Positions 1 through 64,000 of a DNA stretch of 64,000 bases are shown here, in pieces. Both the position numbers and the translations under genes were made by a program. Positions within the stretch are counted from its first letter, which is position 1, and each line of letters opens with the position of its first letter. Source of the DNA: Fimbriimonadaceae bacterium (GTDB lineage Bacteria; Armatimonadota; Fimbriimonadia; Fimbriimonadales; Fimbriimonadaceae); NCBI GenBank assembly GCA_019454105.1, contig CP075364.1:1739362-1803361 (forward strand), read 5' to 3'. Below the pieces are notes generated by a model. It searched no databases, was not told the DNA's origin, and was given only the letters and a program-made list of their open reading frames with translations.

Positions 1-2
1 CG

Positions 3-443
3 CCCGAGGAATACGACGTCATCACCGAGTCCGTCAAGCTGATGCCAAGGTCCTCCTCGCAGTATGGTCAGTCCGGCGGGATTGACACCGTCGGTCGAAC
101 GGTCCGGGGCCAGATCGCCGGATTCTGGGACAACCCCCAGTTCGCCGTGACTTCTCGCGGCGGACGCACCCGACTTCGAATTTGGCCGACCAAAGTCAAC
201 GCGGGTGCACTGTCGGCCCTCTGGACGATCCCGCTCGTGCTGTCACCGGTCGTCGGGAGGCTGCAGGGCCCTGTCGCCGGAGTCCTGGCATCCGTTCTTT
301 CGCTGGCCGGAGCCTGGATCACTTACCATTGGCTACGCGAAAAGGCCCGCCACGTGGCCAAATCAGCCGCCGACTCCCTAGAAGCTGCGATCATTCGCGC
401 CGCCGAGGAGACCCAAGCCCGACTTGCCAAGGAATCCGGCTGA
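3..443 (+). CDS. C-terminal part of a membrane protein (5' end outside window)
   Basis: The frame is open from the first complete codon at position 3, so this is the 3' end of a longer gene; the ATG at 42 is probably internal. About 146 residues are visible. A soluble stretch rich in S, G and R is followed by two hydrophobic segments (near ALSALWTIPLVLSPVVG and GVLASVLSLAGAWITYHWL) and a charged, helical tail rich in A, E and K ending in KESG. This suggests a two-helix membrane anchor with a cytoplasmic tail. No domain is recognised and no function is proposed. It converges on the selenoprotein candidate, whose stop codon lies 17 nt away. Confidence 0.6.
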   Translation, partial: PEEYDVITESVKLMPRSSSQYGQSGGIDTVGRTVRGQIAGFWDNPQFAVTSRGGRTRLRIWPTKVNAGALSALWTIPLVLSPVVGRLQGPVAGVLASVLSLAGAWITYHWLREKARHVAKSAADSLEAAIIRAAEETQARLAKESG

Positions 444-459
444 GCCAGCCTCTAGCTCC

Positions 460-1629
460 TCACTCCCGAGAGAGGCTGAGGACGACCCCCATCGGCGCTG
501 GCCCCGGGTCGTTCTCCCGTTGGTTGAACCGAGAGGCCCCTCGGCGCGTTCCCAGGGCGACGAGGTCAAACGAGGCGAACCGGCCAGCCGCGGACTCCCA
601 AACCCCCTCGCCGTAGACCTTCGCCTCAAATGAGCGGCCTCCACCCTCGGCGCGCGCGCGCCCTTGGTAGACGATCCGCCCATCTTCGGTTCGGCGCATG
701 GTGAGACTGGCCTCCTTGACCTCGTCTGCCCGCCACTCCGGGGCCTGGCCCCGCACGGTATCGATGAACTTCTTTCGCACCACTTCGCGCCAGACCTTAG
801 GATCAACTTCCACCTCCCCCGAACCAGAGGGGACAAACGCCGAAGCCGTCGAAAGGCCAACCCAATCCTCGTTCCAGGCCCACCTGGCGAACTCGCGCCA
901 GGAGCCGGACTCAGGCAACTCGTGCCTTCGGGCCCCGCTACGGTCTCCGTCGCCGCGGGGCAAGTCGCGCACGTTGACCCGGAGGATCAGTTCCCCTTCC
1001 ACTTCAAGGGGCGGGCTCCATGGCCGCCTCGGAACCGGGAGGTTCGCGTACCCCTTGTCTTCCCTCATCCTGTCCCACCTCTCGAGTGCGCGGCGCAACC
1101 GGGCGCGGATGTCGGCAGGATCGCCGCTCGCCGCGAACCGTCCTTCCAAGTACTCCGCGTCCGGGCCTATCATATAAATGCCCTGCTTGGTTCCCTCTTC
1201 ATTCCAGTGCGCGGGCGGCATCGCCTCGCCAAACCGGCGGAAGAACCGGTGGTCTTCTCGTTCAGCGGCACGCTTGAGATGGTCGGGGTGCTCAGGATAG
1301 AGGCTGTAGACCTCGTCCGCGGCGGTGACGAACTCTTGGCTCAGCTTCTTGATCTCAGGGTCTGACCAGACCAATTGGCGCCCACGGACGCCGTTGTTTC
1401 ACGTACAACCCATCGGGTGCCCGTTCATCGTCCAGAGCAGGATCGGCCTGCCGAGAGCCCGGGCCTCGTTCATGGCCTCTCGAAGGCTCGTGCGCCAATC
1501 GATCTCCTTATAGGCCTGCTCCTTCGAGTCCGGCTGGATGAACCGAACCCACTCGCGGAAGTTCTCCGGACCCGGTTCCGGGGTTTGTAGCGCCAGCACG
1601 AACGCCGCGAGCACGGTCATCCATGTCAT
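460..1629 (-). CDS. Exported thioredoxin-like protein with in-frame TGA: selenoprotein candidate
   Basis: Read through one TGA (1399-1401), this is a 389-codon frame: an N-terminal signal peptide (MTWMTVLAAFVLALQ), then a thioredoxin-fold-like stretch (ALGRPILLWTMNGHPMGCT), the TGA as residue 77, then NNGVRGRQLVWSDPEIKKL and over 300 more intact codons in the same frame. Composition and protein-like quality do not change across the TGA. The codon follows Cys75-Thr76, giving a C-T-U redox-type motif at the place where thiol proteins of this fold carry their active site. A hairpin with a GGUC loop follows at a distance suitable for a bacterial SECIS (separate entry). Alternatives are a sequencing error for a Cys/Trp codon, or a recent nonsense mutation. 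No selA, selB, selC or selD is in this window. The function of the C-terminal two thirds is not recognised. Confidence 0.7.
1359..1372 (-). promoter_or_regulatory. SECIS-like hairpin downstream of the in-frame TGA
   Basis: On the coding (minus) strand the segment GGTCTGGTCAGACC folds into a perfect 5-bp stem with the tetraloop GGUC. It begins 26 nt after the TGA, and the loop begins about 31 nt after it. Known bacterial SECIS elements (E. coli fdhF type) sit just 3' of the UGA within the coding region and have a small apical loop starting with G; fdhF itself presents GGUC in its loop. A second possible helix (GGCG/CGCC) lies between the TGA and this hairpin. The function is inferred from position and shape only. 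Confidence 0.5.
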
Positions 1630-1741
1630 TCTATTCGTAGAACCACCGCTAGGTCAACACTGTCGCCGGGCCAGGGTTGACCCCCGGAGAGTTCTCGCCC
1701 GAGACTCCCACCGTTCCGTCCCGCAAAGCGGCCAGGCAGCT

Positions 1742-2593
1742 CTATAGCCGCACGCCAGTCGCCCCGAACCGAAATGTTCCTTGGAGCGTCCCAATGCCTT
1801 CGGTCAACGTCAGATTGAAGACCACGTTGGCGGGATCGGCCAAGGTCGGCAGGGGGAACGGGATCGGCGGCAAGGGCTGGTTGATCGGAGACTGGAACAC
1901 CTGACTCTGAGCGGTCGGGTTCGCAAGGATGACAGCCGTCGACCCTTGCAGAGCCACCGAGGTCGTCAGGGTGTAAGTCGCGTCAAGTTCAGAAGGAAAG
2001 ACCTGACCTTGAAACTCCGTTTCCATCTGGATCTTGACCGGCAAGACGACCGAAATCCACTTGACGTTGCCGAACCCCGAGACCAACGCCGATGCCGGGG
2101 CGATTTGCGTCACTTGAAACTTGGTCATCTGGGCCGAGCCGAGTTCGAGCGGCAGGTCGAGCGGCGGATAGAGGAACGTGGGGTTCCTCGTCCTGAAGGC
2201 GTCGGTCACGATCCTGATCGTCGCAGGAAGATCCAAGGGGCCGTTGGCGAGCCAATCGGCGTCGTAACCGCTCACCGTCGCCGTCAAAGTCCCGAACTCG
2301 ATGTCGACCGTTCCGGAAGTCCGCAAGAGCACCGGACCACCAAGCGCGAACTCAGGCCTGGACGGGACCGGAACGTTCTCAGTCGCCCCAAACGAACCGA
2401 AAAGTCCAGGCTTCGTTCGCGTGCCCGTTGGGTTCGTCGCCTCGTCATAGTCGCCGATCAAAAATCCATCGGTCAGAAGCCGGAAAGAGATCTCGCCCTG
2501 GAGGCCAGAGCGGTTCGGGTCGATCGTAAATCGGTAGGACTGGGCCGGGGCGGAGACGGCCGCGCCAAGGGCCACAAGCACAAGGGCTCTCAT
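1742..2593 (-). CDS. Exported protein of unknown function
   Basis: 283 residues with a clear signal peptide (MRALVLVALGAAVSAPAQS). The mature part is rich in T, S, P, L and V and looks like an all-beta secreted domain: alternating hydrophobic strands, many prolines (NQPLPPIPFPLPTLADP) and no cysteine. It ends in a strand-like GTFRFGATGVRL, which could be a beta-barrel or beta-sandwich edge. No catalytic motif is visible. It is transcribed away from the tRNA downstream of its start and is the upstream neighbour, on the same strand, of the selenoprotein candidate, with about 110 nt between them. The start is set by the signal peptide. Confidence 0.75.
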   Translation of the reverse strand: MRALVLVALGAAVSAPAQSYRFTIDPNRSGLQGEISFRLLTDGFLIGDYDEATNPTGTRTKPGLFGSFGATENVPVPSRPEFALGGPVLLRTSGTVDIEFGTLTATVSGYDADWLANGPLDLPATIRIVTDAFRTRNPTFLYPPLDLPLELGSAQMTKFQVTQIAPASALVSGFGNVKWISVVLPVKIQMETEFQGQVFPSELDATYTLTTSVALQGSTAVILANPTAQSQVFQSPINQPLPPIPFPLPTLADPANVVFNLTLTEGIGTLQGTFRFGATGVRL

Positions 2594-2670
2594 GCCTCAA
2601 CCTTGGCCCATGACTCTTGATCAAGTCAACCCGGTCAAACCGCCGGTACACTCGACTCCTGACCACGCGG

Positions 2671-2745
2671 GGGCCTGTAGCTCAGTGGTCCGAGCAGGCG
2701 GCTCATAACCGCTAGGTCAGGGTTCGATTCCCTGCAGGCCCACCA
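2671..2745 (+). tRNA. tRNA with CAU anticodon (Ile2 or elongator Met)
   Basis: Complete cloverleaf: acceptor stem GGGCCTG pairing with CAGGCCC, D arm GCTC...GAGC, anticodon loop CTCATAA (CAT anticodon) on a GGCGG/CCGCT stem, T arm with GGTTCGATTCC, discriminator A and an encoded CCA at 2743-2745. The anticodon-arm context (AGGCGGCTCATAACCGCTAGGTC) resembles bacterial tRNA-Ile2, whose C34 is modified to lysidine by TilS, more than initiator tRNA, which lacks this stem. An elongator tRNA-Met cannot be excluded by eye. Confidence 0.9.
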
Positions 2746-2797
2746 CCCTAGGCGGGGCCCGGGTGCCTCGACGCGCCGTATCGGCCGGTTCGCCCTT

Positions 2798-3214
2798 TCA
2801 GTCCAAGTCCAGGGAACGAAAGCGACGCTCCGACGCTGGGGTGTCCTGCGTCAAGAGGCGGTAGGCCCACGTGACCCGGGCATGAATGCGCGCCGCCTTC
2901 GCCCCCTCTTCCGACCCCTCGGGAAAGTTGCTCGGATGGCTTCGGCGGCTCAGTTTTTGATAGGCCAGTCGAAGTTCCTCGAACGAAGCCTCCTTCTCCA
3001 CTGCCAGGATGCTCCGGGCCAGATCGGCCTGCTCCTCCTCCGTCATGGCCACCTCGCTGTCCGCAGGGATCTGAGGTTCTGGCTCATTTGGCACGGGGCG
3101 CAAGGTGTCCTGGAGTTCCTTCCAGGCGTCCCGGACATCGACCGCCCGGATCCGCTCCCACTCGCGGTTCACATACCCGCGCAGCAAGTCATAGGCCCGC
3201 TGGAAGTCGCTCAT
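2798..3214 (-). CDS. Degenerate J-domain-like protein
   Basis: 138 residues. The C-terminal half (about residues 78-125) reads EASFEELRLAYQKLSRRSHPSNFPEGSEEGAKAARIHARVTWAYRLLT, matching the helix II / loop / helix III layout of a DnaJ J-domain, but the invariant HPD tripeptide is HPS. Canonical stimulation of DnaK ATPase is therefore doubtful. The N-terminal half is acidic and helical (WERIRAVDVRDAWKELQDTL). It is the last gene of the aldolase-hisS operon and overlaps the preceding coiled-coil gene by 4 nt. J-domain homology is inferred from the motif pattern only. Confidence 0.75.
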   Translation of the reverse strand: MSDFQRAYDLLRGYVNREWERIRAVDVRDAWKELQDTLRPVPNEPEPQIPADSEVAMTEEEQADLARSILAVEKEASFEELRLAYQKLSRRSHPSNFPEGSEEGAKAARIHARVTWAYRLLTQDTPASERRFRSLDLD

Positions 3215-3909
3215 CTCCGCTGTTCCACCAATTCTTGCACTTCTTCGAACGATCGTCCCAACGACTTGAGCCGAGCGACCGTCTCTTGAAATTCTGTCTC
3301 GTCCAGCCGGTCGGCCTGGGCAAGGACGCTTCCCGCCAAAAGCCGCGCCTTGAGCTCGCTCAACTCGGCCTCTGCGTGCCGCAGCTTCCCGTCGATCTCG
3401 GAGATCGCGGCCCTGGCCCTCTCGTAGTGGGTCAGTTCGCTCTTTCTCGCCTCAAGGGCCCGCTCCAAGCCCGGCCTCTCGGCCGCCGGGGCGTCAGCGA
3501 GCTGGCGCTCCAACCGACCGATCGCCGTCTCGCTCTCTCCCTGGCCTTTGAGGGCCCGCTTGAACCGCTGTCGAAGCGTCACTAACCTCGCCGCGCTCTC
3601 CAAGACGGAGTCGGCTTCGGCTGCGGCCTCAGCCGCGATCAGTGACACCCCAGGATCGGCGCCGTGCGACCGGGCCATGCCCTTCAGCGCCTCGGCCGCC
3701 TCCCGCAATGGACGCAAGAACGAGCGCCCCTCGGCCCCGATCTCCTCAGGATCCGGAAGGCCCGCATCGCCAGCCGCGACCGGTCGCAACACCATGAGGA
3801 GCCCAGCCAGCCCGACTCCAGCCCCGACGAGCCATCCGAAAGGGCCTCCACCGAAAAACGCGAGCAACCCTCCTGCCGCGACGAGCCCCCATCCGGCGAG
3901 ACGCCTCAT
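3211..3909 (-). CDS. Membrane-anchored coiled-coil protein
   Basis: 232 residues. The first ~45 hold two hydrophobic helices separated by a GGGPFG turn (GWGLVAAGGLLAFFGGGPFGWLVGAGVGLAGLLMVL). The rest is charged and strongly heptad-like, rich in E, A, R and L, with few prolines: a long coiled coil from roughly residue 85 to the end. It overlaps genes on both sides by 4 nt (exported beta-rich protein upstream, degenerate J-domain protein downstream), so the three products are made together and probably act together at the envelope. No enzymatic motif. Function unknown. Confidence 0.75.
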   Translation of the reverse strand: MRRLAGWGLVAAGGLLAFFGGGPFGWLVGAGVGLAGLLMVLRPVAAGDAGLPDPEEIGAEGRSFLRPLREAAEALKGMARSHGADPGVSLIAAEAAAEADSVLESAARLVTLRQRFKRALKGQGESETAIGRLERQLADAPAAERPGLERALEARKSELTHYERARAAISEIDGKLRHAEAELSELKARLLAGSVLAQADRLDETEFQETVARLKSLGRSFEEVQELVEQRR

Positions 3910-4784
3910 AGCTTCACCACCGCCGAGAGTCCGAAACTCGCGAACTTTCTGCCTTCGAACCTGAGCACTGGGGAATATGAGATACGCTCGCCCGTGCCGA
4001 GTTCGCCGCGAATTGCAAAATAGTCCCGGCTGTCGCTCCAGTCTCTGGCCCAGGAGGCGCCAACACGGTAAGGCAACCGCCCAGGAACCCGGAAGTCGAT
4101 CCGCGCCTCGGTCAAGGCACGATCCCTGTCAGCCGCCGTGTGACCTTCCCTCAGAGCGACCGCTTCAAAGGTCGCGAAACCCGAACCGAAGCTGCGGGCG
4201 GCGTCCAGCCCCAAGATCAGCCGGTGGCCCCGACCAACGCCGGTGGCCGTCTCCGGAGCCTGGACGGCGGTGAAGGAAGTGGCCTGGATCCCGAAGTGCT
4301 TGCCGGTCGCCACGCTCGCTCCGACCGATCGGCCAAGCCGCGCGACGACGCCGCGGGGCCGTCCCGATCCACCGTCGCACGCCGCGACCGCGAGCGGCAA
4401 TTCGTCGGAGATAAAGTCCAGATCAATCCTCGCGGCCAAGACTGTCTCGCGGAGCAGCCCGCGCCGTCCGAACGGCAAGTACTGCTTGCCGACTCGCCAC
4501 TCCCCACGGTCTTCGACATAGTACTCGTCGACCGTGTCGGGGTCGCCGCTGTTGTCGATCCGCTCGACCCGCTGGGCCACATAGACCCGATGACCTGTCT
4601 CGAGAAGCATCTTGAGGCCGACCAGGCTGTACCGGGCGTCCTCGTCGTAATAATGGAACAGGTTCTTGGCTCCCGATCGCACCGTCCAGGTCGGTCGGAA
4701 CTCGACGAAGGGCACGACGTCCGGGCTCTGGCCGAGAGCCACCATTGAAGCCAGGGCCAGGACGGCCACAAAGAGCCGGTTCAT
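3906..4784 (-). CDS. Exported beta-rich protein, possible outer-membrane barrel
   Basis: About 292 residues from the ATG at 4784, which shares one base with the hisS stop (TGATG). A signal peptide (MNRLFVAVLALASMVALGQS) precedes a chain of amphipathic strands alternating aromatic and polar residues (RPTWTVRSGAKNLFHYYDEDARYSL; YSPVLRFEGRKFASFGLSAVVKL). The frame stays open further upstream inside hisS, but the signal peptide argues for the ATG used here. The closing strand SFGLSAVVKL ends without the terminal aromatic usual for classical porins. An outer-membrane barrel is inferred, not shown. Confidence 0.7.
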   Translation of the reverse strand: MNRLFVAVLALASMVALGQSPDVVPFVEFRPTWTVRSGAKNLFHYYDEDARYSLVGLKMLLETGHRVYVAQRVERIDNSGDPDTVDEYYVEDRGEWRVGKQYLPFGRRGLLRETVLAARIDLDFISDELPLAVAACDGGSGRPRGVVARLGRSVGASVATGKHFGIQATSFTAVQAPETATGVGRGHRLILGLDAARSFGSGFATFEAVALREGHTAADRDRALTEARIDFRVPGRLPYRVGASWARDWSDSRDYFAIRGELGTGERISYSPVLRFEGRKFASFGLSAVVKL

Positions 4785-6034
4785 CAGCCCACGACCCGGG
4801 CGACGGCCTCCGCCCTCGGCAGACTCTCTTGCTGACCGCTCTCGAGGTTCTTGACGGTGACGGTGCCGCCCGCCATCTCGTCTTCGCCGAGGATCAGGGC
4901 CCAACAAGCCCCGCTCCGGTCAGCCTGCTTGAACTGGGCTTTGAGACCTCGGCCATCAAGGTCAGCCAGGCATGAAACGCCGGCCGACCGGAGTTCCCGG
5001 GCTAGAGACCGTAGAGGCACGCGTGCCGAATCTGTTGCCGCCACCAGATACGCCCCGACCCGTCCCGACGTAGGCCATGCCTCGGCCGCCTCCATCGCGA
5101 TCAACGCCCGTTCAATTCCAATCCCGACCCCGACCGCAGGGGTCGATGGGCCCCCGAGCTCCGCGACAAGCCCGTCGTACCGGCCACCGCCGCAAAGCGA
5201 TGACTGGGCCCCCAGGGCGTCGCTCTGAACCTCGAACACGGTGTCCGTATAGTAGTCCAATCCCCTCACGATGCCGGGGTCGAGACGATATCGGATCCCA
5301 GCCTCGTCGAGGAGCCCGCAAAGACGGTCGAAGTGCTCGCGGGACTCCGGCTCCAGGAACTCGCCGATTGTCGGGGCCCCTTCCAGGGCCGCCTTGACGT
5401 CGGGATCCTTGCTGTCCAAGAGCCGCATCGGGTTCTTCTCGGCCCGCTCGCGAGCTTCTGGGGGCTGGTCGGCCAACCACCCGGCCAATTGCCTGAGCAC
5501 CGCCTCGCCAAACCGCGCCCGCGCCTCTTGGCGCCCGATCGAGTTCACGAGAACGGTCAACCCCTCGAGCCCGATCGCCTCGTAAAACCGAACTGTGACC
5601 TCGATGACCTCGGCGTCGGCTTCGGGAGTCGCTGGCCCCAAGCACTCTAGCCCAGTCTGGTGGAGCTGGCGCATCCGGCCCTTCTGGGGTCGCCCATAAC
5701 GGAACATCGGGCCGATATAGAAAAGCTTGACCGGACCGCCAGCCGACGCGAGCGAGTGCTCCAAGTACGCGCGCACGACGGGGGCCGTTCCCTCGGGCCG
5801 CAGGGCAATGTGCCGACCACCCTTGTCCGTGAAGTCGTACATCTCCTTGCTCACGATGTCGCTCGTCTCCCCGCTCGTGCGGGCGAAGAGCTCGAAGTCC
5901 TCGAAGATCGGGGTCCGGATCTCCTCGTAGCCATAGAGCCCGCAGACCCTCCGCCAGGTCTCCTCCACGAACCGCCACTTCGGGGCATCGACCGGGAGCA
6001 CGTCGTGGGTGCCGCGCTGGGCCTGGAACTTCAA
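4784..6034 (-). CDS. hisS: Histidine-tRNA ligase
   Basis: Charges tRNA-His with histidine in the cytoplasm; class II synthetase of 416 residues, typical length. Motif 2 is at residues ~74-92 (RHIALRPEGTAPVVRAYLE). The histidine signatures RGLDYY (257-262) and GGGRYDGL (282-289), motif 3 GVGIGIERA (302-310) and the C-terminal anticodon-binding domain are all present. It overlaps the upstream aldolase gene by 4 nt and the downstream gene by 1 nt, so it is embedded in a five-gene operon with envelope proteins. Nothing resembling a T-box or attenuator was seen. Confidence 0.97.
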   Translation of the reverse strand: MKFQAQRGTHDVLPVDAPKWRFVEETWRRVCGLYGYEEIRTPIFEDFELFARTSGETSDIVSKEMYDFTDKGGRHIALRPEGTAPVVRAYLEHSLASAGGPVKLFYIGPMFRYGRPQKGRMRQLHQTGLECLGPATPEADAEVIEVTVRFYEAIGLEGLTVLVNSIGRQEARARFGEAVLRQLAGWLADQPPEARERAEKNPMRLLDSKDPDVKAALEGAPTIGEFLEPESREHFDRLCGLLDEAGIRYRLDPGIVRGLDYYTDTVFEVQSDALGAQSSLCGGGRYDGLVAELGGPSTPAVGVGIGIERALIAMEAAEAWPTSGRVGAYLVAATDSARVPLRSLARELRSAGVSCLADLDGRGLKAQFKQADRSGACWALILGEDEMAGGTVTVKNLESGQQESLPRAEAVARVVG

Positions 6035-6675
6035 TCCAGCCTCCCGCTGAGCGACTCTTGGAGCAATCGGTCGAAAGCTTCCTCTGGCATCGGCCTTGCC
6101 CCGCCCATGATCCGGGCGTTCATGAGCACGACCGCCACCCGCTCCAGCGTTTCCATCCGGTTGTAGGCGTCGTGGAGGTCTTTGCCGAGCACGACCGCCC
6201 CGTGATGGCTGAGAAGGAACGTCTTGTGGTCCTCCAGGTAGGGCTCCAGCCGGTCGGGCACCTCGTCCGTACCAGGATATCCGAACGGCACGGTCGCCAC
6301 GCTCCCCAGGACATAGCCGGACTCGGGGAGGACGTTGTCAGGAACGTCCTCGCCCGCGAGCGTGAAGGCGGTCGCGACAGGAGGATGGGCGTGCACCACC
6401 GCCTGGCAGTCAGGCCGCTTCTGATAGCACCGCAAATGGAGCTTGATCTCGCTGCTCGGGGCGGGACTGTCGCCGACCGGCCGGCCCTGGAGGTCGATCA
6501 CCGCCAGGTCGGCAGGCCTCAGGTGCCCTTTGCTGACGCCGGACGGGGTGCAAAGAAGTTGCCGAGGGCTGAGACGGCAACTCAGGTTGCCCTCCCCCGC
6601 TCCGATCAGACCTCGTTGCCATAGCCGCCTCCCGACCTCGCACATCGCCGCCCGGAGCTCAAGCTCGCCGCCCAT
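6031..6675 (-). CDS. Class II aldolase/adducin family protein
   Basis: 214 residues, the usual size for fuculose/ribulose-phosphate aldolases and epimerases. The zinc-binding HAHPP motif (VVHAHPPVATAF, around residues 96-107) and the second histidine pair LSHHGAVVLGKDL (around 152-164) are present, as is the phosphate-binding region GNLSCRL / TPSGVSKG. Likely a zinc-dependent aldolase or epimerase on a phosphorylated sugar; the substrate (fuculose-1-P, ribulose-5-P or methylthioribulose-1-P) cannot be decided from sequence alone. First gene of the hisS operon, with a 4-nt overlap. Confidence 0.9.
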   Translation of the reverse strand: MGGELELRAAMCEVGRRLWQRGLIGAGEGNLSCRLSPRQLLCTPSGVSKGHLRPADLAVIDLQGRPVGDSPAPSSEIKLHLRCYQKRPDCQAVVHAHPPVATAFTLAGEDVPDNVLPESGYVLGSVATVPFGYPGTDEVPDRLEPYLEDHKTFLLSHHGAVVLGKDLHDAYNRMETLERVAVVLMNARIMGGARPMPEEAFDRLLQESLSGRLD

Positions 6676-6789
6676 GCTTCCGATGATGCCCCAACCGGGC
6701 TCCAGGAGTCCCGTGGCCGTGGGCCACAGGTGACACCGGGCACCGGGGACACGCGGAGCAAGCCTTGGAACGACACGCCCGCCAGAACT

Positions 6790-7806
6790 TTATGGTTTGA
6801 CCAAAATGTCTGACAACGGGATCGAGACAAAGGAGTTTTTGGTTCCGGGCTGGGCTACAGTCAACGTCAGGTAATAGCGATGTCGGCTCAATGAGGCCAC
6901 GGATAGGAATTCACGCATTTCAGCCGCGGATTTGAACCCTTCGGAGGCGAACCGCTGATCGGCCACGAGCAAGACTTGCGCCCTCAGCTTATCATCAAGG
7001 CTGGCCAAGTCTGTCGCAAGCCCGGGCTTGATCTCCTCGCCCAATTGATCCTTGTAGGCTTCTCGAAACCGCTGAATGGTGGCCCGGAGGGCTGTATTGG
7101 CAGCCGCATAGGCATCTTCGCGCTCGGCGACCAGCCGCTCGGTGACGGCACCGACGAGCCGGTGAAACTCGACTTCGTTCACCACACCGCCGATGACCTC
7201 CGCGCAGAACTGACGCGCCCCAGGGTTCTGAACCACCGTATCGACAAGTCGTCTTGGCTCAATCCTGGGTGGCGCCCCGGTCTTTTCCGAGAAGTCCCGT
7301 CCTTTGCTCTTGTTCTGCGGCCAAAGGATCAGGAGCGCGGATCTTGTCGGAGATTCAAACTGCAAAGCGAGCGAGAGGCTGAGGCTGCCCACGACGGCAT
7401 TCGGCTCAAGCCTATCTTGAGGCTTCGAGACGACCCCGTTGAAAAAGTTCGCGACACTCATTTCGAGGGAACGCCTGTCGCCTTCCTCCAATTCCGATGA
7501 GCGTACGGTCGCGGACGTTTCTCCCTTTGGCAAGTCAAGGATTGGCGCAATTTTGGCCCACGCCCTCAGCTGTCCGATCCCGAGGGCGGTCTCTTGAACC
7601 AGGCACCGGTTCCCCTTGATCGTGAACTCCTTCAGGCCGTATCGCACAAGGAGGTCGCCCCACTCCTTGGAACGGTACGCTGTCTTGAGTTCCTGCAAGG
7701 CCTCTGGCCGTGGCATGCCCTCAGAAAAGAGGAGCACCGGTGGTTGACTGGGCTCTTGATAGAGCCCGAATCCGGCAACGATAGCGGCCAGGAACGAGCA
7801 GGCCAT
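6790..7806 (-). CDS. Exported protein of unknown function, second gene of poly-G operon
   Basis: 338 residues from the ATG at 7806, which shares its first base with the stop of the preceding gene (TGATG). A hydrophobic N-terminus (MACSFLAAIVAGFGLYQ) looks like a signal peptide or anchor. The remainder is mixed alpha/beta, helical between about residues 200 and 290 (VTERLVAEREDAYAAANTALRATIQRFREAY), with only two or three cysteines and no catalytic motif. Base composition is less GC-rich than in flanking housekeeping genes. Function unknown; its partner and its phase-variable-type promoter suggest an envelope role. Confidence 0.7.
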   Translation of the reverse strand: MACSFLAAIVAGFGLYQEPSQPPVLLFSEGMPRPEALQELKTAYRSKEWGDLLVRYGLKEFTIKGNRCLVQETALGIGQLRAWAKIAPILDLPKGETSATVRSSELEEGDRRSLEMSVANFFNGVVSKPQDRLEPNAVVGSLSLSLALQFESPTRSALLILWPQNKSKGRDFSEKTGAPPRIEPRRLVDTVVQNPGARQFCAEVIGGVVNEVEFHRLVGAVTERLVAEREDAYAAANTALRATIQRFREAYKDQLGEEIKPGLATDLASLDDKLRAQVLLVADQRFASEGFKSAAEMREFLSVASLSRHRYYLTLTVAQPGTKNSFVSIPLSDILVKP

Positions 7807-8354
7807 CAGTCCGGATCGCTCCCTGGTCCGCCACCCGTACCCGGAGGAATCGTGCAAGGATCAAATCGGCTGATTCGAGATCCCGGGTTCTGCCATCTTC
7901 GGAATCGCGAGTCTGCTTCTGCCACAGGCACAGAGTCATAGAACCATGTCTGAAGCCCCTCTTCCTCTTCAAAGGCAATCGAAACTGACAGTCTGCGCAG
8001 AGCAGGAATCGTGAGTCCCGAATCCTCATAGGTGATCGTGAACGAATGATCCCCTAGCGACGCGAACTTGGACGTGAACGGCGCGCCAGGCCTGCGCTGA
8101 AACGGATCCACCGGCTCTTCGCACACGATCTTCGTCCAGATCACCGTCACGGACCAGTTCGGCTCTGTTATTGGCGTCGCCGGACACGCTATGGGAACCG
8201 TAATGAGGTGGCGTTCGGAAGGAGGCAGATACCTGAACCAATTTAACTGATAACTGGGATCCTCTTGTGAGGTTGGCTGACGCCACTGGGTAAACGCCTG
8301 GCTCGCGAAGCAGACTAGAGCCACAGCTAGCGACGGGTTCAAAGTGCTTCGCAT
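7806..8354 (-). CDS. Exported protein of unknown function, first gene of poly-G operon
   Basis: 182 residues from the ATG at 8354, chosen because a strong ribosome-binding site (GGGGAGG, 8363-8369) precedes it at 8 nt. A signal peptide (MRSTLNPSLAVALVCFASQAFTQ) is followed by a beta-rich region (ITVPIACPATPITEPNWSVTVIWTKIVCEEP) with two cysteines that could pair. The C-terminus is a flexible PGTGGGPGSDPD tail. The frame continues open through the G8 tract to 8411, but that segment is better explained as promoter. It has no recognisable homology to the cysteine-rich proteins of the neighbouring cassettes. Confidence 0.7.
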   Translation of the reverse strand: MRSTLNPSLAVALVCFASQAFTQWRQPTSQEDPSYQLNWFRYLPPSERHLITVPIACPATPITEPNWSVTVIWTKIVCEEPVDPFQRRPGAPFTSKFASLGDHSFTITYEDSGLTIPALRRLSVSIAFEEEEGLQTWFYDSVPVAEADSRFRRWQNPGSRISRFDPCTIPPGTGGGPGSDPD

Positions 8355-8372
8355 GAAGCTTTCCTCCCCGTA

Positions 8373-8401
8373 ACAGTACCTGTCCCCCCCCGCGCTGTCA
8401 A
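8373..8401 (-). promoter_or_regulatory. Promoter with G8 spacer tract (phase-variable type)
   Basis: On the minus strand a perfect TTGACA (8401-8396) is followed after exactly 17 nt by TACTGT (8378-8373), a plausible -10. The spacer contains eight consecutive G (8391-8384). A transcript starting just downstream would carry the GGGGAGG ribosome-binding site. Gain or loss of a G by slippage would alter the 17-nt spacing. Poly-G/C spacers of this design switch porA and opc in Neisseria. Confidence 0.6.
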
Positions 8402-8456
8402 GCCCTGGCAAGGGTTTCTTCGGCCTAGGATCGCCTGGGCTGAATGTACTGACCGC

Positions 8457-8574
8457 TCACGCCGCGACCTGCCCCACGAACGAGACCTCCGCCTTGGCCG
8501 ATACCTCATTATTGGCCGTGACCGGCACAGAAATCTCAGGTGCCGCTCCAACAGCTTGCGGATAGGCAGCGGAT
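8457..8574 (-). pseudogene. Duplicated remnant of the flhA 3' end
   Basis: This segment repeats the last ~115 bp of flhA (10145-10262): the first 45 nt, including the stop codon, are identical. The two copies then drift apart through substitutions and a net 2-nt insertion, and similarity ends near 8574. Read on the minus strand it still gives NNEVSAKAEVSFVGQVAA then a stop, matching the flhA C-terminus. It has no start or upstream coding sequence. Together the two copies bracket cassette A in direct orientation. Confidence 0.85.
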
Positions 8575-8639
8575 GTACACCGTTACACAGGAAAGTCTCG
8601 ACTCATCGTCATGATCTCTCAATGTTACGGACGTGGCGG

Positions 8640-9035
8640 CTACGAACCGACCTCCCGACTCCGCAACGTCGCCCGATGAAAGGCCAAGCGGACTAAGAGG
8701 CCGCTTGCGAGACAAACCCCCCAAATTGGGATCGAATTGAGCAAGGCTTCAAACTGAGAGCCCGCAAAGCCCGATGGCTTAAAGAGCTCAGTCATGAGAG
8801 CGACAACCGCCATAAGGACAAACCAAAGGACTTGTCGATAAAGTGACGCCACCCCGACAACGAAACCGACGACAATTGAGGCGAGGCTGACAGCAAGCGC
8901 TTTGAGGAGCGGAAAGGGCACGACCAGCATGGTTTGCCACACAAGGAACACGTGGACACCCGCTCGCATGACGAAGATCGTCCCTGCAACAATGAGCTCA
9001 GTTGAGAGCTTAGTTCTCGCGATGGTTTGGTTCAC
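8640..9035 (-). CDS. Cassette A: small polytopic membrane protein
   Basis: About 131 residues from the GTG at 9035; a TTG at 9050 is an alternative. Four hydrophobic helices are visible (LIVAGTIFVMRAGVHVFLVW; LLKALAVSLASIVVGFVVGV; VLWFVLMAVVALM; IPIWGVCLASGLLVRLAF), with short loops and a charged tail HRATLRSREVGS. Size and topology, and a loop of the type ELFKPSGFAGSQF before the last helix, resemble the membrane proteins of cassettes B and C. It overlaps the pseudopilin gene by 26 nt, so translation is probably coupled. Function unknown; an assembly factor or an immunity-type partner are both possible. Confidence 0.7.
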   Translation of the reverse strand: MNQTIARTKLSTELIVAGTIFVMRAGVHVFLVWQTMLVVPFPLLKALAVSLASIVVGFVVGVASLYRQVLWFVLMAVVALMTELFKPSGFAGSQFEALLNSIPIWGVCLASGLLVRLAFHRATLRSREVGS

Positions 9036-9678
9036 CGAAATAATCTGCAAATGGCAGGAATTTACTCTCGAAGATTCCGTCGATAAACGCTGAGCTGTAA
9101 CCCATGGTCTTTGACCGCACTGAACCGTCGTTCACGAGTCTCTGATAAGGGCCAACGGTTCCCCTGTAGTTTCCGATCCTTCCTGGATCGCAAAGGGCCA
9201 GGTTGACCAGCCAGCCGACTTGGTCTCGATTCTCCATTCTCGCGACGTAGCTCTCTAATGTCCAGCCTCCGTCGCCCGGCCCAATATAGGTGGTTCTGAC
9301 AGTCGGCTTGAGTCTGACAAGTTGGTCAGGAGGCAAAGCGAGCGTCGAGACAAATCTGTTGGCGATCCCTTCCGTGGTCGGATCCAAAGGGCTCGTCACG
9401 ATTCCTTCCCCGACCAGACGGTCGGCCACGAGCTGCCGGACGGAAAGAGGTTGCACGTCGTTGTATTGAGAAGCATAAATGGCCGCAGCCTGGCCCAACT
9501 GTCGCAAATTGGACACGTCGACAACGACCTGAGCTCGAACCTGTGAACTACGATAGGCAACCCAAGAGAGGGAGATAAGGATCAGGACAATCGACACCAC
9601 GACCAAGACTTCGACCATCGTGAACGCCAATCTCTTACGCCCGAACGGTCGCTGGGCAGTCAAGGCTACTGGTCTCAT
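9010..9678 (-). CDS. Cassette A: type IV pseudopilin-like protein
   Basis: 222 residues. The N-terminus shows a prepilin peptidase site and methylation motif: a basic leader (RPFGRKRLA) then FTMVEVLVVVSIVLILISLSWVAYRSS, with Glu at +5 of the mature protein. The helix continues as NLRQLGQAAAIYASQYND, then a globular C-terminus of about 150 residues lacking known domains. It would be inserted in the inner membrane and incorporated into a type IV pilus or type II secretion pseudopilus after cleavage by PilD; those machines are not encoded here. Starts 5 nt after the cysteine-rich gene. Confidence 0.85.
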   Translation of the reverse strand: MRPVALTAQRPFGRKRLAFTMVEVLVVVSIVLILISLSWVAYRSSQVRAQVVVDVSNLRQLGQAAAIYASQYNDVQPLSVRQLVADRLVGEGIVTSPLDPTTEGIANRFVSTLALPPDQLVRLKPTVRTTYIGPGDGGWTLESYVARMENRDQVGWLVNLALCDPGRIGNYRGTVGPYQRLVNDGSVRSKTMGYSSAFIDGIFESKFLPFADYFGEPNHREN

Positions 9679-9683
9679 TTCGC

Positions 9684-10049
9684 TTATAGTTTGATGCACG
9701 AGCTCGAAGGACAGTCCGTCCCAAACGTCAGATTGGTGCAGAACCAGTCCCAACCTTCGTGGATCCGCTGGTAATAAAAACCGTTGCTGCACTGATAGCG
9801 TTCGCACCGGAATGTTTCCTTGCGCCTTGGCGTGTTCTGCTGGCAGTTGGCGTCTTGCACGGTCTGCTCCTTCGGGATCGCTGTGTCGTACTCGCAGACG
9901 CCACATGGCGGAGTCAACGGCCGTTCCGGCTCGAACACAAAGTCAGTCCTTGGCGGTCTACCCACATTGAGAGCATTGTAGTCAACGGGGGCCATGAACA
10001 GCATGAGTGCCGAAGCGAGAGGACAAAAAAGCACGAGCCACTTCACCAT
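9684..10049 (-). CDS. Cassette A: small cysteine-rich exported protein
   Basis: 121 residues from the ATG at 10049, with a signal peptide (MVKWLVLFCPLASALMLFMAP). The mature part carries eight cysteines, including CGVC, CERYQC and CPSSSC, and aromatic-rich stretches (NGFYYQRIHEGWDWFC). The spacing suggests a disulfide-stabilised extracellular domain. The frame is also open upstream through the G10 tract to a TTG at 10088, but the promoter-like elements argue for the start chosen, which would give a nearly leaderless transcript. First gene of cassette A. No database family is recognised. Confidence 0.7.
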   Translation of the reverse strand: MVKWLVLFCPLASALMLFMAPVDYNALNVGRPPRTDFVFEPERPLTPPCGVCEYDTAIPKEQTVQDANCQQNTPRRKETFRCERYQCSNGFYYQRIHEGWDWFCTNLTFGTDCPSSSCIKL

Positions 10050-10056
10050 CGGATTG

Positions 10057-10088
10057 AAGTTACCCCCCCCCCGCAAGCTGAATGTCAA
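10057..10088 (-). promoter_or_regulatory. Promoter with G10 spacer tract (phase-variable type)
   Basis: Minus strand: a perfect TTGACA (10088-10083), a 20-nt spacer ending in ten consecutive G (10072-10063), then TAACTT (10062-10057) as -10, only 7 nt before the ATG of the cysteine-rich gene. The 20-nt spacing is longer than the 17-nt optimum, so the sequenced state may be weak or off; loss of three G would restore 17. Confidence 0.6.
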
Positions 10089-10144
10089 TGTTTGAAGGAA
10101 GTTTCGAAAGATAGTTTGAAGCCCGTGTCAAAGCCGGGACCAGG

Positions 10145-12214
10145 TCACGCCGCGACCTGCCCCACGAACGAGACCTCCGCCTTGGCCGAAACCTCGTTAT
10201 AGGCCATCACCGGCACAGAAGGCAGGTGCCGTTCCAACAGCTTTCGGAGAGGCAACCGGATCGAGGCGCTGCAGAGCAAGACCGGCTGTTTGCCTTCGGC
10301 CTGGGCTTGCTCCATCTGCGCCTTGAGCGTGTCCAAGAGACGCGTCTGTAGTTCCGGCTCGACCGCCAGCACGGCCCCAGCCGCCGTCTGCTGAAGCGAC
10401 TCGACCAGGGCCCGCTCCAACTGAGTGTCAAGAGTCAGGCAGGTCAGCCCTCCCCCGTCGTCGGCGTACTGCCGGGTGATCGTCCGGGCCATGGCCGCAC
10501 GGACAAGCTCCCCGAGTTGTTCGGTGTCTTTCACCCGTGAGGCGAAGTCGGCCATCGTCTCCAGGATCGTCACGACGTCGCGCACCGGGATCCGTTCCCG
10601 GAGCAAATGCTGGAGCACCTTCTGCACGTCGCCGATCTGAGCTTGGTTCGGTAAGAGTTCGCTCACGACCGCCTCGTTTTGCTCCTTGGCCGTGTCGATG
10701 AGCCGTTGCACGTCTTGGCGGGTCAAGAGCTCGGCCGAATGGTTCTTCACGATCTCGCCCAGGTGCGTTCCGATCATCGCGCTCGGCTCGACCACCGTAT
10801 AGCCGTTGACCTCGGCGTGCTCCCGGTCGCCCGGGTCGATCCAGACTGCGGGCAACCCGAAGACGGGCTCCCGGGTCGGGATCCCCGCTAACGGGGGGCC
10901 GGAGCCGACCCCTGAGATCGCCAGCAATCGGTCGGGAAGGGCCTGAGCCCGCGCCACTTCCTCGCCCCGCACCTTCACCACGTACTCCTGCGGCGGGAGC
11001 CCGGCGTTGTCCCGGATCCGCACGCTCGGCATCACATAGCCGATTTCCAGGGCCAACTGCCGGCGGGTGGCGGTGACCCGCTCGGGCAGGTCGCCGCCGA
11101 CCCTTGAGTCGGCCAGCTTCGTGAGACCATAGCCGATCTCGATCTCGAGCTGGTCGACCGGAACGAGGGCCAGCACCGCTTCGGGCCCGGCCACCGGGGC
11201 GGGCGCGACTGGAACAGGGTCCTTCTTGGGCGGGGCAATGCCTTGGGCTTGGAGCGCCAGGTTCGGGTTCCTCTCAGAGATCCGCGAGAGCATGAAGAGC
11301 CCGGCCCCTACCGCAAGGAAGATCATCGTCGGAAACCCTGGAATGAAGGCGAAGGCACCGATGGCCGCGCCCGTGGACATGAGCACACGGGGCTGGGCGA
11401 GGATTTGGCCGACCAGTGTGCCGCCCATGCCAGCCTCTTGACCGTTGCGGGTGACCAAGAGGCCGCTCGAGGTCGAGATGAGCAAGGCGGGGATCTGTGA
11501 GACCAAGCCCTCGCCCACGCTCAGCAAAGCATACGTGCTGAGGATCTGGAGCGGGTCGCCCTGGCCGCGCATGAACCCGACCGCGAACCCACCGACGATG
11601 TTCACGATGATGATCAGGATCGAGGCGATGGCGTCGCCCTTCACGAACTTGCTGGCGCCGTCCATCGAGCCGTAAAAGTCGGCTTCCTGCTTGACCTGCT
11701 TGCGCCGTTGCCGCGCCCCTTCCTCGTCGATGAGCCCGGCTGCCAGGTCAGCGTCGATCGCCATCTGCTTGCCCGGCATCGCGTCCAAGGTGAAACGGGC
11801 CACGACCTCGGAGACGCGAGTCGCGCCGTTCGTGATGACGATGAACTGGACGATCATCAGGATGACGAAGGCCACGAACCCGACGACGAAGTCCCCGCCC
11901 AGGATGAAGCTTCCGAACGTCTGGATCACATGGCCGGCCTCGCCGGTGCCCAGGATCAACTTCGTCGCGGCGATGCTGAGCGCGAGCCTGAACAGGGTCG
12001 TGATCAAGAGCATCGACGGGAAGACGCTGAACTGAAGCGGATCCTTCACGTTCACCGCCGTCAAGAGGATCACCACTGAGGCGGCGATCGCCAGCACGAG
12101 CCCAAGATCCAAGGCCCAGTGGGGCATCGGCAGGATCAACATCGCCACGACCACGAGCACGCCGGCACCGATGAGCAGGTCGGTATGGCGGAGGATCTTG
12201 GCGAGAACAGCCAT
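10145..12214 (-). CDS. flhA: Flagellar export gate protein FlhA
   Basis: 689 residues, normal for FlhA, the large membrane component of the flagellar type III export gate. The N-terminal ~310 residues form multiple membrane helices. The conserved FHIPEP-family stretch (ITNGATRVSEVVARFTLDAMPGKQMAIDADL) is near residues 127-158, followed by the acidic cytoplasmic loop. A Pro/Ala-rich linker (PPKKDPVPVAPAPVAGPE) leads to the cytoplasmic domain that binds export chaperones. No other flagellar gene is in the window, so it is detached from a classical flagellar operon here. Its last ~115 bp are duplicated at 8457-8574. Confidence 0.97.
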   Translation of the reverse strand: MAVLAKILRHTDLLIGAGVLVVVAMLILPMPHWALDLGLVLAIAASVVILLTAVNVKDPLQFSVFPSMLLITTLFRLALSIAATKLILGTGEAGHVIQTFGSFILGGDFVVGFVAFVILMIVQFIVITNGATRVSEVVARFTLDAMPGKQMAIDADLAAGLIDEEGARQRRKQVKQEADFYGSMDGASKFVKGDAIASILIIIVNIVGGFAVGFMRGQGDPLQILSTYALLSVGEGLVSQIPALLISTSSGLLVTRNGQEAGMGGTLVGQILAQPRVLMSTGAAIGAFAFIPGFPTMIFLAVGAGLFMLSRISERNPNLALQAQGIAPPKKDPVPVAPAPVAGPEAVLALVPVDQLEIEIGYGLTKLADSRVGGDLPERVTATRRQLALEIGYVMPSVRIRDNAGLPPQEYVVKVRGEEVARAQALPDRLLAISGVGSGPPLAGIPTREPVFGLPAVWIDPGDREHAEVNGYTVVEPSAMIGTHLGEIVKNHSAELLTRQDVQRLIDTAKEQNEAVVSELLPNQAQIGDVQKVLQHLLRERIPVRDVVTILETMADFASRVKDTEQLGELVRAAMARTITRQYADDGGGLTCLTLDTQLERALVESLQQTAAGAVLAVEPELQTRLLDTLKAQMEQAQAEGKQPVLLCSASIRLPLRKLLERHLPSVPVMAYNEVSAKAEVSFVGQVAA

Positions 12215-12272
12215 AAGAAGGGCTCTTGGGGATTCTCGGCAAATTGGCGGGGAAGCTCAGGAGGGCCCGGAG

Positions 12273-12318
12273 CCTGGTGAGTCCACCAGGATGGCATTCA
12301 AGACGCAGAATGTGCCAT
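12273..12318. other. Two hairpins between divergent flhA and carboxypeptidase genes
   Basis: The 126-nt gap between the two starts holds a perfect 7-bp hairpin (CCTGGTG at 12273-12279 with CACCAGG at 12284-12290). A second inverted repeat follows (ATGGCA at 12291-12296 with TGCCAT at 12313-12318), then TTTTCCC. These could be operator sites, a leader structure or a weak terminator; no regulator can be named. Confidence 0.35.
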
Positions 12319-12340
12319 TTTCCCAAGACTGGTCAATGCC

Positions 12341-13543
12341 ATGAAACTGTCTGTGCGCACCCTTGCCCTCGCCGCGCTCTTCGCCCTGGCCGTCCCCTCC
12401 ATGGCCGCGGAAAACCTGTGGCGGATCTCCGTCGCCGCTCCAGACCCGGTGACCCTCGACCGGCTCATCGACACCGACGTCAACATTTTGGACTGCCACC
12501 CGCACCTGGGCAGCGTCAAAGCCGCCGCGACTCAGGACGAGGCCGTCCGGCTCCAACTCCAAGGTTTCAAGGTCACTTACCTGAACCCGATCCCGGACAC
12601 CAAGAACTGGGCTCGGTTCTTCGAGCACGTTCCGGCAAACTATCGGACGACCTACTACAATGCCGACCAGATCCTGGCCCACTTTGAAGCCCTCAGGGTC
12701 CAGTATCCGAGCTTCGTGACCCGGGCCCAAATCGGGACCTCGATCCTGAACGAGCCGATCTGGGTCTATCGAGTCGGTCGACCGCTCAAGATCGGAGGCA
12801 CCCCTGAGAACTCGATCATCGTCCTGGGCCTCCAGCACGCCCGAGAATGGGTCACCGGCTCCATCGTGATGCATGTCGGCACGATGGCTGCCCAGACCCT
12901 GGCGACGCCCCAAGCCGTGCCCTTCATGCTCAACCAGGCCCTCTATATCGTGCCGATCACAAACCCCGACGGATATCGGTTCACCTGGACGAACAACCGG
13001 CTTTGGCGCAAGAACCGCCGAAACAACGGGAACAACACCTTTGGAGTGGACCTCAACCGGAACTGGGCCAAGGGGTGGGGAGGTTCCGGCTCAAGCGGGA
13101 ACACCAACTCCGAGACTTACCGTGGGACAGCCGCGTTCAGCGAGCCTGAAACCCGGGCCCTGCGCGACTTCTCCAATGGCCTGCCCCGTGTCGGCGGCTT
13201 CCTCGACATCCACAGCTACTCGCAGCTCGTCATGTGGCCGTGGGGCTATTCGACGACCACACCCCCGAAAAACGACTACTTGAGGACCGGGGGCCAACGC
13301 ATGGAGGTCGAAATGGACAAGTTCGGGGCCAACTACACCAGCGGCCAGATCGCGACCCTCTTGTACGTCGCCAGCGGATGTTCGGTGGACTGGGTGTTCG
13401 ACATCAGGCAGTCGGCTTGCTACACCTATGAGATGCGCGACGAGGGCCAGTTCGGCTTCGAACTGCCGCCGAGCCAGATCGCGGTCTCGCAGGATGAAGG
13501 CTGGGCCGGCGTCAAGGAACTCCTGAAGTACGCCGGACCCTAG
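12341..13543 (+). CDS. Exported M14-family zinc carboxypeptidase
   Basis: 400 residues with a signal peptide (MKLSVRTLALAALFALAVPSMAA). After a ~90-residue propeptide-like N-terminus comes an M14 fold: zinc ligands H166 and E169 (QHAREW), H291 (LDIHSYSQ), the substrate-carboxylate Asn-Arg pair at 239-240 (LNRNW) and catalytic E364 (YTYEMRD). It should remove C-terminal amino acids from peptides outside the cytoplasm. The full catalytic set argues for activity; specificity is not predicted. Followed 35 nt later by an M42 aminopeptidase gene, suggesting a shared role in peptide utilisation. Confidence 0.93.
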   Translation: MKLSVRTLALAALFALAVPSMAAENLWRISVAAPDPVTLDRLIDTDVNILDCHPHLGSVKAAATQDEAVRLQLQGFKVTYLNPIPDTKNWARFFEHVPANYRTTYYNADQILAHFEALRVQYPSFVTRAQIGTSILNEPIWVYRVGRPLKIGGTPENSIIVLGLQHAREWVTGSIVMHVGTMAAQTLATPQAVPFMLNQALYIVPITNPDGYRFTWTNNRLWRKNRRNNGNNTFGVDLNRNWAKGWGGSGSSGNTNSETYRGTAAFSEPETRALRDFSNGLPRVGGFLDIHSYSQLVMWPWGYSTTTPPKNDYLRTGGQRMEVEMDKFGANYTSGQIATLLYVASGCSVDWVFDIRQSACYTYEMRDEGQFGFELPPSQIAVSQDEGWAGVKELLKYAGP

Positions 13544-13557
13544 GCCTCCGCTCGGCA

Positions 13558-13583
13558 CGCATCCGGTAACCTGAGCGGATGCG
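13558..13583 (+). promoter_or_regulatory. Hairpin enclosing the start codon of the M42 peptidase gene
   Basis: CGCATCCG (13558-13565) pairs perfectly with CGGATGCG (13576-13583) across a 10-nt loop; the ATG at 13579-13581 lies in the 3' arm. In the transcript this would hide the start codon unless ribosomes arriving from the carboxypeptidase gene (stop at 13543) open it. It may instead be coincidence or a protein-binding palindrome. Confidence 0.35.
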
Positions 13584-14643
13584 GGACGAGTCCCTAGAGT
13601 TCTTCAAAGCCATCGTCGACGCACCCTCGCCGTCCGGGTTCGAGCAACCCGCGGCGAGGGTCTTTCGTGACTACACCTCAAAGTTCGCGGACGAGGTCGT
13701 CACGGACGTCCACGGCAACACCTGGGCCGCCCTCAATCCCAAAGCCGAAGCCAGAGTCATGCTGGCCGGCCATATGGACGAGATCGGCTTCCAGGTCGCC
13801 CACATCACCGACGACGGGCTGATCTACTTCATGGGGATCGGTGGGCACGACTCCATGGTGCCGCTCGGCCAACGCGTCTGGATCCACGGCCGCGAGCGGG
13901 TCCCTGGCGTCATCAGCCGCAAGCCGGTCCATCTGCTTGAGAACAGCGAGAAGGACAAGCGCCCCGAGCTCCACGACCTCTGGATCGACATCGGCGCCAA
14001 GAACAAAGAGGAGGCCGAGGCCGTCGTCTCCATCGGCGACCCGGTCACCTATCAATGGGAGTTCCAGCACCTCATGGGCGACCGGGTCTGCGCCCGCGGT
14101 TTCGACAACAAGATGGGGGCGTTCGTCGTCGCCGAGGCTCTGCGGCTCGTGGCCGAGAAGGGCGCGCCCGAGGGGGTCGGGGTCTTCGCCGTGGCCACTG
14201 TCCAAGAGGAGGTCGGCCTGCGCGGGGCCAAGACCAGCGCCTACGCCATCGGGGCCCAAAGCGGCCTCGCGGTGGACGTCGACTTCGCCATCGACGTGCC
14301 AGGCCTCGCCAAGACCCGTTACGGCGTCGCCGACATGGGCAAGGGTCCGACCGTCACCCGGGGCTCCAACATCAACCCGGTCGTCTTCGAAACCCTCATG
14401 ACCGTGGCCAAAGAGGACGGGATCAACGTCCAGGTCGCGGCCTGGCCCGGCGGCACCGGCACCGACGCCAACGCCATGCAACTCAACCAGTCGGGTATGG
14501 CCACGGGCCTTGTCGGCGTGCCGATCCGCTACATGCACACGCCTTGCGAGCTGCTTGAGCTGAGAGATGTCGAGGATTGCGCCCGCCTCATGGCCGGCTA
14601 TTGCCTGCGCGTCCGCCCCGACACCGACTTCACCCCCCGCTGA
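13579..14643 (+). CDS. M42-family metalloaminopeptidase
   Basis: 354 residues, the usual length for M42 glutamyl aminopeptidase / endoglucanase M-like enzymes, which form large cytoplasmic tetrahedral complexes trimming peptides. Metal-binding H65 and D67 (AGHMDEIGF), the bridging Asp at 176 (GFDNKMGAF), catalytic Glu 210-211 (VQEEVGLRG) and the C-terminal metal His (YMHTPCELLEL) are all present. It lies directly after the exported carboxypeptidase and is cytoplasmic (no signal), consistent with final degradation of imported peptides. The start codon lies within a strong hairpin. Confidence 0.95.
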   Translation: MRDESLEFFKAIVDAPSPSGFEQPAARVFRDYTSKFADEVVTDVHGNTWAALNPKAEARVMLAGHMDEIGFQVAHITDDGLIYFMGIGGHDSMVPLGQRVWIHGRERVPGVISRKPVHLLENSEKDKRPELHDLWIDIGAKNKEEAEAVVSIGDPVTYQWEFQHLMGDRVCARGFDNKMGAFVVAEALRLVAEKGAPEGVGVFAVATVQEEVGLRGAKTSAYAIGAQSGLAVDVDFAIDVPGLAKTRYGVADMGKGPTVTRGSNINPVVFETLMTVAKEDGINVQVAAWPGGTGTDANAMQLNQSGMATGLVGVPIRYMHTPCELLELRDVEDCARLMAGYCLRVRPDTDFTPR

Positions 14644-14664
14644 CCGCCACTTGCGGGTGGTTCG

Positions 14665-14708
14665 TCCCCCCTCCCCCGACCAAGGGGGAGGGGTCAGGGG
14701 CTGGGGGC
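14665..14708 (+). repeat. GC-rich palindromic dispersed repeat, copy 1
   Basis: Core of complementary C-rich and G-rich arms (CCCCCTCCCCC, short loop, GGGGGAGGGG) followed by a tail TCAGGGGCTGGGGGC. Two related copies occur at 16658 and 16811, so three copies bracket cassette B. REP-like element by appearance; no associated transposase seen. Confidence 0.6.
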
Positions 14709-14844
14709 AACTCAGCCAACCGCCTACCTTCGGACAACGTCGTTTGGTTCAAGGCGCAGACCGTAGCGGCGCCGCCCGTGTGTGATGCCGCTTGCGCCAA
14801 TTCGAAGGGTCTTTCAATCCCGTCCAAGGGCAAGGACAAAGAAG

Positions 14845-15531
14845 CTACTCCGGACAAGGAACCCTCTCAAACTCATTGGCTGACATTAAATCCACGACTT
14901 CTTGCGGCGGATCGACATCCGTGAACAGCCCCCAATAGAGACGGTGGTATTCGATCGATCCGTCTTTTTTCTTGTAACAATGACCGGTCCAATTGACGTA
15001 CTTGACGCTTGAATCGATCCTTGACCGAAGAATAGGACCATAGTAATCGTACAGGTAAGGCGGCCCTTCTGTTCGGTTTCGCCGTGATCCATGGCTCACG
15101 CAGGCGATGAGTCCGTAGTTCGGATCCAGTTGTGTCAGTTTCTCCATGAAGACCGGCTCGTCGGTTAGAACCGAGATATAGCTGACGGGCGACCCAAGTT
15201 TGGCGCCCGCCTGAAAGTTGACGCCATGTCGGGTGCGGTCTTCCGGACACTTGCAAAGGGCAGGGTCGACCAGGTACGACAGGAGAGGTCGAAAGTCATA
15301 AAACATCTTCAATGGCAAAGCATCGTCGTTATCCCGCTTGTACATTTGTGCCGCGCTGGCGATCTGCCTCATGTTTACGGTGCAGGCCGCTCTCTTTGAT
15401 TGACTGATCGAAGACCGATATACGGGTACGACGATCGCCGCAATTGTCAAGACAATAGCGATCGCCACCAGAATCTCCATGAGCGTTAATCCAGTGGAAT
15501 GCCTGGATGATGAAGTCCTACGGTGCTTCAC
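14845..15531 (-). CDS. Cassette B: type IV pseudopilin-like protein
   Basis: 228 residues from a GTG at 15531, which overlaps the membrane-protein gene by 14 nt. The leader (KHRRTSSSRHSTG) precedes LTLMEILVAIAIVLTIAAIVVPVYRSS with Glu at +5, followed by NMRQIASAAQMYKRDNDD, typical of prepilin-like proteins cleaved by PilD. The C-terminal domain contains six or so cysteines (CKCPEDR, IACVS, GHCYKKK, VPCPE), unlike the cassette A pseudopilin. Last gene of the cassette. Role is presumably in a pilus or secretion pseudopilus encoded elsewhere. Confidence 0.85.
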   Translation of the reverse strand: MKHRRTSSSRHSTGLTLMEILVAIAIVLTIAAIVVPVYRSSISQSKRAACTVNMRQIASAAQMYKRDNDDALPLKMFYDFRPLLSYLVDPALCKCPEDRTRHGVNFQAGAKLGSPVSYISVLTDEPVFMEKLTQLDPNYGLIACVSHGSRRNRTEGPPYLYDYYGPILRSRIDSSVKYVNWTGHCYKKKDGSIEYHRLYWGLFTDVDPPQEVVDLMSANEFERVPCPE

Positions 15532-15985
15532 TATGAAAATGTCTCGCTATCACAATAAAGCCTAGATACGCCCCGAGCAAGCGCAACATGAGCGGATAGA
15601 CATCGAGCAAGAAGCTGCCTGGCCCCCAAGGTTTGTAAAGTGTCAACCATCCGACGACTGCGGCCGCAAGAACGGTGATCAGGCTGGCCGTTCGCGAAGC
15701 AGAGTCAAGACCCCATTGAAGGCCCGCAAAAACCCCACCGACCGCAGCCGCCGCTAGCCCCACAGGGGTGAAACCGGCAACGAGGCCCCGGCTGACTGCC
15801 AATGCCATGGGCGGGCCGCCTTCTTCTGAATTGGAAGACGCGAGGCTCGTCACGAGCCCCCCGATAACGAACCCAGCGGAAAGGGTAAGAGCGTGGCCCA
15901 GGGTCTGGCAGGCCCCGTGCCATGCCACCGCTTGGAGTCGGCTCCATTGTCGCGAGGGTCTTGTTAGTTGGGAACTCCGTTGCAT
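15518..15985 (-). CDS. Cassette B: small polytopic membrane protein
   Basis: 155 residues from the ATG at 15985, overlapping the cysteine-rich gene by 22 nt. Four hydrophobic helices (ALTLSAGFVIGGLVTSLAS; GLVAGFTPVGLAAAAVGGVFAGL; ASLITVLAAAVVGWL; LMLRLLGAYLGFIVIARHF), with a loop LYKPWGPGSFLLD before the last one that resembles the ELFKPSGFAGSQF loop of cassette A. A longer frame upstream lies over the cysteine-rich gene and is not used. Likely homologous to the other cassette membrane proteins but highly diverged. Function unknown. Confidence 0.7.
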   Translation of the reverse strand: MQRSSQLTRPSRQWSRLQAVAWHGACQTLGHALTLSAGFVIGGLVTSLASSNSEEGGPPMALAVSRGLVAGFTPVGLAAAAVGGVFAGLQWGLDSASRTASLITVLAAAVVGWLTLYKPWGPGSFLLDVYPLMLRLLGAYLGFIVIARHFHSEAP

Positions 15986-16422
15986 TCGTCTAATCCGCTC
16001 TCGCCTGGGCAAGGAGGCCCGGTGCTTGTGGCTGTGCAACAAGCACCATCGTCTTGCCAGACTCCACAGGAAACCCAGGTCCCTTGGTTTCCGCACTTCC
16101 ACTTCCATCGCGGACGTGTCTGGCGGTACCAATCAGTGTTCTGCGCCGCTTCACATTGGGGCTCCAGAAGGCCTCTTTGCCGACAACGCGTTTGACCTGA
16201 CATTGGGATCACCTCACAGTTGCTCGGGCAGGCTGGCACCGCCGCCGGTCGGTCGTTGCTGGTCGATTCGCGGCAGAGGAGTGGCTCCGTGGCCCCGATG
16301 AATGAATCACCAAACCCTTGACTTTCCAAACTGAAATCAACGTCCGATACTAGGGCGGGCCACAGAACTGGTGACGAAATCACAGCACAAGACACTACGA
16401 TGTTGAGAAATTCTCGATGCAT
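15964..16422 (-). CDS. Cassette B: small cysteine-rich exported protein
   Basis: 152 residues with a signal peptide (MHREFLNIVVSCAVISSPVLWPALVS). The mature chain has eleven cysteines, including a CPSNC pair, a WKWKC, an adjacent GACC pair and a terminal DEC, and tryptophan-rich segments (NTDWYRQTRPRWKWKC). The arrangement, W-x-C then C then CC then two more C near the end, parallels the cassette C protein (YTC, VLC, GDCC, TNC, LPC). The ATG is preceded by an AT-rich leader and, 24 nt upstream, a G10 tract. No known family recognised. Confidence 0.75.
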   Translation of the reverse strand: MHREFLNIVVSCAVISSPVLWPALVSDVDFSLESQGFGDSFIGATEPLLCRESTSNDRPAAVPACPSNCEVIPMSGQTRCRQRGLLEPQCEAAQNTDWYRQTRPRWKWKCGNQGTWVSCGVWQDDGACCTATSTGPPCPGESGLDECNGVPN

Positions 16423-16432
16423 TTTTTAAGAT

Positions 16433-16464
16433 TACTTACCTGCCTACCCCCCCCCCTTTTTTAA
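16433..16464 (-). promoter_or_regulatory. Candidate promoter containing G10 tract
   Basis: Minus strand: ten consecutive G (16456-16447) lie between TTAAAA (16464-16459, 4/6 match to -35) and TAAGTA (16438-16433), a 20-nt spacer like that of cassette A. The matches are weaker than in cassettes A and D. The -10 candidate is 10 nt from the ATG, so the transcript would be nearly leaderless. Confidence 0.4.
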
Positions 16465-16657
16465 GTCTTTTTGCCTAGTGATAATTGCAAGCGAGGACGT
16501 CGGAGAAGGGATGAACGAGCGCTCCTCTCATTTCCAATAGAAGCCGGAGCCGGGGAGGCGGAATGCGGCCCGATCCTTGTCGCCGACATCCGACTCTTAG
16601 AGACTTCCTAGCCCTCATCGCTCCGCCGAGGCAAAATGAAACGAGAAGAGCTGACCG

Positions 16658-16696
16658 CCCCCCAATTCACGGGGGAGGGGGTCAGGGGGCGGGGGC
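16658..16696 (+). repeat. GC-rich palindromic dispersed repeat, copy 2
   Basis: CCCCC, short AATTCAC loop, GGGGGAGGGGG, then tail TCAGGGGGCGGGGGC. Same organisation as the copies at 14665 and 16811, with a shorter 5' arm. Confidence 0.6.
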
Positions 16697-16810
16697 GCGC
16701 ATCGCCCGCAGAACGCGGCTACCGAGCCCGCGGCGAGCCCGCGCCGGGCGCAAGAGAGCCGGCTGGCCGAAGGCGGACTGAAGTCCGCCGCTCCGAACAG
16801 CCCGACGCTT

Positions 16811-16851
16811 CCCCTCCCCCGTTCACGGGGGAGGGGGCAGGGGGTGGGGGC
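16811..16851 (+). repeat. GC-rich palindromic dispersed repeat, copy 3
   Basis: CCCCTCCCCC, loop GTTCAC, GGGGGAGGGGG, then tail CAGGGGGTGGGGGC. It is the most symmetrical copy and lies 48 nt upstream of the GTG of the MFS/spermidine-synthase gene, so it could also affect that gene's expression. Confidence 0.6.
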
Positions 16852-16898
16852 TAGCCAGCTCCCGGCGAAAGCCCGCCTCCGAGTATCCTCCCACGCCA

Positions 16899-19070
16899 GT
16901 GCGCTGGCTGTTCACGCTGACGGTCTTCCTCGGCTCGGGGCTCCTGTTCCTCATTCAGCCGATCGTCGGCAAGATGGCCCTCCCCAGTTTTGGCGGCACA
17001 CCCGCCGTCTGGAACACAAGCCTCCTCTTCTTCCAAGCCTTGCTCCTGGCCGGGTACGCCTATGCCCACTACAGCCTGAGGTGGCTCGGCCCCAGGATCC
17101 AACCCTGGGCCCACGTCGTGCTTTTCGCCGGGGCGATCCTCCTCACGGTGCCGCTCGCGGTCAGGGGCGTGAGCCCCGAGCTCGCCGTCTCGAACCCGGT
17201 TCCCTATCTTCTCGCGACCCTCGCCGCCGCGGTCGGGCCGCTCTTCTTCGTGCTCTCGGCCGGAGCGCCGCTTGTGCAACGCTGGTTCAGCCAGACCGAC
17301 GACCCCGCCGCCAAGGATCCCTACTTCCTCTATGCGGCGAGCAACGCCGGGTCGCTCGTCGGGCTCCTCAGCTACCCGTTCGTGATCGAGCCACGGCTCC
17401 GGCTCTCGCAACAAGCCGACTTCGTGGCGGCCCTGGCCGGTGCGGTCGCGGTGCTCCTGGCAGCCTGTGCCGTCGTCCTCCGGGGCCATCCGGCCCCCGA
17501 ATCGTCAGCGCCCATAGACCAGGGGGCCCCGTCCCTCCGGCAGCGGGCCCGCTGGGTGCTGCTTGCGGCCGTGCCCAGCAGCCTCTTGATGTCGGTGACG
17601 ACCTATCTCACCACCGACCTCGCCCCGGTGCCGCTCCTTTGGGTCGTGCCCCTCGCGCTCTATCTCGTCACGTTCATTGTCGCCTTCTCGGCCCGCAACA
17701 CGCTCAAGCCCGCCACCGCCGCCCGGTTCGTGCCGGTGCTGGTGACGCCCCTGTTGCTGGTGCTTGTGCTCGAGTCCACAAGCCCGCTGGTGCCGCTTGC
17801 CGCTCTTCATCTGGCCGCTTTCACCGCCGTCGCCCTGGCCCTGCACACGAGTCTCGCCAGCGAGAGGCCGGGCCCGGCCCGCCTCACCGAGTTCTATCTT
17901 TGGGTCTCGGTGGGTGGTGTCGCGGGCGGGCTGGTGAACACGGTGGTTGCCCCGCTCGTCTTCCCTGGGCTCTTCGAATACCCGCTCGGGCTCGTGGCCG
18001 CTTGCGCCCTTTTGGCCGCCCGACCTGGGAAGGAGGGCTTCGTCCGGGCCGACTGGGTCTATCCCTTGGCGGTCGGGCTGGCAACCTTGGTGCTCATCTC
18101 GATGGCCCGGCGGCTGGGAATGGAACCCGGCGGCCCGCGGACGGCCCTCACGATCGGCTTGCCCGCTGTGCTCGCATTCCTTGCCTCGGGGCGGCCTTAC
18201 CGGTTCGCGGGGTCGGTTCTGGCCGTGCTGGCCGCTTCGCACTTCATGGGCACCGTCATGGTGGGACGAAACCTTGAAGTGACCCGAAGCTTCTTCGGGG
18301 TGCACCGAGTGATGGTGACCGCCGACCGGGAAAGGCGCATGCTTCTGCACGGCAACACGATCCACGGGCAACAGAGCCTTCTCCCCGAGCACCGGGACAA
18401 GCCCCTGACCTACTACTATGAGACCGGCCCGATCGGCCAGGTCTTTGCCGAGCTGAACCGGACAGGGCGGCTGCATCGGGCGGCGATGGTCGGGCTCGGC
18501 GTCGGGTCCCTGGCCGCCTATGGCAAGCCCGGACAGCAGTTCACGTTCTATGAGATCGACCCGACCGTCGTCCGGCTCGCCAGGGACTCAGGCTGGTTCG
18601 ACTTCCTGGCCAAGTCCCGGGCCAACGTCCGCATCGTGCTCGGGGACGCCCGTTTGACCCTGGGCCAGGCCACCGAACGCTATGACCTGCTCGTGGTGGA
18701 CGCATTCAGCTCCGACTCGGTGCCGATCCACCTGATCACCCGTGAGGCGATCAAGATGGACTTTGACCGGCTCGAACCCCAGGGCCTGCTGGCTGTCCAT
18801 ATTTCGAACCGTTATCTGGAACTGGCACCGGTCCTCGCGACCATAGCCGCCGACCTCGGGCTCAAGGCTTGGATCAACGAGGACGCCTACGTCCTCCCGG
18901 AAGAGTCGGCCATCGGCAAGTTCGCCTCCACTTGGGTCGTGCTGGCCCGCGACGAGGCGGACCTCGGGGATTTGGCACGACACAGAGACTGGTCGAGCCT
19001 AGACCCTGAGCCGGGTAAGCCGGTCTGGACCGACGATTACGCCCCCGTGTTCTCGGCCCTCAGGGACTGA
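16899..19070 (+). CDS. Fused membrane transporter-like / spermidine synthase-like protein
   Basis: 723 residues from a GTG at 16899. About the first 470 residues form many hydrophobic helices (starting RWLFTLTVFLGSGLLFLIQPIVGKMALP, a signature of this fused family). The C-terminus is a spermidine-synthase-like Rossmann fold: VGLGVGSLAAYGKPGQQFTFYEIDPTVV, a GDAR motif and LLVVDAFSSDSVPIHL. In known polyamine synthases the D of the aminopropyl-transfer site sits in the VVDAFSSD region, which is present. Whether it makes polyamines or uses the domain otherwise is not known for the family. Convergent with the Ro60-like gene, overlapping by 34 nt. Confidence 0.9.
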   Translation: MRWLFTLTVFLGSGLLFLIQPIVGKMALPSFGGTPAVWNTSLLFFQALLLAGYAYAHYSLRWLGPRIQPWAHVVLFAGAILLTVPLAVRGVSPELAVSNPVPYLLATLAAAVGPLFFVLSAGAPLVQRWFSQTDDPAAKDPYFLYAASNAGSLVGLLSYPFVIEPRLRLSQQADFVAALAGAVAVLLAACAVVLRGHPAPESSAPIDQGAPSLRQRARWVLLAAVPSSLLMSVTTYLTTDLAPVPLLWVVPLALYLVTFIVAFSARNTLKPATAARFVPVLVTPLLLVLVLESTSPLVPLAALHLAAFTAVALALHTSLASERPGPARLTEFYLWVSVGGVAGGLVNTVVAPLVFPGLFEYPLGLVAACALLAARPGKEGFVRADWVYPLAVGLATLVLISMARRLGMEPGGPRTALTIGLPAVLAFLASGRPYRFAGSVLAVLAASHFMGTVMVGRNLEVTRSFFGVHRVMVTADRERRMLLHGNTIHGQQSLLPEHRDKPLTYYYETGPIGQVFAELNRTGRLHRAAMVGLGVGSLAAYGKPGQQFTFYEIDPTVVRLARDSGWFDFLAKSRANVRIVLGDARLTLGQATERYDLLVVDAFSSDSVPIHLITREAIKMDFDRLEPQGLLAVHISNRYLELAPVLATIAADLGLKAWINEDAYVLPEESAIGKFASTWVVLARDEADLGDLARHRDWSSLDPEPGKPVWTDDYAPVFSALRD

Positions 19071-20587
19071 TCGGCGACGAAGGCCCGGAGCGCGGCTGGC
19101 ACCGAGAGGTCAAACCCTGCGATATCGAGCATGGATGAGTCCTCAGGGTCCGAGAGGGCGAACCCGGCCGACGTCATCCCCAAGACCGCGAGACGGGCTG
19201 GGATTCCAGTCTTCGCACGGTACTGGTGCATGGCCCGCACCGGGTGCACGTCGCGGAAGGTCGTCTCGTTGTCGGTCAGGACGATGAACGCGTCCGCTTC
19301 GATCCGATTGCGCTGGGCCCACACCATCGGGGCGGCGCAGTCCGTGCCCTCGAAGTCCCTCTCACCCGTCATCCGCACGGCTTCGTCTAGGGTCGTCTCG
19401 CGCGTGAGGGCCAAGGGCTTGAGGCCACCCGCGAAGGCCAGGATCGAGACCTCGGTTTCGGCGGCCAAGACGCTGAGGGCGAGCGCAGCCGCTGCCTCCC
19501 CAGCCGTCAGCCCCGTCCCCCCGACCATAGAAGAGCCCATCGACCCGGAAACGTCAAGGGCGACAACGTAGCGCTTGTCGGTCGGTTCGAGCGAGCCGAG
19601 AGCCAAACGAAACGCCCCACTGAGGGCCTCGACGACTCGCGGGACTGGCTCCCAAGACCGTTGGCCCCGAACGTAGGCGGCCTCGGCCAGGGGCAGTGCG
19701 ACGGGATGGACCCGCGCCCGCCTGAGCAGGGTCTCGTTGCCCAGTTTCTCGACCACGAACTTCGTCGCTTGGCTGGTCTCGGTGAGCAACCCGACCCGAG
19801 TCATATTAGCGAGGTTGCGGAGCATCGACTCAAGCGGCATGTCCTGGAGGAGGGCTTCCCAAACCTCGGGATGGGACAGCAACCGGCTCGGGACACAATC
19901 CCGAGTCAGTCGATGACCGGAGACATGTCGGGCCGCTTCCCGTGGATCGTCAGTCTCATTGAGCCGAACATAGGCTTCAATGGTGGGGTTGGTGCCGGTG
20001 AGTTCGCCGTCAGTGATCCACTTGAACAGAGTGCGGTGGGCGTCGCTCGGCGGTTTGGGGTGCGCGAGCCGGAGCACGTCTCGGTGCGTCCAACCGCCGT
20101 GCTGCTGGTGCCGCAAGGCCTGAAGGGTGAGGTCGTCGACGGGCGTGAGAAGGTACCAGTCCGCGACAGCGCGCCTCATCGAGCGTCCCCATCCGCGCAT
20201 CGCACTGGCGTGGGCGGCAAACTGGAGGAGCAAGGAGCCCGACCGACAGACTTGGGGCAAGGCGGCAAAGGCGGCCTGGCGGGTCTCTGTGTCGCCGAAG
20301 CTGACGGCCAAAGCAAGGGCGAAAACGGCCGGCTCTGGTTTGGCAGCGCGCCCCGATCGGGCGACGTCGACCGTGTGCTTGACTGCCCGCGCCCCGTCGG
20401 ACTTCAGACACTGAATCGTGCTTTGGGCTTGGCCAGGCTGGAAGTCAGGCTCGCCAGGCACGTAACAACCGTGCTCGGAGCCAAGGTTGAGGAAACGTTC
20501 GAACCGGATCCATGGAGTGTAGGGGATCCTCGACTCGTCGCCTTCCGCCGAAGGGCGGTTCCATCCAAAGGGGCTTTTGAGTCGCAT
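19037..20587 (-). CDS. Ro60/TROVE-domain RNA-binding protein (bacterial Ro)
   Basis: 516 residues, the normal size of bacterial Ro proteins. The TROVE HEAT-like ring occupies about residues 1-330 (MPLESMLRNLANMTRVGLL near 250-268 is characteristic). A von Willebrand A domain follows with an intact MIDAS DVSGSMGSS (345-353), T..D and FIVLTDNE elements. Ro binds misfolded RNAs and Y RNAs; bacterial forms tether exonucleases such as PNPase through Y RNA. The >500-nt region upstream lacks genes but is unusually rich in stable hairpins, where a Y RNA gene would be expected. Confidence 0.93.
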   Translation of the reverse strand: MRLKSPFGWNRPSAEGDESRIPYTPWIRFERFLNLGSEHGCYVPGEPDFQPGQAQSTIQCLKSDGARAVKHTVDVARSGRAAKPEPAVFALALAVSFGDTETRQAAFAALPQVCRSGSLLLQFAAHASAMRGWGRSMRRAVADWYLLTPVDDLTLQALRHQQHGGWTHRDVLRLAHPKPPSDAHRTLFKWITDGELTGTNPTIEAYVRLNETDDPREAARHVSGHRLTRDCVPSRLLSHPEVWEALLQDMPLESMLRNLANMTRVGLLTETSQATKFVVEKLGNETLLRRARVHPVALPLAEAAYVRGQRSWEPVPRVVEALSGAFRLALGSLEPTDKRYVVALDVSGSMGSSMVGGTGLTAGEAAAALALSVLAAETEVSILAFAGGLKPLALTRETTLDEAVRMTGERDFEGTDCAAPMVWAQRNRIEADAFIVLTDNETTFRDVHPVRAMHQYRAKTGIPARLAVLGMTSAGFALSDPEDSSMLDIAGFDLSVPAALRAFVADQSLRAENTGA

Positions 20588-20636
20588 CGGTCCGTCCTCA
20601 GATCATTTTGTCCCCATCTGGGCTGGCCCCTCCCGA

Positions 20637-20756
20637 CCTGTGGGCAAAGATCACGGCCCACAGGCGGTCGGTGCGGCTCGCAAGGCCGGAACCGAGGCTG
20701 ATCAGGCCTCGGGTCCGACAATGGCGGCTGGGGTCTGGCCCTCCGCAGAGCGGAGG
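20637..20756. ncRNA. Candidate structured RNA (Y-RNA-like) upstream of the Ro gene
   Basis: Three compact structures follow one another. A 9-bp hairpin: CCTGTGGGC at 20637-20645 with GCCCACAGG at 20656-20664. A three-way-junction-like fold at 20667-20719: GTCGG/CCGAC closes over a CGGC/GCCG hairpin with a 7-nt loop and a CCGAGGC/GCCTCGG hairpin with a 7-nt loop. A 7-bp hairpin: CCTCCGC-AGA-GCGGAGG at 20740-20756. Two 7-nt loops under one closing stem recall a tRNA-like module, as in bacterial YrlA RNAs. Position beside a Ro gene supports a Y RNA; the strand is not determined and no consensus Ro-binding stem was proved. Confidence 0.45.
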
Positions 20757-21179
20757 ATCGGTATAAGTCCTGTCGAGGAACGCGCCCACCACCCCCAGGC
20801 CGGTCAGCCAGCCGTGCGACGCCGGATGGCTTGGTCGATAGGGATCACCGATATCCGCATTGCGGAGCCGATCCAGATCAGTTGTGGGTCAAGGAGGGGA
20901 TATCGCGCTCATCGAGTCTTCTGAGCGCGGCGGCCGGGGCCAGGCTCAGAAGAGAGGCACGCCGAGTGTGCGTGCCACGAGGTCGTTTGCTTTGTGCTGA
21001 ACTCTCATGGTCTCTTCTCCTCCCAATATCGGGGAGTCAGGGCGTGGGAGGATTGCACATCGGAATGGCCCTTGTCAATGATCCGGGACTTCATGCCCTT
21101 CCCTCAGTGTGGTCTCGGTCTGGGGCCGGGAGCATCCTCGACGTCTCCACGACCGTAACTAACAGTGGTTCGAAAACTC
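20757..21179. other. Gene-free interval with two further perfect hairpins
   Basis: No convincing coding sequence. It contains an 8-bp hairpin CGCGCTCA/TGAGCGCG (20904-20929) and a 7-bp hairpin GGCACGC/GCGTGCC with a 7-nt loop (20956-20976). An open plus-strand frame here lacks protein-like composition. The promoter of the SPFH gene must lie toward the right end. Confidence 0.5.
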
Positions 21180-22136
21180 ATGTCCAACGAGATCATCATC
21201 CCCCCGCCCATGGAGACCCGGTCTCAAGCCCTCGCCCGGGCGGCGACCCCCACGACGATCCCCAACCCAGTCCCTGGACTTGCTTTCCTCGGCATCCTGG
21301 GAGCGGGTATCTCTGTCTTCTGGCCCTCTTTGCCAGCAGTCGGCGGCGCCATCGGGATGGCCGCCAGCGGCCTCCTGGCCGCCTTCGTCGCCGCCTCGAT
21401 CAAGGTCGCGGCCCAGTGGGAAAAGGCGCTGGTCTTCCGGCTTGGCCGGTTTGCGGCGACAAAAGGGCCGGGACTGTTCCTCATCATTCCCGGGCTTGAC
21501 GCTGTCCGCGCCGTGGACACACGGATCCAAACCATTGACATTCCCCACCGTCAAGCGATCACCAAGGACAACGTCCCTGTACGGGTGGACGGGGTCATCT
21601 TCATGCGGGTCAGCGACCCTGGGGCCGCCGTCACCCGGGTCCAGAACTACACCCGGGCCGTGCTTGAGTACGCCCAGACCGCCCTCCGCGACATCGTTGG
21701 CAGCATGACGCTCGATGAGATCCTCGCCGACCGCGAGTTGCTTGGGCAACGGGTCGAGGACATGGTCACTCACGAGATCGAAGGCTGGGGCCTGGACGTC
21801 GCCGCGATCCGCATCCAGGACATCGAGTTGCCCGAAGACCTCAAGAGGGTCATGGCCCGGCAGGCCAGCGCCGAGCGTGAGAAGCGGGCGACCATTACCA
21901 AGGCCGAGGGCGACCGTGAGGCCGCTGAGAACCTCGCGGCGGCCGCCCAAAAGATGGCGGCCTCACCCGGTGCGCTCCAGCTCCGGACGCTCCAGTCCCT
22001 CGATTCTCTCGGAAGCTCGCCGTCGAACACCATCGTCCTCGCCGTCCCGGTCGAACTCACGAACGCCCTTTCGGCAGTGCCGAAGTTGGCTGAAGCCTTG
22101 AAGCCAGCCGCTTCTGAGGAGAGGGGTTCCAGTTGA
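21180..22136 (+). CDS. SPFH/Band 7 (stomatin/prohibitin-like) membrane protein
   Basis: 318 residues from the ATG at 21180 (a GTG 15 nt upstream is possible). Two hydrophobic segments lie near the N-terminus (GLAFLGILGAGISVFWPSLPAVGG and GMAASGLLAAFVAASI). The Band 7 domain follows: ALVFRLGRFAATKGPGLFLIIPGLDAVRAVDTRIQTIDIP, then TKDNVPVRVDGVIFMRV and ATRVQNYTRAVLEYAQTALRDIVGSMTLDEIL. After it comes the helical RQASAEREKRATITKAEGDREAAENLAAAAQ. Such proteins oligomerise on the inner face of the membrane and scaffold proteases or microdomains. No NfeD partner is adjacent. It ends 4 nt before the convergent pseudopilin gene of cassette C. Confidence 0.93.
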   Translation: MSNEIIIPPPMETRSQALARAATPTTIPNPVPGLAFLGILGAGISVFWPSLPAVGGAIGMAASGLLAAFVAASIKVAAQWEKALVFRLGRFAATKGPGLFLIIPGLDAVRAVDTRIQTIDIPHRQAITKDNVPVRVDGVIFMRVSDPGAAVTRVQNYTRAVLEYAQTALRDIVGSMTLDEILADRELLGQRVEDMVTHEIEGWGLDVAAIRIQDIELPEDLKRVMARQASAEREKRATITKAEGDREAAENLAAAAQKMAASPGALQLRTLQSLDSLGSSPSNTIVLAVPVELTNALSAVPKLAEALKPAASEERGSS

Positions 22137-22140
22137 CCGG

Positions 22141-22818
22141 TCAGTTCTTGTGGGCGGGGTTGTCCGTGAAAAGCGAGTAAAAGTAAATTGACGTGAACAC
22201 TTCGCCGGGTTCTCGTCCAACAGTCGTTTCGAGCTGCAAGACCTTCCTCGCGACTGATCCGTCAAGTCGAACACGCAGATAGGGCCCGACCAAGGCGGCA
22301 GTAGGGGCCCTGTCGCATCTGAATTCGCCAACGCTACCCCGGTCTCCAAACACTCGAAGAGCCAGAATTCCTGGGTTCTGATCAAGGCGTTCGAGGAGAT
22401 AGGACAGTCGAGAGTCCATCGAACTCAAGGTTCCGTCATGGAGCGACTCCCAACTCATCCTCTCGTCTCCCCTTACCGAGTTGGCGCTTCGACAATCGAT
22501 GATGAAGTTCGCGTAACCTTGTTCAGTGGGATCCTCCCGGTAGTCAGCGATTCCTGCGAGAAGGTTACGTGGTAGCGCGGCCGGGCCTAGCGGAGGAAAC
22601 TTTTCCTGGTTGGACTCGCGATAGAGCATCAAGGCTCCCCAAAGTTGTCGCCCGTCCGATGTCGCCTGACCGCGCCGTCCCTCCATAAGGCCTGACCTCA
22701 ATGCCGGTTGCACCAAGGCGAACAAGATCCCAACGATCAAGACAATGATGAGGATCTCGAACAGCGAGAAGGCTCTTGTTGACTGCCTTTGAGCTTTAAC
22801 TGCCTTGAACTCTCTCAT
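22141..22818 (-). CDS. Cassette C: type IV pseudopilin-like protein
   Basis: 225 residues. A long basic leader (MREFKAVKAQRQSTRA) precedes FSLFEILIIVLIVGILFALVQPALRSG, with Glu at +5 and the hydrophobic spine of a prepilin. The helix continues through DGRQLWGALMLYRESNQEKFPP. The globular C-terminus is unrelated by eye to those of cassettes A and B apart from general layout. The start overlaps the membrane-protein gene by 23 nt. Processing by PilD and incorporation into a pilus-like fibre are inferred from the N-terminal motif. Confidence 0.85.
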   Translation of the reverse strand: MREFKAVKAQRQSTRAFSLFEILIIVLIVGILFALVQPALRSGLMEGRRGQATSDGRQLWGALMLYRESNQEKFPPLGPAALPRNLLAGIADYREDPTEQGYANFIIDCRSANSVRGDERMSWESLHDGTLSSMDSRLSYLLERLDQNPGILALRVFGDRGSVGEFRCDRAPTAALVGPYLRVRLDGSVARKVLQLETTVGREPGEVFTSIYFYSLFTDNPAHKN

Positions 22819-23197
22819 TGATCACTTTCTCAAAATGTAGACTTGTCAGCCAGGCCAGAACGACCGTCAGCAAGAGTGCGGCCGTACTGGCAACAATCTT
22901 TCCACCATTGTCGTTGGGGCCAGTAAGTCGCGGAATCTGATTGGCAAGGAAAAGACACAAGACGGTGCCTAGGATAATGAGTAGACTTGACTTCACACGC
23001 GCCTTCCATGTCAACAGGACAACCGGTATTGTCAGGAAAATCAAGAACTCAGGAACCACCCGACGCAAAGTGAGGACAAAGAAGTCGACTGTTGCAGAGG
23101 TTCCCGTCCACCATGCAAGGGTCGCGGTCATAGCGGCTAAGGCCGTCGCTCCGATCGAGACGGCTAGGATCTTCCAAATGGATCGGTCGTCGGTCAC
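22796..23197 (-). CDS. Cassette C: small polytopic membrane protein
   Basis: 133 residues from the GTG at 23197, which overlaps the stop of the cysteine-rich gene (GTGA). Four hydrophobic segments (ILAVSIGATALAAMTATLAWW; VPEFLIFLTIPVVLLTW; SLLIILGTVLCLFLA; IVASTAALLLTVVLAWLTSLHF), with a loop NQIPRLTGPNDNGGK before the last one. Length, helix count and position of the Gly-rich loop match the cassette A and B membrane proteins. Function unknown. A TTG at 23206 is an alternative start. Confidence 0.7.
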   Translation of the reverse strand: MTDDRSIWKILAVSIGATALAAMTATLAWWTGTSATVDFFVLTLRRVVPEFLIFLTIPVVLLTWKARVKSSLLIILGTVLCLFLANQIPRLTGPNDNGGKIVASTAALLLTVVLAWLTSLHFEKVINERVQGS

Positions 23198-23664
23198 ATT
23201 CCGCAAGGCAACTCACCGTTCTTTCCGTAGCAATTGGTCGGCGGTCGGTCTTCTCCTGGCCCACCATACCAACAACAGTCGCCTGTCTGATACCATGGCT
23301 GTGGACACAGGACGCGGTTGACTGCGAACCCACCTTCCGTCGTGCATGTGTAAAGCTTGTAAGTCCGGCGCCAAACGAACGACTTCTGCCAAGGCACAAT
23401 CGACATACAATCGTTGTCGTATGGCCGACAGATGTCGTGAACCTCGTCCTTGAAGTGAACGCAGTTTGGACCACAGTCGCTTTGCGGCCCGTACGCTTCT
23501 TGCGTCGCCGGAGGCAGGTCGGTGACACATTGAGTCTTCGTACCCTTGAGAGAGCCGGGACTTATATAGCCTTCCGGTTCAATGCGGACGATCCTGTCGT
23601 CTTGCCCGCTCCATAGAAGAGTGCTTGAAGCTAGCAATGAACCTTCCACTATATATTCGACCAT
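23194..23664 (-). CDS. Cassette C: small cysteine-rich exported protein
   Basis: 156 residues. The N-terminal hydrophobic stretch is short (GSLLASSTLLWSG), so export is less certain than for cassettes A and B. Eleven cysteines include CGPNC, CRPYDNDC, YTC, VLC, an adjacent GDCC pair, TNC and LPC; aromatic motifs such as SFVWRRTYKLYTC recur. The second half aligns in cysteine order with the cassette B protein. First gene of the cassette; a C8 tract lies 37 nt upstream of the ATG. No known family recognised. Confidence 0.7.
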   Translation of the reverse strand: MVEYIVEGSLLASSTLLWSGQDDRIVRIEPEGYISPGSLKGTKTQCVTDLPPATQEAYGPQSDCGPNCVHFKDEVHDICRPYDNDCMSIVPWQKSFVWRRTYKLYTCTTEGGFAVNRVLCPQPWYQTGDCCWYGGPGEDRPPTNCYGKNGELPCGM

Positions 23665-23701
23665 GTTGCAGTATTGGCCAGGAAGTCCCCGACAGCAAGG
23701 T

Positions 23702-23709
23702 GGGGGGGG
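23702..23709. promoter_or_regulatory. C8/G8 homopolymer upstream of cassette C
   Basis: Eight consecutive C on the coding strand, 37 nt before the ATG of the cysteine-rich gene. A TTGTCA (23741-23736) lies upstream and a weak TTGCTG / TACTGC pair downstream, but the tract is not cleanly between good promoter elements. Orientation is opposite to the G tracts of the other copies. Confidence 0.35.
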
Positions 23710-23763
23710 AAGGGCTTTTTACCCATGCCCAGCGGTGACAACCGTGCGCTCGTTCGGAACAAC

Positions 23764-24195
23764 TCACTTCCCACCTTTGAACCACCGCTGGCTCACGACG
23801 AGACCGATGGCGGCGAGGCCTGTCAAACCCAACGGGGCCAGGGAGGGAGCTTCGTTGACCTTTCGTTCTCCCTGTTCGTTTCCGTTGGCCAAGACCACCG
23901 TCTCGCGAGCCGTCAGGTACTTGGTGAACTCGCCAGCCTCGCCCTCGGTGTGCAAGAACGCCCCATACGCCCCGATGAGGATCGACAGTCCAAAGACTGC
24001 CCCGCAAAGGAGCCTCCCTAGCCGCGAAGCGCCCATCCCGATGAGGCAAGAAACGGCGCACAGGCCGCACGCCCCGATCGGGAGCCAGCCCTGCCAGTAC
24101 TCGCCCACCACGTGCCGGTGCTCATAGCGCACATCGAGCCCAAGCAACACAAACCCACCGAACAACAACAGCAAGACCGCTTGGTCACGCCTCAT
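23764..24195 (-). CDS. Small membrane protein of unknown function
   Basis: 143 residues with about four hydrophobic segments: VLLLLFGGFVLLGLDV, LPIGACGLCAVSCLIGMGA, LLCGAVFGLSILIGAYGAFL and LAPLGLTGLAAIGLVVS. A polar loop rich in E, N and G (LTARETVVLANGNEQGERKVNE) sits before the last helix. It overlaps the upstream metallophosphoesterase gene by 11 nt and is probably co-translated with it. No family recognised; GC content matches the housekeeping background rather than the adjacent cassette. Confidence 0.65.
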   Translation of the reverse strand: MRRDQAVLLLLFGGFVLLGLDVRYEHRHVVGEYWQGWLPIGACGLCAVSCLIGMGASRLGRLLCGAVFGLSILIGAYGAFLHTEGEAGEFTKYLTARETVVLANGNEQGERKVNEAPSLAPLGLTGLAAIGLVVSQRWFKGGK

Positions 24196-25015
24196 GGAGC
24201 GATTCTGACACGGGCCCGAGCGTCAGGATCGAAACTTCGGGAGGGCAGAACAGCCGGGTCGGCGGGCCGGTCACGCCCACCCCCCGAGTCACGAAAAGCG
24301 GAACCGGAGCTCGTGGATAAAACCCATCGACATACCGGTAGCCGAGCTTCGACCGCGCCGGGGCCCATCCCCAGGGAGTCCGGAACTGGCCGCCGTGGCT
24401 GTGCCCGCTCAACATCAAGTCGATTCCCCGAGGAAGCGACAGCACCGCGTCTGGCTCGTGCCAAACCACCACCATGGGCCGGGATGGGTCGGCCTTGAGC
24501 AGGGCCCCAAAGGGGTCGGCCCGACGGGCCATGGCCGAGTCCACCCCGATCCATTCCACCCCGGCGTGGCTCCAAACCTCGTTCCGCAGATAGACAACTC
24601 CCGCCTCTTCCAAAACCGGCCTGAGCCACTCGGCGTCGCCCCCAAAGTAGTCGTGGTTGCCGGGGACGGCGAGCATCCGGCCCCGGAAAGGCGCGAAACC
24701 CTGAAACAGCCGGGCGACCTCTGCCCGGCACCCTGCCTTCCAGTAGTTCAAGATGTCGCCCGCGATCACGACGACGTCGGGATCTTCGGCCACCACCAGC
24801 CGGGCCGCGCGCAGAGCCGTCCGCATTGAGGGCCGGTCGCAAAGATGGAAGTCGGCCACCAGGGCCACTCGGAGAGGCTTAAGCCCGATCGGCCAACCAG
24901 GCAACCCCAGGCGAACCCGGCGGACTTGCACCCGGTGCGCCTCGAACAAGGCCCCATAAAGAAGGGCTCCCGCCCCGACCGCGGTCGCCCCCCAGAGGAT
25001 CCGATCCAGCCTCAA
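24185..25015 (-). CDS. Membrane-anchored metallophosphoesterase
   Basis: 276 residues. An N-terminal hydrophobic helix (ILWGATAVGAGALLYGAL) anchors a calcineurin-like phosphoesterase with its metal-binding blocks: VADFHL, VVIAGDILN, VPGNHDYFG, a VVWHEPD segment and SGHSHGGQFRTPWG. This is the YkuE/LpxG-like arrangement, so substrates may include UDP-2,3-diacylglucosamine or other phospho-lipids; a diderm envelope makes the LpxG-type reaction possible but not proved. It sits 10 nt downstream of the matrixin-like protease gene on the same strand. Confidence 0.9.
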   Translation of the reverse strand: MRLDRILWGATAVGAGALLYGALFEAHRVQVRRVRLGLPGWPIGLKPLRVALVADFHLCDRPSMRTALRAARLVVAEDPDVVVIAGDILNYWKAGCRAEVARLFQGFAPFRGRMLAVPGNHDYFGGDAEWLRPVLEEAGVVYLRNEVWSHAGVEWIGVDSAMARRADPFGALLKADPSRPMVVVWHEPDAVLSLPRGIDLMLSGHSHGGQFRTPWGWAPARSKLGYRYVDGFYPRAPVPLFVTRGVGVTGPPTRLFCPPEVSILTLGPVSESLHEA

Positions 25016-25025
25016 GGCCGAGGTT

Positions 25026-25745
25026 TTACCTGTCAGTCGTTGCCTTAGAGACGAACGATTGGGCTTGAGCCTGGGCCAGGAGGCTCGTGGCCTGGGAACG
25101 AAGTTGGAGCAGGCTCAAGACTTCGGCCTCCGTCGGGTGCGTGGTGGGCTTGTCGAGTCTCAAGGGGCCCATCACGTCGCCCACTCGGGGACTGTCGGTC
25201 AGCCCCAGCACATGGCCGAACTCATGAAGCAGGGCCTGGGTCATCGCCTCCGGCGACGCGGCCCCCCCGAAAGGGGACTCCGTCGAGATCTCGATGCTCG
25301 CCGCCACTTGATACGAGTAGGAACTGGGACCCCATCGCAGAACCCCGCGGCGCCAGTTCGCCGAACCGGAGACCCGGGCCGCGTCGACCCAGACTGACCG
25401 GGCGAACCGGACATGGACGTCGGCTTGACTCGACGGAACCAGCACGAAGGCGACCTGGCCCCCGAGAGCCTCGCTCCAAACTCGGGTCGCGTTCTCGACC
25501 AGCCGGGCCCCAGCGGCCGGATCCATGACCCCCCCGAACTCGACGCACACCCGAACCTGGTCCTTCAACAGGATCATCTGGGCATAGGCTTCGGCCTCAG
25601 CGTGCTGCCCTTGCGTCAGGCACTCCTCCATCCGCGCGACCCCGTTCACCAAGTCGTTTTGAATCCGCCAGTCTCCGGCGGCTGCGCCACAGGTCAGAGC
25701 GGCGACCCACGAACCCACGATCAAGCGGACAAGACTCCTCATCAC
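25026..25745 (-). CDS. Exported matrixin-type metalloprotease
   Basis: 239 residues with a signal peptide (SLVRLIVGSWVAALTCGAAAG). The catalytic zinc motif HEFGHVLGLTD is followed after a short loop by the Met-turn VGDVMGPL, the layout of metzincin (M10-like) proteases; the third ligand of the motif is Asp instead of His. The preceding region (VRVCVEFGGVMDP...ATRVWSEALGG...ADVHVRF) matches the astacin/matrixin N-terminal beta sheet. The C-terminal ~50 residues are helical and Gln/Ala-rich. Likely an extracytoplasmic peptidase; substrate unknown. Confidence 0.85.
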   Translation of the reverse strand: MMRSLVRLIVGSWVAALTCGAAAGDWRIQNDLVNGVARMEECLTQGQHAEAEAYAQMILLKDQVRVCVEFGGVMDPAAGARLVENATRVWSEALGGQVAFVLVPSSQADVHVRFARSVWVDAARVSGSANWRRGVLRWGPSSYSYQVAASIEISTESPFGGAASPEAMTQALLHEFGHVLGLTDSPRVGDVMGPLRLDKPTTHPTEAEVLSLLQLRSQATSLLAQAQAQSFVSKATTDR

Positions 25746-25900
25746 GACCCCACATCGAGATCATCGGAGGGGCCGAGGCCCAAGAACTCGGCAACCTCAC
25801 TGGGTCATTCTTCAAGGCAGACGGAGCCGTACTAAAGGGGGGATCGACAGGGGCTCGGAGTCGAGCTGGCCCTGGATCCAGATCTTTCAGGGACTCGAGG

Positions 25901-26977
25901 TCAGACCCCGGCCGCCGCTCCCAACTCTTCGGCGATCTTCCGGGCCTGGTCCTCTTGGTTCAGGGCATCGATCATGGCCTGAAGGTCCCCGTCCATGAAA
26001 GTGAGGATGTTGTGGACGTCCTTGCCGATCCGATGGTCGGTCACACGGTTCTGAACAAAGTGGTACGTGCGGATCTTTTCGCTCCGATCGCCGCTCCCGA
26101 TCTGGCCCCGGCGCATCTCGCCCCGCTCCTTGGCCAAGCGCTCCTGCTCGGCCTCGTAGAGCTTGGCCCGGAGCACGCTCATGGCACGCAGCTTGTTCTG
26201 CTGTTGGCTCCGCTCGTCTTGACACGTGACGACGATCCCGCTCGGCTTATGGATGATCCGGATCGCGGTCTCGTTCTTCTGGACGTGCTGCCCCCCGGCA
26301 CTGCTGGCCCGAAACGTCGAGACCTCCAAGTCCTTCTCATTGACTTCGATCTCAGCCTCTTCGGCTTCGGGAAGCACCGCCACGGTGACCGTGCTCGTGT
26401 GCAACCGGCCCTGGCTCTCGGTAGCGGGCACCCTCTGGACCCGATGGACGCCGCTCTCGTGCTTCAGCTGGCTGTAGGCCCCTTCGGCCGCGATTTCAAA
26501 GACGACCCTGGAGACCCCGCCAATCCCGCTCTCCTCGTGCTCGATCACCTCGTACTTCCACTTTCGCCGCTCAGCATATCGAGCGTACATGCGGAAGAGC
26601 TCGTTCGCAAAGAGCCCGGCCTCGTCGCCACCGGCCGCAGGGCGGATCTCGATGATCACCGCCTTGTCGTCGTTCGGGTCTTTGGGAAGCAGCATGACCT
26701 TGAGCCGTCCTTCAAACCCTTCAATGTGTTGTTTGAGTTGATCGACCTCGGCTTGGGCCATCTCGCGCATCTCGGGGTCGCTCAGGAGAGCCTGGGCCCC
26801 GACCAAGTCCTCGCGGGCCTTCTTGTATTCCCGGATCACACCCACGAGTTCTTCGATCTCGCGGCGAGCTTTGCCCAGTCGTTGCATCTCTTTGGGCTGG
26901 GCCGCGATGGCGGGATCTTGGAGCTGGGCATCGATCTCCTCGTACCGCCTCTCGATCTCGTCGAGCTTGTCGAGCAT
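25901..26977 (-). CDS. prfA: Peptide chain release factor 1
   Basis: 358 residues, standard length. RF1 recognises UAA and UAG and triggers peptide release. The stop-codon recognition tripeptide PAT is at 184-186 (PATESQGR), diagnostic of RF1 over RF2 (SPF), and the catalytic GGQ at 228-230 (SSAGGQHVQKNE). N-terminal coiled coil is intact. Because UGA is read by RF2 and not RF1, this gene does not conflict with UGA recoding elsewhere. No prmC methyltransferase gene follows. Located 23 nt after the cysteine desulfurase gene on the same strand. Confidence 0.97.
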   Translation of the reverse strand: MLDKLDEIERRYEEIDAQLQDPAIAAQPKEMQRLGKARREIEELVGVIREYKKAREDLVGAQALLSDPEMREMAQAEVDQLKQHIEGFEGRLKVMLLPKDPNDDKAVIIEIRPAAGGDEAGLFANELFRMYARYAERRKWKYEVIEHEESGIGGVSRVVFEIAAEGAYSQLKHESGVHRVQRVPATESQGRLHTSTVTVAVLPEAEEAEIEVNEKDLEVSTFRASSAGGQHVQKNETAIRIIHKPSGIVVTCQDERSQQQNKLRAMSVLRAKLYEAEQERLAKERGEMRRGQIGSGDRSEKIRTYHFVQNRVTDHRIGKDVHNILTFMDGDLQAMIDALNQEDQARKIAEELGAAAGV

Positions 26978-27000
26978 GTCTTGAGTCCAGTGTACCGGGG

Positions 27001-28173
27001 CTAGGCTCGACCCGCGGCCAGGATCTCGTCGCGGGCCAGGATCACGCGCCGCGCCGCTTCCTCAGCCAGGGCCAAGGTGGCCCCGTGGCCAAATGTGAAC
27101 CTCAAGGCCTCCCGCGCCTCTTCCAGGGTCCAACCCATGGCCAACGCCACATGGCTGGGTTCGAGGCTACCGCTGCTGCAGGCCGAGCCACTGCTCGCGC
27201 TGACCCCGAGACGATCGAGCCGGATGAGCATCGATTCGGCCGAGACTCCGGGGAACCTGCCGTGCGCGTGCCCTGGGAGCACCGTCCCGAAAGAACCCAG
27301 ACCCTTGTCCGTCTCGTCACGGGTGGGACCGACTCCTGAAACAGTCGGGACGAAACCGGCCTGGACCAACTTCGAGACGAACAAGTCCCGTGCATTTCGG
27401 ACAGGCTCCACGTCGCGTCTCGCTGCCAGGGCGGCCGCCATCCCAACGATTGCGGCCACAGGTTCGGTGCCCGCCCGCAAATCGCGCTCTTGTCCGCCGC
27501 CCCGGGCCATGGGCTCGATCGGAGTCCCTCCTCGGACGTTTAGGGCGCCCACCCCGGTCGGACCGCCGAACTTGTGGGCGGAAACGCTGACCAAGTCGGC
27601 GCCGGCCTCCCCCACCCGCCATCCACCGGGGAACGTCTGCACGGCGTCGGTGTGGAAAAGAGCCCCCCGGCCCTTGGCGACCGAAGCGAGCCGGGCGATA
27701 TCCGACACCGCTCCCGTCTCATTGTTGGCGTGCATCAAACTTACCAAAAACGTCGATTCGTCGACCAATTCCTCGAGGAGTCCGTGCCGATACCTGGACT
27801 CAGAATCGACAGGCACGAGAACCACTTCATAGTCCCACGACTCAAGGACAGGACGACAGTGAAGGACGCAATGGTGCTCGGCGGCCCCGAGGAGGATCCG
27901 CCGGCGCCTCCCTCCGCGCGCCGCGAGGGCAGGGCCCAGCACGGCCAAATTTGCCGATTCAGTACCGCTGGAGGTGAAAACGACCTCTCCGAAGAGGCAG
28001 CCGAACGCCGACGAGACGGCCTCGCGGGCCAAGTCCACGGCCGCTCTCGCCTGGCGTCCTTGTTCGTGAAGCGATGAAGGGTTCGCCGCTGGCCCGAGCC
28101 AAGAGAGCATCGCCTCCCGGGCTTCGGGAATCAACGGCGTCGTGGCCGCGTGGTCGAGGTAGATCCTGTCTAT
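27001..28173 (-). CDS. Cysteine desulfurase (NifS/IscS family) with non-canonical start
   Basis: PLP enzyme that takes sulfur from cysteine for Fe-S or thio-cofactor synthesis. Counting from an ATA at 28173, the N-terminus reads (I)DRIYLDHAATTPLIPEAREAM, the conserved class V opening. PLP lysine is K201 (SAHKFGGPTGVGAL), active-site cysteine C332 (SASSGSACSSGS). No ATG, GTG or TTG exists between the upstream in-frame stop (28210) and the HAATT motif; the first canonical codon (TTG at 28134) would delete that motif. The ATA overlaps the stop of the preceding gene (ATAG), imitating the ATGA overlaps common here. No IscU or IscR gene is adjacent. Confidence 0.88.
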   Translation of the reverse strand: MDRIYLDHAATTPLIPEAREAMLSWLGPAANPSSLHEQGRQARAAVDLAREAVSSAFGCLFGEVVFTSSGTESANLAVLGPALAARGGRRRRILLGAAEHHCVLHCRPVLESWDYEVVLVPVDSESRYRHGLLEELVDESTFLVSLMHANNETGAVSDIARLASVAKGRGALFHTDAVQTFPGGWRVGEAGADLVSVSAHKFGGPTGVGALNVRGGTPIEPMARGGGQERDLRAGTEPVAAIVGMAAALAARRDVEPVRNARDLFVSKLVQAGFVPTVSGVGPTRDETDKGLGSFGTVLPGHAHGRFPGVSAESMLIRLDRLGVSASSGSACSSGSLEPSHVALAMGWTLEEAREALRFTFGHGATLALAEEAARRVILARDEILAAGRA

Positions 28174-29558
28174 CCCAGCACCACGATCGCCAAGGTCAGG
28201 ACCGAAGCGTTATGAACCGAGTGCATCACCATCGCTGGCACCAACGATCCGGTCATGTAGGTCAAGAAGCTGGCCATGACCCCGATCGCGGCCAACCCTG
28301 CCCAAAGGACTGGCCCTTGCGGATGGATCGCGGCGAACAGGAATCCTGACAGAACAGCCGCTGACGCGACTCCCATAAATCGGCCGAGGGCCGGAAACAG
28401 CAACCCACGGAAGGTCAGTTCTTCGATGAAAGGGGCCGCTATCGCTGCCAAGAAATAGAACAAGACCAGGGTCGCGACCCCGTTCGCGCCGCCAGCGAGT
28501 TCGTTTGTCAATGGGTGGGACGGGGGTGGAAGGTCGCGGAGCAGGAACTGGAAGAACAAGGTCAGGGCCAAAAGGATCGGCAGATTGGCAAGAAACCCGC
28601 CGATGCCCCACAAACCCAACACAAACGGGTTCTGCACCTTTCCAACGACCTTGCGGAGCGTGTCCTTGACCCCGAAGACGGGAACGTTCAAGCTGACCAC
28701 AACCAAGGTGACAAACGCCAACGTGCCAATGGCCCTGGCTGCGTTCTCGTCAACGAACGGCTTCAGCGCCAGGTAAGCGACCATGGGTACGGTCAAATGC
28801 AGGAAGAGATACACCGTCATCCGGAGCGCCAGTCGGTCCGCGTCTGCCTTGGCCATGGAACCCATCGGATAGCCGACCGGTTTGAACTTCTTCGTCATGA
28901 GCAGGACAGCCCCGAAGGTCAACGTCACGAACCCGGCCATAAAGGCCAAACCAGCCAGTCCAAGCACCCCGGTGATCCTGAGGGCGTCCGGCTCTTCGAT
29001 GATTTTCGGCGAAGGGCCCTTGTCGTCCGCTCTTTTCATCGCATGGGCCATGGCTGCCCGCTCCAAGAGGTCGTGCGAACTGGCCAGGGAGCGACCGGCC
29101 AGGGCCGCGTCCGATTTAGGGTCGTAGGCTTGGGCGAAGGCCTGGTCTTTGGGCTGGTCGCTCTTGGACAGAAGGGCCATTGCCGCCTCGTCTGGTGCGC
29201 GGTTCAGTTCGCCACCGGCCACCAGCCGGAGCCGAGCCGCTTCAGGATCCAAGCCCGCCTTCTTCTCGACCGAGTTGTAGACGGTCTTGAAGACAGTCTG
29301 CTCGCTCTCGTCTGATCCTCCTCCTGGGCCCGCCATACTCCGGATCTGGCGCGTGGCGAAAGTGAGCCGCAATTGGCTCCTCTGGTTGCTGAAGTCCTCT
29401 TTGCCTGACTTTGGCTCGGCGAAGTAGGACGTCAGCGAGCCAAAGATCATGAAGGCGAGCACGACCGACAACAGGACCCACGCCACGGGCTGCCTCGGCG
29501 GCTCGGGTGGCGGCGGTTGAACAACCGGAGGGGGCTGAAGCTCCACTTCTTCTGACAT
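28170..29558 (-). CDS. CPBP-family intramembrane metalloprotease
   Basis: 462 residues. A proline-rich cytoplasmic start (QPPPVVQPPPPEPPRQP) leads to a first helix, a long soluble region (residues ~60-190, helical, charged) and then about seven more helices. The catalytic motifs of the CPBP (CAAX/Abi) family are near the C-terminus: EELTFRGLLFPALGRF, SGFLFAAIHP and the terminal helix with HSVHNASVLTLA. It probably cleaves within or near the membrane. The large soluble insertion is unusual for the family. Precedes and overlaps the cysteine desulfurase gene. Confidence 0.88.
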   Translation of the reverse strand: MSEEVELQPPPVVQPPPPEPPRQPVAWVLLSVVLAFMIFGSLTSYFAEPKSGKEDFSNQRSQLRLTFATRQIRSMAGPGGGSDESEQTVFKTVYNSVEKKAGLDPEAARLRLVAGGELNRAPDEAAMALLSKSDQPKDQAFAQAYDPKSDAALAGRSLASSHDLLERAAMAHAMKRADDKGPSPKIIEEPDALRITGVLGLAGLAFMAGFVTLTFGAVLLMTKKFKPVGYPMGSMAKADADRLALRMTVYLFLHLTVPMVAYLALKPFVDENAARAIGTLAFVTLVVVSLNVPVFGVKDTLRKVVGKVQNPFVLGLWGIGGFLANLPILLALTLFFQFLLRDLPPPSHPLTNELAGGANGVATLVLFYFLAAIAAPFIEELTFRGLLFPALGRFMGVASAAVLSGFLFAAIHPQGPVLWAGLAAIGVMASFLTYMTGSLVPAMVMHSVHNASVLTLAIVVLG

Positions 29559-29573
29559 TACGGCGCCAGAAAC

Positions 29574-30965
29574 TTAGCCACCGCCAATCGGCCCTCTGAT
29601 AGGCGGCCCGGATCCAGGGTTTGATCGAGGCGGCAGTTCGTCCTCGTCGATCGCCATTTCGCCCTGGAGCCCTTTGGCGGTCAATTCGTCCACCCCTTCT
29701 TCGGTCGAGACCTCGACCTCGAGTGCGGTCAGGTCGTCGCCGAGCGAGTTGATCATTCTCACGTCCCTTTGACCTTGCCGACTGACCAGTCGAAGCCGCT
29801 CGCGCTCTCCATCGTAATACGCCTCGTGCGCCCAAACCCGCCGCCAGCCGTCGAGCCCGAGGTCTTGTCGCGCTTGGGGAGAGCCTGTGATGATCGCTCT
29901 TCTTTGGCCCTTGGCGTACCAATACTCGATCTTTTGGGCGGTGACGGCCACGGGGTAGTCGCGAATGTTCCTGCCCGAACGGACCTGGTCTTGGACGCGC
30001 TTCTGGTCACTGTCGGCGGGCGGGGCCGGCGGCCGCCCCTTGGCGACATCTTCAGGCACGATGGGTTCTAGCGGCGGGATCTCGACTTCCTCTGGGGCCG
30101 TCGAACCCTTGGCCTTGACAAGCATGTCGACCCTTCCGACCAGGACGGCCCGCCTCTCCTTGCGATAAACGGTGACCTGGTCGCAAGCCAGGTTGGCGTC
30201 CGTGCCGAAGTAGCGGACTTGGCCCTTGGCGACAAGGACGTCGTCCTTCCGGTTGTACTCGCCCGAGTTCGCCAGCACAATGATCTCGCCGTCCGTCGCC
30301 CGGAGCTTGCCGAATGTCGTCAGGTCGCCCTTGACCTGCGTCGGCGTGCTGTCCAACGACTCGAACCGCCACCTTCTTCGCTGCCCGTCCTGGGCCACCA
30401 TCCCAGCCCACTTGACCCCAAGAAGCCTGAACAGTCCTTCGTCGGTGAGAAGCACCAAACGGTCAGCCTTGAAATCTCCACCTTGGAGCTTGCCTTGGAT
30501 CGGGCCGGGAACCTCCAGGCGGCCCGATTTCGCGTCGTAGTCGAACTTGCCCGACCCGACCGACATGTCGCTGTTGCTCACGTACGTCTTGCCTTGCCCA
30601 AGGAGCTTGTACATCGAATGGTAGTACGTCGCTTCCTCGGCCCGAAACTGGAACAAAACGTCCGAGTTGGCCGCGTAATACTTGCCGTCGGTGACGGCGA
30701 AGAGCGCGACCTGGTTGCGGTCGCGCCCGACCGTCGCCCGCCCGACGAAGGCCCGCGCGAGGAGCCGGCCTTTCTCGTAGACCTTCCACTCAAAGTTGGT
30801 CATCTCGACGCCAGGCCCCGAGTCGTCGCCGTCCTTGGCACGGTACTTGGCCATGGGGTCAGTGGCTGTCAACCGAAGCACCAGCCACCAGCCACCGACG
30901 ACCAAGACGGCCGTCAACGCCAATCCGGTCAGGGTCAGGGCGGCCCGCCTAATTGAGGGTGACAT
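29574..30965 (-). CDS. LptA/LptC (OstA)-like lipopolysaccharide transport protein
   Basis: 463 residues. A single N-terminal helix (ALTLTGLALTAVLVVGGWWLVL) anchors a long periplasmic part made of OstA/LptC-type strands: FEWKVYEKGRLLARAFVGRATVGRD near residue 60, VLVAKGQVRYFGTDANLACDQVTVYRKE near 250, and EYWYAKGQRRAIITGSPQARQDL near 355. Such beta-jellyroll units form the bridge carrying LPS between the membranes; here LptC-like and LptA-like portions appear to be combined. It overlaps the upstream lipoprotein gene by 17 nt. Assignment rests on repeated-strand patterns, so family level only. Confidence 0.75.
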   Translation of the reverse strand: MSPSIRRAALTLTGLALTAVLVVGGWWLVLRLTATDPMAKYRAKDGDDSGPGVEMTNFEWKVYEKGRLLARAFVGRATVGRDRNQVALFAVTDGKYYAANSDVLFQFRAEEATYYHSMYKLLGQGKTYVSNSDMSVGSGKFDYDAKSGRLEVPGPIQGKLQGGDFKADRLVLLTDEGLFRLLGVKWAGMVAQDGQRRRWRFESLDSTPTQVKGDLTTFGKLRATDGEIIVLANSGEYNRKDDVLVAKGQVRYFGTDANLACDQVTVYRKERRAVLVGRVDMLVKAKGSTAPEEVEIPPLEPIVPEDVAKGRPPAPPADSDQKRVQDQVRSGRNIRDYPVAVTAQKIEYWYAKGQRRAIITGSPQARQDLGLDGWRRVWAHEAYYDGERERLRLVSRQGQRDVRMINSLGDDLTALEVEVSTEEGVDELTAKGLQGEMAIDEDELPPRSNPGSGPPIRGPIGGG

Positions 30966-31815
30966 TGACAGTGAGTATGACGCTCGTGTCGGTCACGGTG
31001 ACGCTCCGGACTCCGGTCTTGGCCCCCTTGGTCGCGCGCACTGTGTAGGTGCCCTGTCCCGCCCAAAGTTGATAGCGCCCGAGGCTGTCGGCCCGGACTT
31101 CCCGCAAGACCGTCGTGCCTTGAAGAAGCTTGACCTCGGCCGATCCCCCGTCAGGCCCGACCGTGCCGACGATATTGGCAGGGGGAGGGGGCGGATCGAT
31201 CGCCCCATCTGGCGAGAGAGCAAGGTCGCCGACTTGCACGACTCCCGAGACTGCCGCTCCAGGCGGACTGAAGAGCCGAGCGAAGAACCCGGTGGCGGTG
31301 ACGCGCCCCTGGAGCCCGAGAAAGACGGCGAGGTTCGTGCTCGAATAAGCCACATCGTTGAGCGTGAAACGGCCGTCCGAGCCCGAGCGCGCGCGCCGTC
31401 CCGCCAGACTCACATCGGCGAGACCGATCGGCCTGCCGTCGGCCGCGCTCACGACCCGCCCGACAACCCTGACGACTTGGGGGCCAATGTACAAGTCGCC
31501 CAAGTCGAAGTCCCCGCCGATGGGTTCGAAGGTGAACGTCCTCACCACCGTCCCGCCAGAGGAACTCGCGTAGCTCACGGTCGCCTGGCTCGTCCCGTTG
31601 GGAACTTGGAGCTCGAAGAAGCCGTCGGCGGGATCCGTCTGCGTCGAGGACGCGCCGCTTCGCACCGTTGACGGCGGCACAGTCGGTCCGCCCGACTCGA
31701 TCCAAAACACGCGGCCAGACAACTGCGATTGGAGCGGGGGAGGCGCGCTCCCGCCCCCGCCGCCGCCGCAACCCACCAGCAAGAGCAGGCCCAGGAGAAG
31801 CCAACAAGCCCTCAC
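30949..31815 (-). CDS. Lipoprotein with carboxypeptidase-regulatory-like beta domains
   Basis: 288 residues from the GTG at 31815, which overlaps the stop of the preceding gene (GTGA). A lipobox LLLLVGC is followed by a Gly-rich linker (GGGGGG) then three beta-sandwich modules of the carboxypeptidase-regulatory type: LSGRVFWIESGG, VVGRVVSAADGRPIGLADVSLAGRRARSGSDGRFTL, and IVGTVGPDGGSAEVKLLQGTTVLREVRADSLGRYQLWAG. These are usually structural or adhesive domains on cell surfaces. Second gene of the operon ending in the LptA-like protein. Confidence 0.8.
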   Translation of the reverse strand: MRACWLLLGLLLLVGCGGGGGGSAPPPLQSQLSGRVFWIESGGPTVPPSTVRSGASSTQTDPADGFFELQVPNGTSQATVSYASSSGGTVVRTFTFEPIGGDFDLGDLYIGPQVVRVVGRVVSAADGRPIGLADVSLAGRRARSGSDGRFTLNDVAYSSTNLAVFLGLQGRVTATGFFARLFSPPGAAVSGVVQVGDLALSPDGAIDPPPPPANIVGTVGPDGGSAEVKLLQGTTVLREVRADSLGRYQLWAGQGTYTVRATKGAKTGVRSVTVTDTSVILTVNVTLN

Positions 31816-34499
31816 CGGAACCCTCCGCACTCGACCTGGAACGTCTCCGTCTGAGCCTGGGGAACGAACGTCCGGCGCCAAATCGTACCGACTTTGAACC
31901 TCTGGCCGCGGAAGACGACGGTCAGGTCAGGCTGCCCGGCGATCGGCATCACGGACAGAGAATGGCCCTTGCCGGGCGTCAAGCCGCTCAATCGCACTGT
32001 GTAAGGGGCGCGGTCCCCCTCGCCTCGAATCTCGCGCACCCATACGCGGTTGGTCACGGTCGCGGCCGATAGTCCGTTCCAGGTCGGCGGGGGATCCAAA
32101 TCATAGCGCCGGTCATAGCCGGTCGTCGCGGCTCTGGCCGCGCCAAAAGTCGTCCGCGCCACTTGTCCGCTCTGGGAGGCGACCGAGACTTGGGCCTCCC
32201 AAGTCAATTGGGGCGCGGGACGCAGGTCGCGTCCCCGGCTCGATTTCTGAAAGACGAGCACGGCGCCGTCGGCCCGGTTGGCCCGGACAAAGTAAGCGCG
32301 ACCAGGATTGAAGCGGTTCGCAGCGACGACCGTGCCTTCGTCTGGGTTGGCCGGGTTGGGAACGAACTCGAAGAACTGGCTCCCGATGTCGCCTGCTGCC
32401 TGCCCGTCGGCGAACGTTGCCAGGGCCTCGGTCGCGACCGTGACGAGGACCTCGGTCGTCGCATAAGCGCTGTTCGATGGCACTCCAATCAAGTTCCATC
32501 CGGGGTTCAGGGCGACGCTGGTCGCGGGCTCGTTGACCCTGGCTCCTACGACTTGAAGATTCGCCCCGTTTGGAGGCCGTACCCAGTAACCAAGGCCCAG
32601 CCTTAACTCGCCCTCGACCGGGAAGAGGTCGTTGCGGGCGAAGAGCGGGTTCCACCGTGCGACCAAGGTTTGCCCCGGGGTTAGCCCGAGCACGTCCGGC
32701 GCGAACGGCCTGTAAGGATCAACGGTCAGAGCCCATGCGTCAAGCCGGTTGGGACGCACAAAGGACTGGGCCACGTCCGAGTTTGCCGGGCGGAGTTCCA
32801 GCCCGATGCCACCGACGCTCTTGTTGACCTGACGGCGCAACACTTCGGTCGTCGTCGAGCCGACCCGACGGAAAACTCGTACGGTCAGCGGGCCCGACCG
32901 TAAAAACCCCGAGTCCGAGATCACCGCCCCGAACGCCAGGTTGGTGACAGGCAGGCTCGACCGGGAGCCGCCCACCCAATTGACCGCCACAAAGTACTCG
33001 CCCGGTGAAGGGTCGAGGAACCCCGCCAAAGAGCCAAAGAACGTTCGCGGCTGGGGCGACGTCCCGGTCGAAAAGGCCCCTGCCGGGAGGTGGGTGCGGG
33101 CGACCCGGCCGAGAAACGGAACGTCGACCGTCACTCGGTAGGCGGCCCCGCCGAACGTCGCCCGCGGGAAGTTCGGCGCCACAGAGCCATAACCCCCAGC
33201 AATATCGATCACGTCGTCCTGGGCGGTGACGAAGAACCGGGTGTAGTCGGGACGCCAATAGATCGGGAAAGACTGCCCCTGCTGGAGCGTCTCATCGCCG
33301 TTCGGGGCCAAGCGGAAGGCGTGGGCCACGATGTCGAAGACACCAAAGTCAGGCGTGCCTTGTTGGGCGAAGAGCGGCAAGGGTTGAAGGAACAGCTTGT
33401 TTCCCGGGCTCAGTCGGGTGTCGAGTACCGACTGCTTGGTCGCCCAGAGCCCGAACAGAGTGCCCTCGATCCGAGACCCGGCTTGGCCCTTGGCCGTGTC
33501 GAGAGCCAGCTGTCCGAGGGCTTCGAGTTGGGCTCCTGTCTGAAACGCCGCCGGGTTCGCGTAGTAGCGCCGATTGAACTCGGCGATGAACCCAGGGGCC
33601 TCTGCCAGCGCTTTGGCCCAGGCTGTGCCTGCCGCCTGGTGCCGTAGAAGATAGACGCCGCCTGTGCTTCCGCCCGGCGGCAGTTTGGTGTTGAGTAAGT
33701 TCGGGGCGATGAACCGGGGAGCCCCAAGCCCAGGTCGGTTCACCCAATCGTAGGTCGACCCGATGTCATAAAGCCCCTCCAACACCGTCTCGACCTCGTC
33801 AGAAGTCGGCGAATCGGGCAGGCTGCCAGGGGTGCGCGCCACCCGCATGGTCGTCGCCCGGACGAGTCCCTCGCTGTAGGCGTCAAAGGGATAGACCTTG
33901 TCGGGTTGGTAGGCGAGAAGGAGGGTGTGGATATAGTTCACCGCCGCCGCGACCGGGTTGTTGTAGACCGGCAGGCGGATCTCTGGACCTCCCGGCGCGT
34001 TCGGCACATAGTAGCCTCCGGCGACGGCGTAACGGTCCTGGATGTCCGCGTCATAGTTCCGCACGCGGATCGTTCCGGCCCGAGACGGAAGCCCAAACGT
34101 CGCGTTCATAGCAGGCCGGGCCGCCGCAAACGTGCGCTGCAAGAGGTTCCGATAGCTGGCCGGAAACGCCCGAGGGCCGCTCGTGTCGAAGACGGGAACC
34201 AAATCGCCAGGGTCGCGCCCAAGCACCGCAGGCAACCGCTGGCCTCTATCGGTCAGAACGACACGGACCGGCAAGAAGAACGGACCCTTCATCTGTCCAG
34301 CTTTCCGCATCGCCTTGCGGGACTCGCCAGAAAGGGCAGCGGTCTGTTTGGCGAACGCCCGAACAGCCGGGTTCGTCGTTTGGTCGAAGTCGACCGGCGA
34401 CCTCACGCTCGAGACATCGACCAAGAGCTCGGCGGCGAGGCCAGTCAAGGGGACAAAGAGCAGGGCCGCCCACAAGGAGCGCAAAAAAATCGACTTCAT
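31812..34499 (-). CDS. Large exported protein of unknown function (895 aa)
   Basis: 895 residues with a signal peptide (MKSIFLRSLWAALLFVPLTGLAA). Residues ~60-400 are mixed alpha/beta, with a region that looks gluzincin-like in layout (AAAVNYIHTLLLAYQ, YDIGSTYDWVNRPGLGAPRF), but no HExxH motif is present. The C-terminal half is beta-rich with a recurrent ALNPGWNLIGVPSN / AYFVRANRADG pattern typical of surface proteins in this type of bacterium. The final 60 residues form one more beta domain ending in QVECGGFR. Heads an operon with a lipoprotein and an LptA-like protein. Function unknown. Confidence 0.75.
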   Translation of the reverse strand: MKSIFLRSLWAALLFVPLTGLAAELLVDVSSVRSPVDFDQTTNPAVRAFAKQTAALSGESRKAMRKAGQMKGPFFLPVRVVLTDRGQRLPAVLGRDPGDLVPVFDTSGPRAFPASYRNLLQRTFAAARPAMNATFGLPSRAGTIRVRNYDADIQDRYAVAGGYYVPNAPGGPEIRLPVYNNPVAAAVNYIHTLLLAYQPDKVYPFDAYSEGLVRATTMRVARTPGSLPDSPTSDEVETVLEGLYDIGSTYDWVNRPGLGAPRFIAPNLLNTKLPPGGSTGGVYLLRHQAAGTAWAKALAEAPGFIAEFNRRYYANPAAFQTGAQLEALGQLALDTAKGQAGSRIEGTLFGLWATKQSVLDTRLSPGNKLFLQPLPLFAQQGTPDFGVFDIVAHAFRLAPNGDETLQQGQSFPIYWRPDYTRFFVTAQDDVIDIAGGYGSVAPNFPRATFGGAAYRVTVDVPFLGRVARTHLPAGAFSTGTSPQPRTFFGSLAGFLDPSPGEYFVAVNWVGGSRSSLPVTNLAFGAVISDSGFLRSGPLTVRVFRRVGSTTTEVLRRQVNKSVGGIGLELRPANSDVAQSFVRPNRLDAWALTVDPYRPFAPDVLGLTPGQTLVARWNPLFARNDLFPVEGELRLGLGYWVRPPNGANLQVVGARVNEPATSVALNPGWNLIGVPSNSAYATTEVLVTVATEALATFADGQAAGDIGSQFFEFVPNPANPDEGTVVAANRFNPGRAYFVRANRADGAVLVFQKSSRGRDLRPAPQLTWEAQVSVASQSGQVARTTFGAARAATTGYDRRYDLDPPPTWNGLSAATVTNRVWVREIRGEGDRAPYTVRLSGLTPGKGHSLSVMPIAGQPDLTVVFRGQRFKVGTIWRRTFVPQAQTETFQVECGGFR

Positions 34500-34526
34500 G
34501 ATGGTTCACGCCGGGCATTCCCGGCT

Positions 34527-35819
34527 CTAGAGATTGAGGGATTCTATCTGGCTTATGGTTCGGCTTGTCCGCTCGTCCGCTGTTCCAATGACGACATAGT
34601 AGTACGTCTGGCCCTTGACAAGGCGTGGTCCGTCATACCGCAAAGACGTTCCCGTGGCGGGCCGGGAGGTGTTGTCCCAAACCGGCGAGACACCCACGCT
34701 TGGGAACTCATCGAACAGGAGGACGAAGTACTCGTCCGCTGTCGACACTGGTCGCCATCGGAAGGTCAGCGGATCGAGCGTCGGGGCCAGAGCCGTCAGA
34801 CGGTCAAGGGTCCGTGCGCTCACAACGTCGCTCAGACCGCTTTCGGTCAGATTCGAGAAGTCAGGAAACTTCGACGAGATCGTCGTCACCGCATAGCTAT
34901 AAGTCCTTCCGATCCGAAGGTCGAGGTCGACGTAATACGCCGCCAAGGGATCGGGGAGGAAGTCAATGCCGTCCAGGACATCGCCGGGCCTGTCCGACCG
35001 ATAAATCCCATACCCGGCGAGATCCGGAAACCGCTGCTCGCGCCAGGATAGGTTTGATTCGACCAAGGTTCCCCCCGGAGCCCTGGACTTGGACCTTGCC
35101 GCACCGAGCGACGTGCGCTTCGGATCAAAGGCCCGCTTGACTGCCTCAATGGGATCGCCGGTCGGGGCCCTGCTCGACTCAACAGGCGAAACCCACGTGA
35201 CGACGCTCAGGTCTCGAGGAGGAGAGAGGATCGGGATGCCGGCCTCTCCAATCAAGAAGTTGAGAACTCGCCTCTCTCCGACACGGAGGCGTACCGTCTC
35301 TGTGTCGCTTCGGAAGCCCTGGCCTCCAGCCGCCAGCACGTACTCGACGCCTGCGACCAAGTCGCGGAGCACATACTGCCCTCGCTGGTCGGTAAAGGCC
35401 CGCTGGCTGCTTCCTGCTCCGAAGTAAGCCCAGACCGAGGCTCCTTTCAAGGGAGCGCCGCCATTGTCCCTCACAGTGCCGGTCACGGTCGCTAACTGGT
35501 CGACCCGACCAATGACGATGTTGACGCTCGGAGTCCGGCCCTTGGAGACGTTGAAAACGGTTGTGCGGCCGCGATAGAGGACTCCGTCACGCTGGGCCTC
35601 GGCCCGCACTTCGACCTCACCCTCCCGGACGGCCGTCAGAGAAAAGGCTCCGGTCGGCGAAGTGCGGGTCTCTCCATCTCTCGTGATGACCCGTGCGTCT
35701 CGGACGGGTTCATTGCGGTCGTCAAGGACCGTCCCCTGTACGATGGACGACTTTTCCGTCGTCCCTCCGCAGCCCACAGCGCCCAACAGGGCGAACAAGA
35801 CCAACCAACGTCCATCCAT
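34527..35819 (-). CDS. Lipoprotein with regulatory-like and fibronectin-III-like domains
   Basis: 430 residues from the ATG at 35819, chosen because it yields a lipobox signal (MDGRWLVLFALLGAVGC). Two carboxypeptidase-regulatory-like modules follow (IVQGTVLDDRNEPVRDARVITRDGE; VTGTVRDNGGAPLKGASVWAYF). After a linker, two fibronectin-III-like domains (about residues 220-430) contain strands such as YGIYRSDRPGD, YSYAVTTISSKF and QTYYYVVIGTADERT. Probably a surface-anchored binding or scaffold protein. It precedes the 895-aa gene by 27 nt on the same strand, so it may head that operon. Confidence 0.8.
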   Translation of the reverse strand: MDGRWLVLFALLGAVGCGGTTEKSSIVQGTVLDDRNEPVRDARVITRDGETRTSPTGAFSLTAVREGEVEVRAEAQRDGVLYRGRTTVFNVSKGRTPSVNIVIGRVDQLATVTGTVRDNGGAPLKGASVWAYFGAGSSQRAFTDQRGQYVLRDLVAGVEYVLAAGGQGFRSDTETVRLRVGERRVLNFLIGEAGIPILSPPRDLSVVTWVSPVESSRAPTGDPIEAVKRAFDPKRTSLGAARSKSRAPGGTLVESNLSWREQRFPDLAGYGIYRSDRPGDVLDGIDFLPDPLAAYYVDLDLRIGRTYSYAVTTISSKFPDFSNLTESGLSDVVSARTLDRLTALAPTLDPLTFRWRPVSTADEYFVLLFDEFPSVGVSPVWDNTSRPATGTSLRYDGPRLVKGQTYYYVVIGTADERTSRTISQIESLNL

Positions 35820-35885
35820 CTCTGAAGGCCAAGAACGCGCGAGCCTGGCCGCAGTTTCACCCCCGGGTACCCTTTGACGCCGCCC

Positions 35886-37088
35886 ATGACCGTCGACGAA
35901 CAATTGGACCTGATCCGCAGGGGCACGAGCGAGATCATCTCTGAACAAGAGCTCAAGGCCAAACTGGAGTCAGGACGGACGCTCCGGGTCAAGCTGGGCG
36001 TGGATCCGACCGTCGCTCACGTCACCCTCGGATGGGCCGTCGTCTTGCGAAAGCTTCGCGACTTCCAACGCCTCGGGCACACCGCCTGCCTCATCATCGG
36101 CGACTTCACCGCTCAAATCGGCGACCCCAGTGGCAAGAGCAAAACACGACCGCAACTCACCCGAGAAGAGGTCGAGCGCAACGTGGAGGCCGTCAGCCAT
36201 CAGGTCTACAAAATCCTTGACCACGCCCGGACTGAGGTCTTTTTCAACGCAGACTGGCTTGGGAAAATGGGCTTCGCCGACGTGATCCGGCTCTGCTCGA
36301 GGACGACGGTAGCCAGGATCATGGAACGAGACGATTTCACCAAACGCTGGACAGAGCACCGACCGATCTCGCTCCACGAGATCCTCTATCCGCTTTGCCA
36401 AGGCCAGGACTCGGTGGAAGTCCGGGCCGACATCGAACTCGGGGGCAACGACCAGAAATTCAACAACCTTGTCGGGCGCGACCTCCAAGCGGCCGCCGGA
36501 CAGGAACCGCAAGTCATCGTGCTCTCACCGCTCCTCATCGGCACGGACGGCAAGGAGAAGATGAGCCAATCGCTGGGCAACTACGTCAGTGTCGTCGATC
36601 CGCCCAACGACATGTACGGCAAAACGATGTCAATTCCCGACACCCTGCTCGATAACTGGTTCGAACTGTGCACGGACGTGCCGATGGCGGAAGCGAGAGC
36701 CCTCATCGCCAAGAACCCTTACGAGGCCAAGAAGAGGCTTGCTCGTGAGATCGTCGCCCTCTATCACTCGGAGCAAGCGGCTCAGGAAGGCGAGGAATAT
36801 TTCGCCACGACCTTCAGCAAACGGGAACAACCCGTGGAAGCGGAGACGGCGACGATCCCCGCCGAGACGGTCGCAGAAGGAACCGTCGCACTAGCCAACC
36901 TCATCGCCGCGCTGGGCTTGGCCAAGAGCAACGGCAACGCCCGCGACCTCATCAAGCAAGGGGGCGTTTCGATAGGCGGCGAGAAAGTCTCCGACCCGTT
37001 CGTCAAACTGGGCGTGGGCGAGTTGGACGGCAAAGTCCTTCGCGTCGGCAAACATCAGTTCAGAAAATTGGCTGCGCCGGCAAGTTAG
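35886..37088 (+). CDS. tyrS: Tyrosine-tRNA ligase
   Basis: 400 residues from the ATG at 35886 (a TTG 12 nt upstream is possible). Class I synthetase: Rossmann core (KLGVDPTVAHVTLGWAVVLRKLRDFQRLGH), GDFTAQIGDPSGKSKTR, tyrosine-binding GGNDQKFNNLVGRD, KMSKS-loop variant KEKMSQS and a C-terminal S4 RNA-binding domain (ARDLIKQGGVSIGGEKVSDPF). The position of the HIGH signature reads T47-L48-G49-W50, so both catalytic histidines appear replaced; the rest of the protein is orthodox. The 3' end overlaps the convergent MerR-type gene by 4 nt. Confidence 0.95.
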   Translation: MTVDEQLDLIRRGTSEIISEQELKAKLESGRTLRVKLGVDPTVAHVTLGWAVVLRKLRDFQRLGHTACLIIGDFTAQIGDPSGKSKTRPQLTREEVERNVEAVSHQVYKILDHARTEVFFNADWLGKMGFADVIRLCSRTTVARIMERDDFTKRWTEHRPISLHEILYPLCQGQDSVEVRADIELGGNDQKFNNLVGRDLQAAAGQEPQVIVLSPLLIGTDGKEKMSQSLGNYVSVVDPPNDMYGKTMSIPDTLLDNWFELCTDVPMAEARALIAKNPYEAKKRLAREIVALYHSEQAAQEGEEYFATTFSKREQPVEAETATIPAETVAEGTVALANLIAALGLAKSNGNARDLIKQGGVSIGGEKVSDPFVKLGVGELDGKVLRVGKHQFRKLAAPAS

Positions 37089-37375
37089 GCGGCTTCCGTT
37101 CGAACGGTCTGAAGATGGCGCTTAGCCCCTGCGATCGAGTACATCTCGTCTCGCAGGAGTCGCTTCAGCCTGAAGACTTCTTGGATGTCCTCGGGACGAT
37201 AGCGGCGCTGGCCGCCTGCTGTGCGCTCTGGGTTGAGAAGCCCGGCGAACTCCCGCTCCCAATACCGAAGCGTGTGAACCTCGACTCCTGTGATCCGACT
37301 CGCCATGCTGATCGGCACAGCCTGCCCCGCCTTACCTCTGCGCTTCGTCTCTTCCATCGCCTCGTCGGTCACCAA
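37085..37375 (-). CDS. MerR-family transcriptional regulator
   Basis: 96 residues, essentially only the DNA-binding domain. VPISMASRITGVEVHTLRYWEREFAGLLNPERTAGGQRRYRPEDIQEVFRLKRLL is the winged helix-turn-helix of MerR/MlrA-type regulators, with the HTLRYWE recognition signature. There is no metal- or ligand-binding C-terminal domain, only a short helix (MYSIAGAKRHLQTV). Small proteins of this type often act as repressors of their own or neighbouring genes. The target is unknown. Convergent with tyrS. Confidence 0.9.
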   Translation of the reverse strand: MVTDEAMEETKRRGKAGQAVPISMASRITGVEVHTLRYWEREFAGLLNPERTAGGQRRYRPEDIQEVFRLKRLLRDEMYSIAGAKRHLQTVRTEAA

Positions 37376-37522
37376 GTTCGGCGCCCTCCCGACACTTATC
37401 GGCGGAGACCCCGGTTCTTTTGAGGGGGATCGGGATCGGAAACGACTTCGGGAACCAAACTGAGCCTAGCAGGCCTATTGAAAGAAAGGGCCAAGTAGCC
37501 GACGCCGCCCTCCTGCCGTAGA

Positions 37523-39487
37523 ATGGGTGAACCGCCCGTGGACGAATACCACTGTCGACAACAAGAAAGCGTCCTGCGAGAACTCGAGCGAGCCGCGCCT
37601 GGGGCGCCATTGTTGGCACTTGGCCAAACTGTCTTCTGGGACGAGCCTGTGAAAGCGGGAGTCGTCCAGTCCCTCCGTCGGGCCGGAATCGACCGCGAGT
37701 TTGTCGCCGGGGTCCATGACACCGACTACTTCGCCAAAGGGGCTCGATCCGGAAAGTCTTCTGGGTTCGAGGCCATGGCCCACAACGACACGACCACCAA
37801 AGGGCTCTGGAGCGCCGCTGGCGAGTTCTCGGCCCTGCTCGGGAGCGAGACTGTCGTTTCTCGCGACAGGCTCCAAGCCGCCGGAGCCAAAGTCGGCTGG
37901 ATCCAGTCGGAAAGGCCCGGCTTCCTGGACGAAGTGACGGAGGCCTGGGGCTGGCGAGGCGTTGTCAGCTTCGAAAGAAGCCTCAAAGTGACCGCCGAGA
38001 AGCCCCTGGGGCCCCTCTTCCCGGTTCTCTTCCGGACGTTCGAATGGGCCCTTGAAACGTCCCTCGCGATGATCTCAGGCCCCCACCGTCGAGATGCCGA
38101 AGAAGTCGCGGCGCACCTTCAATCGATGGTTTGCGAAGCCTCGGAGGACGCCGGGACGCTTGGGGATTTGTACCAGCGGCTGCTTCCTAAAATGTTTGAC
38201 CTTGTCGCGGGGGAGCCTCTCGGGCTGACCGCGACCTCGACGACGCGATTGCTCCGGTTCAACAGCGAGACCGCGAACTTGCCCAGGTTCAATCTCTTGA
38301 GCGCTTTTCTCGATCCCCGCTCCGAGGCCCAGGCCAAAACGGCTTATGACAGTGCGGTCGGTTCGGGTGAGGCCTATACACTGGACAGGTTCGGGACCGG
38401 GGCGGTGCCGTTCGACCTTTGGATCCCGGGGATCGGCCGGGGGACGCTTCGGCTCGGCACGAAGGGGGGGCTGGTCATGGCCCCGAAGCCGGTTGGCTTC
38501 AGCTACAAAGCCCGACCGAAGACTCCCGCCGAGTTGGCGGCCGTGATCGAGAAGAAGTTCGGGCCAGACTGCGTCCTTGTCGGCAAAGCCGTGACCCTGA
38601 TCGGCATGCTGGCAGCAGAGTTCGTCTTCGTCTTCCACGAGGGCGCGAGCGGCTATACCGGAACGAGCCGAAAGTTTCATCAGCTGCTAGCCGAAGCCGG
38701 GGCATGCCCCAAGCTCAACCCTGTGCTGAGAGTGCGCTATGAGCCTTGGCAGGCCTTGGCCGACTGCTGCGCTTGGTTCAAGCTGCCTGAGCCTCTTCGA
38801 AGACCGTTCGGCGCGGACGAACTCTGTGGCGCGAGCTTCGCCGCCAGGTTGCCCGAGACCCAGAAGAAGCAAAAGGCGATCCTGACCGAGCTTGGCACCA
38901 TCCGACGACCGCTCGAACTGGTCCGGTGGCTTGAAAGCCACCTGGGCGGCCAGTGGCAGTGCCTCGCCGGCCAATACGTGGCCTTGCATGGCGACGTGGC
39001 CAAAATCCGAGATTCTTTGGCCGTTCTCAAGTCAACAAAGAACAGCCTCGTGGCCGACATTCGCAAGGCCGCGCAAGATCGGGTCGAGGCGGAACGCGCC
39101 AAGGGCCGCCACTGGCGCGAAAAGATGTTCGACAAGAGCCCGACTGAGGAAGACTGGATCGAGAGGGAGCGGCTGACCCAGATCGCCGACGATGCGGCCA
39201 GCCGCCTTGGCGCGATGAAGGCCGAGTGGAAGCGGCTCCAAGCCGAGCAAGACGCGCTAGTGACCGGCCCAGAAGCCGCCAAAGGGCGCCAGCGTCGGAC
39301 CGACATCGCATTGGAGGCCGAACTAGCCCGCGTCAGGCTCGTCAGGGAAGCTGTGATCACGACCGACGGCCTCGATAAGGCTGGGCACCGCCCGTCGGCC
39401 TGGTGGTTCCCGCTCGTCTGCCCGAACGGGTCTTGGTACCGGGCCACGATGGCCCGGGCCGTCTACCGACTGGAGAGCCTGATTTGA
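37523..39487 (+). CDS. Large protein of unknown function upstream of dapF
   Basis: 654 residues, no signal peptide and no membrane helix, so probably cytoplasmic. The N-terminus contains an alpha/beta region with motifs such as LLALGQTVFWDEPVKAGVV and FVAGVHDTDYFAK. The middle (residues ~200-400) is mixed. Residues ~480-620 are charged and helical, likely coiled coil (RKAAQDRVEAERAKGRHWREKMF; AEWKRLQAEQDALV). It ends in WWFPLVCPNGSWYRATMARAVYRLESLI. The stop overlaps the TTG start of dapF (TTGA), so the two are translationally coupled. I do not recognise the family. Confidence 0.75.
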   Translation: MGEPPVDEYHCRQQESVLRELERAAPGAPLLALGQTVFWDEPVKAGVVQSLRRAGIDREFVAGVHDTDYFAKGARSGKSSGFEAMAHNDTTTKGLWSAAGEFSALLGSETVVSRDRLQAAGAKVGWIQSERPGFLDEVTEAWGWRGVVSFERSLKVTAEKPLGPLFPVLFRTFEWALETSLAMISGPHRRDAEEVAAHLQSMVCEASEDAGTLGDLYQRLLPKMFDLVAGEPLGLTATSTTRLLRFNSETANLPRFNLLSAFLDPRSEAQAKTAYDSAVGSGEAYTLDRFGTGAVPFDLWIPGIGRGTLRLGTKGGLVMAPKPVGFSYKARPKTPAELAAVIEKKFGPDCVLVGKAVTLIGMLAAEFVFVFHEGASGYTGTSRKFHQLLAEAGACPKLNPVLRVRYEPWQALADCCAWFKLPEPLRRPFGADELCGASFAARLPETQKKQKAILTELGTIRRPLELVRWLESHLGGQWQCLAGQYVALHGDVAKIRDSLAVLKSTKNSLVADIRKAAQDRVEAERAKGRHWREKMFDKSPTEEDWIERERLTQIADDAASRLGAMKAEWKRLQAEQDALVTGPEAAKGRQRRTDIALEAELARVRLVREAVITTDGLDKAGHRPSAWWFPLVCPNGSWYRATMARAVYRLESLI

Positions 39488-40329
39488 GAGTCGTCCGGTT
39501 CTGGAAGACGGAGAGTGTCGGCAACCACTTTGTGCTTGTAGACGCCCGGGACCTTCGAGGCGCGGATCTTCCGCAGGCCGCGATCGAACTGTGCGCCCAC
39601 CGTTTTGGCATCGGGGCCGACGGTCTCCTCGCCGTCGAACCCTCAGACCGTGGCATGAGCCTCCGGATGTTCAACCCGGACGGAACCGAGGACTTTTGCG
39701 GCAACGGTCTCCGGTGCGCCGGCCTGCACGGCCACCTCGAAAAGTGGGTCGGAACGTCCTTCGAGATCTTGCACGGGGGACTCTGGGTGCCCTGTGAGGT
39801 CAGCGGTGGCCGGGTCTCGGTCACCCTGCCTCCGGCCACCTTCGATGCTGCCAGCGTGCCGACAAGCCTGCCCGCTGGACAAGCCACGGTCGCCGGGCTG
39901 ACCGGTGTGCCTGTCTCGACCGGTTCGCCGCACTTCGTCGCCATCGTGCCCGAGCTACCCCATGATGAGACTTTCGTCCGGGTCAGCCGAGCGATCGAGA
40001 CCGCTCCAGAGTTTCCCGAGTCGATCAGCGTCATGTGGACCAAGGCCTTGAGTCCGAGAAGGCTCGCCCTGCGGATTTGGGAGCGAGGGGTCGGTGAGAC
40101 GTTCGGATGCGGCACTGGTAGCGTGGCCGCGGCAGCAGTCTGGGCAAGACAGGCCGCATTGACGGGCGAGATTCAGGTCGACAATCCGGGTGGGCCCGTG
40201 GCCGTCGATCTACTTGATGGCGAGGTCGTTTCCTCGACGTCGCCCACCCGGGTGTTCTCGGGTGAAGTCAGCCTGAGTTCCCGGAGCCTTCTAAGTACCG
40301 CCGCATGGCCGCCAACGTCTCTTCACTGA
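39484..40329 (+). CDS. dapF: Diaminopimelate epimerase
   Basis: 281 residues from a TTG at 39484 that overlaps the upstream stop (TTGA). It interconverts LL- and meso-diaminopimelate for lysine and peptidoglycan synthesis. Both catalytic cysteines are present: C72 in DFCGNGLRCAG and C209 in GETFGCGTGS, with the NPDGTEDFCGNG signature intact. The extension RSLLSTAAWPPTSLH at the C-terminus runs antisense into the convergent DtxR/MntR-type gene, giving a 62-nt overlap. No other lysine-pathway gene is nearby. Confidence 0.95.
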   Translation: MRVVRFWKTESVGNHFVLVDARDLRGADLPQAAIELCAHRFGIGADGLLAVEPSDRGMSLRMFNPDGTEDFCGNGLRCAGLHGHLEKWVGTSFEILHGGLWVPCEVSGGRVSVTLPPATFDAASVPTSLPAGQATVAGLTGVPVSTGSPHFVAIVPELPHDETFVRVSRAIETAPEFPESISVMWTKALSPRRLALRIWERGVGETFGCGTGSVAAAAVWARQAALTGEIQVDNPGGPVAVDLLDGEVVSSTSPTRVFSGEVSLSSRSLLSTAAWPPTSLH

Positions 40330-40672
40330 CGTGGTGCTCGATCCCTTCAGAGTCGCTTTCGGCTTGATGCGACGAGACGCCGAGAGCCTCAAGGAACTCG
40401 CGTACCAGCCGGTGACGGGCCCGGACGCTCGCGGCGAGCCTCTCGCCAGCTTGGGTCAGAGTCACGCCTCGATAGGGAGGAGCCACCACAAAGCCATCCC
40501 GCTCCAGCCTTCGGACCGTCTTGGTCACGCTGGCCTGGCTCACCCCAAAGCGCGCCGCCAACTGGCCGGGCCGTGCCCGCCCATAGTCCTCGACCAACGT
40601 CTGGATCAGTTCCACGTAGTCTTCGGCGAGTTCCGAGCTATGGTCGTCGCGAGTCCGCTGAAATCGATTCAA
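40268..40672 (-). CDS. DtxR/MntR-family metal-dependent regulator
   Basis: 134 residues. The N-terminal winged helix (DYVELIQTLVEDYGRARPGQLAARFGVSQASVTKTVRRLERDGFVVAPPYRGVTLTQAGERLA) is followed by a dimerisation helix bundle with metal-ligand-type residues (ARHRLVREFLEALGVSSHQAESDSEGIEHHVSEETLAAM). Length without an SH3-like domain fits MntR, the manganese-responsive repressor, rather than full-length DtxR/IdeR. No metal transporter gene is adjacent, so the target is not visible. Overlaps dapF tail-to-tail. Confidence 0.9.
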   Translation of the reverse strand: MNRFQRTRDDHSSELAEDYVELIQTLVEDYGRARPGQLAARFGVSQASVTKTVRRLERDGFVVAPPYRGVTLTQAGERLAASVRARHRLVREFLEALGVSSHQAESDSEGIEHHVSEETLAAMRRYLEGSGNSG

Positions 40673-40722
40673 GTCTGGGCCGAGTATGCCCCTTTGTGCC
40701 CTTCGATGGGTAGATTCATACT

Positions 40723-41073
40723 GTGATCTGGGGCCAAGCGGGTGTTTGCTTCTTGCTGTGGGTCGCCTACGGTTGGTGGCTCCGAAGCCGCACCAAGCCC
40801 TGGCTCGGGCGTGTCAGTCTTTGGGAGCCAAAGAAGCGGGCGGTGATCGGTTCTGCGGGCCTGATCGCGGGTGGCGCACTGGCGGTCGGGGCCCTCTTTG
40901 CCATCGCCTCTTTGGGCGGGATCAGAGACGGCTCTTTGACGGCTTGGGCGTGCGCGGCGGTCGTCGTGTCGGGCCTGGCGTTCGTCCACTTGCAGTCGTT
41001 CTCGGCCGTTTGCTTGGTCAGTTCAGCCCTGGATCGAGAAACTGCCGCGCGTCGCGGCCCGTCTGGGGAATAG
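40723..41073 (+). CDS. Small membrane protein of unknown function
   Basis: 116 residues from a GTG at 40723. Three hydrophobic helices (WGQAGVCFLLWVAYGWWL; AVIGSAGLIAGGALAVGALFAIASLGG; AWACAAVVVSGLAFVHLQSFSAVCLV) and a short basic-acidic tail (SSALDRETAARRGPSGE). Divergent from the MntR-type gene with about 50 nt between starts. It begins a four-gene plus-strand operon with an exported protein, a thioredoxin-like lipoprotein and a nitroreductase. No family recognised. Confidence 0.65.
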   Translation: MIWGQAGVCFLLWVAYGWWLRSRTKPWLGRVSLWEPKKRAVIGSAGLIAGGALAVGALFAIASLGGIRDGSLTAWACAAVVVSGLAFVHLQSFSAVCLVSSALDRETAARRGPSGE

Positions 41074-41080
41074 GCGTCTC

Positions 41081-41698
41081 ATGAGTCACCGAACTATCTT
41101 CTTGTGCCTGCTGCTGATCCTGACTTCACCGTTGGCCCTGGCCCAGGCTCAGTCGTCGACGGCCGAGGCCGACCGCGTCCTCCTGAAGATCCGCGAACTG
41201 GACCTTCTCAACCAGATCTTGCCCGTGCTGATGCGGGGAGATCAGATCAAGAAGATCCTTCCGGCCTTGGAAAAGGCGCGGGAGGCTGAACGGCGAATTC
41301 AAAAAGACGAGCTCTCGGAGCTCAAGGGAATTGAGGCGACGCTCGATCCGGCCCTCGCCGCAGCCAAGGACAAGGGCCAAGTGCCGACTCGAGAGACCTT
41401 GAACGTCATGTTCGGCGCCCTGCGCGACATGCGGACAAAGCGGTTGCTCATGGTAGCCGAGCAGTCCGAGAACGTGCTGAAAACAGTCGAGGAGACGCTC
41501 GACGAGGGCCAGATCAAGGCGGCCGCAAACTCGTTGGACCCGAGGATCGGTCATGAAGGCATGGACGTGAGCAAGCTCAGCGATCGCGACAAGCTCCGCA
41601 CATGGGTCCGTATCGTCCTCATGGATCCCACCGCATACGGCCTCTTGGTCGAACTCAGCCGAAAGAAGGAAGACTCCGTGGCAGAATCAAAGTCATGA
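41081..41698 (+). CDS. Exported helical protein of unknown function
   Basis: 205 residues with a signal peptide (IFLCLLLILTSPLALAQAQS). The mature chain is almost entirely helical and charged (LLKIRELDLLNQILPVLMRGDQIKKILPALEKAREAERRIQKDELSELKGIEATLDPALAAAKDKGQVPTR in three helices), recalling Spy/CpxP-like periplasmic helical proteins, though the LTxxQ motif is absent. Begins 7 nt after the preceding gene and overlaps the next by ATGA. Function unknown; a periplasmic chaperone or sensor would fit. Confidence 0.7.
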   Translation: MSHRTIFLCLLLILTSPLALAQAQSSTAEADRVLLKIRELDLLNQILPVLMRGDQIKKILPALEKAREAERRIQKDELSELKGIEATLDPALAAAKDKGQVPTRETLNVMFGALRDMRTKRLLMVAEQSENVLKTVEETLDEGQIKAAANSLDPRIGHEGMDVSKLSDRDKLRTWVRIVLMDPTAYGLLVELSRKKEDSVAESKS

Positions 41699-42264
41699 AA
41701 CGAGGAACCGCATGGGTCGTAGCCCTCGTGGCTCTGGCCGGCTGTGGCAACGAAGGCGGCGGGGTGGTCCGCGAAGACACCCAGCCGAAGGCAGACTCCA
41801 CATCATTGAGAGGCGAGGCCAAGTCCGAGCCGAGCGTCGAGGGCCGCCAGGATGGCAGCCAAGGCAAAGACGCTGAACCGGTCAAGAACGAGCCAGTCGG
41901 CCGGAGGGAGCCACCAGCAGGCCCGGACGAGGCCCCCGACCTCGCGTCAGGGCGCGACGTGGCCAGGGCCAAGAACAAGAAGCTCGTGGTGATCGTTCAC
42001 GCCCCGTGGGACCAACAGAGCCGTCTGCTTCTCGATGAGGGCCTCAAGAACCCTGAGGTGCGCCAACTTCTTAAGGACACGGTCATCGTCAAGATGGACT
42101 TTGACGCACCAGAAACCCAGCAGACAGTCCGTGAGCGCAAAATCGACACGCTGCCGAGAGTGATCTTCTACACTCCCGATGGCAAGCTCTATGACCATAT
42201 CAAAGGATACAACGACCCAGAATGGCTAATCAAGAGGCTCAAGATGCCGCCGCAGCAGGAGTGA
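41695..42264 (+). CDS. Thioredoxin-fold lipoprotein lacking the CxxC site
   Basis: 189 residues from the ATG at 41695, overlapping the previous stop (ATGA). A lipobox (VVALVALAGC) is followed by ~80 residues of disordered, E/P/K-rich linker and a thioredoxin-like domain: KKLVVIVHAPWDQQSRLLLDEGL, LLKDTVIVKMDFDAPETQQTVRERKIDTLPRVIFYTPDG. The active-site position reads APWDQQS instead of WCxxC, so thiol chemistry is not expected, while the cis-proline region (DTLPRVIF) is kept. It is therefore probably a binding or scaffold module rather than an oxidoreductase. Confidence 0.8.
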   Translation: MKRGTAWVVALVALAGCGNEGGGVVREDTQPKADSTSLRGEAKSEPSVEGRQDGSQGKDAEPVKNEPVGRREPPAGPDEAPDLASGRDVARAKNKKLVVIVHAPWDQQSRLLLDEGLKNPEVRQLLKDTVIVKMDFDAPETQQTVRERKIDTLPRVIFYTPDGKLYDHIKGYNDPEWLIKRLKMPPQQE

Positions 42265-43070
42265 GCGAAGAGCCAGGGCCCTTGGGCGAAGCCTGGGTGG
42301 CCCGCTACGGTGAGACGCCTCCCGTCGATGTCGCAGAAGTCGACCCTTTTCTGACCCATCGGTCGGTCCGCGACTTCAGCGACCGCCCAGTCCCTCGAGC
42401 GTTGGTGACAGCTCTCGTCGCCGCAGCCCAAAGCGCCGCGACCAGCAGCAATCTCCAGACTTGGAGCGTCGTCAGTGTCCAAGATCCTGTCCGCCGCGCC
42501 GAAGTCGCGAGACTCTGTGCCGACCAGCGGCAGGTGAGGAACGCGCCCTGGTTCTTCGCATTCGTGGCGGACCACCACCGCCTCGCCCACGCCGCCTCCC
42601 GGGTCGGCGAAGACGCCCTCGGACTGGACTATTGCGAGTTCTACACCATGGCCGTGATCGACGCGGCCCTGGCTGCCGAGCGAATGGTCTGCGCGGCGGA
42701 GAGCCTGGGCCTGGGGATCTGTTACATCGGAGCCTTGAGGAACGACGCAGAGGGCGTCAAAGGGCTCTTGAACCTTCCGGAGAGGGTCGTCGGCCTCTTT
42801 GGGCTCTGCCTGGGATGGCCGGATCCGAATGTCGCGAACCCGATCAAGCCGAGGCTCCCGCAGTCGAGCGTTTGGTTCGAGGAGGAGTACGACCCCTTGG
42901 TCGGCATCGGTGACTACGATGACCGCATGTCCCGCTTCTATGCCGAGCAAGGAATGAAAGGCGACGCGACCTGGTCGATGCGCAGCGGCCGCCGTGTGGA
43001 CGAGCACCACTTAACAGGACGAGAGGCCCTGCTCAAGTTCATCCAAGAGCAAGGGTTCAGCCGCCGTTAG
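42261..43070 (+). CDS. NADPH-dependent nitroreductase (NfsA-like)
   Basis: 269 residues from a GTG that overlaps the upstream stop (GTGA); an ATG at 42222 would add 13 residues. FMN flavoprotein of the oxygen-insensitive NfsA/FRP type: the [38 protein letters not shown] block binds [41 protein letters not shown] and FGLCLGWPD follow in the family order. The C-terminus contributes to the dimer interface. It would reduce nitro compounds or quinones in the cytoplasm. Overlaps ftsZ tail-to-tail by 4 nt. Confidence 0.92.
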
Positions 43071-44212
43071 TGGCCAGATCGTTGCCGACGCAGGAAAGTC
43101 GGGATGTCCAAATCGAGCTCGTCGACCTCGATCGGTCGCGGCCTTTCCCTCGTAGCCCCTTCGGTTTGCCTCACCGGGCGCTCAGACGGAGCCGCGAAGA
43201 CCTCGCGCTTGGTGATGTCCTGCGTCCCAGTGTCAAATCCCGCCGCCAGAACGGTCACCGAGACGGCGTCGTCCATCGATGGATCGATCACCGTCCCCAA
43301 GTAGATGGCCGCCTCTTCCGGGTCGGTCAGTTGGAGCAGATAGTCCATCGCGTCGTGGGCCTCGCCGATGGTCAGGTCGGGCCCTGCCGTCACATTGACG
43401 AGCAGTCTCTTGGCGCCGCTGATCCTCGATTCAAGCAATGGAGACGAGGCGGCAAGCTGGGCCGCCGTGCGGGCCCGTTGCTCCCCGACCGCAGTGCCAA
43501 TACCCATCAAGGCGATACCCGCGTTCGACATCACCGCACGGATATCGGCAAAGTCGACGTTGATCATCCCTGGCTTCAGGACAATGTCGCTGATTCCCTG
43601 CACCCCTTGTCGAAGCACGTCGTCCGCTTGGGCCAGAGCATCCTGCATCGAGGCCCTCTTGTCAAGGATTCCTGCCAGGTTGTCGTTCGGGATCACGATC
43701 AGGGTATCGACCCGTTCGCGCAACCGGGACACACCAGCCTCGGCCGAAGCCCGTCGCTTGGGCCCCTCGAACCCGAAGGGTCGGGTCACCACGCCTACGG
43801 TCAAGACGCCGAGCCTCTTCGCCACTTCGGCCACGACTGGAGCCGCACCGGTTCCTGTGCCGCCACCCATCCCGGCCGTGATGAAGACCATATCGGCTCC
43901 CTCAAGCCGCTCGGCGATCTGCCGCTCGGATTCTCGAGCCGCCTTCTCCCCCAACTGCGGGTCGCCCCCGACGCCAAGACCGCGAGTCAGCACATCGCCG
44001 AGCGACAACTTCTGGTCGGCCTTGGTCGCTTTTAATGCCTGGACGTCTGTGTTCATCGCGATGAACTCCACGCCCTCGACCCCGGCTTCCATCATGCGGC
44101 TGACGGCGTTGCAACCCCCGCCGCCGACCCCGATGACCCGGATCACCGCCTGAGTCTCGAAGAGGTTGACCCTCTTCACGTCGTCGCTTCCCTGTCCGTT
44201 GGATTCCAGCAT
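43067..44212 (-). CDS. ftsZ: Cell division GTPase FtsZ
   Basis: 381 residues from the ATG at 44212; the frame stays open upstream but without FtsZ-like sequence. The tubulin signature GGGTGTG is at 116-122, the N-terminal nucleotide loop [10 protein letters not shown] near 28-37, and the T7 synergy loop at [14 protein letters not shown]. The linker is short, and the C-terminal peptide [15 protein letters not shown] is the conserved tail that binds FtsA, SepF or ZipA-type anchors. ftsA and the mur/dcw cluster are not adjacent, so the gene has been separated from the usual cell-division cluster. Confidence 0.97.
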
Positions 44213-44297
44213 GGGTTCGGTTGAACCAAAGGACGCGGCAGGGCCGCCAATCGCACCATCGAGTTTTCCACAGGCCGCCGCGTGGTACCTTCGGCGC

Positions 44298-44786
44298 GTG
44301 GACCAACCTGTCGTCGGTGTGATCATGGGGTCAGAGAGCGACCTAGCGACTATGGAGGCCGCTGCCGGCGTGCTCCGCGAGTTCGGTGTCGGCATCGAAG
44401 TCCACATCGTCAGCGCCCACCGAACACCGGAGCGCATGGTCGATTACGCCAAGTCGGCTGCTTCCCGAGGGCTCAAGGTTGTCGTGGCCGGCGCAGGCGG
44501 GGCAGCGCACTTGCCAGGCATGGTCGCCTCGTTGACCGACCTGCCTGTGATCGGTGTTCCTGTCGAGTCCAAGGCACTCCACGGTCTCGACTCCCTGCTC
44601 TCCATTGTTCAGATGCCAGCCGGCGTGCCAGTCGCCACTGTGGCCATTGGCAACGCCAGGAACGCGGGGTTGCTCGCGATCCGGATCCTGGCGCTGGGAG
44701 ACTCAAGCCTCGCCGCCAAACTCGCCGCCTTTCGGGAGTCACAGGTCGAAAAGGTCCTCCAAGACGACCTTCGGGTCTCCCCTTGA
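44298..44786 (+). CDS. purE: N5-carboxyaminoimidazole ribonucleotide mutase
   Basis: 162 residues from the GTG at 44298, normal for class I PurE, which rearranges N5-CAIR to CAIR in purine synthesis. [17 protein letters not shown], the [10 protein letters not shown] active-site segment with its histidine, [14 protein letters not shown] and [25 protein letters not shown] are all present. A longer open frame upstream overlaps the divergent ftsZ start and does not look like PurE. purK is not adjacent. The gap to ftsZ (about 85 nt) must contain both promoters. Confidence 0.96.
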
Positions 44787-44917
44787 CCGCGAAGGTTAAC
44801 TCAACTTAGCGTGACATTCATCTTGTGTTCAGGTTATCGCTCCAAGATGAACAGGATCCTCAACCAGGAGTGCGGCCAGCCCGGTTCGACCGAGAGGCCG
44901 TCGCAAGTTCCCCACTT

Positions 44918-44936
44918 GGGCCCGCAATGCGGGCCC
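44918..44936 (+). terminator. Candidate intrinsic terminator downstream of purE
   Basis: A perfect 8-bp stem GGGCCCGC with GCGGGCCC and a 3-nt loop (AAT), followed on the plus strand by GCTCTTTCTT, a moderately U-rich tail. It lies 131 nt after the purE stop and 8 nt past the end of the convergent DinB gene, so it may serve both directions. Confidence 0.55.
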
Positions 44937-44944
44937 GCTCTTTC

Positions 44945-45496
44945 TTAAGCCTGCGGGACCTTGGCAGCCCGCTCTTCGATCTGCCTGACGTGCCGCTCCG
45001 TATGGTCCACTGACAACCTGAAGAAGTCGGCCAGGCACATTCCGAACAGCGGGACGTACGGATTGCGGAACAACTTGCGGTTGAGGTCCTTCCCTCGGGC
45101 CATGGCGGCCAACTCGGCAATCTGCCCCTGCTGACCGCGCCACTCTTCGAGCCTTGCCCGTTCAACAATCTCGGGTGGGCCTGGGCGCATCGCAGCCGGA
45201 GCGGGGGCGTTACCTTCTGGGCCGGCCGCCCGCACCAGGAACCGACCGATAAAGCTGTGGGCCACCTCAGTTTCTGGGTCGGCCGCGGGGCAAGCTGGCA
45301 TGACGCTCTCAGCCACGGCGATATACCGGGAATTGGCCAGCACAAGGTGCTCGACGACTTGCCCGCAGGACCAGATTCCAGGTTCAGGCTGGCTGCTCCA
45401 CACGCTGCCTTCCCAGGATCCTAACGCGGCGACGACCCGGGCCATGTGGTCCTCTGTGCTTCGATCCGCCAGATCCAGAAGTGCCGAGAAGGTCAT
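44945..45496 (-). CDS. DinB/YfiT-like four-helix protein
   Basis: 183 residues. The DinB-superfamily bundle is indicated by the first helix (FSALLDLADRSTEDHMARVVAAL), WSCGQVVEHLVLANSRYIAVAE with a metal-type histidine, and the last helix SVDHTERHVRQIEERAAKV, where HTERH supplies two more histidines. Members are metal-dependent transferases or hydrolases, often using mycothiol or bacillithiol; the actual substrate cannot be predicted. Single-gene unit convergent with purE and divergent from the sigma-factor gene. Confidence 0.88.
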   Translation of the reverse strand: MTFSALLDLADRSTEDHMARVVAALGSWEGSVWSSQPEPGIWSCGQVVEHLVLANSRYIAVAESVMPACPAADPETEVAHSFIGRFLVRAAGPEGNAPAPAAMRPGPPEIVERARLEEWRGQQGQIAELAAMARGKDLNRKLFRNPYVPLFGMCLADFFRLSVDHTERHVRQIEERAAKVPQA

Positions 45497-45622
45497 ATCG
45501 CTCCTACCTTGTCCAAGCTTCCAACGCTGGACTAGGGCCAGTAAATTCTCCGGTTCTTCGCAATTGGGAACTCCGAGACCCCCGGGCCGTGTTCGAATTG
45601 GGCGAGAGGTACCATCCGCGCG

Positions 45623-46177
45623 ATGCTCTTCAGGCGGGGAGACCCCCAGCGCGAGCGCTTCGAGCGGATGGCGGAAGCCGTCTTCCCGTCTCTCTTTGGC
45701 ATGGCTCTCCGCCTGACCAAAGACAGGGAAGAAGCAGGCGACCTCTCTCAGGAAGCGTTGGTCCGCGCCTACGAGGCTTTCGACCGGTTCGACGGTCGCA
45801 ACTTCAAAGCCTGGATCCTTCGCATCCTAACGAACCTTTACATCAACAAATATCGCCGGCGCCAACGCGAAGGGATCAGCGGGTCGCTCGATGAAGATCA
45901 GGCAATCGAGCCCCCTGCTCCCGCCGACGAGGCACCGGACCGACAGGTGTTCGACCACTTGCTCGGGGCCGAAGTCGAGCACGCCCTCGCCCAGGTCCCA
46001 GAAGTGTTCCGGATCGCCGTCATGTTGAGCGATATCGAAGGAATGACATATGAAGAGATCGCCGAAGTCACCGAGGTCCCTGTGGGAACTGTCCGCTCCC
46101 GCATCGCCAGAGGCCGCGCCGCTCTCCGTCAGCAACTCGAGCAATACGCATTAAATCAAGGCTATATAAAGAAATGA
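45623..46177 (+). CDS. ECF-type RNA polymerase sigma factor
   Basis: 184 residues. Region 2 (FPSLFGMALRLTKDREEAGDLSQEALVRAYEAFDRFDGRNFKAWILRILTNLYINKYRRR) binds core polymerase and the -10 element. Region 4 (ALAQVPEVFRIAVMLSDIEGMTYEEIAEVTEVPVGTVRSRIARGRAALRQQL) carries the helix-turn-helix for -35. RpoE-like architecture without extra domains. The next gene overlaps it (ATGA) and looks like a membrane-anchored anti-sigma factor, the usual pairing. Its regulon is not visible here. Confidence 0.94.
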   Translation: MLFRRGDPQRERFERMAEAVFPSLFGMALRLTKDREEAGDLSQEALVRAYEAFDRFDGRNFKAWILRILTNLYINKYRRRQREGISGSLDEDQAIEPPAPADEAPDRQVFDHLLGAEVEHALAQVPEVFRIAVMLSDIEGMTYEEIAEVTEVPVGTVRSRIARGRAALRQQLEQYALNQGYIKK

Positions 46178-46905
46178 TTCCGAAGAACGAACTCATGGGC
46201 GCCCTGGCAGACGGGATGCTCGACGCTGAAGAAAGGGAACGCGCCGAGCAACAGCTGAAGACCGACAAGGGGGCTTTGTCCGAGTTCGAATGGGCGGTCA
46301 TGCTGAAGCAGTCCGTCCGGCAGCACTGCAGGCCAGCGGAGTCCAGTGAAGAGTGGAAGAAAGCCAAAGCCAGGCTGGACGAGATCGACAGGGTCAAGAA
46401 GGCAGAGCACTTTGTGGGCAAGTACTCCTGGGCCTTGTGCGGCATCTTCTTGGTCGCGATCGTCAGCGCGGCCGTGTTCAACAGAGGCGTCAGCAGGCCC
46501 TTGGGCAACGCCCATGTGGCCGGGCTTTTCTCGGGCCTCCAGCTTGAGCCTGCCGGCAGCGAGACCCAAGTGACCGAGAGCGTCCGCAAAAAGCTCGGCG
46601 AGGTTCCAAGGCCGGTCGCTCATTTGCCCGGCAGGGTCACCCACGTCGCCTGTGGCCAAATCGACGGCAGGAGCGCCGTCAGGCTCTCCATCCAGGACAG
46701 CATGGGCCAACTCACGTTCTTCACGATCCGCTCGACAACATCGATCGATGCTCTCCAGCGCGTCGAGGGGGACTATCAGCTCGGCCTGCTCGGCGGCGTT
46801 CCTTCCGTGGCATGGGTCGAGGGTGGCTACCTGTTGATCCTGGCCGGCGACCGGGGCTTCGAGTCCCTGATCCAGTCTGCCGAATCGATCAAGTCCAGCC
46901 GCTGA
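46174..46905 (+). CDS. Putative anti-sigma factor, single-pass membrane protein
   Basis: 243 residues. The N-terminal ~75 residues are charged and helical (LMGALADGMLDAEERERAEQQLKTDKGALSEFEWAVMLKQSVRQHC), like the sigma-binding domain of zf-HC2-type anti-sigma factors, but the zinc-coordinating HxxxCxxC is reduced to a lone C. One membrane helix (WALCGIFLVAIVSAAVF) follows, then an extracytoplasmic domain with strands (PVAHLPGRVTHVACGQIDGRSAVRLSIQD). Coupled to the sigma gene by a 4-nt overlap. The role is inferred from context and topology. Confidence 0.75.
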   Translation: MIPKNELMGALADGMLDAEERERAEQQLKTDKGALSEFEWAVMLKQSVRQHCRPAESSEEWKKAKARLDEIDRVKKAEHFVGKYSWALCGIFLVAIVSAAVFNRGVSRPLGNAHVAGLFSGLQLEPAGSETQVTESVRKKLGEVPRPVAHLPGRVTHVACGQIDGRSAVRLSIQDSMGQLTFFTIRSTTSIDALQRVEGDYQLGLLGGVPSVAWVEGGYLLILAGDRGFESLIQSAESIKSSR

Positions 46906-46906
46906 G

Positions 46907-46982
46907 TGGCAGGGGCGACAGGATTCGAACCCGCGACCTGCGGTTTTGGAGACCGCTGCTCTACCAGCTGAGCTACACCCCT
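46907..46982 (-). tRNA. tRNA-Trp (CCA anticodon)
   Basis: Complete cloverleaf on the minus strand: acceptor AGGGGTG pairing with CGCCCCT, D arm GCTCAGCTGGTAGAGC, anticodon loop CTCCAAA (CCA) on a CGGT/ACCG-type stem, T arm GCGGGTTCGAATCCTGT, discriminator G and encoded CCA at 46907-46909. G at the discriminator is the Trp identity base. Confidence 0.95.
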
Positions 46983-47067
46983 GCGGGAACCTTTTTATAC
47001 CTTATCGGTCGCTTGCAGCCCCAGACAGCGACCCCGGGCCCAAGGACTGGACTGGCCACAATCAGCC

Positions 47068-47922
47068 ATGCGTTTTTGGACCGGCCTGACCGCTTCGGTC
47101 GCCGCCCTTGTCGCCATCGGGTGCCAACCCACAGAACCGCTCATCGGAGGGGAGCCCCTCGCCAAGACGGTGCAATCGGTCGTGAGCCTCAGCCCGAGCA
47201 CGACCGAGATCTGGGGGCGTCTCCCTGCCAAAATGGTGGGCAGGACGTCCTCATGCGACATGCCGCCCGTCGCCATGGAAGCGCCCATCGTCGTTCAAGG
47301 CACCAAGCCGGACTACGAGCGGATCTCCCAAATCAAGCCCGACCTGGTCGTCTACGACGCCGAACTTTACGGCGAAGCCGACCGCGCCAAGATTGAAGAG
47401 CTCGGCATCAAGACGTCGCCGCTCGAAGCGACCAAGCTCGAGGAACTGTACGACACGATACTCAAGGCCGGTTCGATGACCGGGGGCGAGACCGTGGCTT
47501 CGAGCACAGTGGACTCCATTGAGAACGCGGTGGCGAGGGCCAGTGCCCAAAAGCTCGCGAAAAAGCCCCGCACCATGGTCCTTATGGTGGGAGGGGGCGA
47601 ATATATGGCGACGGGCCGAGACTCGTTCCTGGCCGACGTCCTTCGTCACATCAACGCCGAACCTGTCGGGCCTTCGGGAACCACCTTCGTGACGATCAGC
47701 CCTGAGACCCTGATCCAAGACAATCCCGACATGATCCTGGTGCCATCCGGTGGCAGGCAGGTCATGGCCGACCCAAGGCTAGCCGGGCTCGAAGCGATCA
47801 AGAAGAGGCGGGTGTTCGAGGTCACGCCCGCGTTCCTGCTAAGAAAAGGCCCCCGCACCAAAGACCTTGTCGAGTCCGTCGCGAACGTTATGGCCATCGA
47901 GTTCGGCGGAGGCGCCCAGTGA
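47068..47922 (+). CDS. Periplasmic-binding lipoprotein of an ABC importer (BtuF/FepB-like)
   Basis: 284 residues with a lipobox (VAALVAIGC). The mature protein follows the type III periplasmic-binding layout: VVSLSPSTTEIWGRL, then YERISQIKPDLVVYDAELYGEADRAKIEELGIKTSPL, a connecting long helix, and MVLMVGGGEYMATGRDSFLADVLRHINAEPV in the second lobe. Such proteins capture cobalamin, haem or iron chelates. No permease or ATPase gene is adjacent, so the partners are elsewhere. First gene of a seven-gene operon; overlaps the next by 4 nt (GTGA). Confidence 0.88.
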   Translation: MRFWTGLTASVAALVAIGCQPTEPLIGGEPLAKTVQSVVSLSPSTTEIWGRLPAKMVGRTSSCDMPPVAMEAPIVVQGTKPDYERISQIKPDLVVYDAELYGEADRAKIEELGIKTSPLEATKLEELYDTILKAGSMTGGETVASSTVDSIENAVARASAQKLAKKPRTMVLMVGGGEYMATGRDSFLADVLRHINAEPVGPSGTTFVTISPETLIQDNPDMILVPSGGRQVMADPRLAGLEAIKKRRVFEVTPAFLLRKGPRTKDLVESVANVMAIEFGGGAQ

Positions 47923-48761
47923 GCCGACCGACCATCGAGATCGGGGTTTTCGGCGGTTCCGGCTTCTATAGCTTGCTCGACGACGTCGTCGAGGCCAAAG
48001 TCGACACGCCCTACGGGCCGCCGAGCGACAGCGTGTTCGTCGCCACCGTCGGTGGCCGAAAGGTCGCCTTCATGCCTCGGCACGGTCGACACCACACCAT
48101 CCCTCCCCACAAAGTCAACTTCCGCGCCAACGTCTGGGCGTTCCATCGGCTTGGCGTGAAAGCCGTGGTCAGCACCTGCGCGGTCGGCTCCCTTCAGCGC
48201 GAGATCGCACCGGGAAGCTTCTTGGTCGCCGACCAGTTCGTGGACAGGACATGGGGGCGGGCCGACACGTTCTATGACGGGCCAGTCACGACCCATGTGT
48301 CCCCGGCCGACATGTACGACAAACAGCTGTCCAAGCTTGCCGCTCAGACCATCAGGGACCACGGGATCGAGTGCCATGAGGGCGGCACGGTCGTCGTGAT
48401 CAATGGCCCCAGGTTTTCCACCAAAGCCGAGAGCACGTGGTTCACCAAGATGGGATGGCACATCATCAACATGACCCAGTATCCCGAGGCTTACCTTTGC
48501 CATGAACTCGGCATGGCCGTCGCGAACATCTCGCTTGTCACCGACTACGACAGTGGGGTCGTCGCTGAAACCGAGGCGGTCACGGCCCACGACGTCCTGA
48601 CCGTCTTCAAGTCCAACGCGTCCAAAGCCAGGGAGGTGGTCCTCGATCTCGTCCAACGGATCCCGGCGGACCTCTCCGGCCTTGGATCGCGTGATTCTTT
48701 GGCCTTCACCCGAGGCGACGGGTTCGACCATTCGCCATACGACCTGAGACAGTTCGAATAA
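47919..48761 (+). CDS. mtnP: S-methyl-5'-thioadenosine phosphorylase
   Basis: 280 residues from a GTG overlapping the preceding stop. It splits methylthioadenosine with phosphate in the methionine salvage pathway. Family blocks: GVFGGSGFYSLLDDV, the phosphate-binding MPRHGRHHTIPPHKVNFRANVWA, VVSTCAVGSLQREIAPG, NMTQYPEAYLCHELGMAVANISLVTDYDSG with the substrate-binding Asp. MTA arises from polyamine synthesis, consistent with the spermidine-synthase-like protein at 16899. The class II aldolase at 6031 could act later in the same salvage, but that is speculative. Confidence 0.95.
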   Translation: MSRPTIEIGVFGGSGFYSLLDDVVEAKVDTPYGPPSDSVFVATVGGRKVAFMPRHGRHHTIPPHKVNFRANVWAFHRLGVKAVVSTCAVGSLQREIAPGSFLVADQFVDRTWGRADTFYDGPVTTHVSPADMYDKQLSKLAAQTIRDHGIECHEGGTVVVINGPRFSTKAESTWFTKMGWHIINMTQYPEAYLCHELGMAVANISLVTDYDSGVVAETEAVTAHDVLTVFKSNASKAREVVLDLVQRIPADLSGLGSRDSLAFTRGDGFDHSPYDLRQFE

Positions 48762-48770
48762 AATGAAGCC

Positions 48771-51281
48771 ATGCTGAGCTTCCTCCTCGGCGCCCTCGCT
48801 TTGGGCCAGGAGGCGCCCCCCAACGATACAGTCGACATTGGCGGTCGCTCCGTTGCGCTCGTTTGGCCCGGCCCGGCGGCTCCAGAAGTGACCTGGCCGA
48901 CGGTCGAAGTCGGCGGACTGCGGTTCGGAGTCTTGCCGGACGGCTCCCTCGGCCGCCCTGCCCGAGTCGACGGAAGCTGGTCAGACGCCAAGCTCCGGTA
49001 TGCCCCTGGGTCGGAGAAAGCGACCCCCTATCGGTGCCTCGTGATTCTGATCGAGCGCTGGACGTTCTTGGACATCTCCAAGGGGCCGGTCGTTCGAAGG
49101 CGCGGAACGCTCGAGCCCTTCTTGATCGAGGAGATCGAGCAAGGCTTGGCCCGGTTCAAAGCCCTTGCCGAGGCATCGGCTGGCAACAGGATCAGCATCA
49201 AGTTCGACGTCATGCGGGATCAAGACCCGGGCTTCACGATCCTTGACAAATGGAGCTTTCCTGGCCCGACAAGGTTTGACGCCACGACGCCCCCCGATCC
49301 GAACAACTTCGTCTCTCAACTCGTCATCGACCGAGTCGGGCCTCGGTTCAATGACGAGAGGTTCGATTCCGACACGCCAGGGTATCGGGGCCCGTTCAGT
49401 TCCGTCTTCGTGATCCATGCTGGCCTGGTCGATGGGTCGGCCAACTTCTGGGTGGACAACACGCCCGTGACCCTCCTCAGCCACTCGACGATCAGCCAGG
49501 ACAAGATCGGATTGAGCCTTCCCTCGGCCCTGTTCTCCTCGTGGCAGAACCATGTGGCCGGCCTCAGCCAAGGCCCGTCCTTCATGAAGGTAGGCCGCAT
49601 CCTCGATAGGTTTACGGCAAGACCTGATTGGGTGGGAGGAGGCGAGTGGGCCACCCTGGCCGAAGCGGCCGCAAGACGCGAGCGACCGAAGGGAGAACCG
49701 CCCGCGTTGGCCGACGCCCCGGAAGGGGCCAGCGTGTGGATGGCGGACGGTCGATTGGCTGCGCGACCCGAAGCGGTCAGTGCCCTGAGAGCTGCCTTGC
49801 CGAATTGGAAGGACCCCGTCGTTTGGGCGCCTTCGTCCGCAGGGCCAGTCGCACTTGTGCCCGTGACCGGAAGTCCGGCCAGCGCGGTACGAGCCCTCGG
49901 GCTCGAACCCCCCACCGTGCAGGCCAAGAGTGAGCCACGACAAGTTGGAACCACGATCGGAGACCACGAGGCAAAGCTTGAAACAGGGGCCGACGGCAAG
50001 AACTTCTGGCGAGTGACGCAGACCGGGATCACGGCTCGGGGCGATTTCTTGTTCGCTGACGTCACTGGGTCGAGCGCCCGTTCTGCCAAGTTCCTCGTCC
50101 GGACGGAATCGCCAGGAGCGGTGCTGGTCAAGGTCCTCGGGCCCGACCGGAAGACACCTGTCGCGAGACACCTCATTGTGGGCGAAGCCCCGCCCTTAGG
50201 CGACTGCACCGATGATGCCGACCTCTCTGATGCGCGGGTGCCGAACGACGGACAGTGGCATCAGGTCGCCGTGCCGCTTCCAGTAGGATCGACCGAGTTC
50301 ATCGTGGCTCCCTACGCGGCCGGTTTCCTTGAGCGACCCACTTTTGGCCCGTCGACCTTGGACTTGGCAGAATTCGAGACCAGCGCCGACTCGGCTCCGA
50401 CTCCAAAACCTTACAAGTTCGACTTTGTTCCTGGAACAGAGGACTGGACCATGAACGCTCTGACCCAAGGCAACGAGAACGACCGCCTTCGAGCCTGCGT
50501 GTTTTTGGCCCGCAACCCAAATCCGAGTTCTGTCAGTGTTCTGGCTCCGATGTTGCGGTCGGGAGACCCGGTCCTTGCCCTCATGGCAGGCTTCGCCGTC
50601 TCAAGGACAGAGGGCGACGAAGCCTGGTCGGCGATCAAGACTGCCCTTGAACAAGGCCCGTTTGACCACAACCGCCGGTTCGCCGCCATGTGGCTGGCCC
50701 AGCGGCCCGATCCAGCCATGGGAGCGTCCCTCGGCTTGATGACCGCGCGGAGCGCCAGTGCCCGCTTGGAGGCGGTCCGGGCCCTCGCCGCGATCAAGGA
50801 GGAGTCGGCCGACGTCATCCTCATCGCGATGATGGCGAATGAGCCCGACCCCGGTGTCCGCGTCGAAATCGCTCGTCTTGCGAACCTTGAGAACAGTTTG
50901 GTCAATCGCAGGCTCCTCTTCGCCGCGCTGAACGACGAGTCGCAGTGGGTTCGAACTACCTGTCTTCTCCGACTGATCCAGTCGCCAGACGCCAAGACCC
51001 GCCGCGAAGCGTTTCAGGGAGTGAGGGACCCGGCCGTTGGCATTCGGCTCGCGCTCTTGGCGGCCATGGCCGAAGACCCCGACGACTTTTATCGTCCCGC
51101 TCTTCGGGTGGCGGTCACGGATCGGGAAGCCCGAGTCCGCGCGGCGGCCCTCAGGGCGCTCGCCAAGCAGCCTGGCCCGGTCAGTAGGGCCGAAGTGGCC
51201 AATGTGGCGAAAGACACAGACGTCGAAGTCGCTGCGGCCTACGCCGCGCTCGCCAAGGCCAAGGGCCTCGAAGGGCCATGA
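48771..51281 (+). CDS. Large exported protein with C-terminal HEAT-like repeats
   Basis: 836 residues. A short signal-like N-terminus (MLSFLLGALALGQ) is followed by ~530 residues of mixed fold containing an extracellular-looking region (YRCLVILIERWTFLDISKGPVVRRRGTLEPFLIEEIEQGLARFKALAEAS) and a beta domain near residues 390-540. The last ~270 residues are helical repeats of HEAT/Armadillo type (LARNPNPSSVSVLAPMLRSGDPVLALMAGFAVSR; ARSASARLEAVRALAAIKEESADVILIAMM). HEAT arrays mediate protein-protein contact. Overlaps rpiB by ATGA. Function unknown. Confidence 0.8.
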   Translation: MLSFLLGALALGQEAPPNDTVDIGGRSVALVWPGPAAPEVTWPTVEVGGLRFGVLPDGSLGRPARVDGSWSDAKLRYAPGSEKATPYRCLVILIERWTFLDISKGPVVRRRGTLEPFLIEEIEQGLARFKALAEASAGNRISIKFDVMRDQDPGFTILDKWSFPGPTRFDATTPPDPNNFVSQLVIDRVGPRFNDERFDSDTPGYRGPFSSVFVIHAGLVDGSANFWVDNTPVTLLSHSTISQDKIGLSLPSALFSSWQNHVAGLSQGPSFMKVGRILDRFTARPDWVGGGEWATLAEAAARRERPKGEPPALADAPEGASVWMADGRLAARPEAVSALRAALPNWKDPVVWAPSSAGPVALVPVTGSPASAVRALGLEPPTVQAKSEPRQVGTTIGDHEAKLETGADGKNFWRVTQTGITARGDFLFADVTGSSARSAKFLVRTESPGAVLVKVLGPDRKTPVARHLIVGEAPPLGDCTDDADLSDARVPNDGQWHQVAVPLPVGSTEFIVAPYAAGFLERPTFGPSTLDLAEFETSADSAPTPKPYKFDFVPGTEDWTMNALTQGNENDRLRACVFLARNPNPSSVSVLAPMLRSGDPVLALMAGFAVSRTEGDEAWSAIKTALEQGPFDHNRRFAAMWLAQRPDPAMGASLGLMTARSASARLEAVRALAAIKEESADVILIAMMANEPDPGVRVEIARLANLENSLVNRRLLFAALNDESQWVRTTCLLRLIQSPDAKTRREAFQGVRDPAVGIRLALLAAMAEDPDDFYRPALRVAVTDREARVRAAALRALAKQPGPVSRAEVANVAKDTDVEVAAAYAALAKAKGLEGP

Positions 51282-51757
51282 GACTGGCGCTCGGATCGGA
51301 TCACGCCGGTTTCGACTTGCGCCAGAACTTGGCGGCATGGGCCGAGGACCAGGGCCACACGACCGTCCAGTTCGGGGCCACTGGCCATGACCCGTTCGAC
51401 TATCCCGATGCGGCTGCGGCCGTCGTCCAGGCGGTTTTGTCGGGCGAAGCCGATCTCGGGGCCCTTGTTTGCGGCACGGGGATTGGGGTCTGCATCGCCG
51501 CCAACCGCCATCGGGGTGTCCGTGCCGCCCTGGCCTGCTCGCCTCAAGCGGCCGTACTGGCCCGTCAGCACAACCATGCCAACGTGGTCTGCCTGGGAGC
51601 GAGAACGATGGATCCCGAACAAGCCCGGGAGATTTTCCAGGTTTTTGTCAGCACCCAGCCGGATTGCCAGGAACGACACGTGAGGAGAGTCCGAAAACTT
51701 GACGGGAACGACGGGCCCTCTCGCGTTGTCTCCATAATAGAAGAACCTCATGGCTAA
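51278..51757 (+). CDS. rpiB: Ribose-5-phosphate isomerase B
   Basis: 159 residues, the normal length of RpiB/LacAB sugar-phosphate isomerases. Interconverts ribose-5-P and ribulose-5-P in the pentose phosphate pathway. LALGSDHAGFDLRQNL, the DYPDAAAAVV block, active-site CGTGIGVCIAANRHRGVRAAL (catalytic Cys) and ARQHNHANVVCLGARTM with its histidines are present. The C-terminal ~15 residues (NDGPSRVVSIIEEPHG) extend beyond the usual end. It overlaps the HEAT-protein gene before it and the S41 gene after it by a few bases. Confidence 0.95.
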   Translation: MRLALGSDHAGFDLRQNLAAWAEDQGHTTVQFGATGHDPFDYPDAAAAVVQAVLSGEADLGALVCGTGIGVCIAANRHRGVRAALACSPQAAVLARQHNHANVVCLGARTMDPEQAREIFQVFVSTQPDCQERHVRRVRKLDGNDGPSRVVSIIEEPHG

Positions 51758-53003
51758 CTTCCCGAAGTCCGTTTTCCCGGCCCTCTGCGCGGTCGCCATC
51801 GCCGCGGGCTTCTGGGGAGGACACGAAGCGAGGGTTCGTCAAGACACGGGCGGCGCTTCAGCCTCGGCGAAGTCCATCGGTTTGGACTCGATGATCGCGT
51901 CGAACGACCAAGCCCGTCCTGGCTCGGAGGCGGACTACTTCTATCAAATGATGCTCCTTTTGGAGCGAGAGTATGTCGACGCGGTCACCGACGAGTCGAA
52001 ACTCGCGTTCGGCGCGGTCAAAGGCATGGTCGACACCCTGATGGACCCCATGAGCCAGCATCTGAGCCCAGGGGAGTTCAAAGCCCTCATGGCCCGCAAG
52101 AAAGGCCAGTTCGAGGGCATCGGCGTGGAAGTGCTGCTGAATTACGATCAGACCCAACTCGAAAAGCTCCGCAAGAACGAGTCAGACCTGGACCCGCTCC
52201 TGCTCGTTCCAGACGTTGTCGTCTCAATGGTCGCTCCAAACGGGCCTGCGGCCAAGGCTGGGATCAAACCGGGAGACCGCATCGAACGGGTGGGGGCGAA
52301 GTGGCTCATGACGAGTTCCGCCCTGATCAGGCTCCGGGACCTCCAGTCGAAATCGACGCAAAGCCGCGCCGCCGCTGAAGCGTTCGCCAAGGAGCGAGCC
52401 GACTTTCAGGCCAAGTTCAAAAAGGTGCTCAGCCCGGCCCGGGCCAAAGAGATCCTGACGACAGGAACGGGCAAGACCCTTGAGATCACCTGGACCGACG
52501 GCAAAGCCAGCAAGTCGGCCAAAGTCGTGACCGCAGGCTGCGAAGTCCCGGCCATCAAACGCGAAGGTCGCGAGGTGGCCCTCAAGTTGTTCGACGGGGC
52601 GGCGGAAGCCTTGAAGCGCGCCGGAACGCTGGAACCGGGGACCGTGATCGACCTAAGGAACAGTTCTCAGGGAGACTTTGATGAATTGAAGAGCGTCCTT
52701 GCCCTGCTTGGCCCTTCGGGAACTTATGGGACGCTCAAGTCCGAGCGAGTCGGCGAACCACGGACTTTGTCCGTGGAGACCGGGGCGCCGTCCGCAACGG
52801 GCTTCACGCTCAAAGTCGACTCCTCGACGACGGGCGCGGCCCGGATCTTGGCGGAGGCCCTAGCCGCCAGAGGTGTTGCCAAGCTGGAAGGAAAGCTCTC
52901 GGGCGAGGCTGTTTGGATCGAAACGAGGTCGCTGGCGAACGGCAGCGGCTACACGCTCGCCATCGGCGAGTTCGTCCCGAACCGGGCGGAGGCCTCCAAG
53001 TGA
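51750..53003 (+). CDS. Degenerate S41 (C-terminal processing protease-like) protein with PDZ
   Basis: 417 residues with a signal-anchor (VFPALCAVAIAAGFWGG). An N-terminal S41 helical cap (EADYFYQMMLLLEREYVDAVTDESKLAFGAVKGMVDTLMDPMSQHLSPGEFKALM) and a PDZ-like region (VVVSMVAPNGPAAKAGIKPGDRIERVGAKWL) are clear. In the catalytic region the usual ES(A)SA.E...LQ and G-K pattern is replaced by DSSTTGAARILAEALAARG, with no following GK. It is therefore probably an inactive paralogue of the next two genes, possibly a regulatory or adaptor subunit. Overlaps the next gene by 4 nt. Confidence 0.82.
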   Translation: MANFPKSVFPALCAVAIAAGFWGGHEARVRQDTGGASASAKSIGLDSMIASNDQARPGSEADYFYQMMLLLEREYVDAVTDESKLAFGAVKGMVDTLMDPMSQHLSPGEFKALMARKKGQFEGIGVEVLLNYDQTQLEKLRKNESDLDPLLLVPDVVVSMVAPNGPAAKAGIKPGDRIERVGAKWLMTSSALIRLRDLQSKSTQSRAAAEAFAKERADFQAKFKKVLSPARAKEILTTGTGKTLEITWTDGKASKSAKVVTAGCEVPAIKREGREVALKLFDGAAEALKRAGTLEPGTVIDLRNSSQGDFDELKSVLALLGPSGTYGTLKSERVGEPRTLSVETGAPSATGFTLKVDSSTTGAARILAEALAARGVAKLEGKLSGEAVWIETRSLANGSGYTLAIGEFVPNRAEASK

Positions 53004-54250
53004 GGACCCTCGTGAGGCTCATTGTCCTCCCTGTCCTCTTGGTGGCTGGGTTCGCTACTGGGTTCGCGTGGCGCGACGTCTGGGCCGGGCGGCCGCCCTC
53101 GGGAGAGATCTTCGGCAGACTGGTCAAAGGCGAACCGGCCAAGAAACCATCACCGGTCGAGATCTTCAGAGACAACTTTGGGTACATCCAAGCCAACTTC
53201 CGGCGGGCGGTGCCTTCGACAAAGCTGAAGCATTCGGCGATGGCTGGGATGTTCGCTTCGCTCGGCGATCCGCACACGAGCTTCTTGGAACCCGTGGCCG
53301 CCGACCGGTTGAAGCTCGAGACACGCGGCGACTTTGTCGGCATCGGCGCCCGACTGGCACCGGATCCTCTTGGTGCGCGCATCGCCACCGTCTTCAAGAA
53401 CGCGCCAGCCGACCGAGCCGGCGTCAAGAGCGGAGACACGATCATCGCTGTCGACGGCGCGAACACCGCTGGAATGCCGACGGACGAGATCGTGAGCAAG
53501 ATCCGAGGCAAGGAAGCGACCACCGTCGAAGTCAAGGTGGTCCGGCCCAAGCAACCGGATCCTCTCATCTTTAAGATCAAACGGGCTGTGGTCGTGATCC
53601 CGACAGCCGAAGGCAAGATGCTCGAAGGCACCACCGTCGGGTACGTCAATGTCTCTCAGTTCGCCGAGACGACGGTCCAGCAGTTCGAGCAAGCCTTGCG
53701 AGAAGTCATGGCCAGAAAGCCGACCGGACTCGTGATTGACATGCGAAGCAACCCAGGTGGGCTCCTTCAGACCGCCAGCGAGCTTCTCGGCCGGTTCGTC
53801 GAGAACAAGGTTGTCGTGAAGATGAAGATGCGGGGCCAGGGCGAGACCTTTGCCACGACTCCGACCGGGAAGGCCCTCGGCATCAAGGTTCCGATCGTCG
53901 TCCTCATCAATGAAGAGTCGGCCAGCGCGGCGGAAATTTTCGCTGGGGTCCTTCAGGACTACCAAAAAGCCACGCTCGTCGGCGAGCACACTTATGGCAA
54001 GGCTTCCGTGCAAAACGTCTTTTCAGTCGTCGATCAGGCCAGCGCCAAGATCACGATCGCCCGCTACTACTTGCCCAGCGGCCGTGACATCAGCCGCAAG
54101 GTCGACGAGGACGGCGAGTACTTGAGCGGCGGCATCGCCCCCGACATCGTGAAGGCTTTGGACATCAACGCCGACACTCTGCTTGGAGACCCGAAGAAAG
54201 ACTCTCAACTTGCCAAAGCCATCGAGGTCATCGCCGGCAAGACCCGATAA
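53000..54250 (+). CDS. S41-family C-terminal processing peptidase (CtpA-like)
   Basis: 416 residues from the GTG at 53000 that overlaps the preceding stop (GTGA); a longer frame upstream lies over that gene. A signal-anchor (RLIVLPVLLVAGFATGFA) precedes the cap, a PDZ domain (GIGARLAPDPLGARIATVFKNAPADRAGVKSGDTIIAVDG) and the serine/lysine catalytic region: VIDMRSNPGG, NEESASAAEIFAGVLQDYQ (Ser) and GEHTYGKASVQ (Lys). It should trim C-termini of periplasmic substrates. Second of three S41 genes in tandem. Confidence 0.92.
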   Translation: MRTLVRLIVLPVLLVAGFATGFAWRDVWAGRPPSGEIFGRLVKGEPAKKPSPVEIFRDNFGYIQANFRRAVPSTKLKHSAMAGMFASLGDPHTSFLEPVAADRLKLETRGDFVGIGARLAPDPLGARIATVFKNAPADRAGVKSGDTIIAVDGANTAGMPTDEIVSKIRGKEATTVEVKVVRPKQPDPLIFKIKRAVVVIPTAEGKMLEGTTVGYVNVSQFAETTVQQFEQALREVMARKPTGLVIDMRSNPGGLLQTASELLGRFVENKVVVKMKMRGQGETFATTPTGKALGIKVPIVVLINEESASAAEIFAGVLQDYQKATLVGEHTYGKASVQNVFSVVDQASAKITIARYYLPSGRDISRKVDEDGEYLSGGIAPDIVKALDINADTLLGDPKKDSQLAKAIEVIAGKTR

Positions 54251-54300
54251 GTCCCGAGGCTCGCAACACCGAGGCCGATCGGGGCGGTATCGAAATTAGC

Positions 54301-55458
54301 ATGACCTTTGCCGCCTTGGCCCTGGCCTTCACCCCGCAGGCCTCGACGTTCGACGCCAACGGGGCTTGGGAGTCCGTCTCCAAAGCCATCTCAACCCGTT
54401 ATTACGCCCGCGAGGCCCGAGGCGAAGAAATGGCCCGGCACTTGAAGGAGACGGAGCCGGTGGCCAGGGCGGCCAAGTCTCCCGCCGAGTTCGATCAAGC
54501 CGTCGACACGATGATCGAAAAGTTCAAGGACTCCCACTTTGCCTTCCTCACCCGGAACGAGCAAGGATTCTATGTGTTCGATTCTCTGGTGCGGGGGGAC
54601 AAGGCCGTCAAGATGCCGAACATCGGGGCCTGGTTCGCCCGCAAGGGCCAAGACTGGACGGTCACGATGGTGCTTGACGGCGGAGCGGCCGCCGAAGCGG
54701 GACTCCGAAAAGGGGACCTGATGACTCGGATCGCCGGACTACCGTTCGAGCCTGTGGCGCCATTGGCGGTCCTTGTCGGCCGAGCCCCCATGGTCGAATG
54801 GACCCGATCGGGTGTCCCCATGTCGGCCCAAGTCACGGTCACTGAGCAAGCCGGGCTCGACATGTTCCATGAAGCGACCCGCAAAAGCGGCCGTGTGGTC
54901 GAGCGGCAGGGCAAGAAGATCGGAGTCATGCGGCCCTGGACCATGGTGCAGGATCGGTTCAAGAACACGCTCCATGGGTTCGTCTACGGCCAGGCCAGCG
55001 CCACAGACGCCTTTGTGCTCGATCTTCGCGACGGGTTCGGCGGCAGGCCCGAGGGCTACGCCGACCCCTTCTTCCGACCCGAGGCCGTGCTCGAATGGGA
55101 CATGGGCGGCGGCGGATCCATGAAGCAGCAATTCGGCTATCAGCGCCCGTTGGTCGTGCTCACGAACGGTGGTACCCGCAGTGCTCGAGAGGTCCTTGCC
55201 CTTATCTTAAAGCGGTCCGGCAGAGCGACTCTCGTCGGCTCCAGGACAGCCGGCGACGTTCTTGGAACGAGCCCGATCCCGGTCCAAGACTGGGCGTATC
55301 TCGAGATTCCGATGGTCGACCTCAAGGTCGATGGCGAGCGGCTCGAAAGGGTCGGCGTCACACCCATGATCGAGGTTCAAGACGGCTACGGCCCGAACGG
55401 CGAAGACCTGGCGCTCGAAGCGGGACTGAACGAAGCGGTCAGGTTGGCTGGGCGGTGA
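54301..55458 (+). CDS. S41-family peptidase (third tandem copy)
   Basis: 385 residues with a short signal-like N-terminus (MTFAALALAFTPQAS). A helical cap (SAFLTRNEQG region), a PDZ-type segment (DGGAAAEAGLRKGDLMTRIAGLPFEPV) and a TSP/S41 catalytic region are visible: AFVLDLRDGFGG, VVLTNGGTRSAREVLALILKRSGRATLVGSRTAGD. The nucleophile position is the Ser in TRSAREVL; the general-base Lys of the CtpA type is not obvious, as in the tricorn-like/ nisin-resistance branch. It overlaps lgt tail-to-tail by 20 nt. Confidence 0.85.
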   Translation: MTFAALALAFTPQASTFDANGAWESVSKAISTRYYAREARGEEMARHLKETEPVARAAKSPAEFDQAVDTMIEKFKDSHFAFLTRNEQGFYVFDSLVRGDKAVKMPNIGAWFARKGQDWTVTMVLDGGAAAEAGLRKGDLMTRIAGLPFEPVAPLAVLVGRAPMVEWTRSGVPMSAQVTVTEQAGLDMFHEATRKSGRVVERQGKKIGVMRPWTMVQDRFKNTLHGFVYGQASATDAFVLDLRDGFGGRPEGYADPFFRPEAVLEWDMGGGGSMKQQFGYQRPLVVLTNGGTRSAREVLALILKRSGRATLVGSRTAGDVLGTSPIPVQDWAYLEIPMVDLKVDGERLERVGVTPMIEVQDGYGPNGEDLALEAGLNEAVRLAGR

Positions 55459-56236
55459 CGGCTCCGGACTTCTTGGCTACCCGCGAGAAATAGAGAATCA
55501 CGCCGAGCGCGGCCATGGCCAAGGCGAAGAGTTGCGCCCCCGTGACGGGCAACGCCCCCAGAAAGGCCGAGCTCGCGATCCCAGCCCGCATCTCGTCGAC
55601 TGTCCCGGCACGGAAGAACTCATAAACGAAGCGGCTCAGACCATAGCCGACGATCATGAGCGCGAACGCCTGTCCGACCGCGGCTTTGCCCCGACGCTCC
55701 CAAAGCACAATGGCCAAGGCTGCGCCCAGCATGAGGAACGTATCGACGATCTGGGCCGGCACGTGCTTGGCCGACTGCCCATGGAAGTGCACTCCGAACC
55801 ACGCCTCGGTCGGACGGCCGTAACAGCAGCCATTCAGAAGGCAACCGACGCGGCCGATCGCTTGGGCCGCAAGCACGCCCGGCGCGACCGTGTCCAGGAA
55901 CGGCCACAGCGGCGTGCCGCTCCGCCTCGCCCAAACGAGAAGGCCTACGAAACCCAGTACGAGCCCACCAAAGCTCGTAAGCCCCTCAAACCTGAGGCTG
56001 AGAATCTCTTGCGGTTTGCCCGCGTAGCTCGACCAATTGAGGAGGATATAGGCGAGGCGCGCCCCAAGGATGCCGGGAAGCACCATCCAAAGGGCCGCGT
56101 CCCAAACCGCTTCCTTCTTGAGCCCGAACTGCGGGGCCCGGCGCTGCGAGATCCAGACCGCCACAAGGACGGCCACGACCATCATCACCCCGAATGACCG
56201 GATCGGGACCGGCTGGCTGATCAGCTCGGGAAACAT
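55439..56236 (-). CDS. lgt: Prolipoprotein diacylglyceryl transferase
   Basis: 265 residues, about seven membrane helices, normal for Lgt. It moves diacylglycerol from phosphatidylglycerol to the lipobox cysteine, the first step in maturing the many lipoproteins of this window. The signature GRVGCLLNGCCYGRPTEAWFGVHF is intact, with the catalytic arginine region RFVYEFFRAGTVDE and the N-terminal PVPIRSFGVMM block. Start defined by MFPELISQPVPIRSFG. Convergent with the S41 tandem. Confidence 0.96.
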   Translation of the reverse strand: MFPELISQPVPIRSFGVMMVVAVLVAVWISQRRAPQFGLKKEAVWDAALWMVLPGILGARLAYILLNWSSYAGKPQEILSLRFEGLTSFGGLVLGFVGLLVWARRSGTPLWPFLDTVAPGVLAAQAIGRVGCLLNGCCYGRPTEAWFGVHFHGQSAKHVPAQIVDTFLMLGAALAIVLWERRGKAAVGQAFALMIVGYGLSRFVYEFFRAGTVDEMRAGIASSAFLGALPVTGAQLFALAMAALGVILYFSRVAKKSGAVTAQPT

Positions 56237-56295
56237 CTCCTGGCCCTAGTCTGCCACAACGCCCAGGAGCCGCGACTGGTGCCGAGGGCCCCGGG

Positions 56296-57840
56296 TCACA
56301 ACCCCAGCCTGGGCCACATCTCGTCGATTTTCCTCGCCACGTCGTCGGCCATGGTGATCAGCTTGGGATAGGGTCGCGAGAAGCCGTTCTCACCGGGCCA
56401 CTTGTGCGTGCAGTCGAATCCGATCTTCCCGCCAAACCCCTCTTGGACCGACGCATGGTCGAGTTGGTCGACGGGCCCCTTGGTGAGAAGGTGGTCGCGC
56501 CCTGGGTCGCAATTGGCACCGATGCGGAAAACCACCTCGGCGAGGTCGTGTACGTCGCAGTCCTCGTCGAAGACGAAGACAAACTTGGTGAAGGCGAGCC
56601 CGCCAAGCCCCCAGATGGCGCTCATCACCTTGTACGCATGCCCCGGGTACTTCTTTTTGATCCGGACGAAGGCCATGTTGTGGAACGTCGCCTCGACCGG
56701 TAAGTTGATGTCGACAATCTCCGGGACGGTGAGTTGAATCATGGGAAGGAACACTTGCTCGACCGCCTTGCCCATCCAGCCGTCCTCCATCGGCGGCCTC
56801 CCGACGATCGTGGCGGGATAGACGGGTTTCTCTCGCATCGTTACGGCGGTGACATGGAGCACCGGGAACTCCTCGGCAAGCGAATAGTAGCCGGTATGGT
56901 CTCCGAACGGCCCCTCGAGCCGTCGCTCGGCCGGGTCGACATAGCCCTCGATGACGATCTCGCAGTCAGCGGGCACGGCCACGTCGACCGTCTTGCATGG
57001 AACCAGTTCCACCCTCTGACGGCGGAGGAAGCCGCAGAAAAGCATCTCGTCGATCCCTGGCGGGAGCGGAGCGATCGCTCCGAAGGCATAGATGGGGTCA
57101 CCACCGAGCGCCACGGCCACATCGATGCGCCGACCTGTCGAACCGGCTTCTTCCATATGGCGCATCCCCGTCTTGTGCATCTGCCAGTGCATCCCGCATT
57201 CGTCCTTCCCCTGCACCTGGACACGGTACATGCCGACATTGCGCCGTCCTGTGGTGGGGTCATGGGTGAAGACCATCGGGAGGGTGACGTAGGGTCCGCC
57301 GTCCTCGGGCCAGCAAGTGAGCACCGGGAGCTTGGTCAGGTCGATCTCGCTGCCTTGGAGGACGACCTCCTGGCAGATCCCTCTGGCCACTCGCTTCGGG
57401 GGGACGTCCTTGAGCTCACCGAACGTGCGTTGCGCGAACTTGAGGGCCTCTCCTGGGGACTTCGGCACATCCGGCTTCAGGAGGGCGGCGATTCGCCCAG
57501 CGTGCTCGGAGTAGTCATCGCAGCTAAGGGCCATCGACATCCGCTTGCGGCTCCCCATCGCATTGATGCTGACCGGCATCGGGTACCGGCGCGACTCCCC
57601 TCCGGCCGCAGCTGAGTGGATGGAGGGCCTGCCCATGACCGCGCTCGTGGGGTCGGGCGTGCCGATCCGGGGCGGCGGCCCGACCACGTTCTCGAACAGC
57701 AGCGCCGGCCCGCCGGACTTCATGACCCTGTCTGCGATCTCGGTGATCTCCAGATGGGGGCTCACGGGCTCAGTGATCCGCTTGAGTTCACCGGCCGAAG
57801 CGAGGACGTCAAGGAAGTGCTGGTAGTCGCGGTAGGCCAT
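56296..57840 (-). CDS. UbiD-family decarboxylase (menaquinone-type)
   Basis: 514 residues from the ATG at 57840, selected because it begins the family sequence (MAYRDYQHFLDVLASAGELKRI). UbiD enzymes use prenylated FMN to remove carboxyl groups from aromatic or alpha-beta-unsaturated acids. Family signatures: GMYRVQVQGKDECGMHWQMHKTG, the catalytic E-R-D region PAERRLEGPFGDHTGYYS, PMIQLTVPEIVDINLP and the C-terminal GIDCTHKW-like block (GKIGFDCTHKWPGENG). The extended length and N-terminus fit the menaquinone-biosynthesis branch. The prenyltransferase UbiX is not in the window. Confidence 0.93.
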   Translation of the reverse strand: MAYRDYQHFLDVLASAGELKRITEPVSPHLEITEIADRVMKSGGPALLFENVVGPPPRIGTPDPTSAVMGRPSIHSAAAGGESRRYPMPVSINAMGSRKRMSMALSCDDYSEHAGRIAALLKPDVPKSPGEALKFAQRTFGELKDVPPKRVARGICQEVVLQGSEIDLTKLPVLTCWPEDGGPYVTLPMVFTHDPTTGRRNVGMYRVQVQGKDECGMHWQMHKTGMRHMEEAGSTGRRIDVAVALGGDPIYAFGAIAPLPPGIDEMLFCGFLRRQRVELVPCKTVDVAVPADCEIVIEGYVDPAERRLEGPFGDHTGYYSLAEEFPVLHVTAVTMREKPVYPATIVGRPPMEDGWMGKAVEQVFLPMIQLTVPEIVDINLPVEATFHNMAFVRIKKKYPGHAYKVMSAIWGLGGLAFTKFVFVFDEDCDVHDLAEVVFRIGANCDPGRDHLLTKGPVDQLDHASVQEGFGGKIGFDCTHKWPGENGFSRPYPKLITMADDVARKIDEMWPRLGL

Positions 57841-57923
57841 GCGGCACCGCCATTCTACGCACATGACCCCCGGACGCTCACAGTTCTCAGCAGTTCGCCC
57901 CAGCGAACCGGGCACCGCTAGTC

Positions 57924-59045
57924 CTACCGGCGGCGAATCAACAATCTTCTCAGCAAGACATAAACGATGACAATGGGGATGGCCACGACCGTCACCACGG
58001 CCACCGCGACCCCAAAGCCAAACGCCTTCTCCAACACGGCCACCGGAATCAAAGGCTCAATCGACCGCAGATCGACTCGAGGCACTTCCTTGTAGCCCTC
58101 CCAGAACCTTGGATCGTCGTCCGGATGCCTTCCCTCTTTGAGTCTGGCTAGGACGAACTCGGTGCGGTGGCGTCGAAACTCCTCGGCGTTCTTCGATAGG
58201 GCCTTGAACTGTGCCTCAAGGGTCTTCGAGTCCCTCGGCATGTATCCGGCGATTTGAACTTCTGACAGGAGCACCGGCTTGCCCTTCGCCGCGAGTTCCT
58301 TGTCCCTCAACTCGGCCAAACCCAAGATGTGCCCGTCAGTACGCCTTTGGGTGGTCGCAAGGGCCCGTACCAGATCGCGATTGTCGGGCCCGCTGCCCAC
58401 GGCCATGATGGCGATGACGCCTTCGGCGAGTTCATCGCTCTTGAACTCCTTGGCAAGATCCCTCCAAGACTTACCCCGCACCGTCACAGCGGGGTAGTTC
58501 GGCGAACCTGAGCTTGCCAGCAACCAGCGCACCAAGGCCAACTGCACCCTTTCCCGGCCAAAGTGCGCCTCAGGATTGATCTTGACCGCAGTCTCAAGCT
58601 CACTGTAGCCTTCTTCAAGAAGCTCCGTGCCACCTGGCTTTGTCAGGAGCCATTCATGGACGAGCACGGTACCGAGGTTGGCGTGGTACCGGTACCAAGG
58701 GTCGCGGGTCGGATGCGACGTCGGCTGGACCTTGTCGGCGACCATTTGGGCCCGCTTCTTCTCAAGGATCGCGCGGGCCTGCTGGAATTGACCGAGCTTG
58801 TCGAAGGCGACGGCCAGGTTGTCGTAGGCCTCGTAATCGCCCGGATCTTGGGCCAGCCTCGCCAGTGACAGAGGGATGCGGGCCTCGTAGTACTCGGGCG
58901 GATTGACGGCGACCCTCCCGACGATCGCGTCTACGACGCTCGGGAGCCCCTTCGCCTCGACAGAGAGGGTGTCGTCGTCCCAGAGGCAGGCCAAAGCGAA
59001 AGTCGCATGCGAGAGGATCGCGATCACGAGAGCGAGTTTTGACAA
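57924..59045 (-). CDS. Exported TPR protein with C-terminal anchor
   Basis: 373 residues. A signal peptide (MSKLALVIAILSHATFALACL) gives a mature N-terminal cysteine-containing start (ACLWDDDTLS), possibly lipid-modified. Tetratricopeptide-like helices dominate (PGDYEAYDNLAVAFDKLGQFQQARAILEKKRAQM; YRYHANLGTVLVHEWLL), and a membrane helix near the C-terminus (VAVAVVTVVAIPIVIVYVLL) is followed by a basic tail RRLLIRRR, so the bulk is extracytoplasmic with both ends at the membrane. Likely a scaffold; no enzymatic motif. The small gene at 59058 ends 12 nt upstream of it. Confidence 0.8.
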   Translation of the reverse strand: MSKLALVIAILSHATFALACLWDDDTLSVEAKGLPSVVDAIVGRVAVNPPEYYEARIPLSLARLAQDPGDYEAYDNLAVAFDKLGQFQQARAILEKKRAQMVADKVQPTSHPTRDPWYRYHANLGTVLVHEWLLTKPGGTELLEEGYSELETAVKINPEAHFGRERVQLALVRWLLASSGSPNYPAVTVRGKSWRDLAKEFKSDELAEGVIAIMAVGSGPDNRDLVRALATTQRRTDGHILGLAELRDKELAAKGKPVLLSEVQIAGYMPRDSKTLEAQFKALSKNAEEFRRHRTEFVLARLKEGRHPDDDPRFWEGYKEVPRVDLRSIEPLIPVAVLEKAFGFGVAVAVVTVVAIPIVIVYVLLRRLLIRRR

Positions 59046-59057
59046 GGTGGAGCCTCC

Positions 59058-59270
59058 TCACTTCCTGAGACGTCTCGGAATCCTCAGAATGTTCGGCCCG
59101 CCCTCATGACAGAACCGGAACTGCCACCCTCCCCGCTGGCCGAGCCTGACCAAAGGTCGGTGGATCTCCGGGCCAACGATCACGACCGCCGCGAACCGGT
59201 CTTGAAGACCGATTGCGACGGGTCGGGGTGGGAACACTCGTTGCCACCATGGCAAGGTCGCGTCGGCCAT
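59058..59270 (-). CDS. Small basic protein of unknown function
   Basis: 70 residues from the ATG at 59270. Rich in R, G and hydrophobics (MADATLPWWQRVFPPRPVAIGLQDRFAAVVIVGPEIHRPLVRLGQRGGWQFRFCHEGGPNILRIPRRLRK), with one cysteine and no membrane helix. It reads like a genuine small ORF, tightly packed against the TPR gene (12-nt gap) on the same strand. No homology or function can be given; a chance open frame remains possible. Confidence 0.45.
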   Translation of the reverse strand: MADATLPWWQRVFPPRPVAIGLQDRFAAVVIVGPEIHRPLVRLGQRGGWQFRFCHEGGPNILRIPRRLRK

Positions 59271-59370
59271 GGTGTCTGGACGCTCCTTGAGGCATTCCAA
59301 GGTCGGGCGAGCCGGAGAACCGGAACGGGAGACAACCCTGAAACGTTACGCCATTCGAGGGTTCATCATC

Positions 59371-60243
59371 ATGCCCGAATCACGTTTGTTGCCAGTTCTC
59401 GTCTCCGTCGCTGTCCTTGTGGCCGTCTCCGGTTGTGGGTCTGCGGGCTCGTCTTATCGCGGAGACGCAGGCGCCGCCCCGATGTCCATGGAGACGGCCG
59501 AATACTCGGGAGACGCCAAAGGGAGCGTCGTCCAGGGGCCCCGGTCGGTCGTCCGGACGGCCTCGATGCAGGTCAAAGTCGGCGATCTCCGAAAGGCCGA
59601 CTCGGACGCCCGCGCGGAAGTCTCCAAGATGGGTGGCTTTATCGACTCTTCCCAACGCGCCGGCTTGGACACGGGCTCGCCCCAGGTCACTCTCGTCGCC
59701 CGCGTCCCTGTCGCCAAATTTGATCAAGCCATGAAGGCGTTCGAAGGACTCGGGACGCTTCTCAGCAGTCAAGAGCGTTCCGAAGACGTGACCGTGACCC
59801 TGGCCGACCAAGAAGCCCGGCTCAAAACTATGCTTGCCCAAGAGGAGGCGTACCGGTCGATGCTCCGGGAGTCGCGCACCGTCAAGGACTCGATCGCGCT
59901 CCAAGACCGGCTTATGGAGCTCAGGGGCGAGATCGAGTCCCTAGCCGCTCAAAGAAGGGCCTTGGTGGGCCAGGCGACGATGTCCACGATCGATCTCACG
60001 CTCACGGCCCCGAACCAGCCCCCCGCCGCCATCACCGACAAGCAGGCGGCTGACGACGCTTGGACTTCGGCCAACGCCAGCTTTGACGCGTTCCGCCGGT
60101 CCCTGATGACTCAAGCGATCTTCGTGGCCGTCTATTGGCCCGTCTGGCTCGCCGTCTTGCTGCCGTTCGCCGCCTTTCTCTTCTATGGAGTCAGAGCCGG
60201 CCGCCGCGCCAAGGCGACGGCCCATTCAAACCAAACGACTTAG
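59371..60243 (+). CDS. DUF4349 lipoprotein with coiled-coil and C-terminal anchor
   Basis: 290 residues from the ATG at 59371, which yields a lipobox (VLVAVSGC). The mature protein shows the DUF4349 layout: SVVRTASMQVKVGDLRKADSDARAEVSKMGGFIDSSQRAGLDTGSPQVTLVARVPVAKFDQAMKAFEGLG, a central coiled coil (LADQEARLKTMLAQEEAYRSMLRESRTVKDSIALQDRLMELRGEIESLAAQRRAL), a STIDLTLTAP strand and a terminal membrane helix (YWPVWLAVLLPFAAFLFYGV). Function of the family is not established; it is common in envelope contexts. Overlaps the convergent DUF4397 gene by 4 nt. Confidence 0.85.
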   Translation: MPESRLLPVLVSVAVLVAVSGCGSAGSSYRGDAGAAPMSMETAEYSGDAKGSVVQGPRSVVRTASMQVKVGDLRKADSDARAEVSKMGGFIDSSQRAGLDTGSPQVTLVARVPVAKFDQAMKAFEGLGTLLSSQERSEDVTVTLADQEARLKTMLAQEEAYRSMLRESRTVKDSIALQDRLMELRGEIESLAAQRRALVGQATMSTIDLTLTAPNQPPAAITDKQAADDAWTSANASFDAFRRSLMTQAIFVAVYWPVWLAVLLPFAAFLFYGVRAGRRAKATAHSNQTT

Positions 60244-60950
60244 AACCGATCGTCCAGGATGACGGGGCGGCTCATCAGGTCAGGGCCCGCACCATCGATC
60301 AGGATGAACGTCTTCTTGTCCCGATTGTTGAAGGCGACAGTATCGCCTTGGCCGTCGTAACGGACGTTGTTCCGGTTCCCCGACTCGGTGACGATGATCC
60401 GCTTCGGCTCGATCGTTTGGCGCGAGGCGTACCCGGCGATGCCGCCGAAGTCGACGTTCAAGAACACGGCGTTGGTGGCGAACTGGTCTTGATTGACGCG
60501 GTTGAGATAGAAGTCACTTCGACCCGACGATTCAGCCGCCGCATTGATGACACGGACTTCCCAAGTGTTGTCCTGGGGCAACGTACGATCCTGGGCGAAA
60601 GTCTGGATCTGGAGCGGCGGCTGCCCGGCTCCCGGCACACGCTTGCCAGCCAGGATCATGAGGACACCGTCGCCTCCAAGTGAGATGTTCGCGGTTCGCA
60701 GCACCGTGTTCGTTCCGGCTCGCCGGAAGGTGACTGTGGCCCGGTCTCCCGAGGTAGAAAGGTTGTTGATCAGACTCCCGAACTGGCGGTTGGACGCCAC
60801 AACCTGGCCGTCGATCAGCACGTCCACCGCTCCCGCATCCTTCGACGCGAGCACGATCCAAAGGAGCCCACCCTTATTGGAGCCGCCACAACCAGCGACG
60901 AGCCCAAGGACCACCAGGGCGACAAAAACTATCAGCGACTTGAAACGCAT
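60240..60950 (-). CDS. DUF4397-type lipoprotein
   Basis: 236 residues with a lipobox (IVFVALVVLGLVAGC). Two beta-sandwich repeats of the DUF4397 kind follow: LLWIVLASKDAGAVDVLIDGQVVASNRQFGSLINNLSTSGDRATVTFRRAGTNTVL, then WEVRVINAAAESSGRSDFYLN...FGGIAGYASRQTIEPKRIIVTES. These Ig-like modules are usually found in surface lipoproteins of unknown role. Ends convergently with the DUF4349 gene and begins 33 nt downstream of the folD stop on the same strand. Confidence 0.85.
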   Translation of the reverse strand: MRFKSLIVFVALVVLGLVAGCGGSNKGGLLWIVLASKDAGAVDVLIDGQVVASNRQFGSLINNLSTSGDRATVTFRRAGTNTVLRTANISLGGDGVLMILAGKRVPGAGQPPLQIQTFAQDRTLPQDNTWEVRVINAAAESSGRSDFYLNRVNQDQFATNAVFLNVDFGGIAGYASRQTIEPKRIIVTESGNRNNVRYDGQGDTVAFNNRDKKTFILIDGAGPDLMSRPVILDDRF

Positions 60951-60983
60951 GGTGCTAGTTTACACCTGGCAGGAGTGACAGGA

Positions 60984-61847
60984 TCAAGCGTCCGACGACT
61001 CGGCCGCTGTCACTGTGTTCGCCAACAAACTTGCCACCGTCATCGGCCCCACTCCTCCCGGAACGGGCGTGATCCACGAGGCGACCTGGGAACACGACTC
61101 AAAATGGCAGTCGCCAACGTCCCTGTCGCGGCCATCGACCTTGTTGTAGCCAGCATCGACCACCACCACGCCTGGCTTGAGCCAATCGCCCCGAACCATC
61201 TCGGGCCGCCCGACCGCGGCGATCAGCACGTCGGCAGATCTGACAACATCTGGCAGGTCGCGAGTCCGCGAGTGGGCGATCGTGACCGTAGCGTTCTTCT
61301 CCAAGAGCATGAGGGCGGCGGGCTTGCCAAGAATGACACTTCGACCCACGACGACCGCTCGCCGGCCCTCGCACTCGATCCCATAGTGGTCGAGCAAGGT
61401 CATGACCCCGAGCGGCGTCGCACTCCTAAACCCGGCCTGACCCGCCGCCAGGCGCCCAAGGGAGGTCGGGGTGATCCCATCGACGTCCTTGTCCGGATCA
61501 AGGGACGCGAGCACAGTGGCCTCGTCCGCAGACTTGGGGAGCGGGTGCTGGATGAGGACGCCGTGTACCGCTGGGTCTTGATTGAGCCGCCACACGTGCT
61601 CGAGCACCCTGTCGGCCGGATCTCCCTCGTGAACCTCGAAGGTGCCGCTGTCGATCCCGGCCTCCTCCGCCCATCGCCGCTTCATCCTCACGTAGGCGAC
61701 GCTGGCCGGATCCTGGGCGGCCACGACCGCTTCCAGGCGGGGGACGATGCCACGGGACCGCAACCGGGCGGCTCGCCTCGCTACCTCCTGGCGCAACAGG
61801 CCCGATACGCTCTTTCCGTCCAGGATCTGGGCCCGCCTGCCTTCCAT
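60984..61847 (-). CDS. folD: Bifunctional methylenetetrahydrofolate dehydrogenase/cyclohydrolase
   Basis: 287 residues, typical FolD. It interconverts methylene-, methenyl- and formyl-tetrahydrofolate with NADP. Signatures: VAAQDPASVAYVRMKRRWAEEAGI (with the catalytic Lys region), GVLIQHPLPKSADEATVLASLDPDKDVDGITPTSLGRLAAGQAGFRSATPLGVMTLLDHYGI, VVVGRSVILGKPAALMLLEKNATVTIAHSRT and PVPGGVGPMTVASLLANTV. The frame begins at an ATG encoding MEGRRAQILDGKSV, the conserved opening. Divergent from ogt with ~95 nt between. Confidence 0.96.
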   Translation of the reverse strand: MEGRRAQILDGKSVSGLLRQEVARRAARLRSRGIVPRLEAVVAAQDPASVAYVRMKRRWAEEAGIDSGTFEVHEGDPADRVLEHVWRLNQDPAVHGVLIQHPLPKSADEATVLASLDPDKDVDGITPTSLGRLAAGQAGFRSATPLGVMTLLDHYGIECEGRRAVVVGRSVILGKPAALMLLEKNATVTIAHSRTRDLPDVVRSADVLIAAVGRPEMVRGDWLKPGVVVVDAGYNKVDGRDRDVGDCHFESCSQVASWITPVPGGVGPMTVASLLANTVTAAESSDA

Positions 61848-61942
61848 TCGTGCTCAGTGTCGCACATGGGGCGGCGAAGCCCAGGGCTCGCTCTTTCGGC
61901 TCGGCGATGCACGGTGACCGCGTTGCCTGGTAACACCGAACA

Positions 61943-62578
61943 ATGGATCCAACGATGACGGTCACGGCCGCGAGCGAATCATGGGATGCGCTGCTTGTGA
62001 GCCTGGGCGTCGCTCCCCGGCCGTCAGGCGAACCGGGCAATCTCCTCGTCTCTTGGTTCTCGAGCCCTCTAGGCCCGCTCTTGGCCGGAGCCACTGCCGA
62101 GGCACTTTGCCTGCTCGAATTCAGCGACCCAAAGAGGCTTGAAACCCAGTTGAAGGCTCTCCGGGGCCCTCTCGCGCTCCCAATAGCCATGGGCAGCAAC
62201 GCGATCCACGACCAAACGAAGGAAGAGCTCGATCGATACTTTCGAGGCGAGACCACGGGGTTCTCGGTTCCGACCGCCCGACCTGGCACCGCGTTTCAAC
62301 AGCGGGTCTGGGACCAGCTCCTTCAGATTCCCTATGGCGAGACCCGGTCGTACCAAGACCTGGCCCACGCTTTGGGTTCGCCCGGGGCCGTCCGAGCCGT
62401 TGGCCATGCGAACGCGCAGAACCGTCTCGCGATCGTTGTGCCGTGCCACCGGGTGGTCAACAAGGGCGGCGGGCTTGGGGGCTACGGCGGAGGGCTGCCC
62501 AATAAACGCCGCTTGCTCGAACTGGAGCAGAGCCACCGACCCAAGGCGTTGGGCGGGCTCTTCGCCAGCGTCGACTGA
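61943..62578 (+). CDS. ogt: Methylated-DNA-protein cysteine methyltransferase
   Basis: 211 residues; an ATG at 61955 is an alternative start. It transfers alkyl groups from O6-guanine to its own cysteine and is consumed in the process. The active-site motif IVVPCHRVVNKGG is intact, with GTAFQQRVWDQLLQIPYGETRSYQDLAHALGSPGAVRAVGHANAQN before it and GGLGGYGGGLPNKRRLLELE after. The N-terminal ~95 residues form the Ogt-specific domain, ruling out the shorter MGMT form. Single gene on this strand here. Confidence 0.95.
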   Translation: MDPTMTVTAASESWDALLVSLGVAPRPSGEPGNLLVSWFSSPLGPLLAGATAEALCLLEFSDPKRLETQLKALRGPLALPIAMGSNAIHDQTKEELDRYFRGETTGFSVPTARPGTAFQQRVWDQLLQIPYGETRSYQDLAHALGSPGAVRAVGHANAQNRLAIVVPCHRVVNKGGGLGGYGGGLPNKRRLLELEQSHRPKALGGLFASVD

Positions 62579-62590
62579 AGACCCTTGGTC

Positions 62591-63880
62591 TTATTCGGCC
62601 GAGGGCGGGCCTTCCCCAGGGGTTGAGACCAGCTTGAGCGTCGTCTCCCGGTCTCCAAACTTCTTGACAGCCTCGGCCAAGTCGACTCCGAACAGTTCTC
62701 GGAACTGTTCGTTGAGGGCCAAGAGCCGCCTGGCGTCGACGCCGCCGGAACCGGTCGGCGAGTCGATCACCGTCATCTTCTCGACCTTCGTCGTCGCGAT
62801 CAAGTCCGTGATCTGCCCGATGATCGGCACAAGCTTCTGCATCAAGAAGATCTCGCGGGCCTGGTCGCCCGCCTCGGACCACGACTTCGAGAGCTGCTTA
62901 AGGGCTTCGGCACGGGCCCTTCCGTCCTCGATGATAGGGGCCATGGACGCGATCGCTTTCTGCTCGATGGCTTCGCACTCGGCGCGGGCCGGGGCGAGCA
63001 CGTCGGCCTCCAACTTGCGCCTGATTTGCTCGACCCGGGCCGTCTGCACTTCGATTTCGGCCGTGGCCTGGGCGAGAAGGGCCGCGACCGCTGCCCGCTC
63101 TTCGGCGATGACCGCGTCACGCCGGGATATGGCATCGGTCAGCTGCTTTTCGCATTCCGCTTTGGCGACTTCGATCTGAGCTTGGATCTGGGCCTGGACT
63201 TCCTGCTGCTGGTTTTCAGCGACGCGCACGATGGAGTCGGCGCGGGCGACCGACTCGGCGATCCGGGCGTTTGAGAGAAGCTCGGCGTTGCGGATGCGCC
63301 CGATCGAGTCCAGGTACTTGACGTCGTCGGTGATGTTCTGGATCTTCAGCGTGTCGACGATCAAGCCGAGCGAGGTCATGTCCTGCTCGACCTCCTGCAC
63401 GAGCTTCTCGGCGAAGAGGTTCCGGTCCTCGTTGATCTGCTCTGGCGTCAGCGTCGCGAGCACGCCGCGCAAGGAACCCTCGAGGGTCGCTTTGGCGATG
63501 CCGATCACCTCCGCCCGCGTCTTGCCCAGAAAGCGCTCGATCGCGTTGTTCAGCACCGGCTCGTGCCCCGCGATCTTGACGTTGGCCACACCTTGGACGT
63601 TGAGCGGCACGCCGCCCCTGGCGTAGGCTCCATGGGCGCTCAGTTCGATGATCATGTTCGTCAGGTCGACGGAATCGACCCGCTCGATGAATGGCCTGCG
63701 CCAAGCGTTGCCGCCCTTGACGATCCGATAGCCGACCCGTCGCCCGCCGACGCTCCGAAACGAGCCGCTGAACACGAGCACCTGGTTGGGCTGGCAGACA
63801 TAAAGGAGGGCTTTAAGGCTCAGGAAGAACAGGACGATGCCCGCCCCAAAGAACCCCAGGGCGAGAGCCAAGATGTTCAC
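62591..63880 (-). CDS. Flotillin-like SPFH membrane protein
   Basis: 429 residues from a GTG at 63880 that overlaps the stop of the preceding gene (GTGA). An N-terminal helix (ILALALGFFGAGIVLFFLSLKALL) is followed by the SPFH domain (YRIVKGGNAWRRPFIERVDSVDLTNMIIELSAHGAYARGGVPLNVQGVANVKI) and a long coiled coil rich in Ala, Glu and Gln (AENQQQEVQAQIQAQIEVAKAECEKQLTDAISRRDAVIAEERAAVAALLAQATAEIEVQTARVEQIRRKLEAD). This is the flotillin/YuaG pattern of lipid-raft-like scaffolds. The product of the upstream gene shares its C-terminal type, so the two may form a hetero-oligomer. Confidence 0.92.
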   Translation of the reverse strand: MNILALALGFFGAGIVLFFLSLKALLYVCQPNQVLVFSGSFRSVGGRRVGYRIVKGGNAWRRPFIERVDSVDLTNMIIELSAHGAYARGGVPLNVQGVANVKIAGHEPVLNNAIERFLGKTRAEVIGIAKATLEGSLRGVLATLTPEQINEDRNLFAEKLVQEVEQDMTSLGLIVDTLKIQNITDDVKYLDSIGRIRNAELLSNARIAESVARADSIVRVAENQQQEVQAQIQAQIEVAKAECEKQLTDAISRRDAVIAEERAAVAALLAQATAEIEVQTARVEQIRRKLEADVLAPARAECEAIEQKAIASMAPIIEDGRARAEALKQLSKSWSEAGDQAREIFLMQKLVPIIGQITDLIATTKVEKMTVIDSPTGSGGVDARRLLALNEQFRELFGVDLAEAVKKFGDRETTLKLVSTPGEGPPSAE

Positions 63881-64000
63881 TTCTTACCTCCCTCTCCGGC
63901 GACCGACCCGGGGACATCGATCCCTGTCGTGGCCTTGACGGCGTCGAAAACGGTGTTGAGGATCTCGGGATAGGCGGCCACATAGTTCGGAAGGGTCTTC
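63877..64000 (-). CDS. C-terminal end of a second flotillin-like protein (5' part outside window)
   Basis: The minus-strand frame runs out of the window; 40 codons and the stop are visible. The end reads TLPNYVAAYPEILNTVFDAVKATTGIDVPGSVAGEGGKK, which is the characteristic C-terminal segment of flotillin/YuaG proteins. Its TGA (63879-63877) overlaps the GTG of the following flotillin gene, so the two are translationally coupled. Only the tail is visible, so the assignment is to family level. Confidence 0.75.
   Translation of the reverse strand, partial: KTLPNYVAAYPEILNTVFDAVKATTGIDVPGSVAGEGGKK

What the first reader, a model, noticed from the sequence alone, without database searches (positions are those of the whole stretch)
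8640..23664. Three dispersed copies of an undescribed three-gene cassette: cysteine-rich exported protein + small membrane protein + pseudopilin
Seen: cassettes at 8640-10049 (A), 14845-16422 (B) and 22141-23664 (C), all minus strand, overlapping genes, lower GC than flanks, each coding for one Cys-rich protein (8, 11, 11 cysteines in the mature part), one four-helix membrane protein of ~130-155 aa and one protein with a prepilin motif and Glu at +5. Gene order is Cys-rich/membrane/pilin in B and C and Cys-rich/pilin/membrane in A. The members are recognisably similar in layout but strongly diverged. Known: pseudopilins work with type IV pilus or type II secretion machines. Inference: a modular system in which a dedicated pseudopilin and membrane partner display or export a disulfide-rich effector, adhesin or toxin, with the membrane protein as assembly or immunity factor.
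Basis: partly seen in the sequence, partly recalled or inferred. Interest (0 to 1): 0.82.

Follow-up and report, generated by a model that had tools for sequence, protein, structure and literature searches.

The report
Slippage-switched secreted-protein and pilin cassettes
A little-studied bacterium of the phylum Armatimonadota carries many copies of a three-gene set (a cysteine-rich secreted protein, a pilus-type protein and a membrane protein), and most copies sit behind a slippery DNA repeat that probably flips them on and off at random, as pathogens do with their surface proteins.

Summary
The three cassettes are real and belong to a conserved, undescribed gene set. The cysteine-rich proteins form one new family (no Pfam, NCBIfam or PDB match; profile-profile E 1.5e-14 across both gene orders). 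I found it at 29 loci in 18 of 291 Armatimonadota genomes, in four families. A pilin lies beside it at 29/29 loci and a small polytopic membrane protein at 27/29; twice membrane protein and pilin are fused. The pilins share a specific C-terminal domain (E 1.9e-20). The membrane proteins agree only in topology and position. The own genome holds eight cassettes.

A simple sequence repeat sits at the 5' end of most cassettes: poly-G upstream of A, B, D and E, poly-C, poly-A or (AG)12 in other promoters, and in one genus poly-G inside the cysteine-rich gene. There, two tandem copies with identical flanks (141 + 41 nt) carry G15 (in frame) and G10 (out of frame), and related species have G9, G11 and G12.

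Best reading: phase-variable secreted proteins, displayed or exported by a dedicated minor pilin of a type IV filament. The switching is well supported by sequence but unmeasured. Pilin-mediated display is inference.

The parts
9684..10049 (-). Cassette A: cysteine-rich secreted protein (121 aa)
   Evidence: ORF and signal-peptide-like N-terminus; member of the new family
9010..9678 (-). Cassette A: minor pilin with cassette-specific C-terminal domain
   Evidence: PF07963 22.3 bits, cut-off 21.2; C-terminal profile E 6.6e-47 (A was one of the profile's rows)
8640..9050 (-). Cassette A: polytopic membrane protein, 136 aa
   Evidence: ORF, 4-5 hydrophobic helices; no family match
10057..10088 (-). 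Cassette A promoter: TTGACA (10083-10088), 20-nt spacer containing G10 (10063-10072), TAACTT (10057-10062), ATG 7 nt on
   Evidence: sequence; tract list
8457..8568 (-). 112-bp, 89% copy of the 3' end of flhA (intact gene 10145-12214) on the far side of cassette A
   Evidence: alignment and blastn
15964..16422 (-). Cassette B: cysteine-rich secreted protein (152 aa)
   Evidence: family E 2.8e-46 (B was one of the profile's rows)
15518..15928 (-). Cassette B: 4-helix membrane protein (about 136 aa, GTG start)
   Evidence: Tim17 match below cut-off only
14845..15531 (-). Cassette B: minor pilin
   Evidence: GspG N-terminus only, 30.8 bits against cut-off 88.85; C-terminal profile E 6.1e-56 (B was one of the profile's rows)
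16441..16456 (-). Cassette B: G10 tract (16447-16456) abutting TAGGCA
23194..23664 (-). Cassette C: cysteine-rich secreted protein (156 aa)
   Evidence: family E 4.6e-38 (C was one of the profile's rows)
22796..23206 (-). Cassette C: 4-helix membrane protein (136 aa)
22141..22818 (-). Cassette C: minor pilin
   Evidence: GspG N-terminus only, 29.6 bits; C-terminal profile E 4.2e-51 (C was one of the profile's rows)
23702..23709 (-). Cassette C: C8 tract (coding strand) just upstream of a possible promoter TTGCTG-17-AATACT shortly before ATG
6790..8401 (-). Neighbouring operon of another type with the same promoter design: TTGACA (8396-8401)-gcgcG8acagg(17)-TACTGT, secreted 182-aa protein (7806-8354) and a ~340-aa protein
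   Evidence: no Pfam match; two paralogous operons at 303.6 and 1190.4 kb, each with G9 in a 17-nt spacer

Best explanation
Each cassette is a small operon for a cysteine-rich secreted protein that is handled by its own minor (pseudo)pilin and a small polytopic membrane partner, working with the cell's type IV filament machinery to display the protein on a filament tip or carry it out. Expression of the secreted protein is phase-variable. Slippage of a simple sequence repeat changes the -35/-10 spacing (or, in one genus, the reading frame after the signal peptide), so that each cassette switches on and off at random and cells in a clone show different subsets of a diversified set. Shown from sequence: conserved linkage, one cysteine-rich family, one pilin family, repeats at the 5' ends, repeat-length differences that change frame between otherwise identical 5' blocks. 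Inferred: that the pilin carries the cysteine-rich protein, that the membrane protein helps assembly, that switching happens in living populations, and that the function is surface interaction (adhesion, or escape from phage and grazers).
For: Linkage: pilin at 29/29 and membrane protein at 27/29 cysteine-rich loci in 18 genomes and four families. Membrane-pilin fusions in two genomes. Pilin C-terminal domain shared across both gene orders (E 1.9e-20, shuffled controls about 1); its profile finds only 7 of more than 40 prepilins of the own genome, and three of these revealed new cassettes. Repeats: all seven own cassettes with their own upstream region carry a G or C run of 7-16 within about 75 nt of the start, against 6 of 356 control ORFs. 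Of 15 own-genome G tracts of 9 or more, 8 lie in front of exported-protein operons and 4 in signal-peptide codons. Homologous cassettes use C8 (G009), G9 (G024), C10 (G029), A10 (G042) and, in two tandem cassettes, (AG)12. Coding variant: tandem copies in G058 with 141 + 41 identical flanking nt have G15 (182-aa ORF) and G10 (44-aa stub); G056 G9 off, G057 G11 off, G059 G12 on. Machinery: 41 prepilins and nine PF00437 ATPases above cut-off.
Against: No expression, switching or surface data. Homopolymer lengths in assemblies can be wrong, so individual on/off calls are uncertain. Membrane proteins do not align across cassettes. At least six cassettes have no clear repeat upstream (G095, G094/G017a, G046, G072, G024-C19, G029-C6). 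Cassette D lacks the membrane gene. Structure models were too poor to use (mean pLDDT 40 and 41). No direct evidence joins the cysteine-rich protein to the pilin beyond gene linkage.
Confidence: 0.58

Rival explanations
1. Phase-variable secreted toxin (bacteriocin-like) with the membrane protein as immunity protein and the pilin as part of the export route.
For: Small, disulfide-rich, highly diverged secreted proteins, each with a divergent cognate membrane protein, as in toxin-immunity pairs; the membrane proteins diverge beyond alignment.
Against: No match to any known toxin or immunity family. A promoter switch would turn off immunity together with toxin. The strict pilin linkage (29/29) is not expected of immunity systems.
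Confidence: 0.17
2. The cassettes are ordinary secreted-protein operons; the homopolymers are chance, GC-bias or assembly artefacts.
For: Assembly errors at homopolymers are common; several cassettes lack repeats.
Against: G runs of 8 or more are rare genome-wide (30 sites in 2.74 Mb) yet lie at the cassettes. Repeats of different motif (G, C, A, AG) recur at the same place in other genera. TTGACA-N0-14-G8 gave 34 matches (overlapping ones counted) in the same taxonomic family against 3 for the reversed pattern.
Confidence: 0.08
3. Surface-antigen variation by recombination is the main function: 5' blocks and cassettes are shuffled and exchanged, with slippage secondary.
For: Identical 5' block over divergent mature domains in G058; near-identical (AG)12 promoters on two divergent cassettes; shuffled gene order; flhA-tail duplication next to A, as left by a recombinational insertion.
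Against: No silent cassette store or recombinase was identified; the three window cassettes share no detectable DNA identity with each other.
Confidence: 0.12

Closest known systems
Neisseria pilC1/pilC2 (pilus-tip protein switched by poly-G near the 5' end of the gene)
   Same: Type IV pilus-associated protein; poly-G of 9-15 in the 5' coding part causing frameshift on/off (PMC5320596, PMC3960869); lengths 9-15 in the Armatimonadota genus g37.
   Different: No sequence relation found; cysteine-rich protein of 100-200 aa, with dedicated pilin and membrane genes in the same operon, many copies per genome.
Promoter phase variation of Neisseria porA/fetA/opc and Treponema pallidum tpr/tp0126
   Same: Poly-G or poly-C in or at the -35/-10 spacer; 17-nt spacing optimal (PMC5320596, PMC7864442).
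   Different: Described in pathogens for outer-membrane proteins; here in an environmental phylum, for pilin-linked operons with -10-to-ATG distances that suggest leaderless mRNAs. No library paper joined Armatimonadota and phase variation.
TcpF/TcpB of Vibrio cholerae (secreted protein bound by a minor pilin of the same operon)
   Same: Operon-encoded secreted protein plus minor pilin; TcpF binds TcpB and is secreted through pilus action (PMC9565799). Model for the proposed display or export step.
   Different: Part of a full pilus operon; no repeat switch described there; relation by sequence was not tested.
Verru_Chthon cassette (NCBIfam TIGR02596 and partners)
   Same: A named cassette with pilin-like members outside the classical pilus operons (name from NCBIfam; multi-copy nature from my own knowledge).
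   Different: Only the N-terminal prepilin stretch matches, far below cut-off (15.9 and 17.1 against 70 bits).

Membership tests
Type IV filament minor pilin / pseudopilin | Prepilin cleavage/methylation motif with Glu at +5 and hydrophobic helix | tested here: met
   A: PF07963 22.3 bits (cut-off 21.2); B (19.2) and C (14.4) below the cut-off but with motif and Glu intact; aligned across 25 pilins
Type IV filament minor pilin / pseudopilin | Processing by prepilin peptidase and incorporation into a filament | not testable with these tools
   Machinery present in genome: nine PF00437 ATPases above cut-off
Type II secretion pseudopilins GspG/H/I/J | Full-length match to the subunit models | tested here: not met
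   N-terminal stretch only, 30.8 bits or less against 88.85 for GspG
Repeat-mediated phase-variable locus | Simple sequence repeat in promoter region or 5' coding region | tested here: met
Repeat-mediated phase-variable locus | Repeat length differs between copies or relatives and changes frame or spacing | tested here: met
   G058 G15/G10 with identical flanks, G056 G9, G057 G11, G059 G12; promoter spacers 15-22 nt in the same taxonomic family. Rests on assembled lengths
Repeat-mediated phase-variable locus | Reversible switching observed within a population | not testable with these tools
   No reads or isolates available
PilC/PilY1 pilus-tip proteins | PilY1-type domain | tested here: not met
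   No significant Pfam match for any cysteine-rich protein tested
Verru_Chthon cassette | Match to cassette protein model TIGR02596 above cut-off | tested here: not met
   15.9 and 17.1 bits against 70
Tim17/Tim22 membrane family | PF02466 above cut-off | tested here: not met
   B only, 19.7 against 32.7 bits
Known anti-phage defence proteins | PADLOC model match | tested here: not met
   none for the cysteine-rich and membrane proteins

The most novel reading that the evidence does not exclude
A previously unrecognised contingency system in free-living Armatimonadota: dozens of diversified cysteine-rich proteins, each with its own minor pilin and membrane partner, randomly switched by repeats that have arisen independently in promoters (G, C, A, AG) or in the signal-peptide region, so that a clone presents a changing mosaic of filament-borne proteins.
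Probability: 0.5. Interest if true: 0.82.

Novelty: new variant of a known kind. Interest (0 to 1): 0.7.

Why it matters
Repeat-driven phase variation is mostly studied in pathogens facing host immunity. A rich set of such switches on pilin-linked secreted proteins in an environmental phylum would point to phage, grazers or rivals as the driver, gives a new protein family with a concrete export hypothesis, and makes both parts testable by read-level tract counting and simple reporter assays.

Tried and rejected
Structure prediction of the B cysteine-rich protein and B pilin with the three window sequences gave mean pLDDT 40 and 41, so no fold search was run. Profile search of PDB: nothing. PHROGs and PADLOC: nothing significant. 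tblastn of the B cysteine-rich protein against plasmids: none. 20 genomes reached through promoter-pattern loci, most of them from other phyla: none (weak negative). Viral-contig scan not possible with the diverged alignment. Membrane proteins as one family: rejected on profile-profile comparison. The G227 match was rejected as chance (stops inside, no pilin beside it). The idea that poly-G marks only this cassette type was dropped: two other operon types in the genome share it.

Full report
OBSERVATION. The nine genes exist as described. The cysteine-rich proteins, membrane proteins and C-terminal parts of the pilins have no Pfam or NCBIfam match above cut-off, the cysteine-rich profile finds nothing in the PDB, and PHROGs gives only weak matches; only the pilin N-termini match general prepilin models.

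DISTRIBUTION AND LINKAGE. Iterated profiles of the cysteine-rich protein found 29 loci in 18 of 291 Armatimonadota genomes, in four families; a 19th genome (G227) was judged chance. ORF inspection of each locus shows a prepilin at all 29 (one a remnant) and a small polytopic membrane protein at 27. Both gene orders recur: cysteine-rich/membrane/pilin (B, C, G024, G091, G040, G095, G094, G017, G046, G058, G042) and cysteine-rich/pilin/membrane (A, E, G009, G059, G056, G183, G180, G072, G035). In G029 (L217) and G091 (L225) the membrane protein and pilin are one ORF, four helices followed by the prepilin motif.

Profile-profile comparison between the two gene-order groups: cysteine-rich proteins E 1.5e-14, pilin C-terminal domains E 1.9e-20, column-shuffled controls 0.4-0.9. 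Membrane proteins: no signal. In 20 genomes the pilin C-terminal profile matches few prepilins; in the own genome 7, of which four are A, B, C, E and three led to further cassettes at 1205.6-1204.0, 1204.1-1202.7 and 1834.6 kb. More cassettes came from G024, G029 and G062 the same way. Some pilins of this family (G006, G009, G032, G180-C9, G059-C61) have no recognised cysteine-rich partner.

THE SWITCH. G runs of 8 or more (either strand) occur at 30 places in the 2.74-Mb genome. Of the 15 with 9 or more, eight are in front of exported-protein operons, including A (G10), B (G10) and D (G16), and four fall in signal-peptide codons of 500-600-aa proteins, three of them leaving the signal peptide out of frame as assembled. 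C has C8, E G8 (interrupted, G6AG8), the cassette at 1205.6 kb C8, the one at 1834.6 kb G7. Among 356 control ORFs of the own genome, 6 have a G or C run of 7 or more in the 75 nt upstream, and these may include cassettes. In several promoters the tract ends at an abutting TAnnnT that lies 6-7 nt before ATG, with TTGACA on its other side. Examples: A, 303.6 kb, and relatives L072, L074, L076, L085; spacers in the same family range over 15-22 nt. The short -10-to-ATG distance suggests leaderless mRNAs (inference). A search for TTGACA-N0-14-G8 in 61 genomes gave 42 matches at about 27 places against 9 matches for the reversed pattern.

Homologous cassettes in other genera carry a repeat at the same place: C8 (G009), G9 (G024-C5), C10 (G029-C19), A10 (G042) and (AG)12 in front of two tandem, divergent cassettes of G024. 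In genus g37 the repeat lies in the gene, just after the signal peptide. Two tandem copies in G058 are identical over 141 nt before and 41 nt after the tract but carry G15 (182-aa protein) and G10 (44-aa stub); G056 has G9 (off), G057 G11 (off), G059 G12 (on). This is the strongest sequence evidence for slippage.

ORIGIN OF CASSETTE A. Between cassette A and the next operon lies an 89% identical 112-bp copy of the flhA 3' end, whose intact gene lies on the other side of the cassette. A recombinational insertion carrying a foreign flhA tail would leave this arrangement (inference).

MECHANISM. The genome has 41 PF07963 matches and nine PF00437 ATPases above cut-off, so filament machinery is available. 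The closest working model for the protein trio is TcpF/TcpB, where a secreted protein binds the minor pilin of its operon (PMC9565799). The closest models for the switch are pilC poly-G frameshifting and the porA/fetA/opc and tpr/tp0126 promoter tracts (PMC5320596, PMC3960869, PMC7864442). The proposed display role remains inference; a toxin/immunity reading is not excluded.

LIMITS. All tract lengths are from assemblies. No reads, isolates, expression data or usable structure models were available. The family was searched mainly within Armatimonadota, so restriction to this phylum is not shown. The A5 and A8 profiles contain A, B, C and E, so their own-genome E-values are not independent.

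Noticed in passing
window 6790-8401 (minus); genome 303.6 and 1190.4 kb: A second operon type (secreted ~145-180-aa protein plus ~330-390-aa protein, no Pfam match) occurs three times, each with G8-G9 in an exact 17-nt TTGACA/TAnnnT spacer; likely relatives in G022 (L071, L083) and G024 (L065 6192-7772).
   Followed up: partly
genome 1341.0 and 1563.5 kb (L042, L045): A third poly-G operon type: ~370-aa exported protein with HG and DACHCG/DSCHSG motifs reminiscent of caspase-like peptidases, followed by a ~380-410-aa protein; no Pfam match for the 1563.5-kb pair.
   Followed up: partly
genome 1216084, 1230901, 1353928, 1543110: Runs of 9-10 G or C inside signal-peptide codons of 500-600-aa secreted proteins; in three of four the signal peptide is out of frame with the rest as assembled.
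   Followed up: partly
L102, L104 (Omnitrophota); L109, L139, L140, L171 (bacterium FW104_bin.10); L151 (Saccharibacteria): PulG/GspG-like pilin genes preceded by TTGACA-spacer-G8-13-TAnnnT promoters, several copies per genome (FW104_bin.10: G8, G9, G9, G13): possible phase-variable pilins in other phyla.
   Followed up: no
window 8457-8568 and 10145-12214: Partial duplicate of the flhA 3' end flanking cassette A (112 bp, 89% identical).
   Followed up: partly
G009:C1:1-4500 (L272) 365-414: C13 and C18 tracts upstream of a membrane-pilin pair of the same pilin family.
   Followed up: no
window 14668-14707, 16806-16850 and genome 405 kb, 1222.5 kb, 2013.2 kb: A ~40-bp dispersed repeat (CCCTCCCCC-GTGAACGGGGGAGGGG type) recurs between genes.
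   Followed up: no
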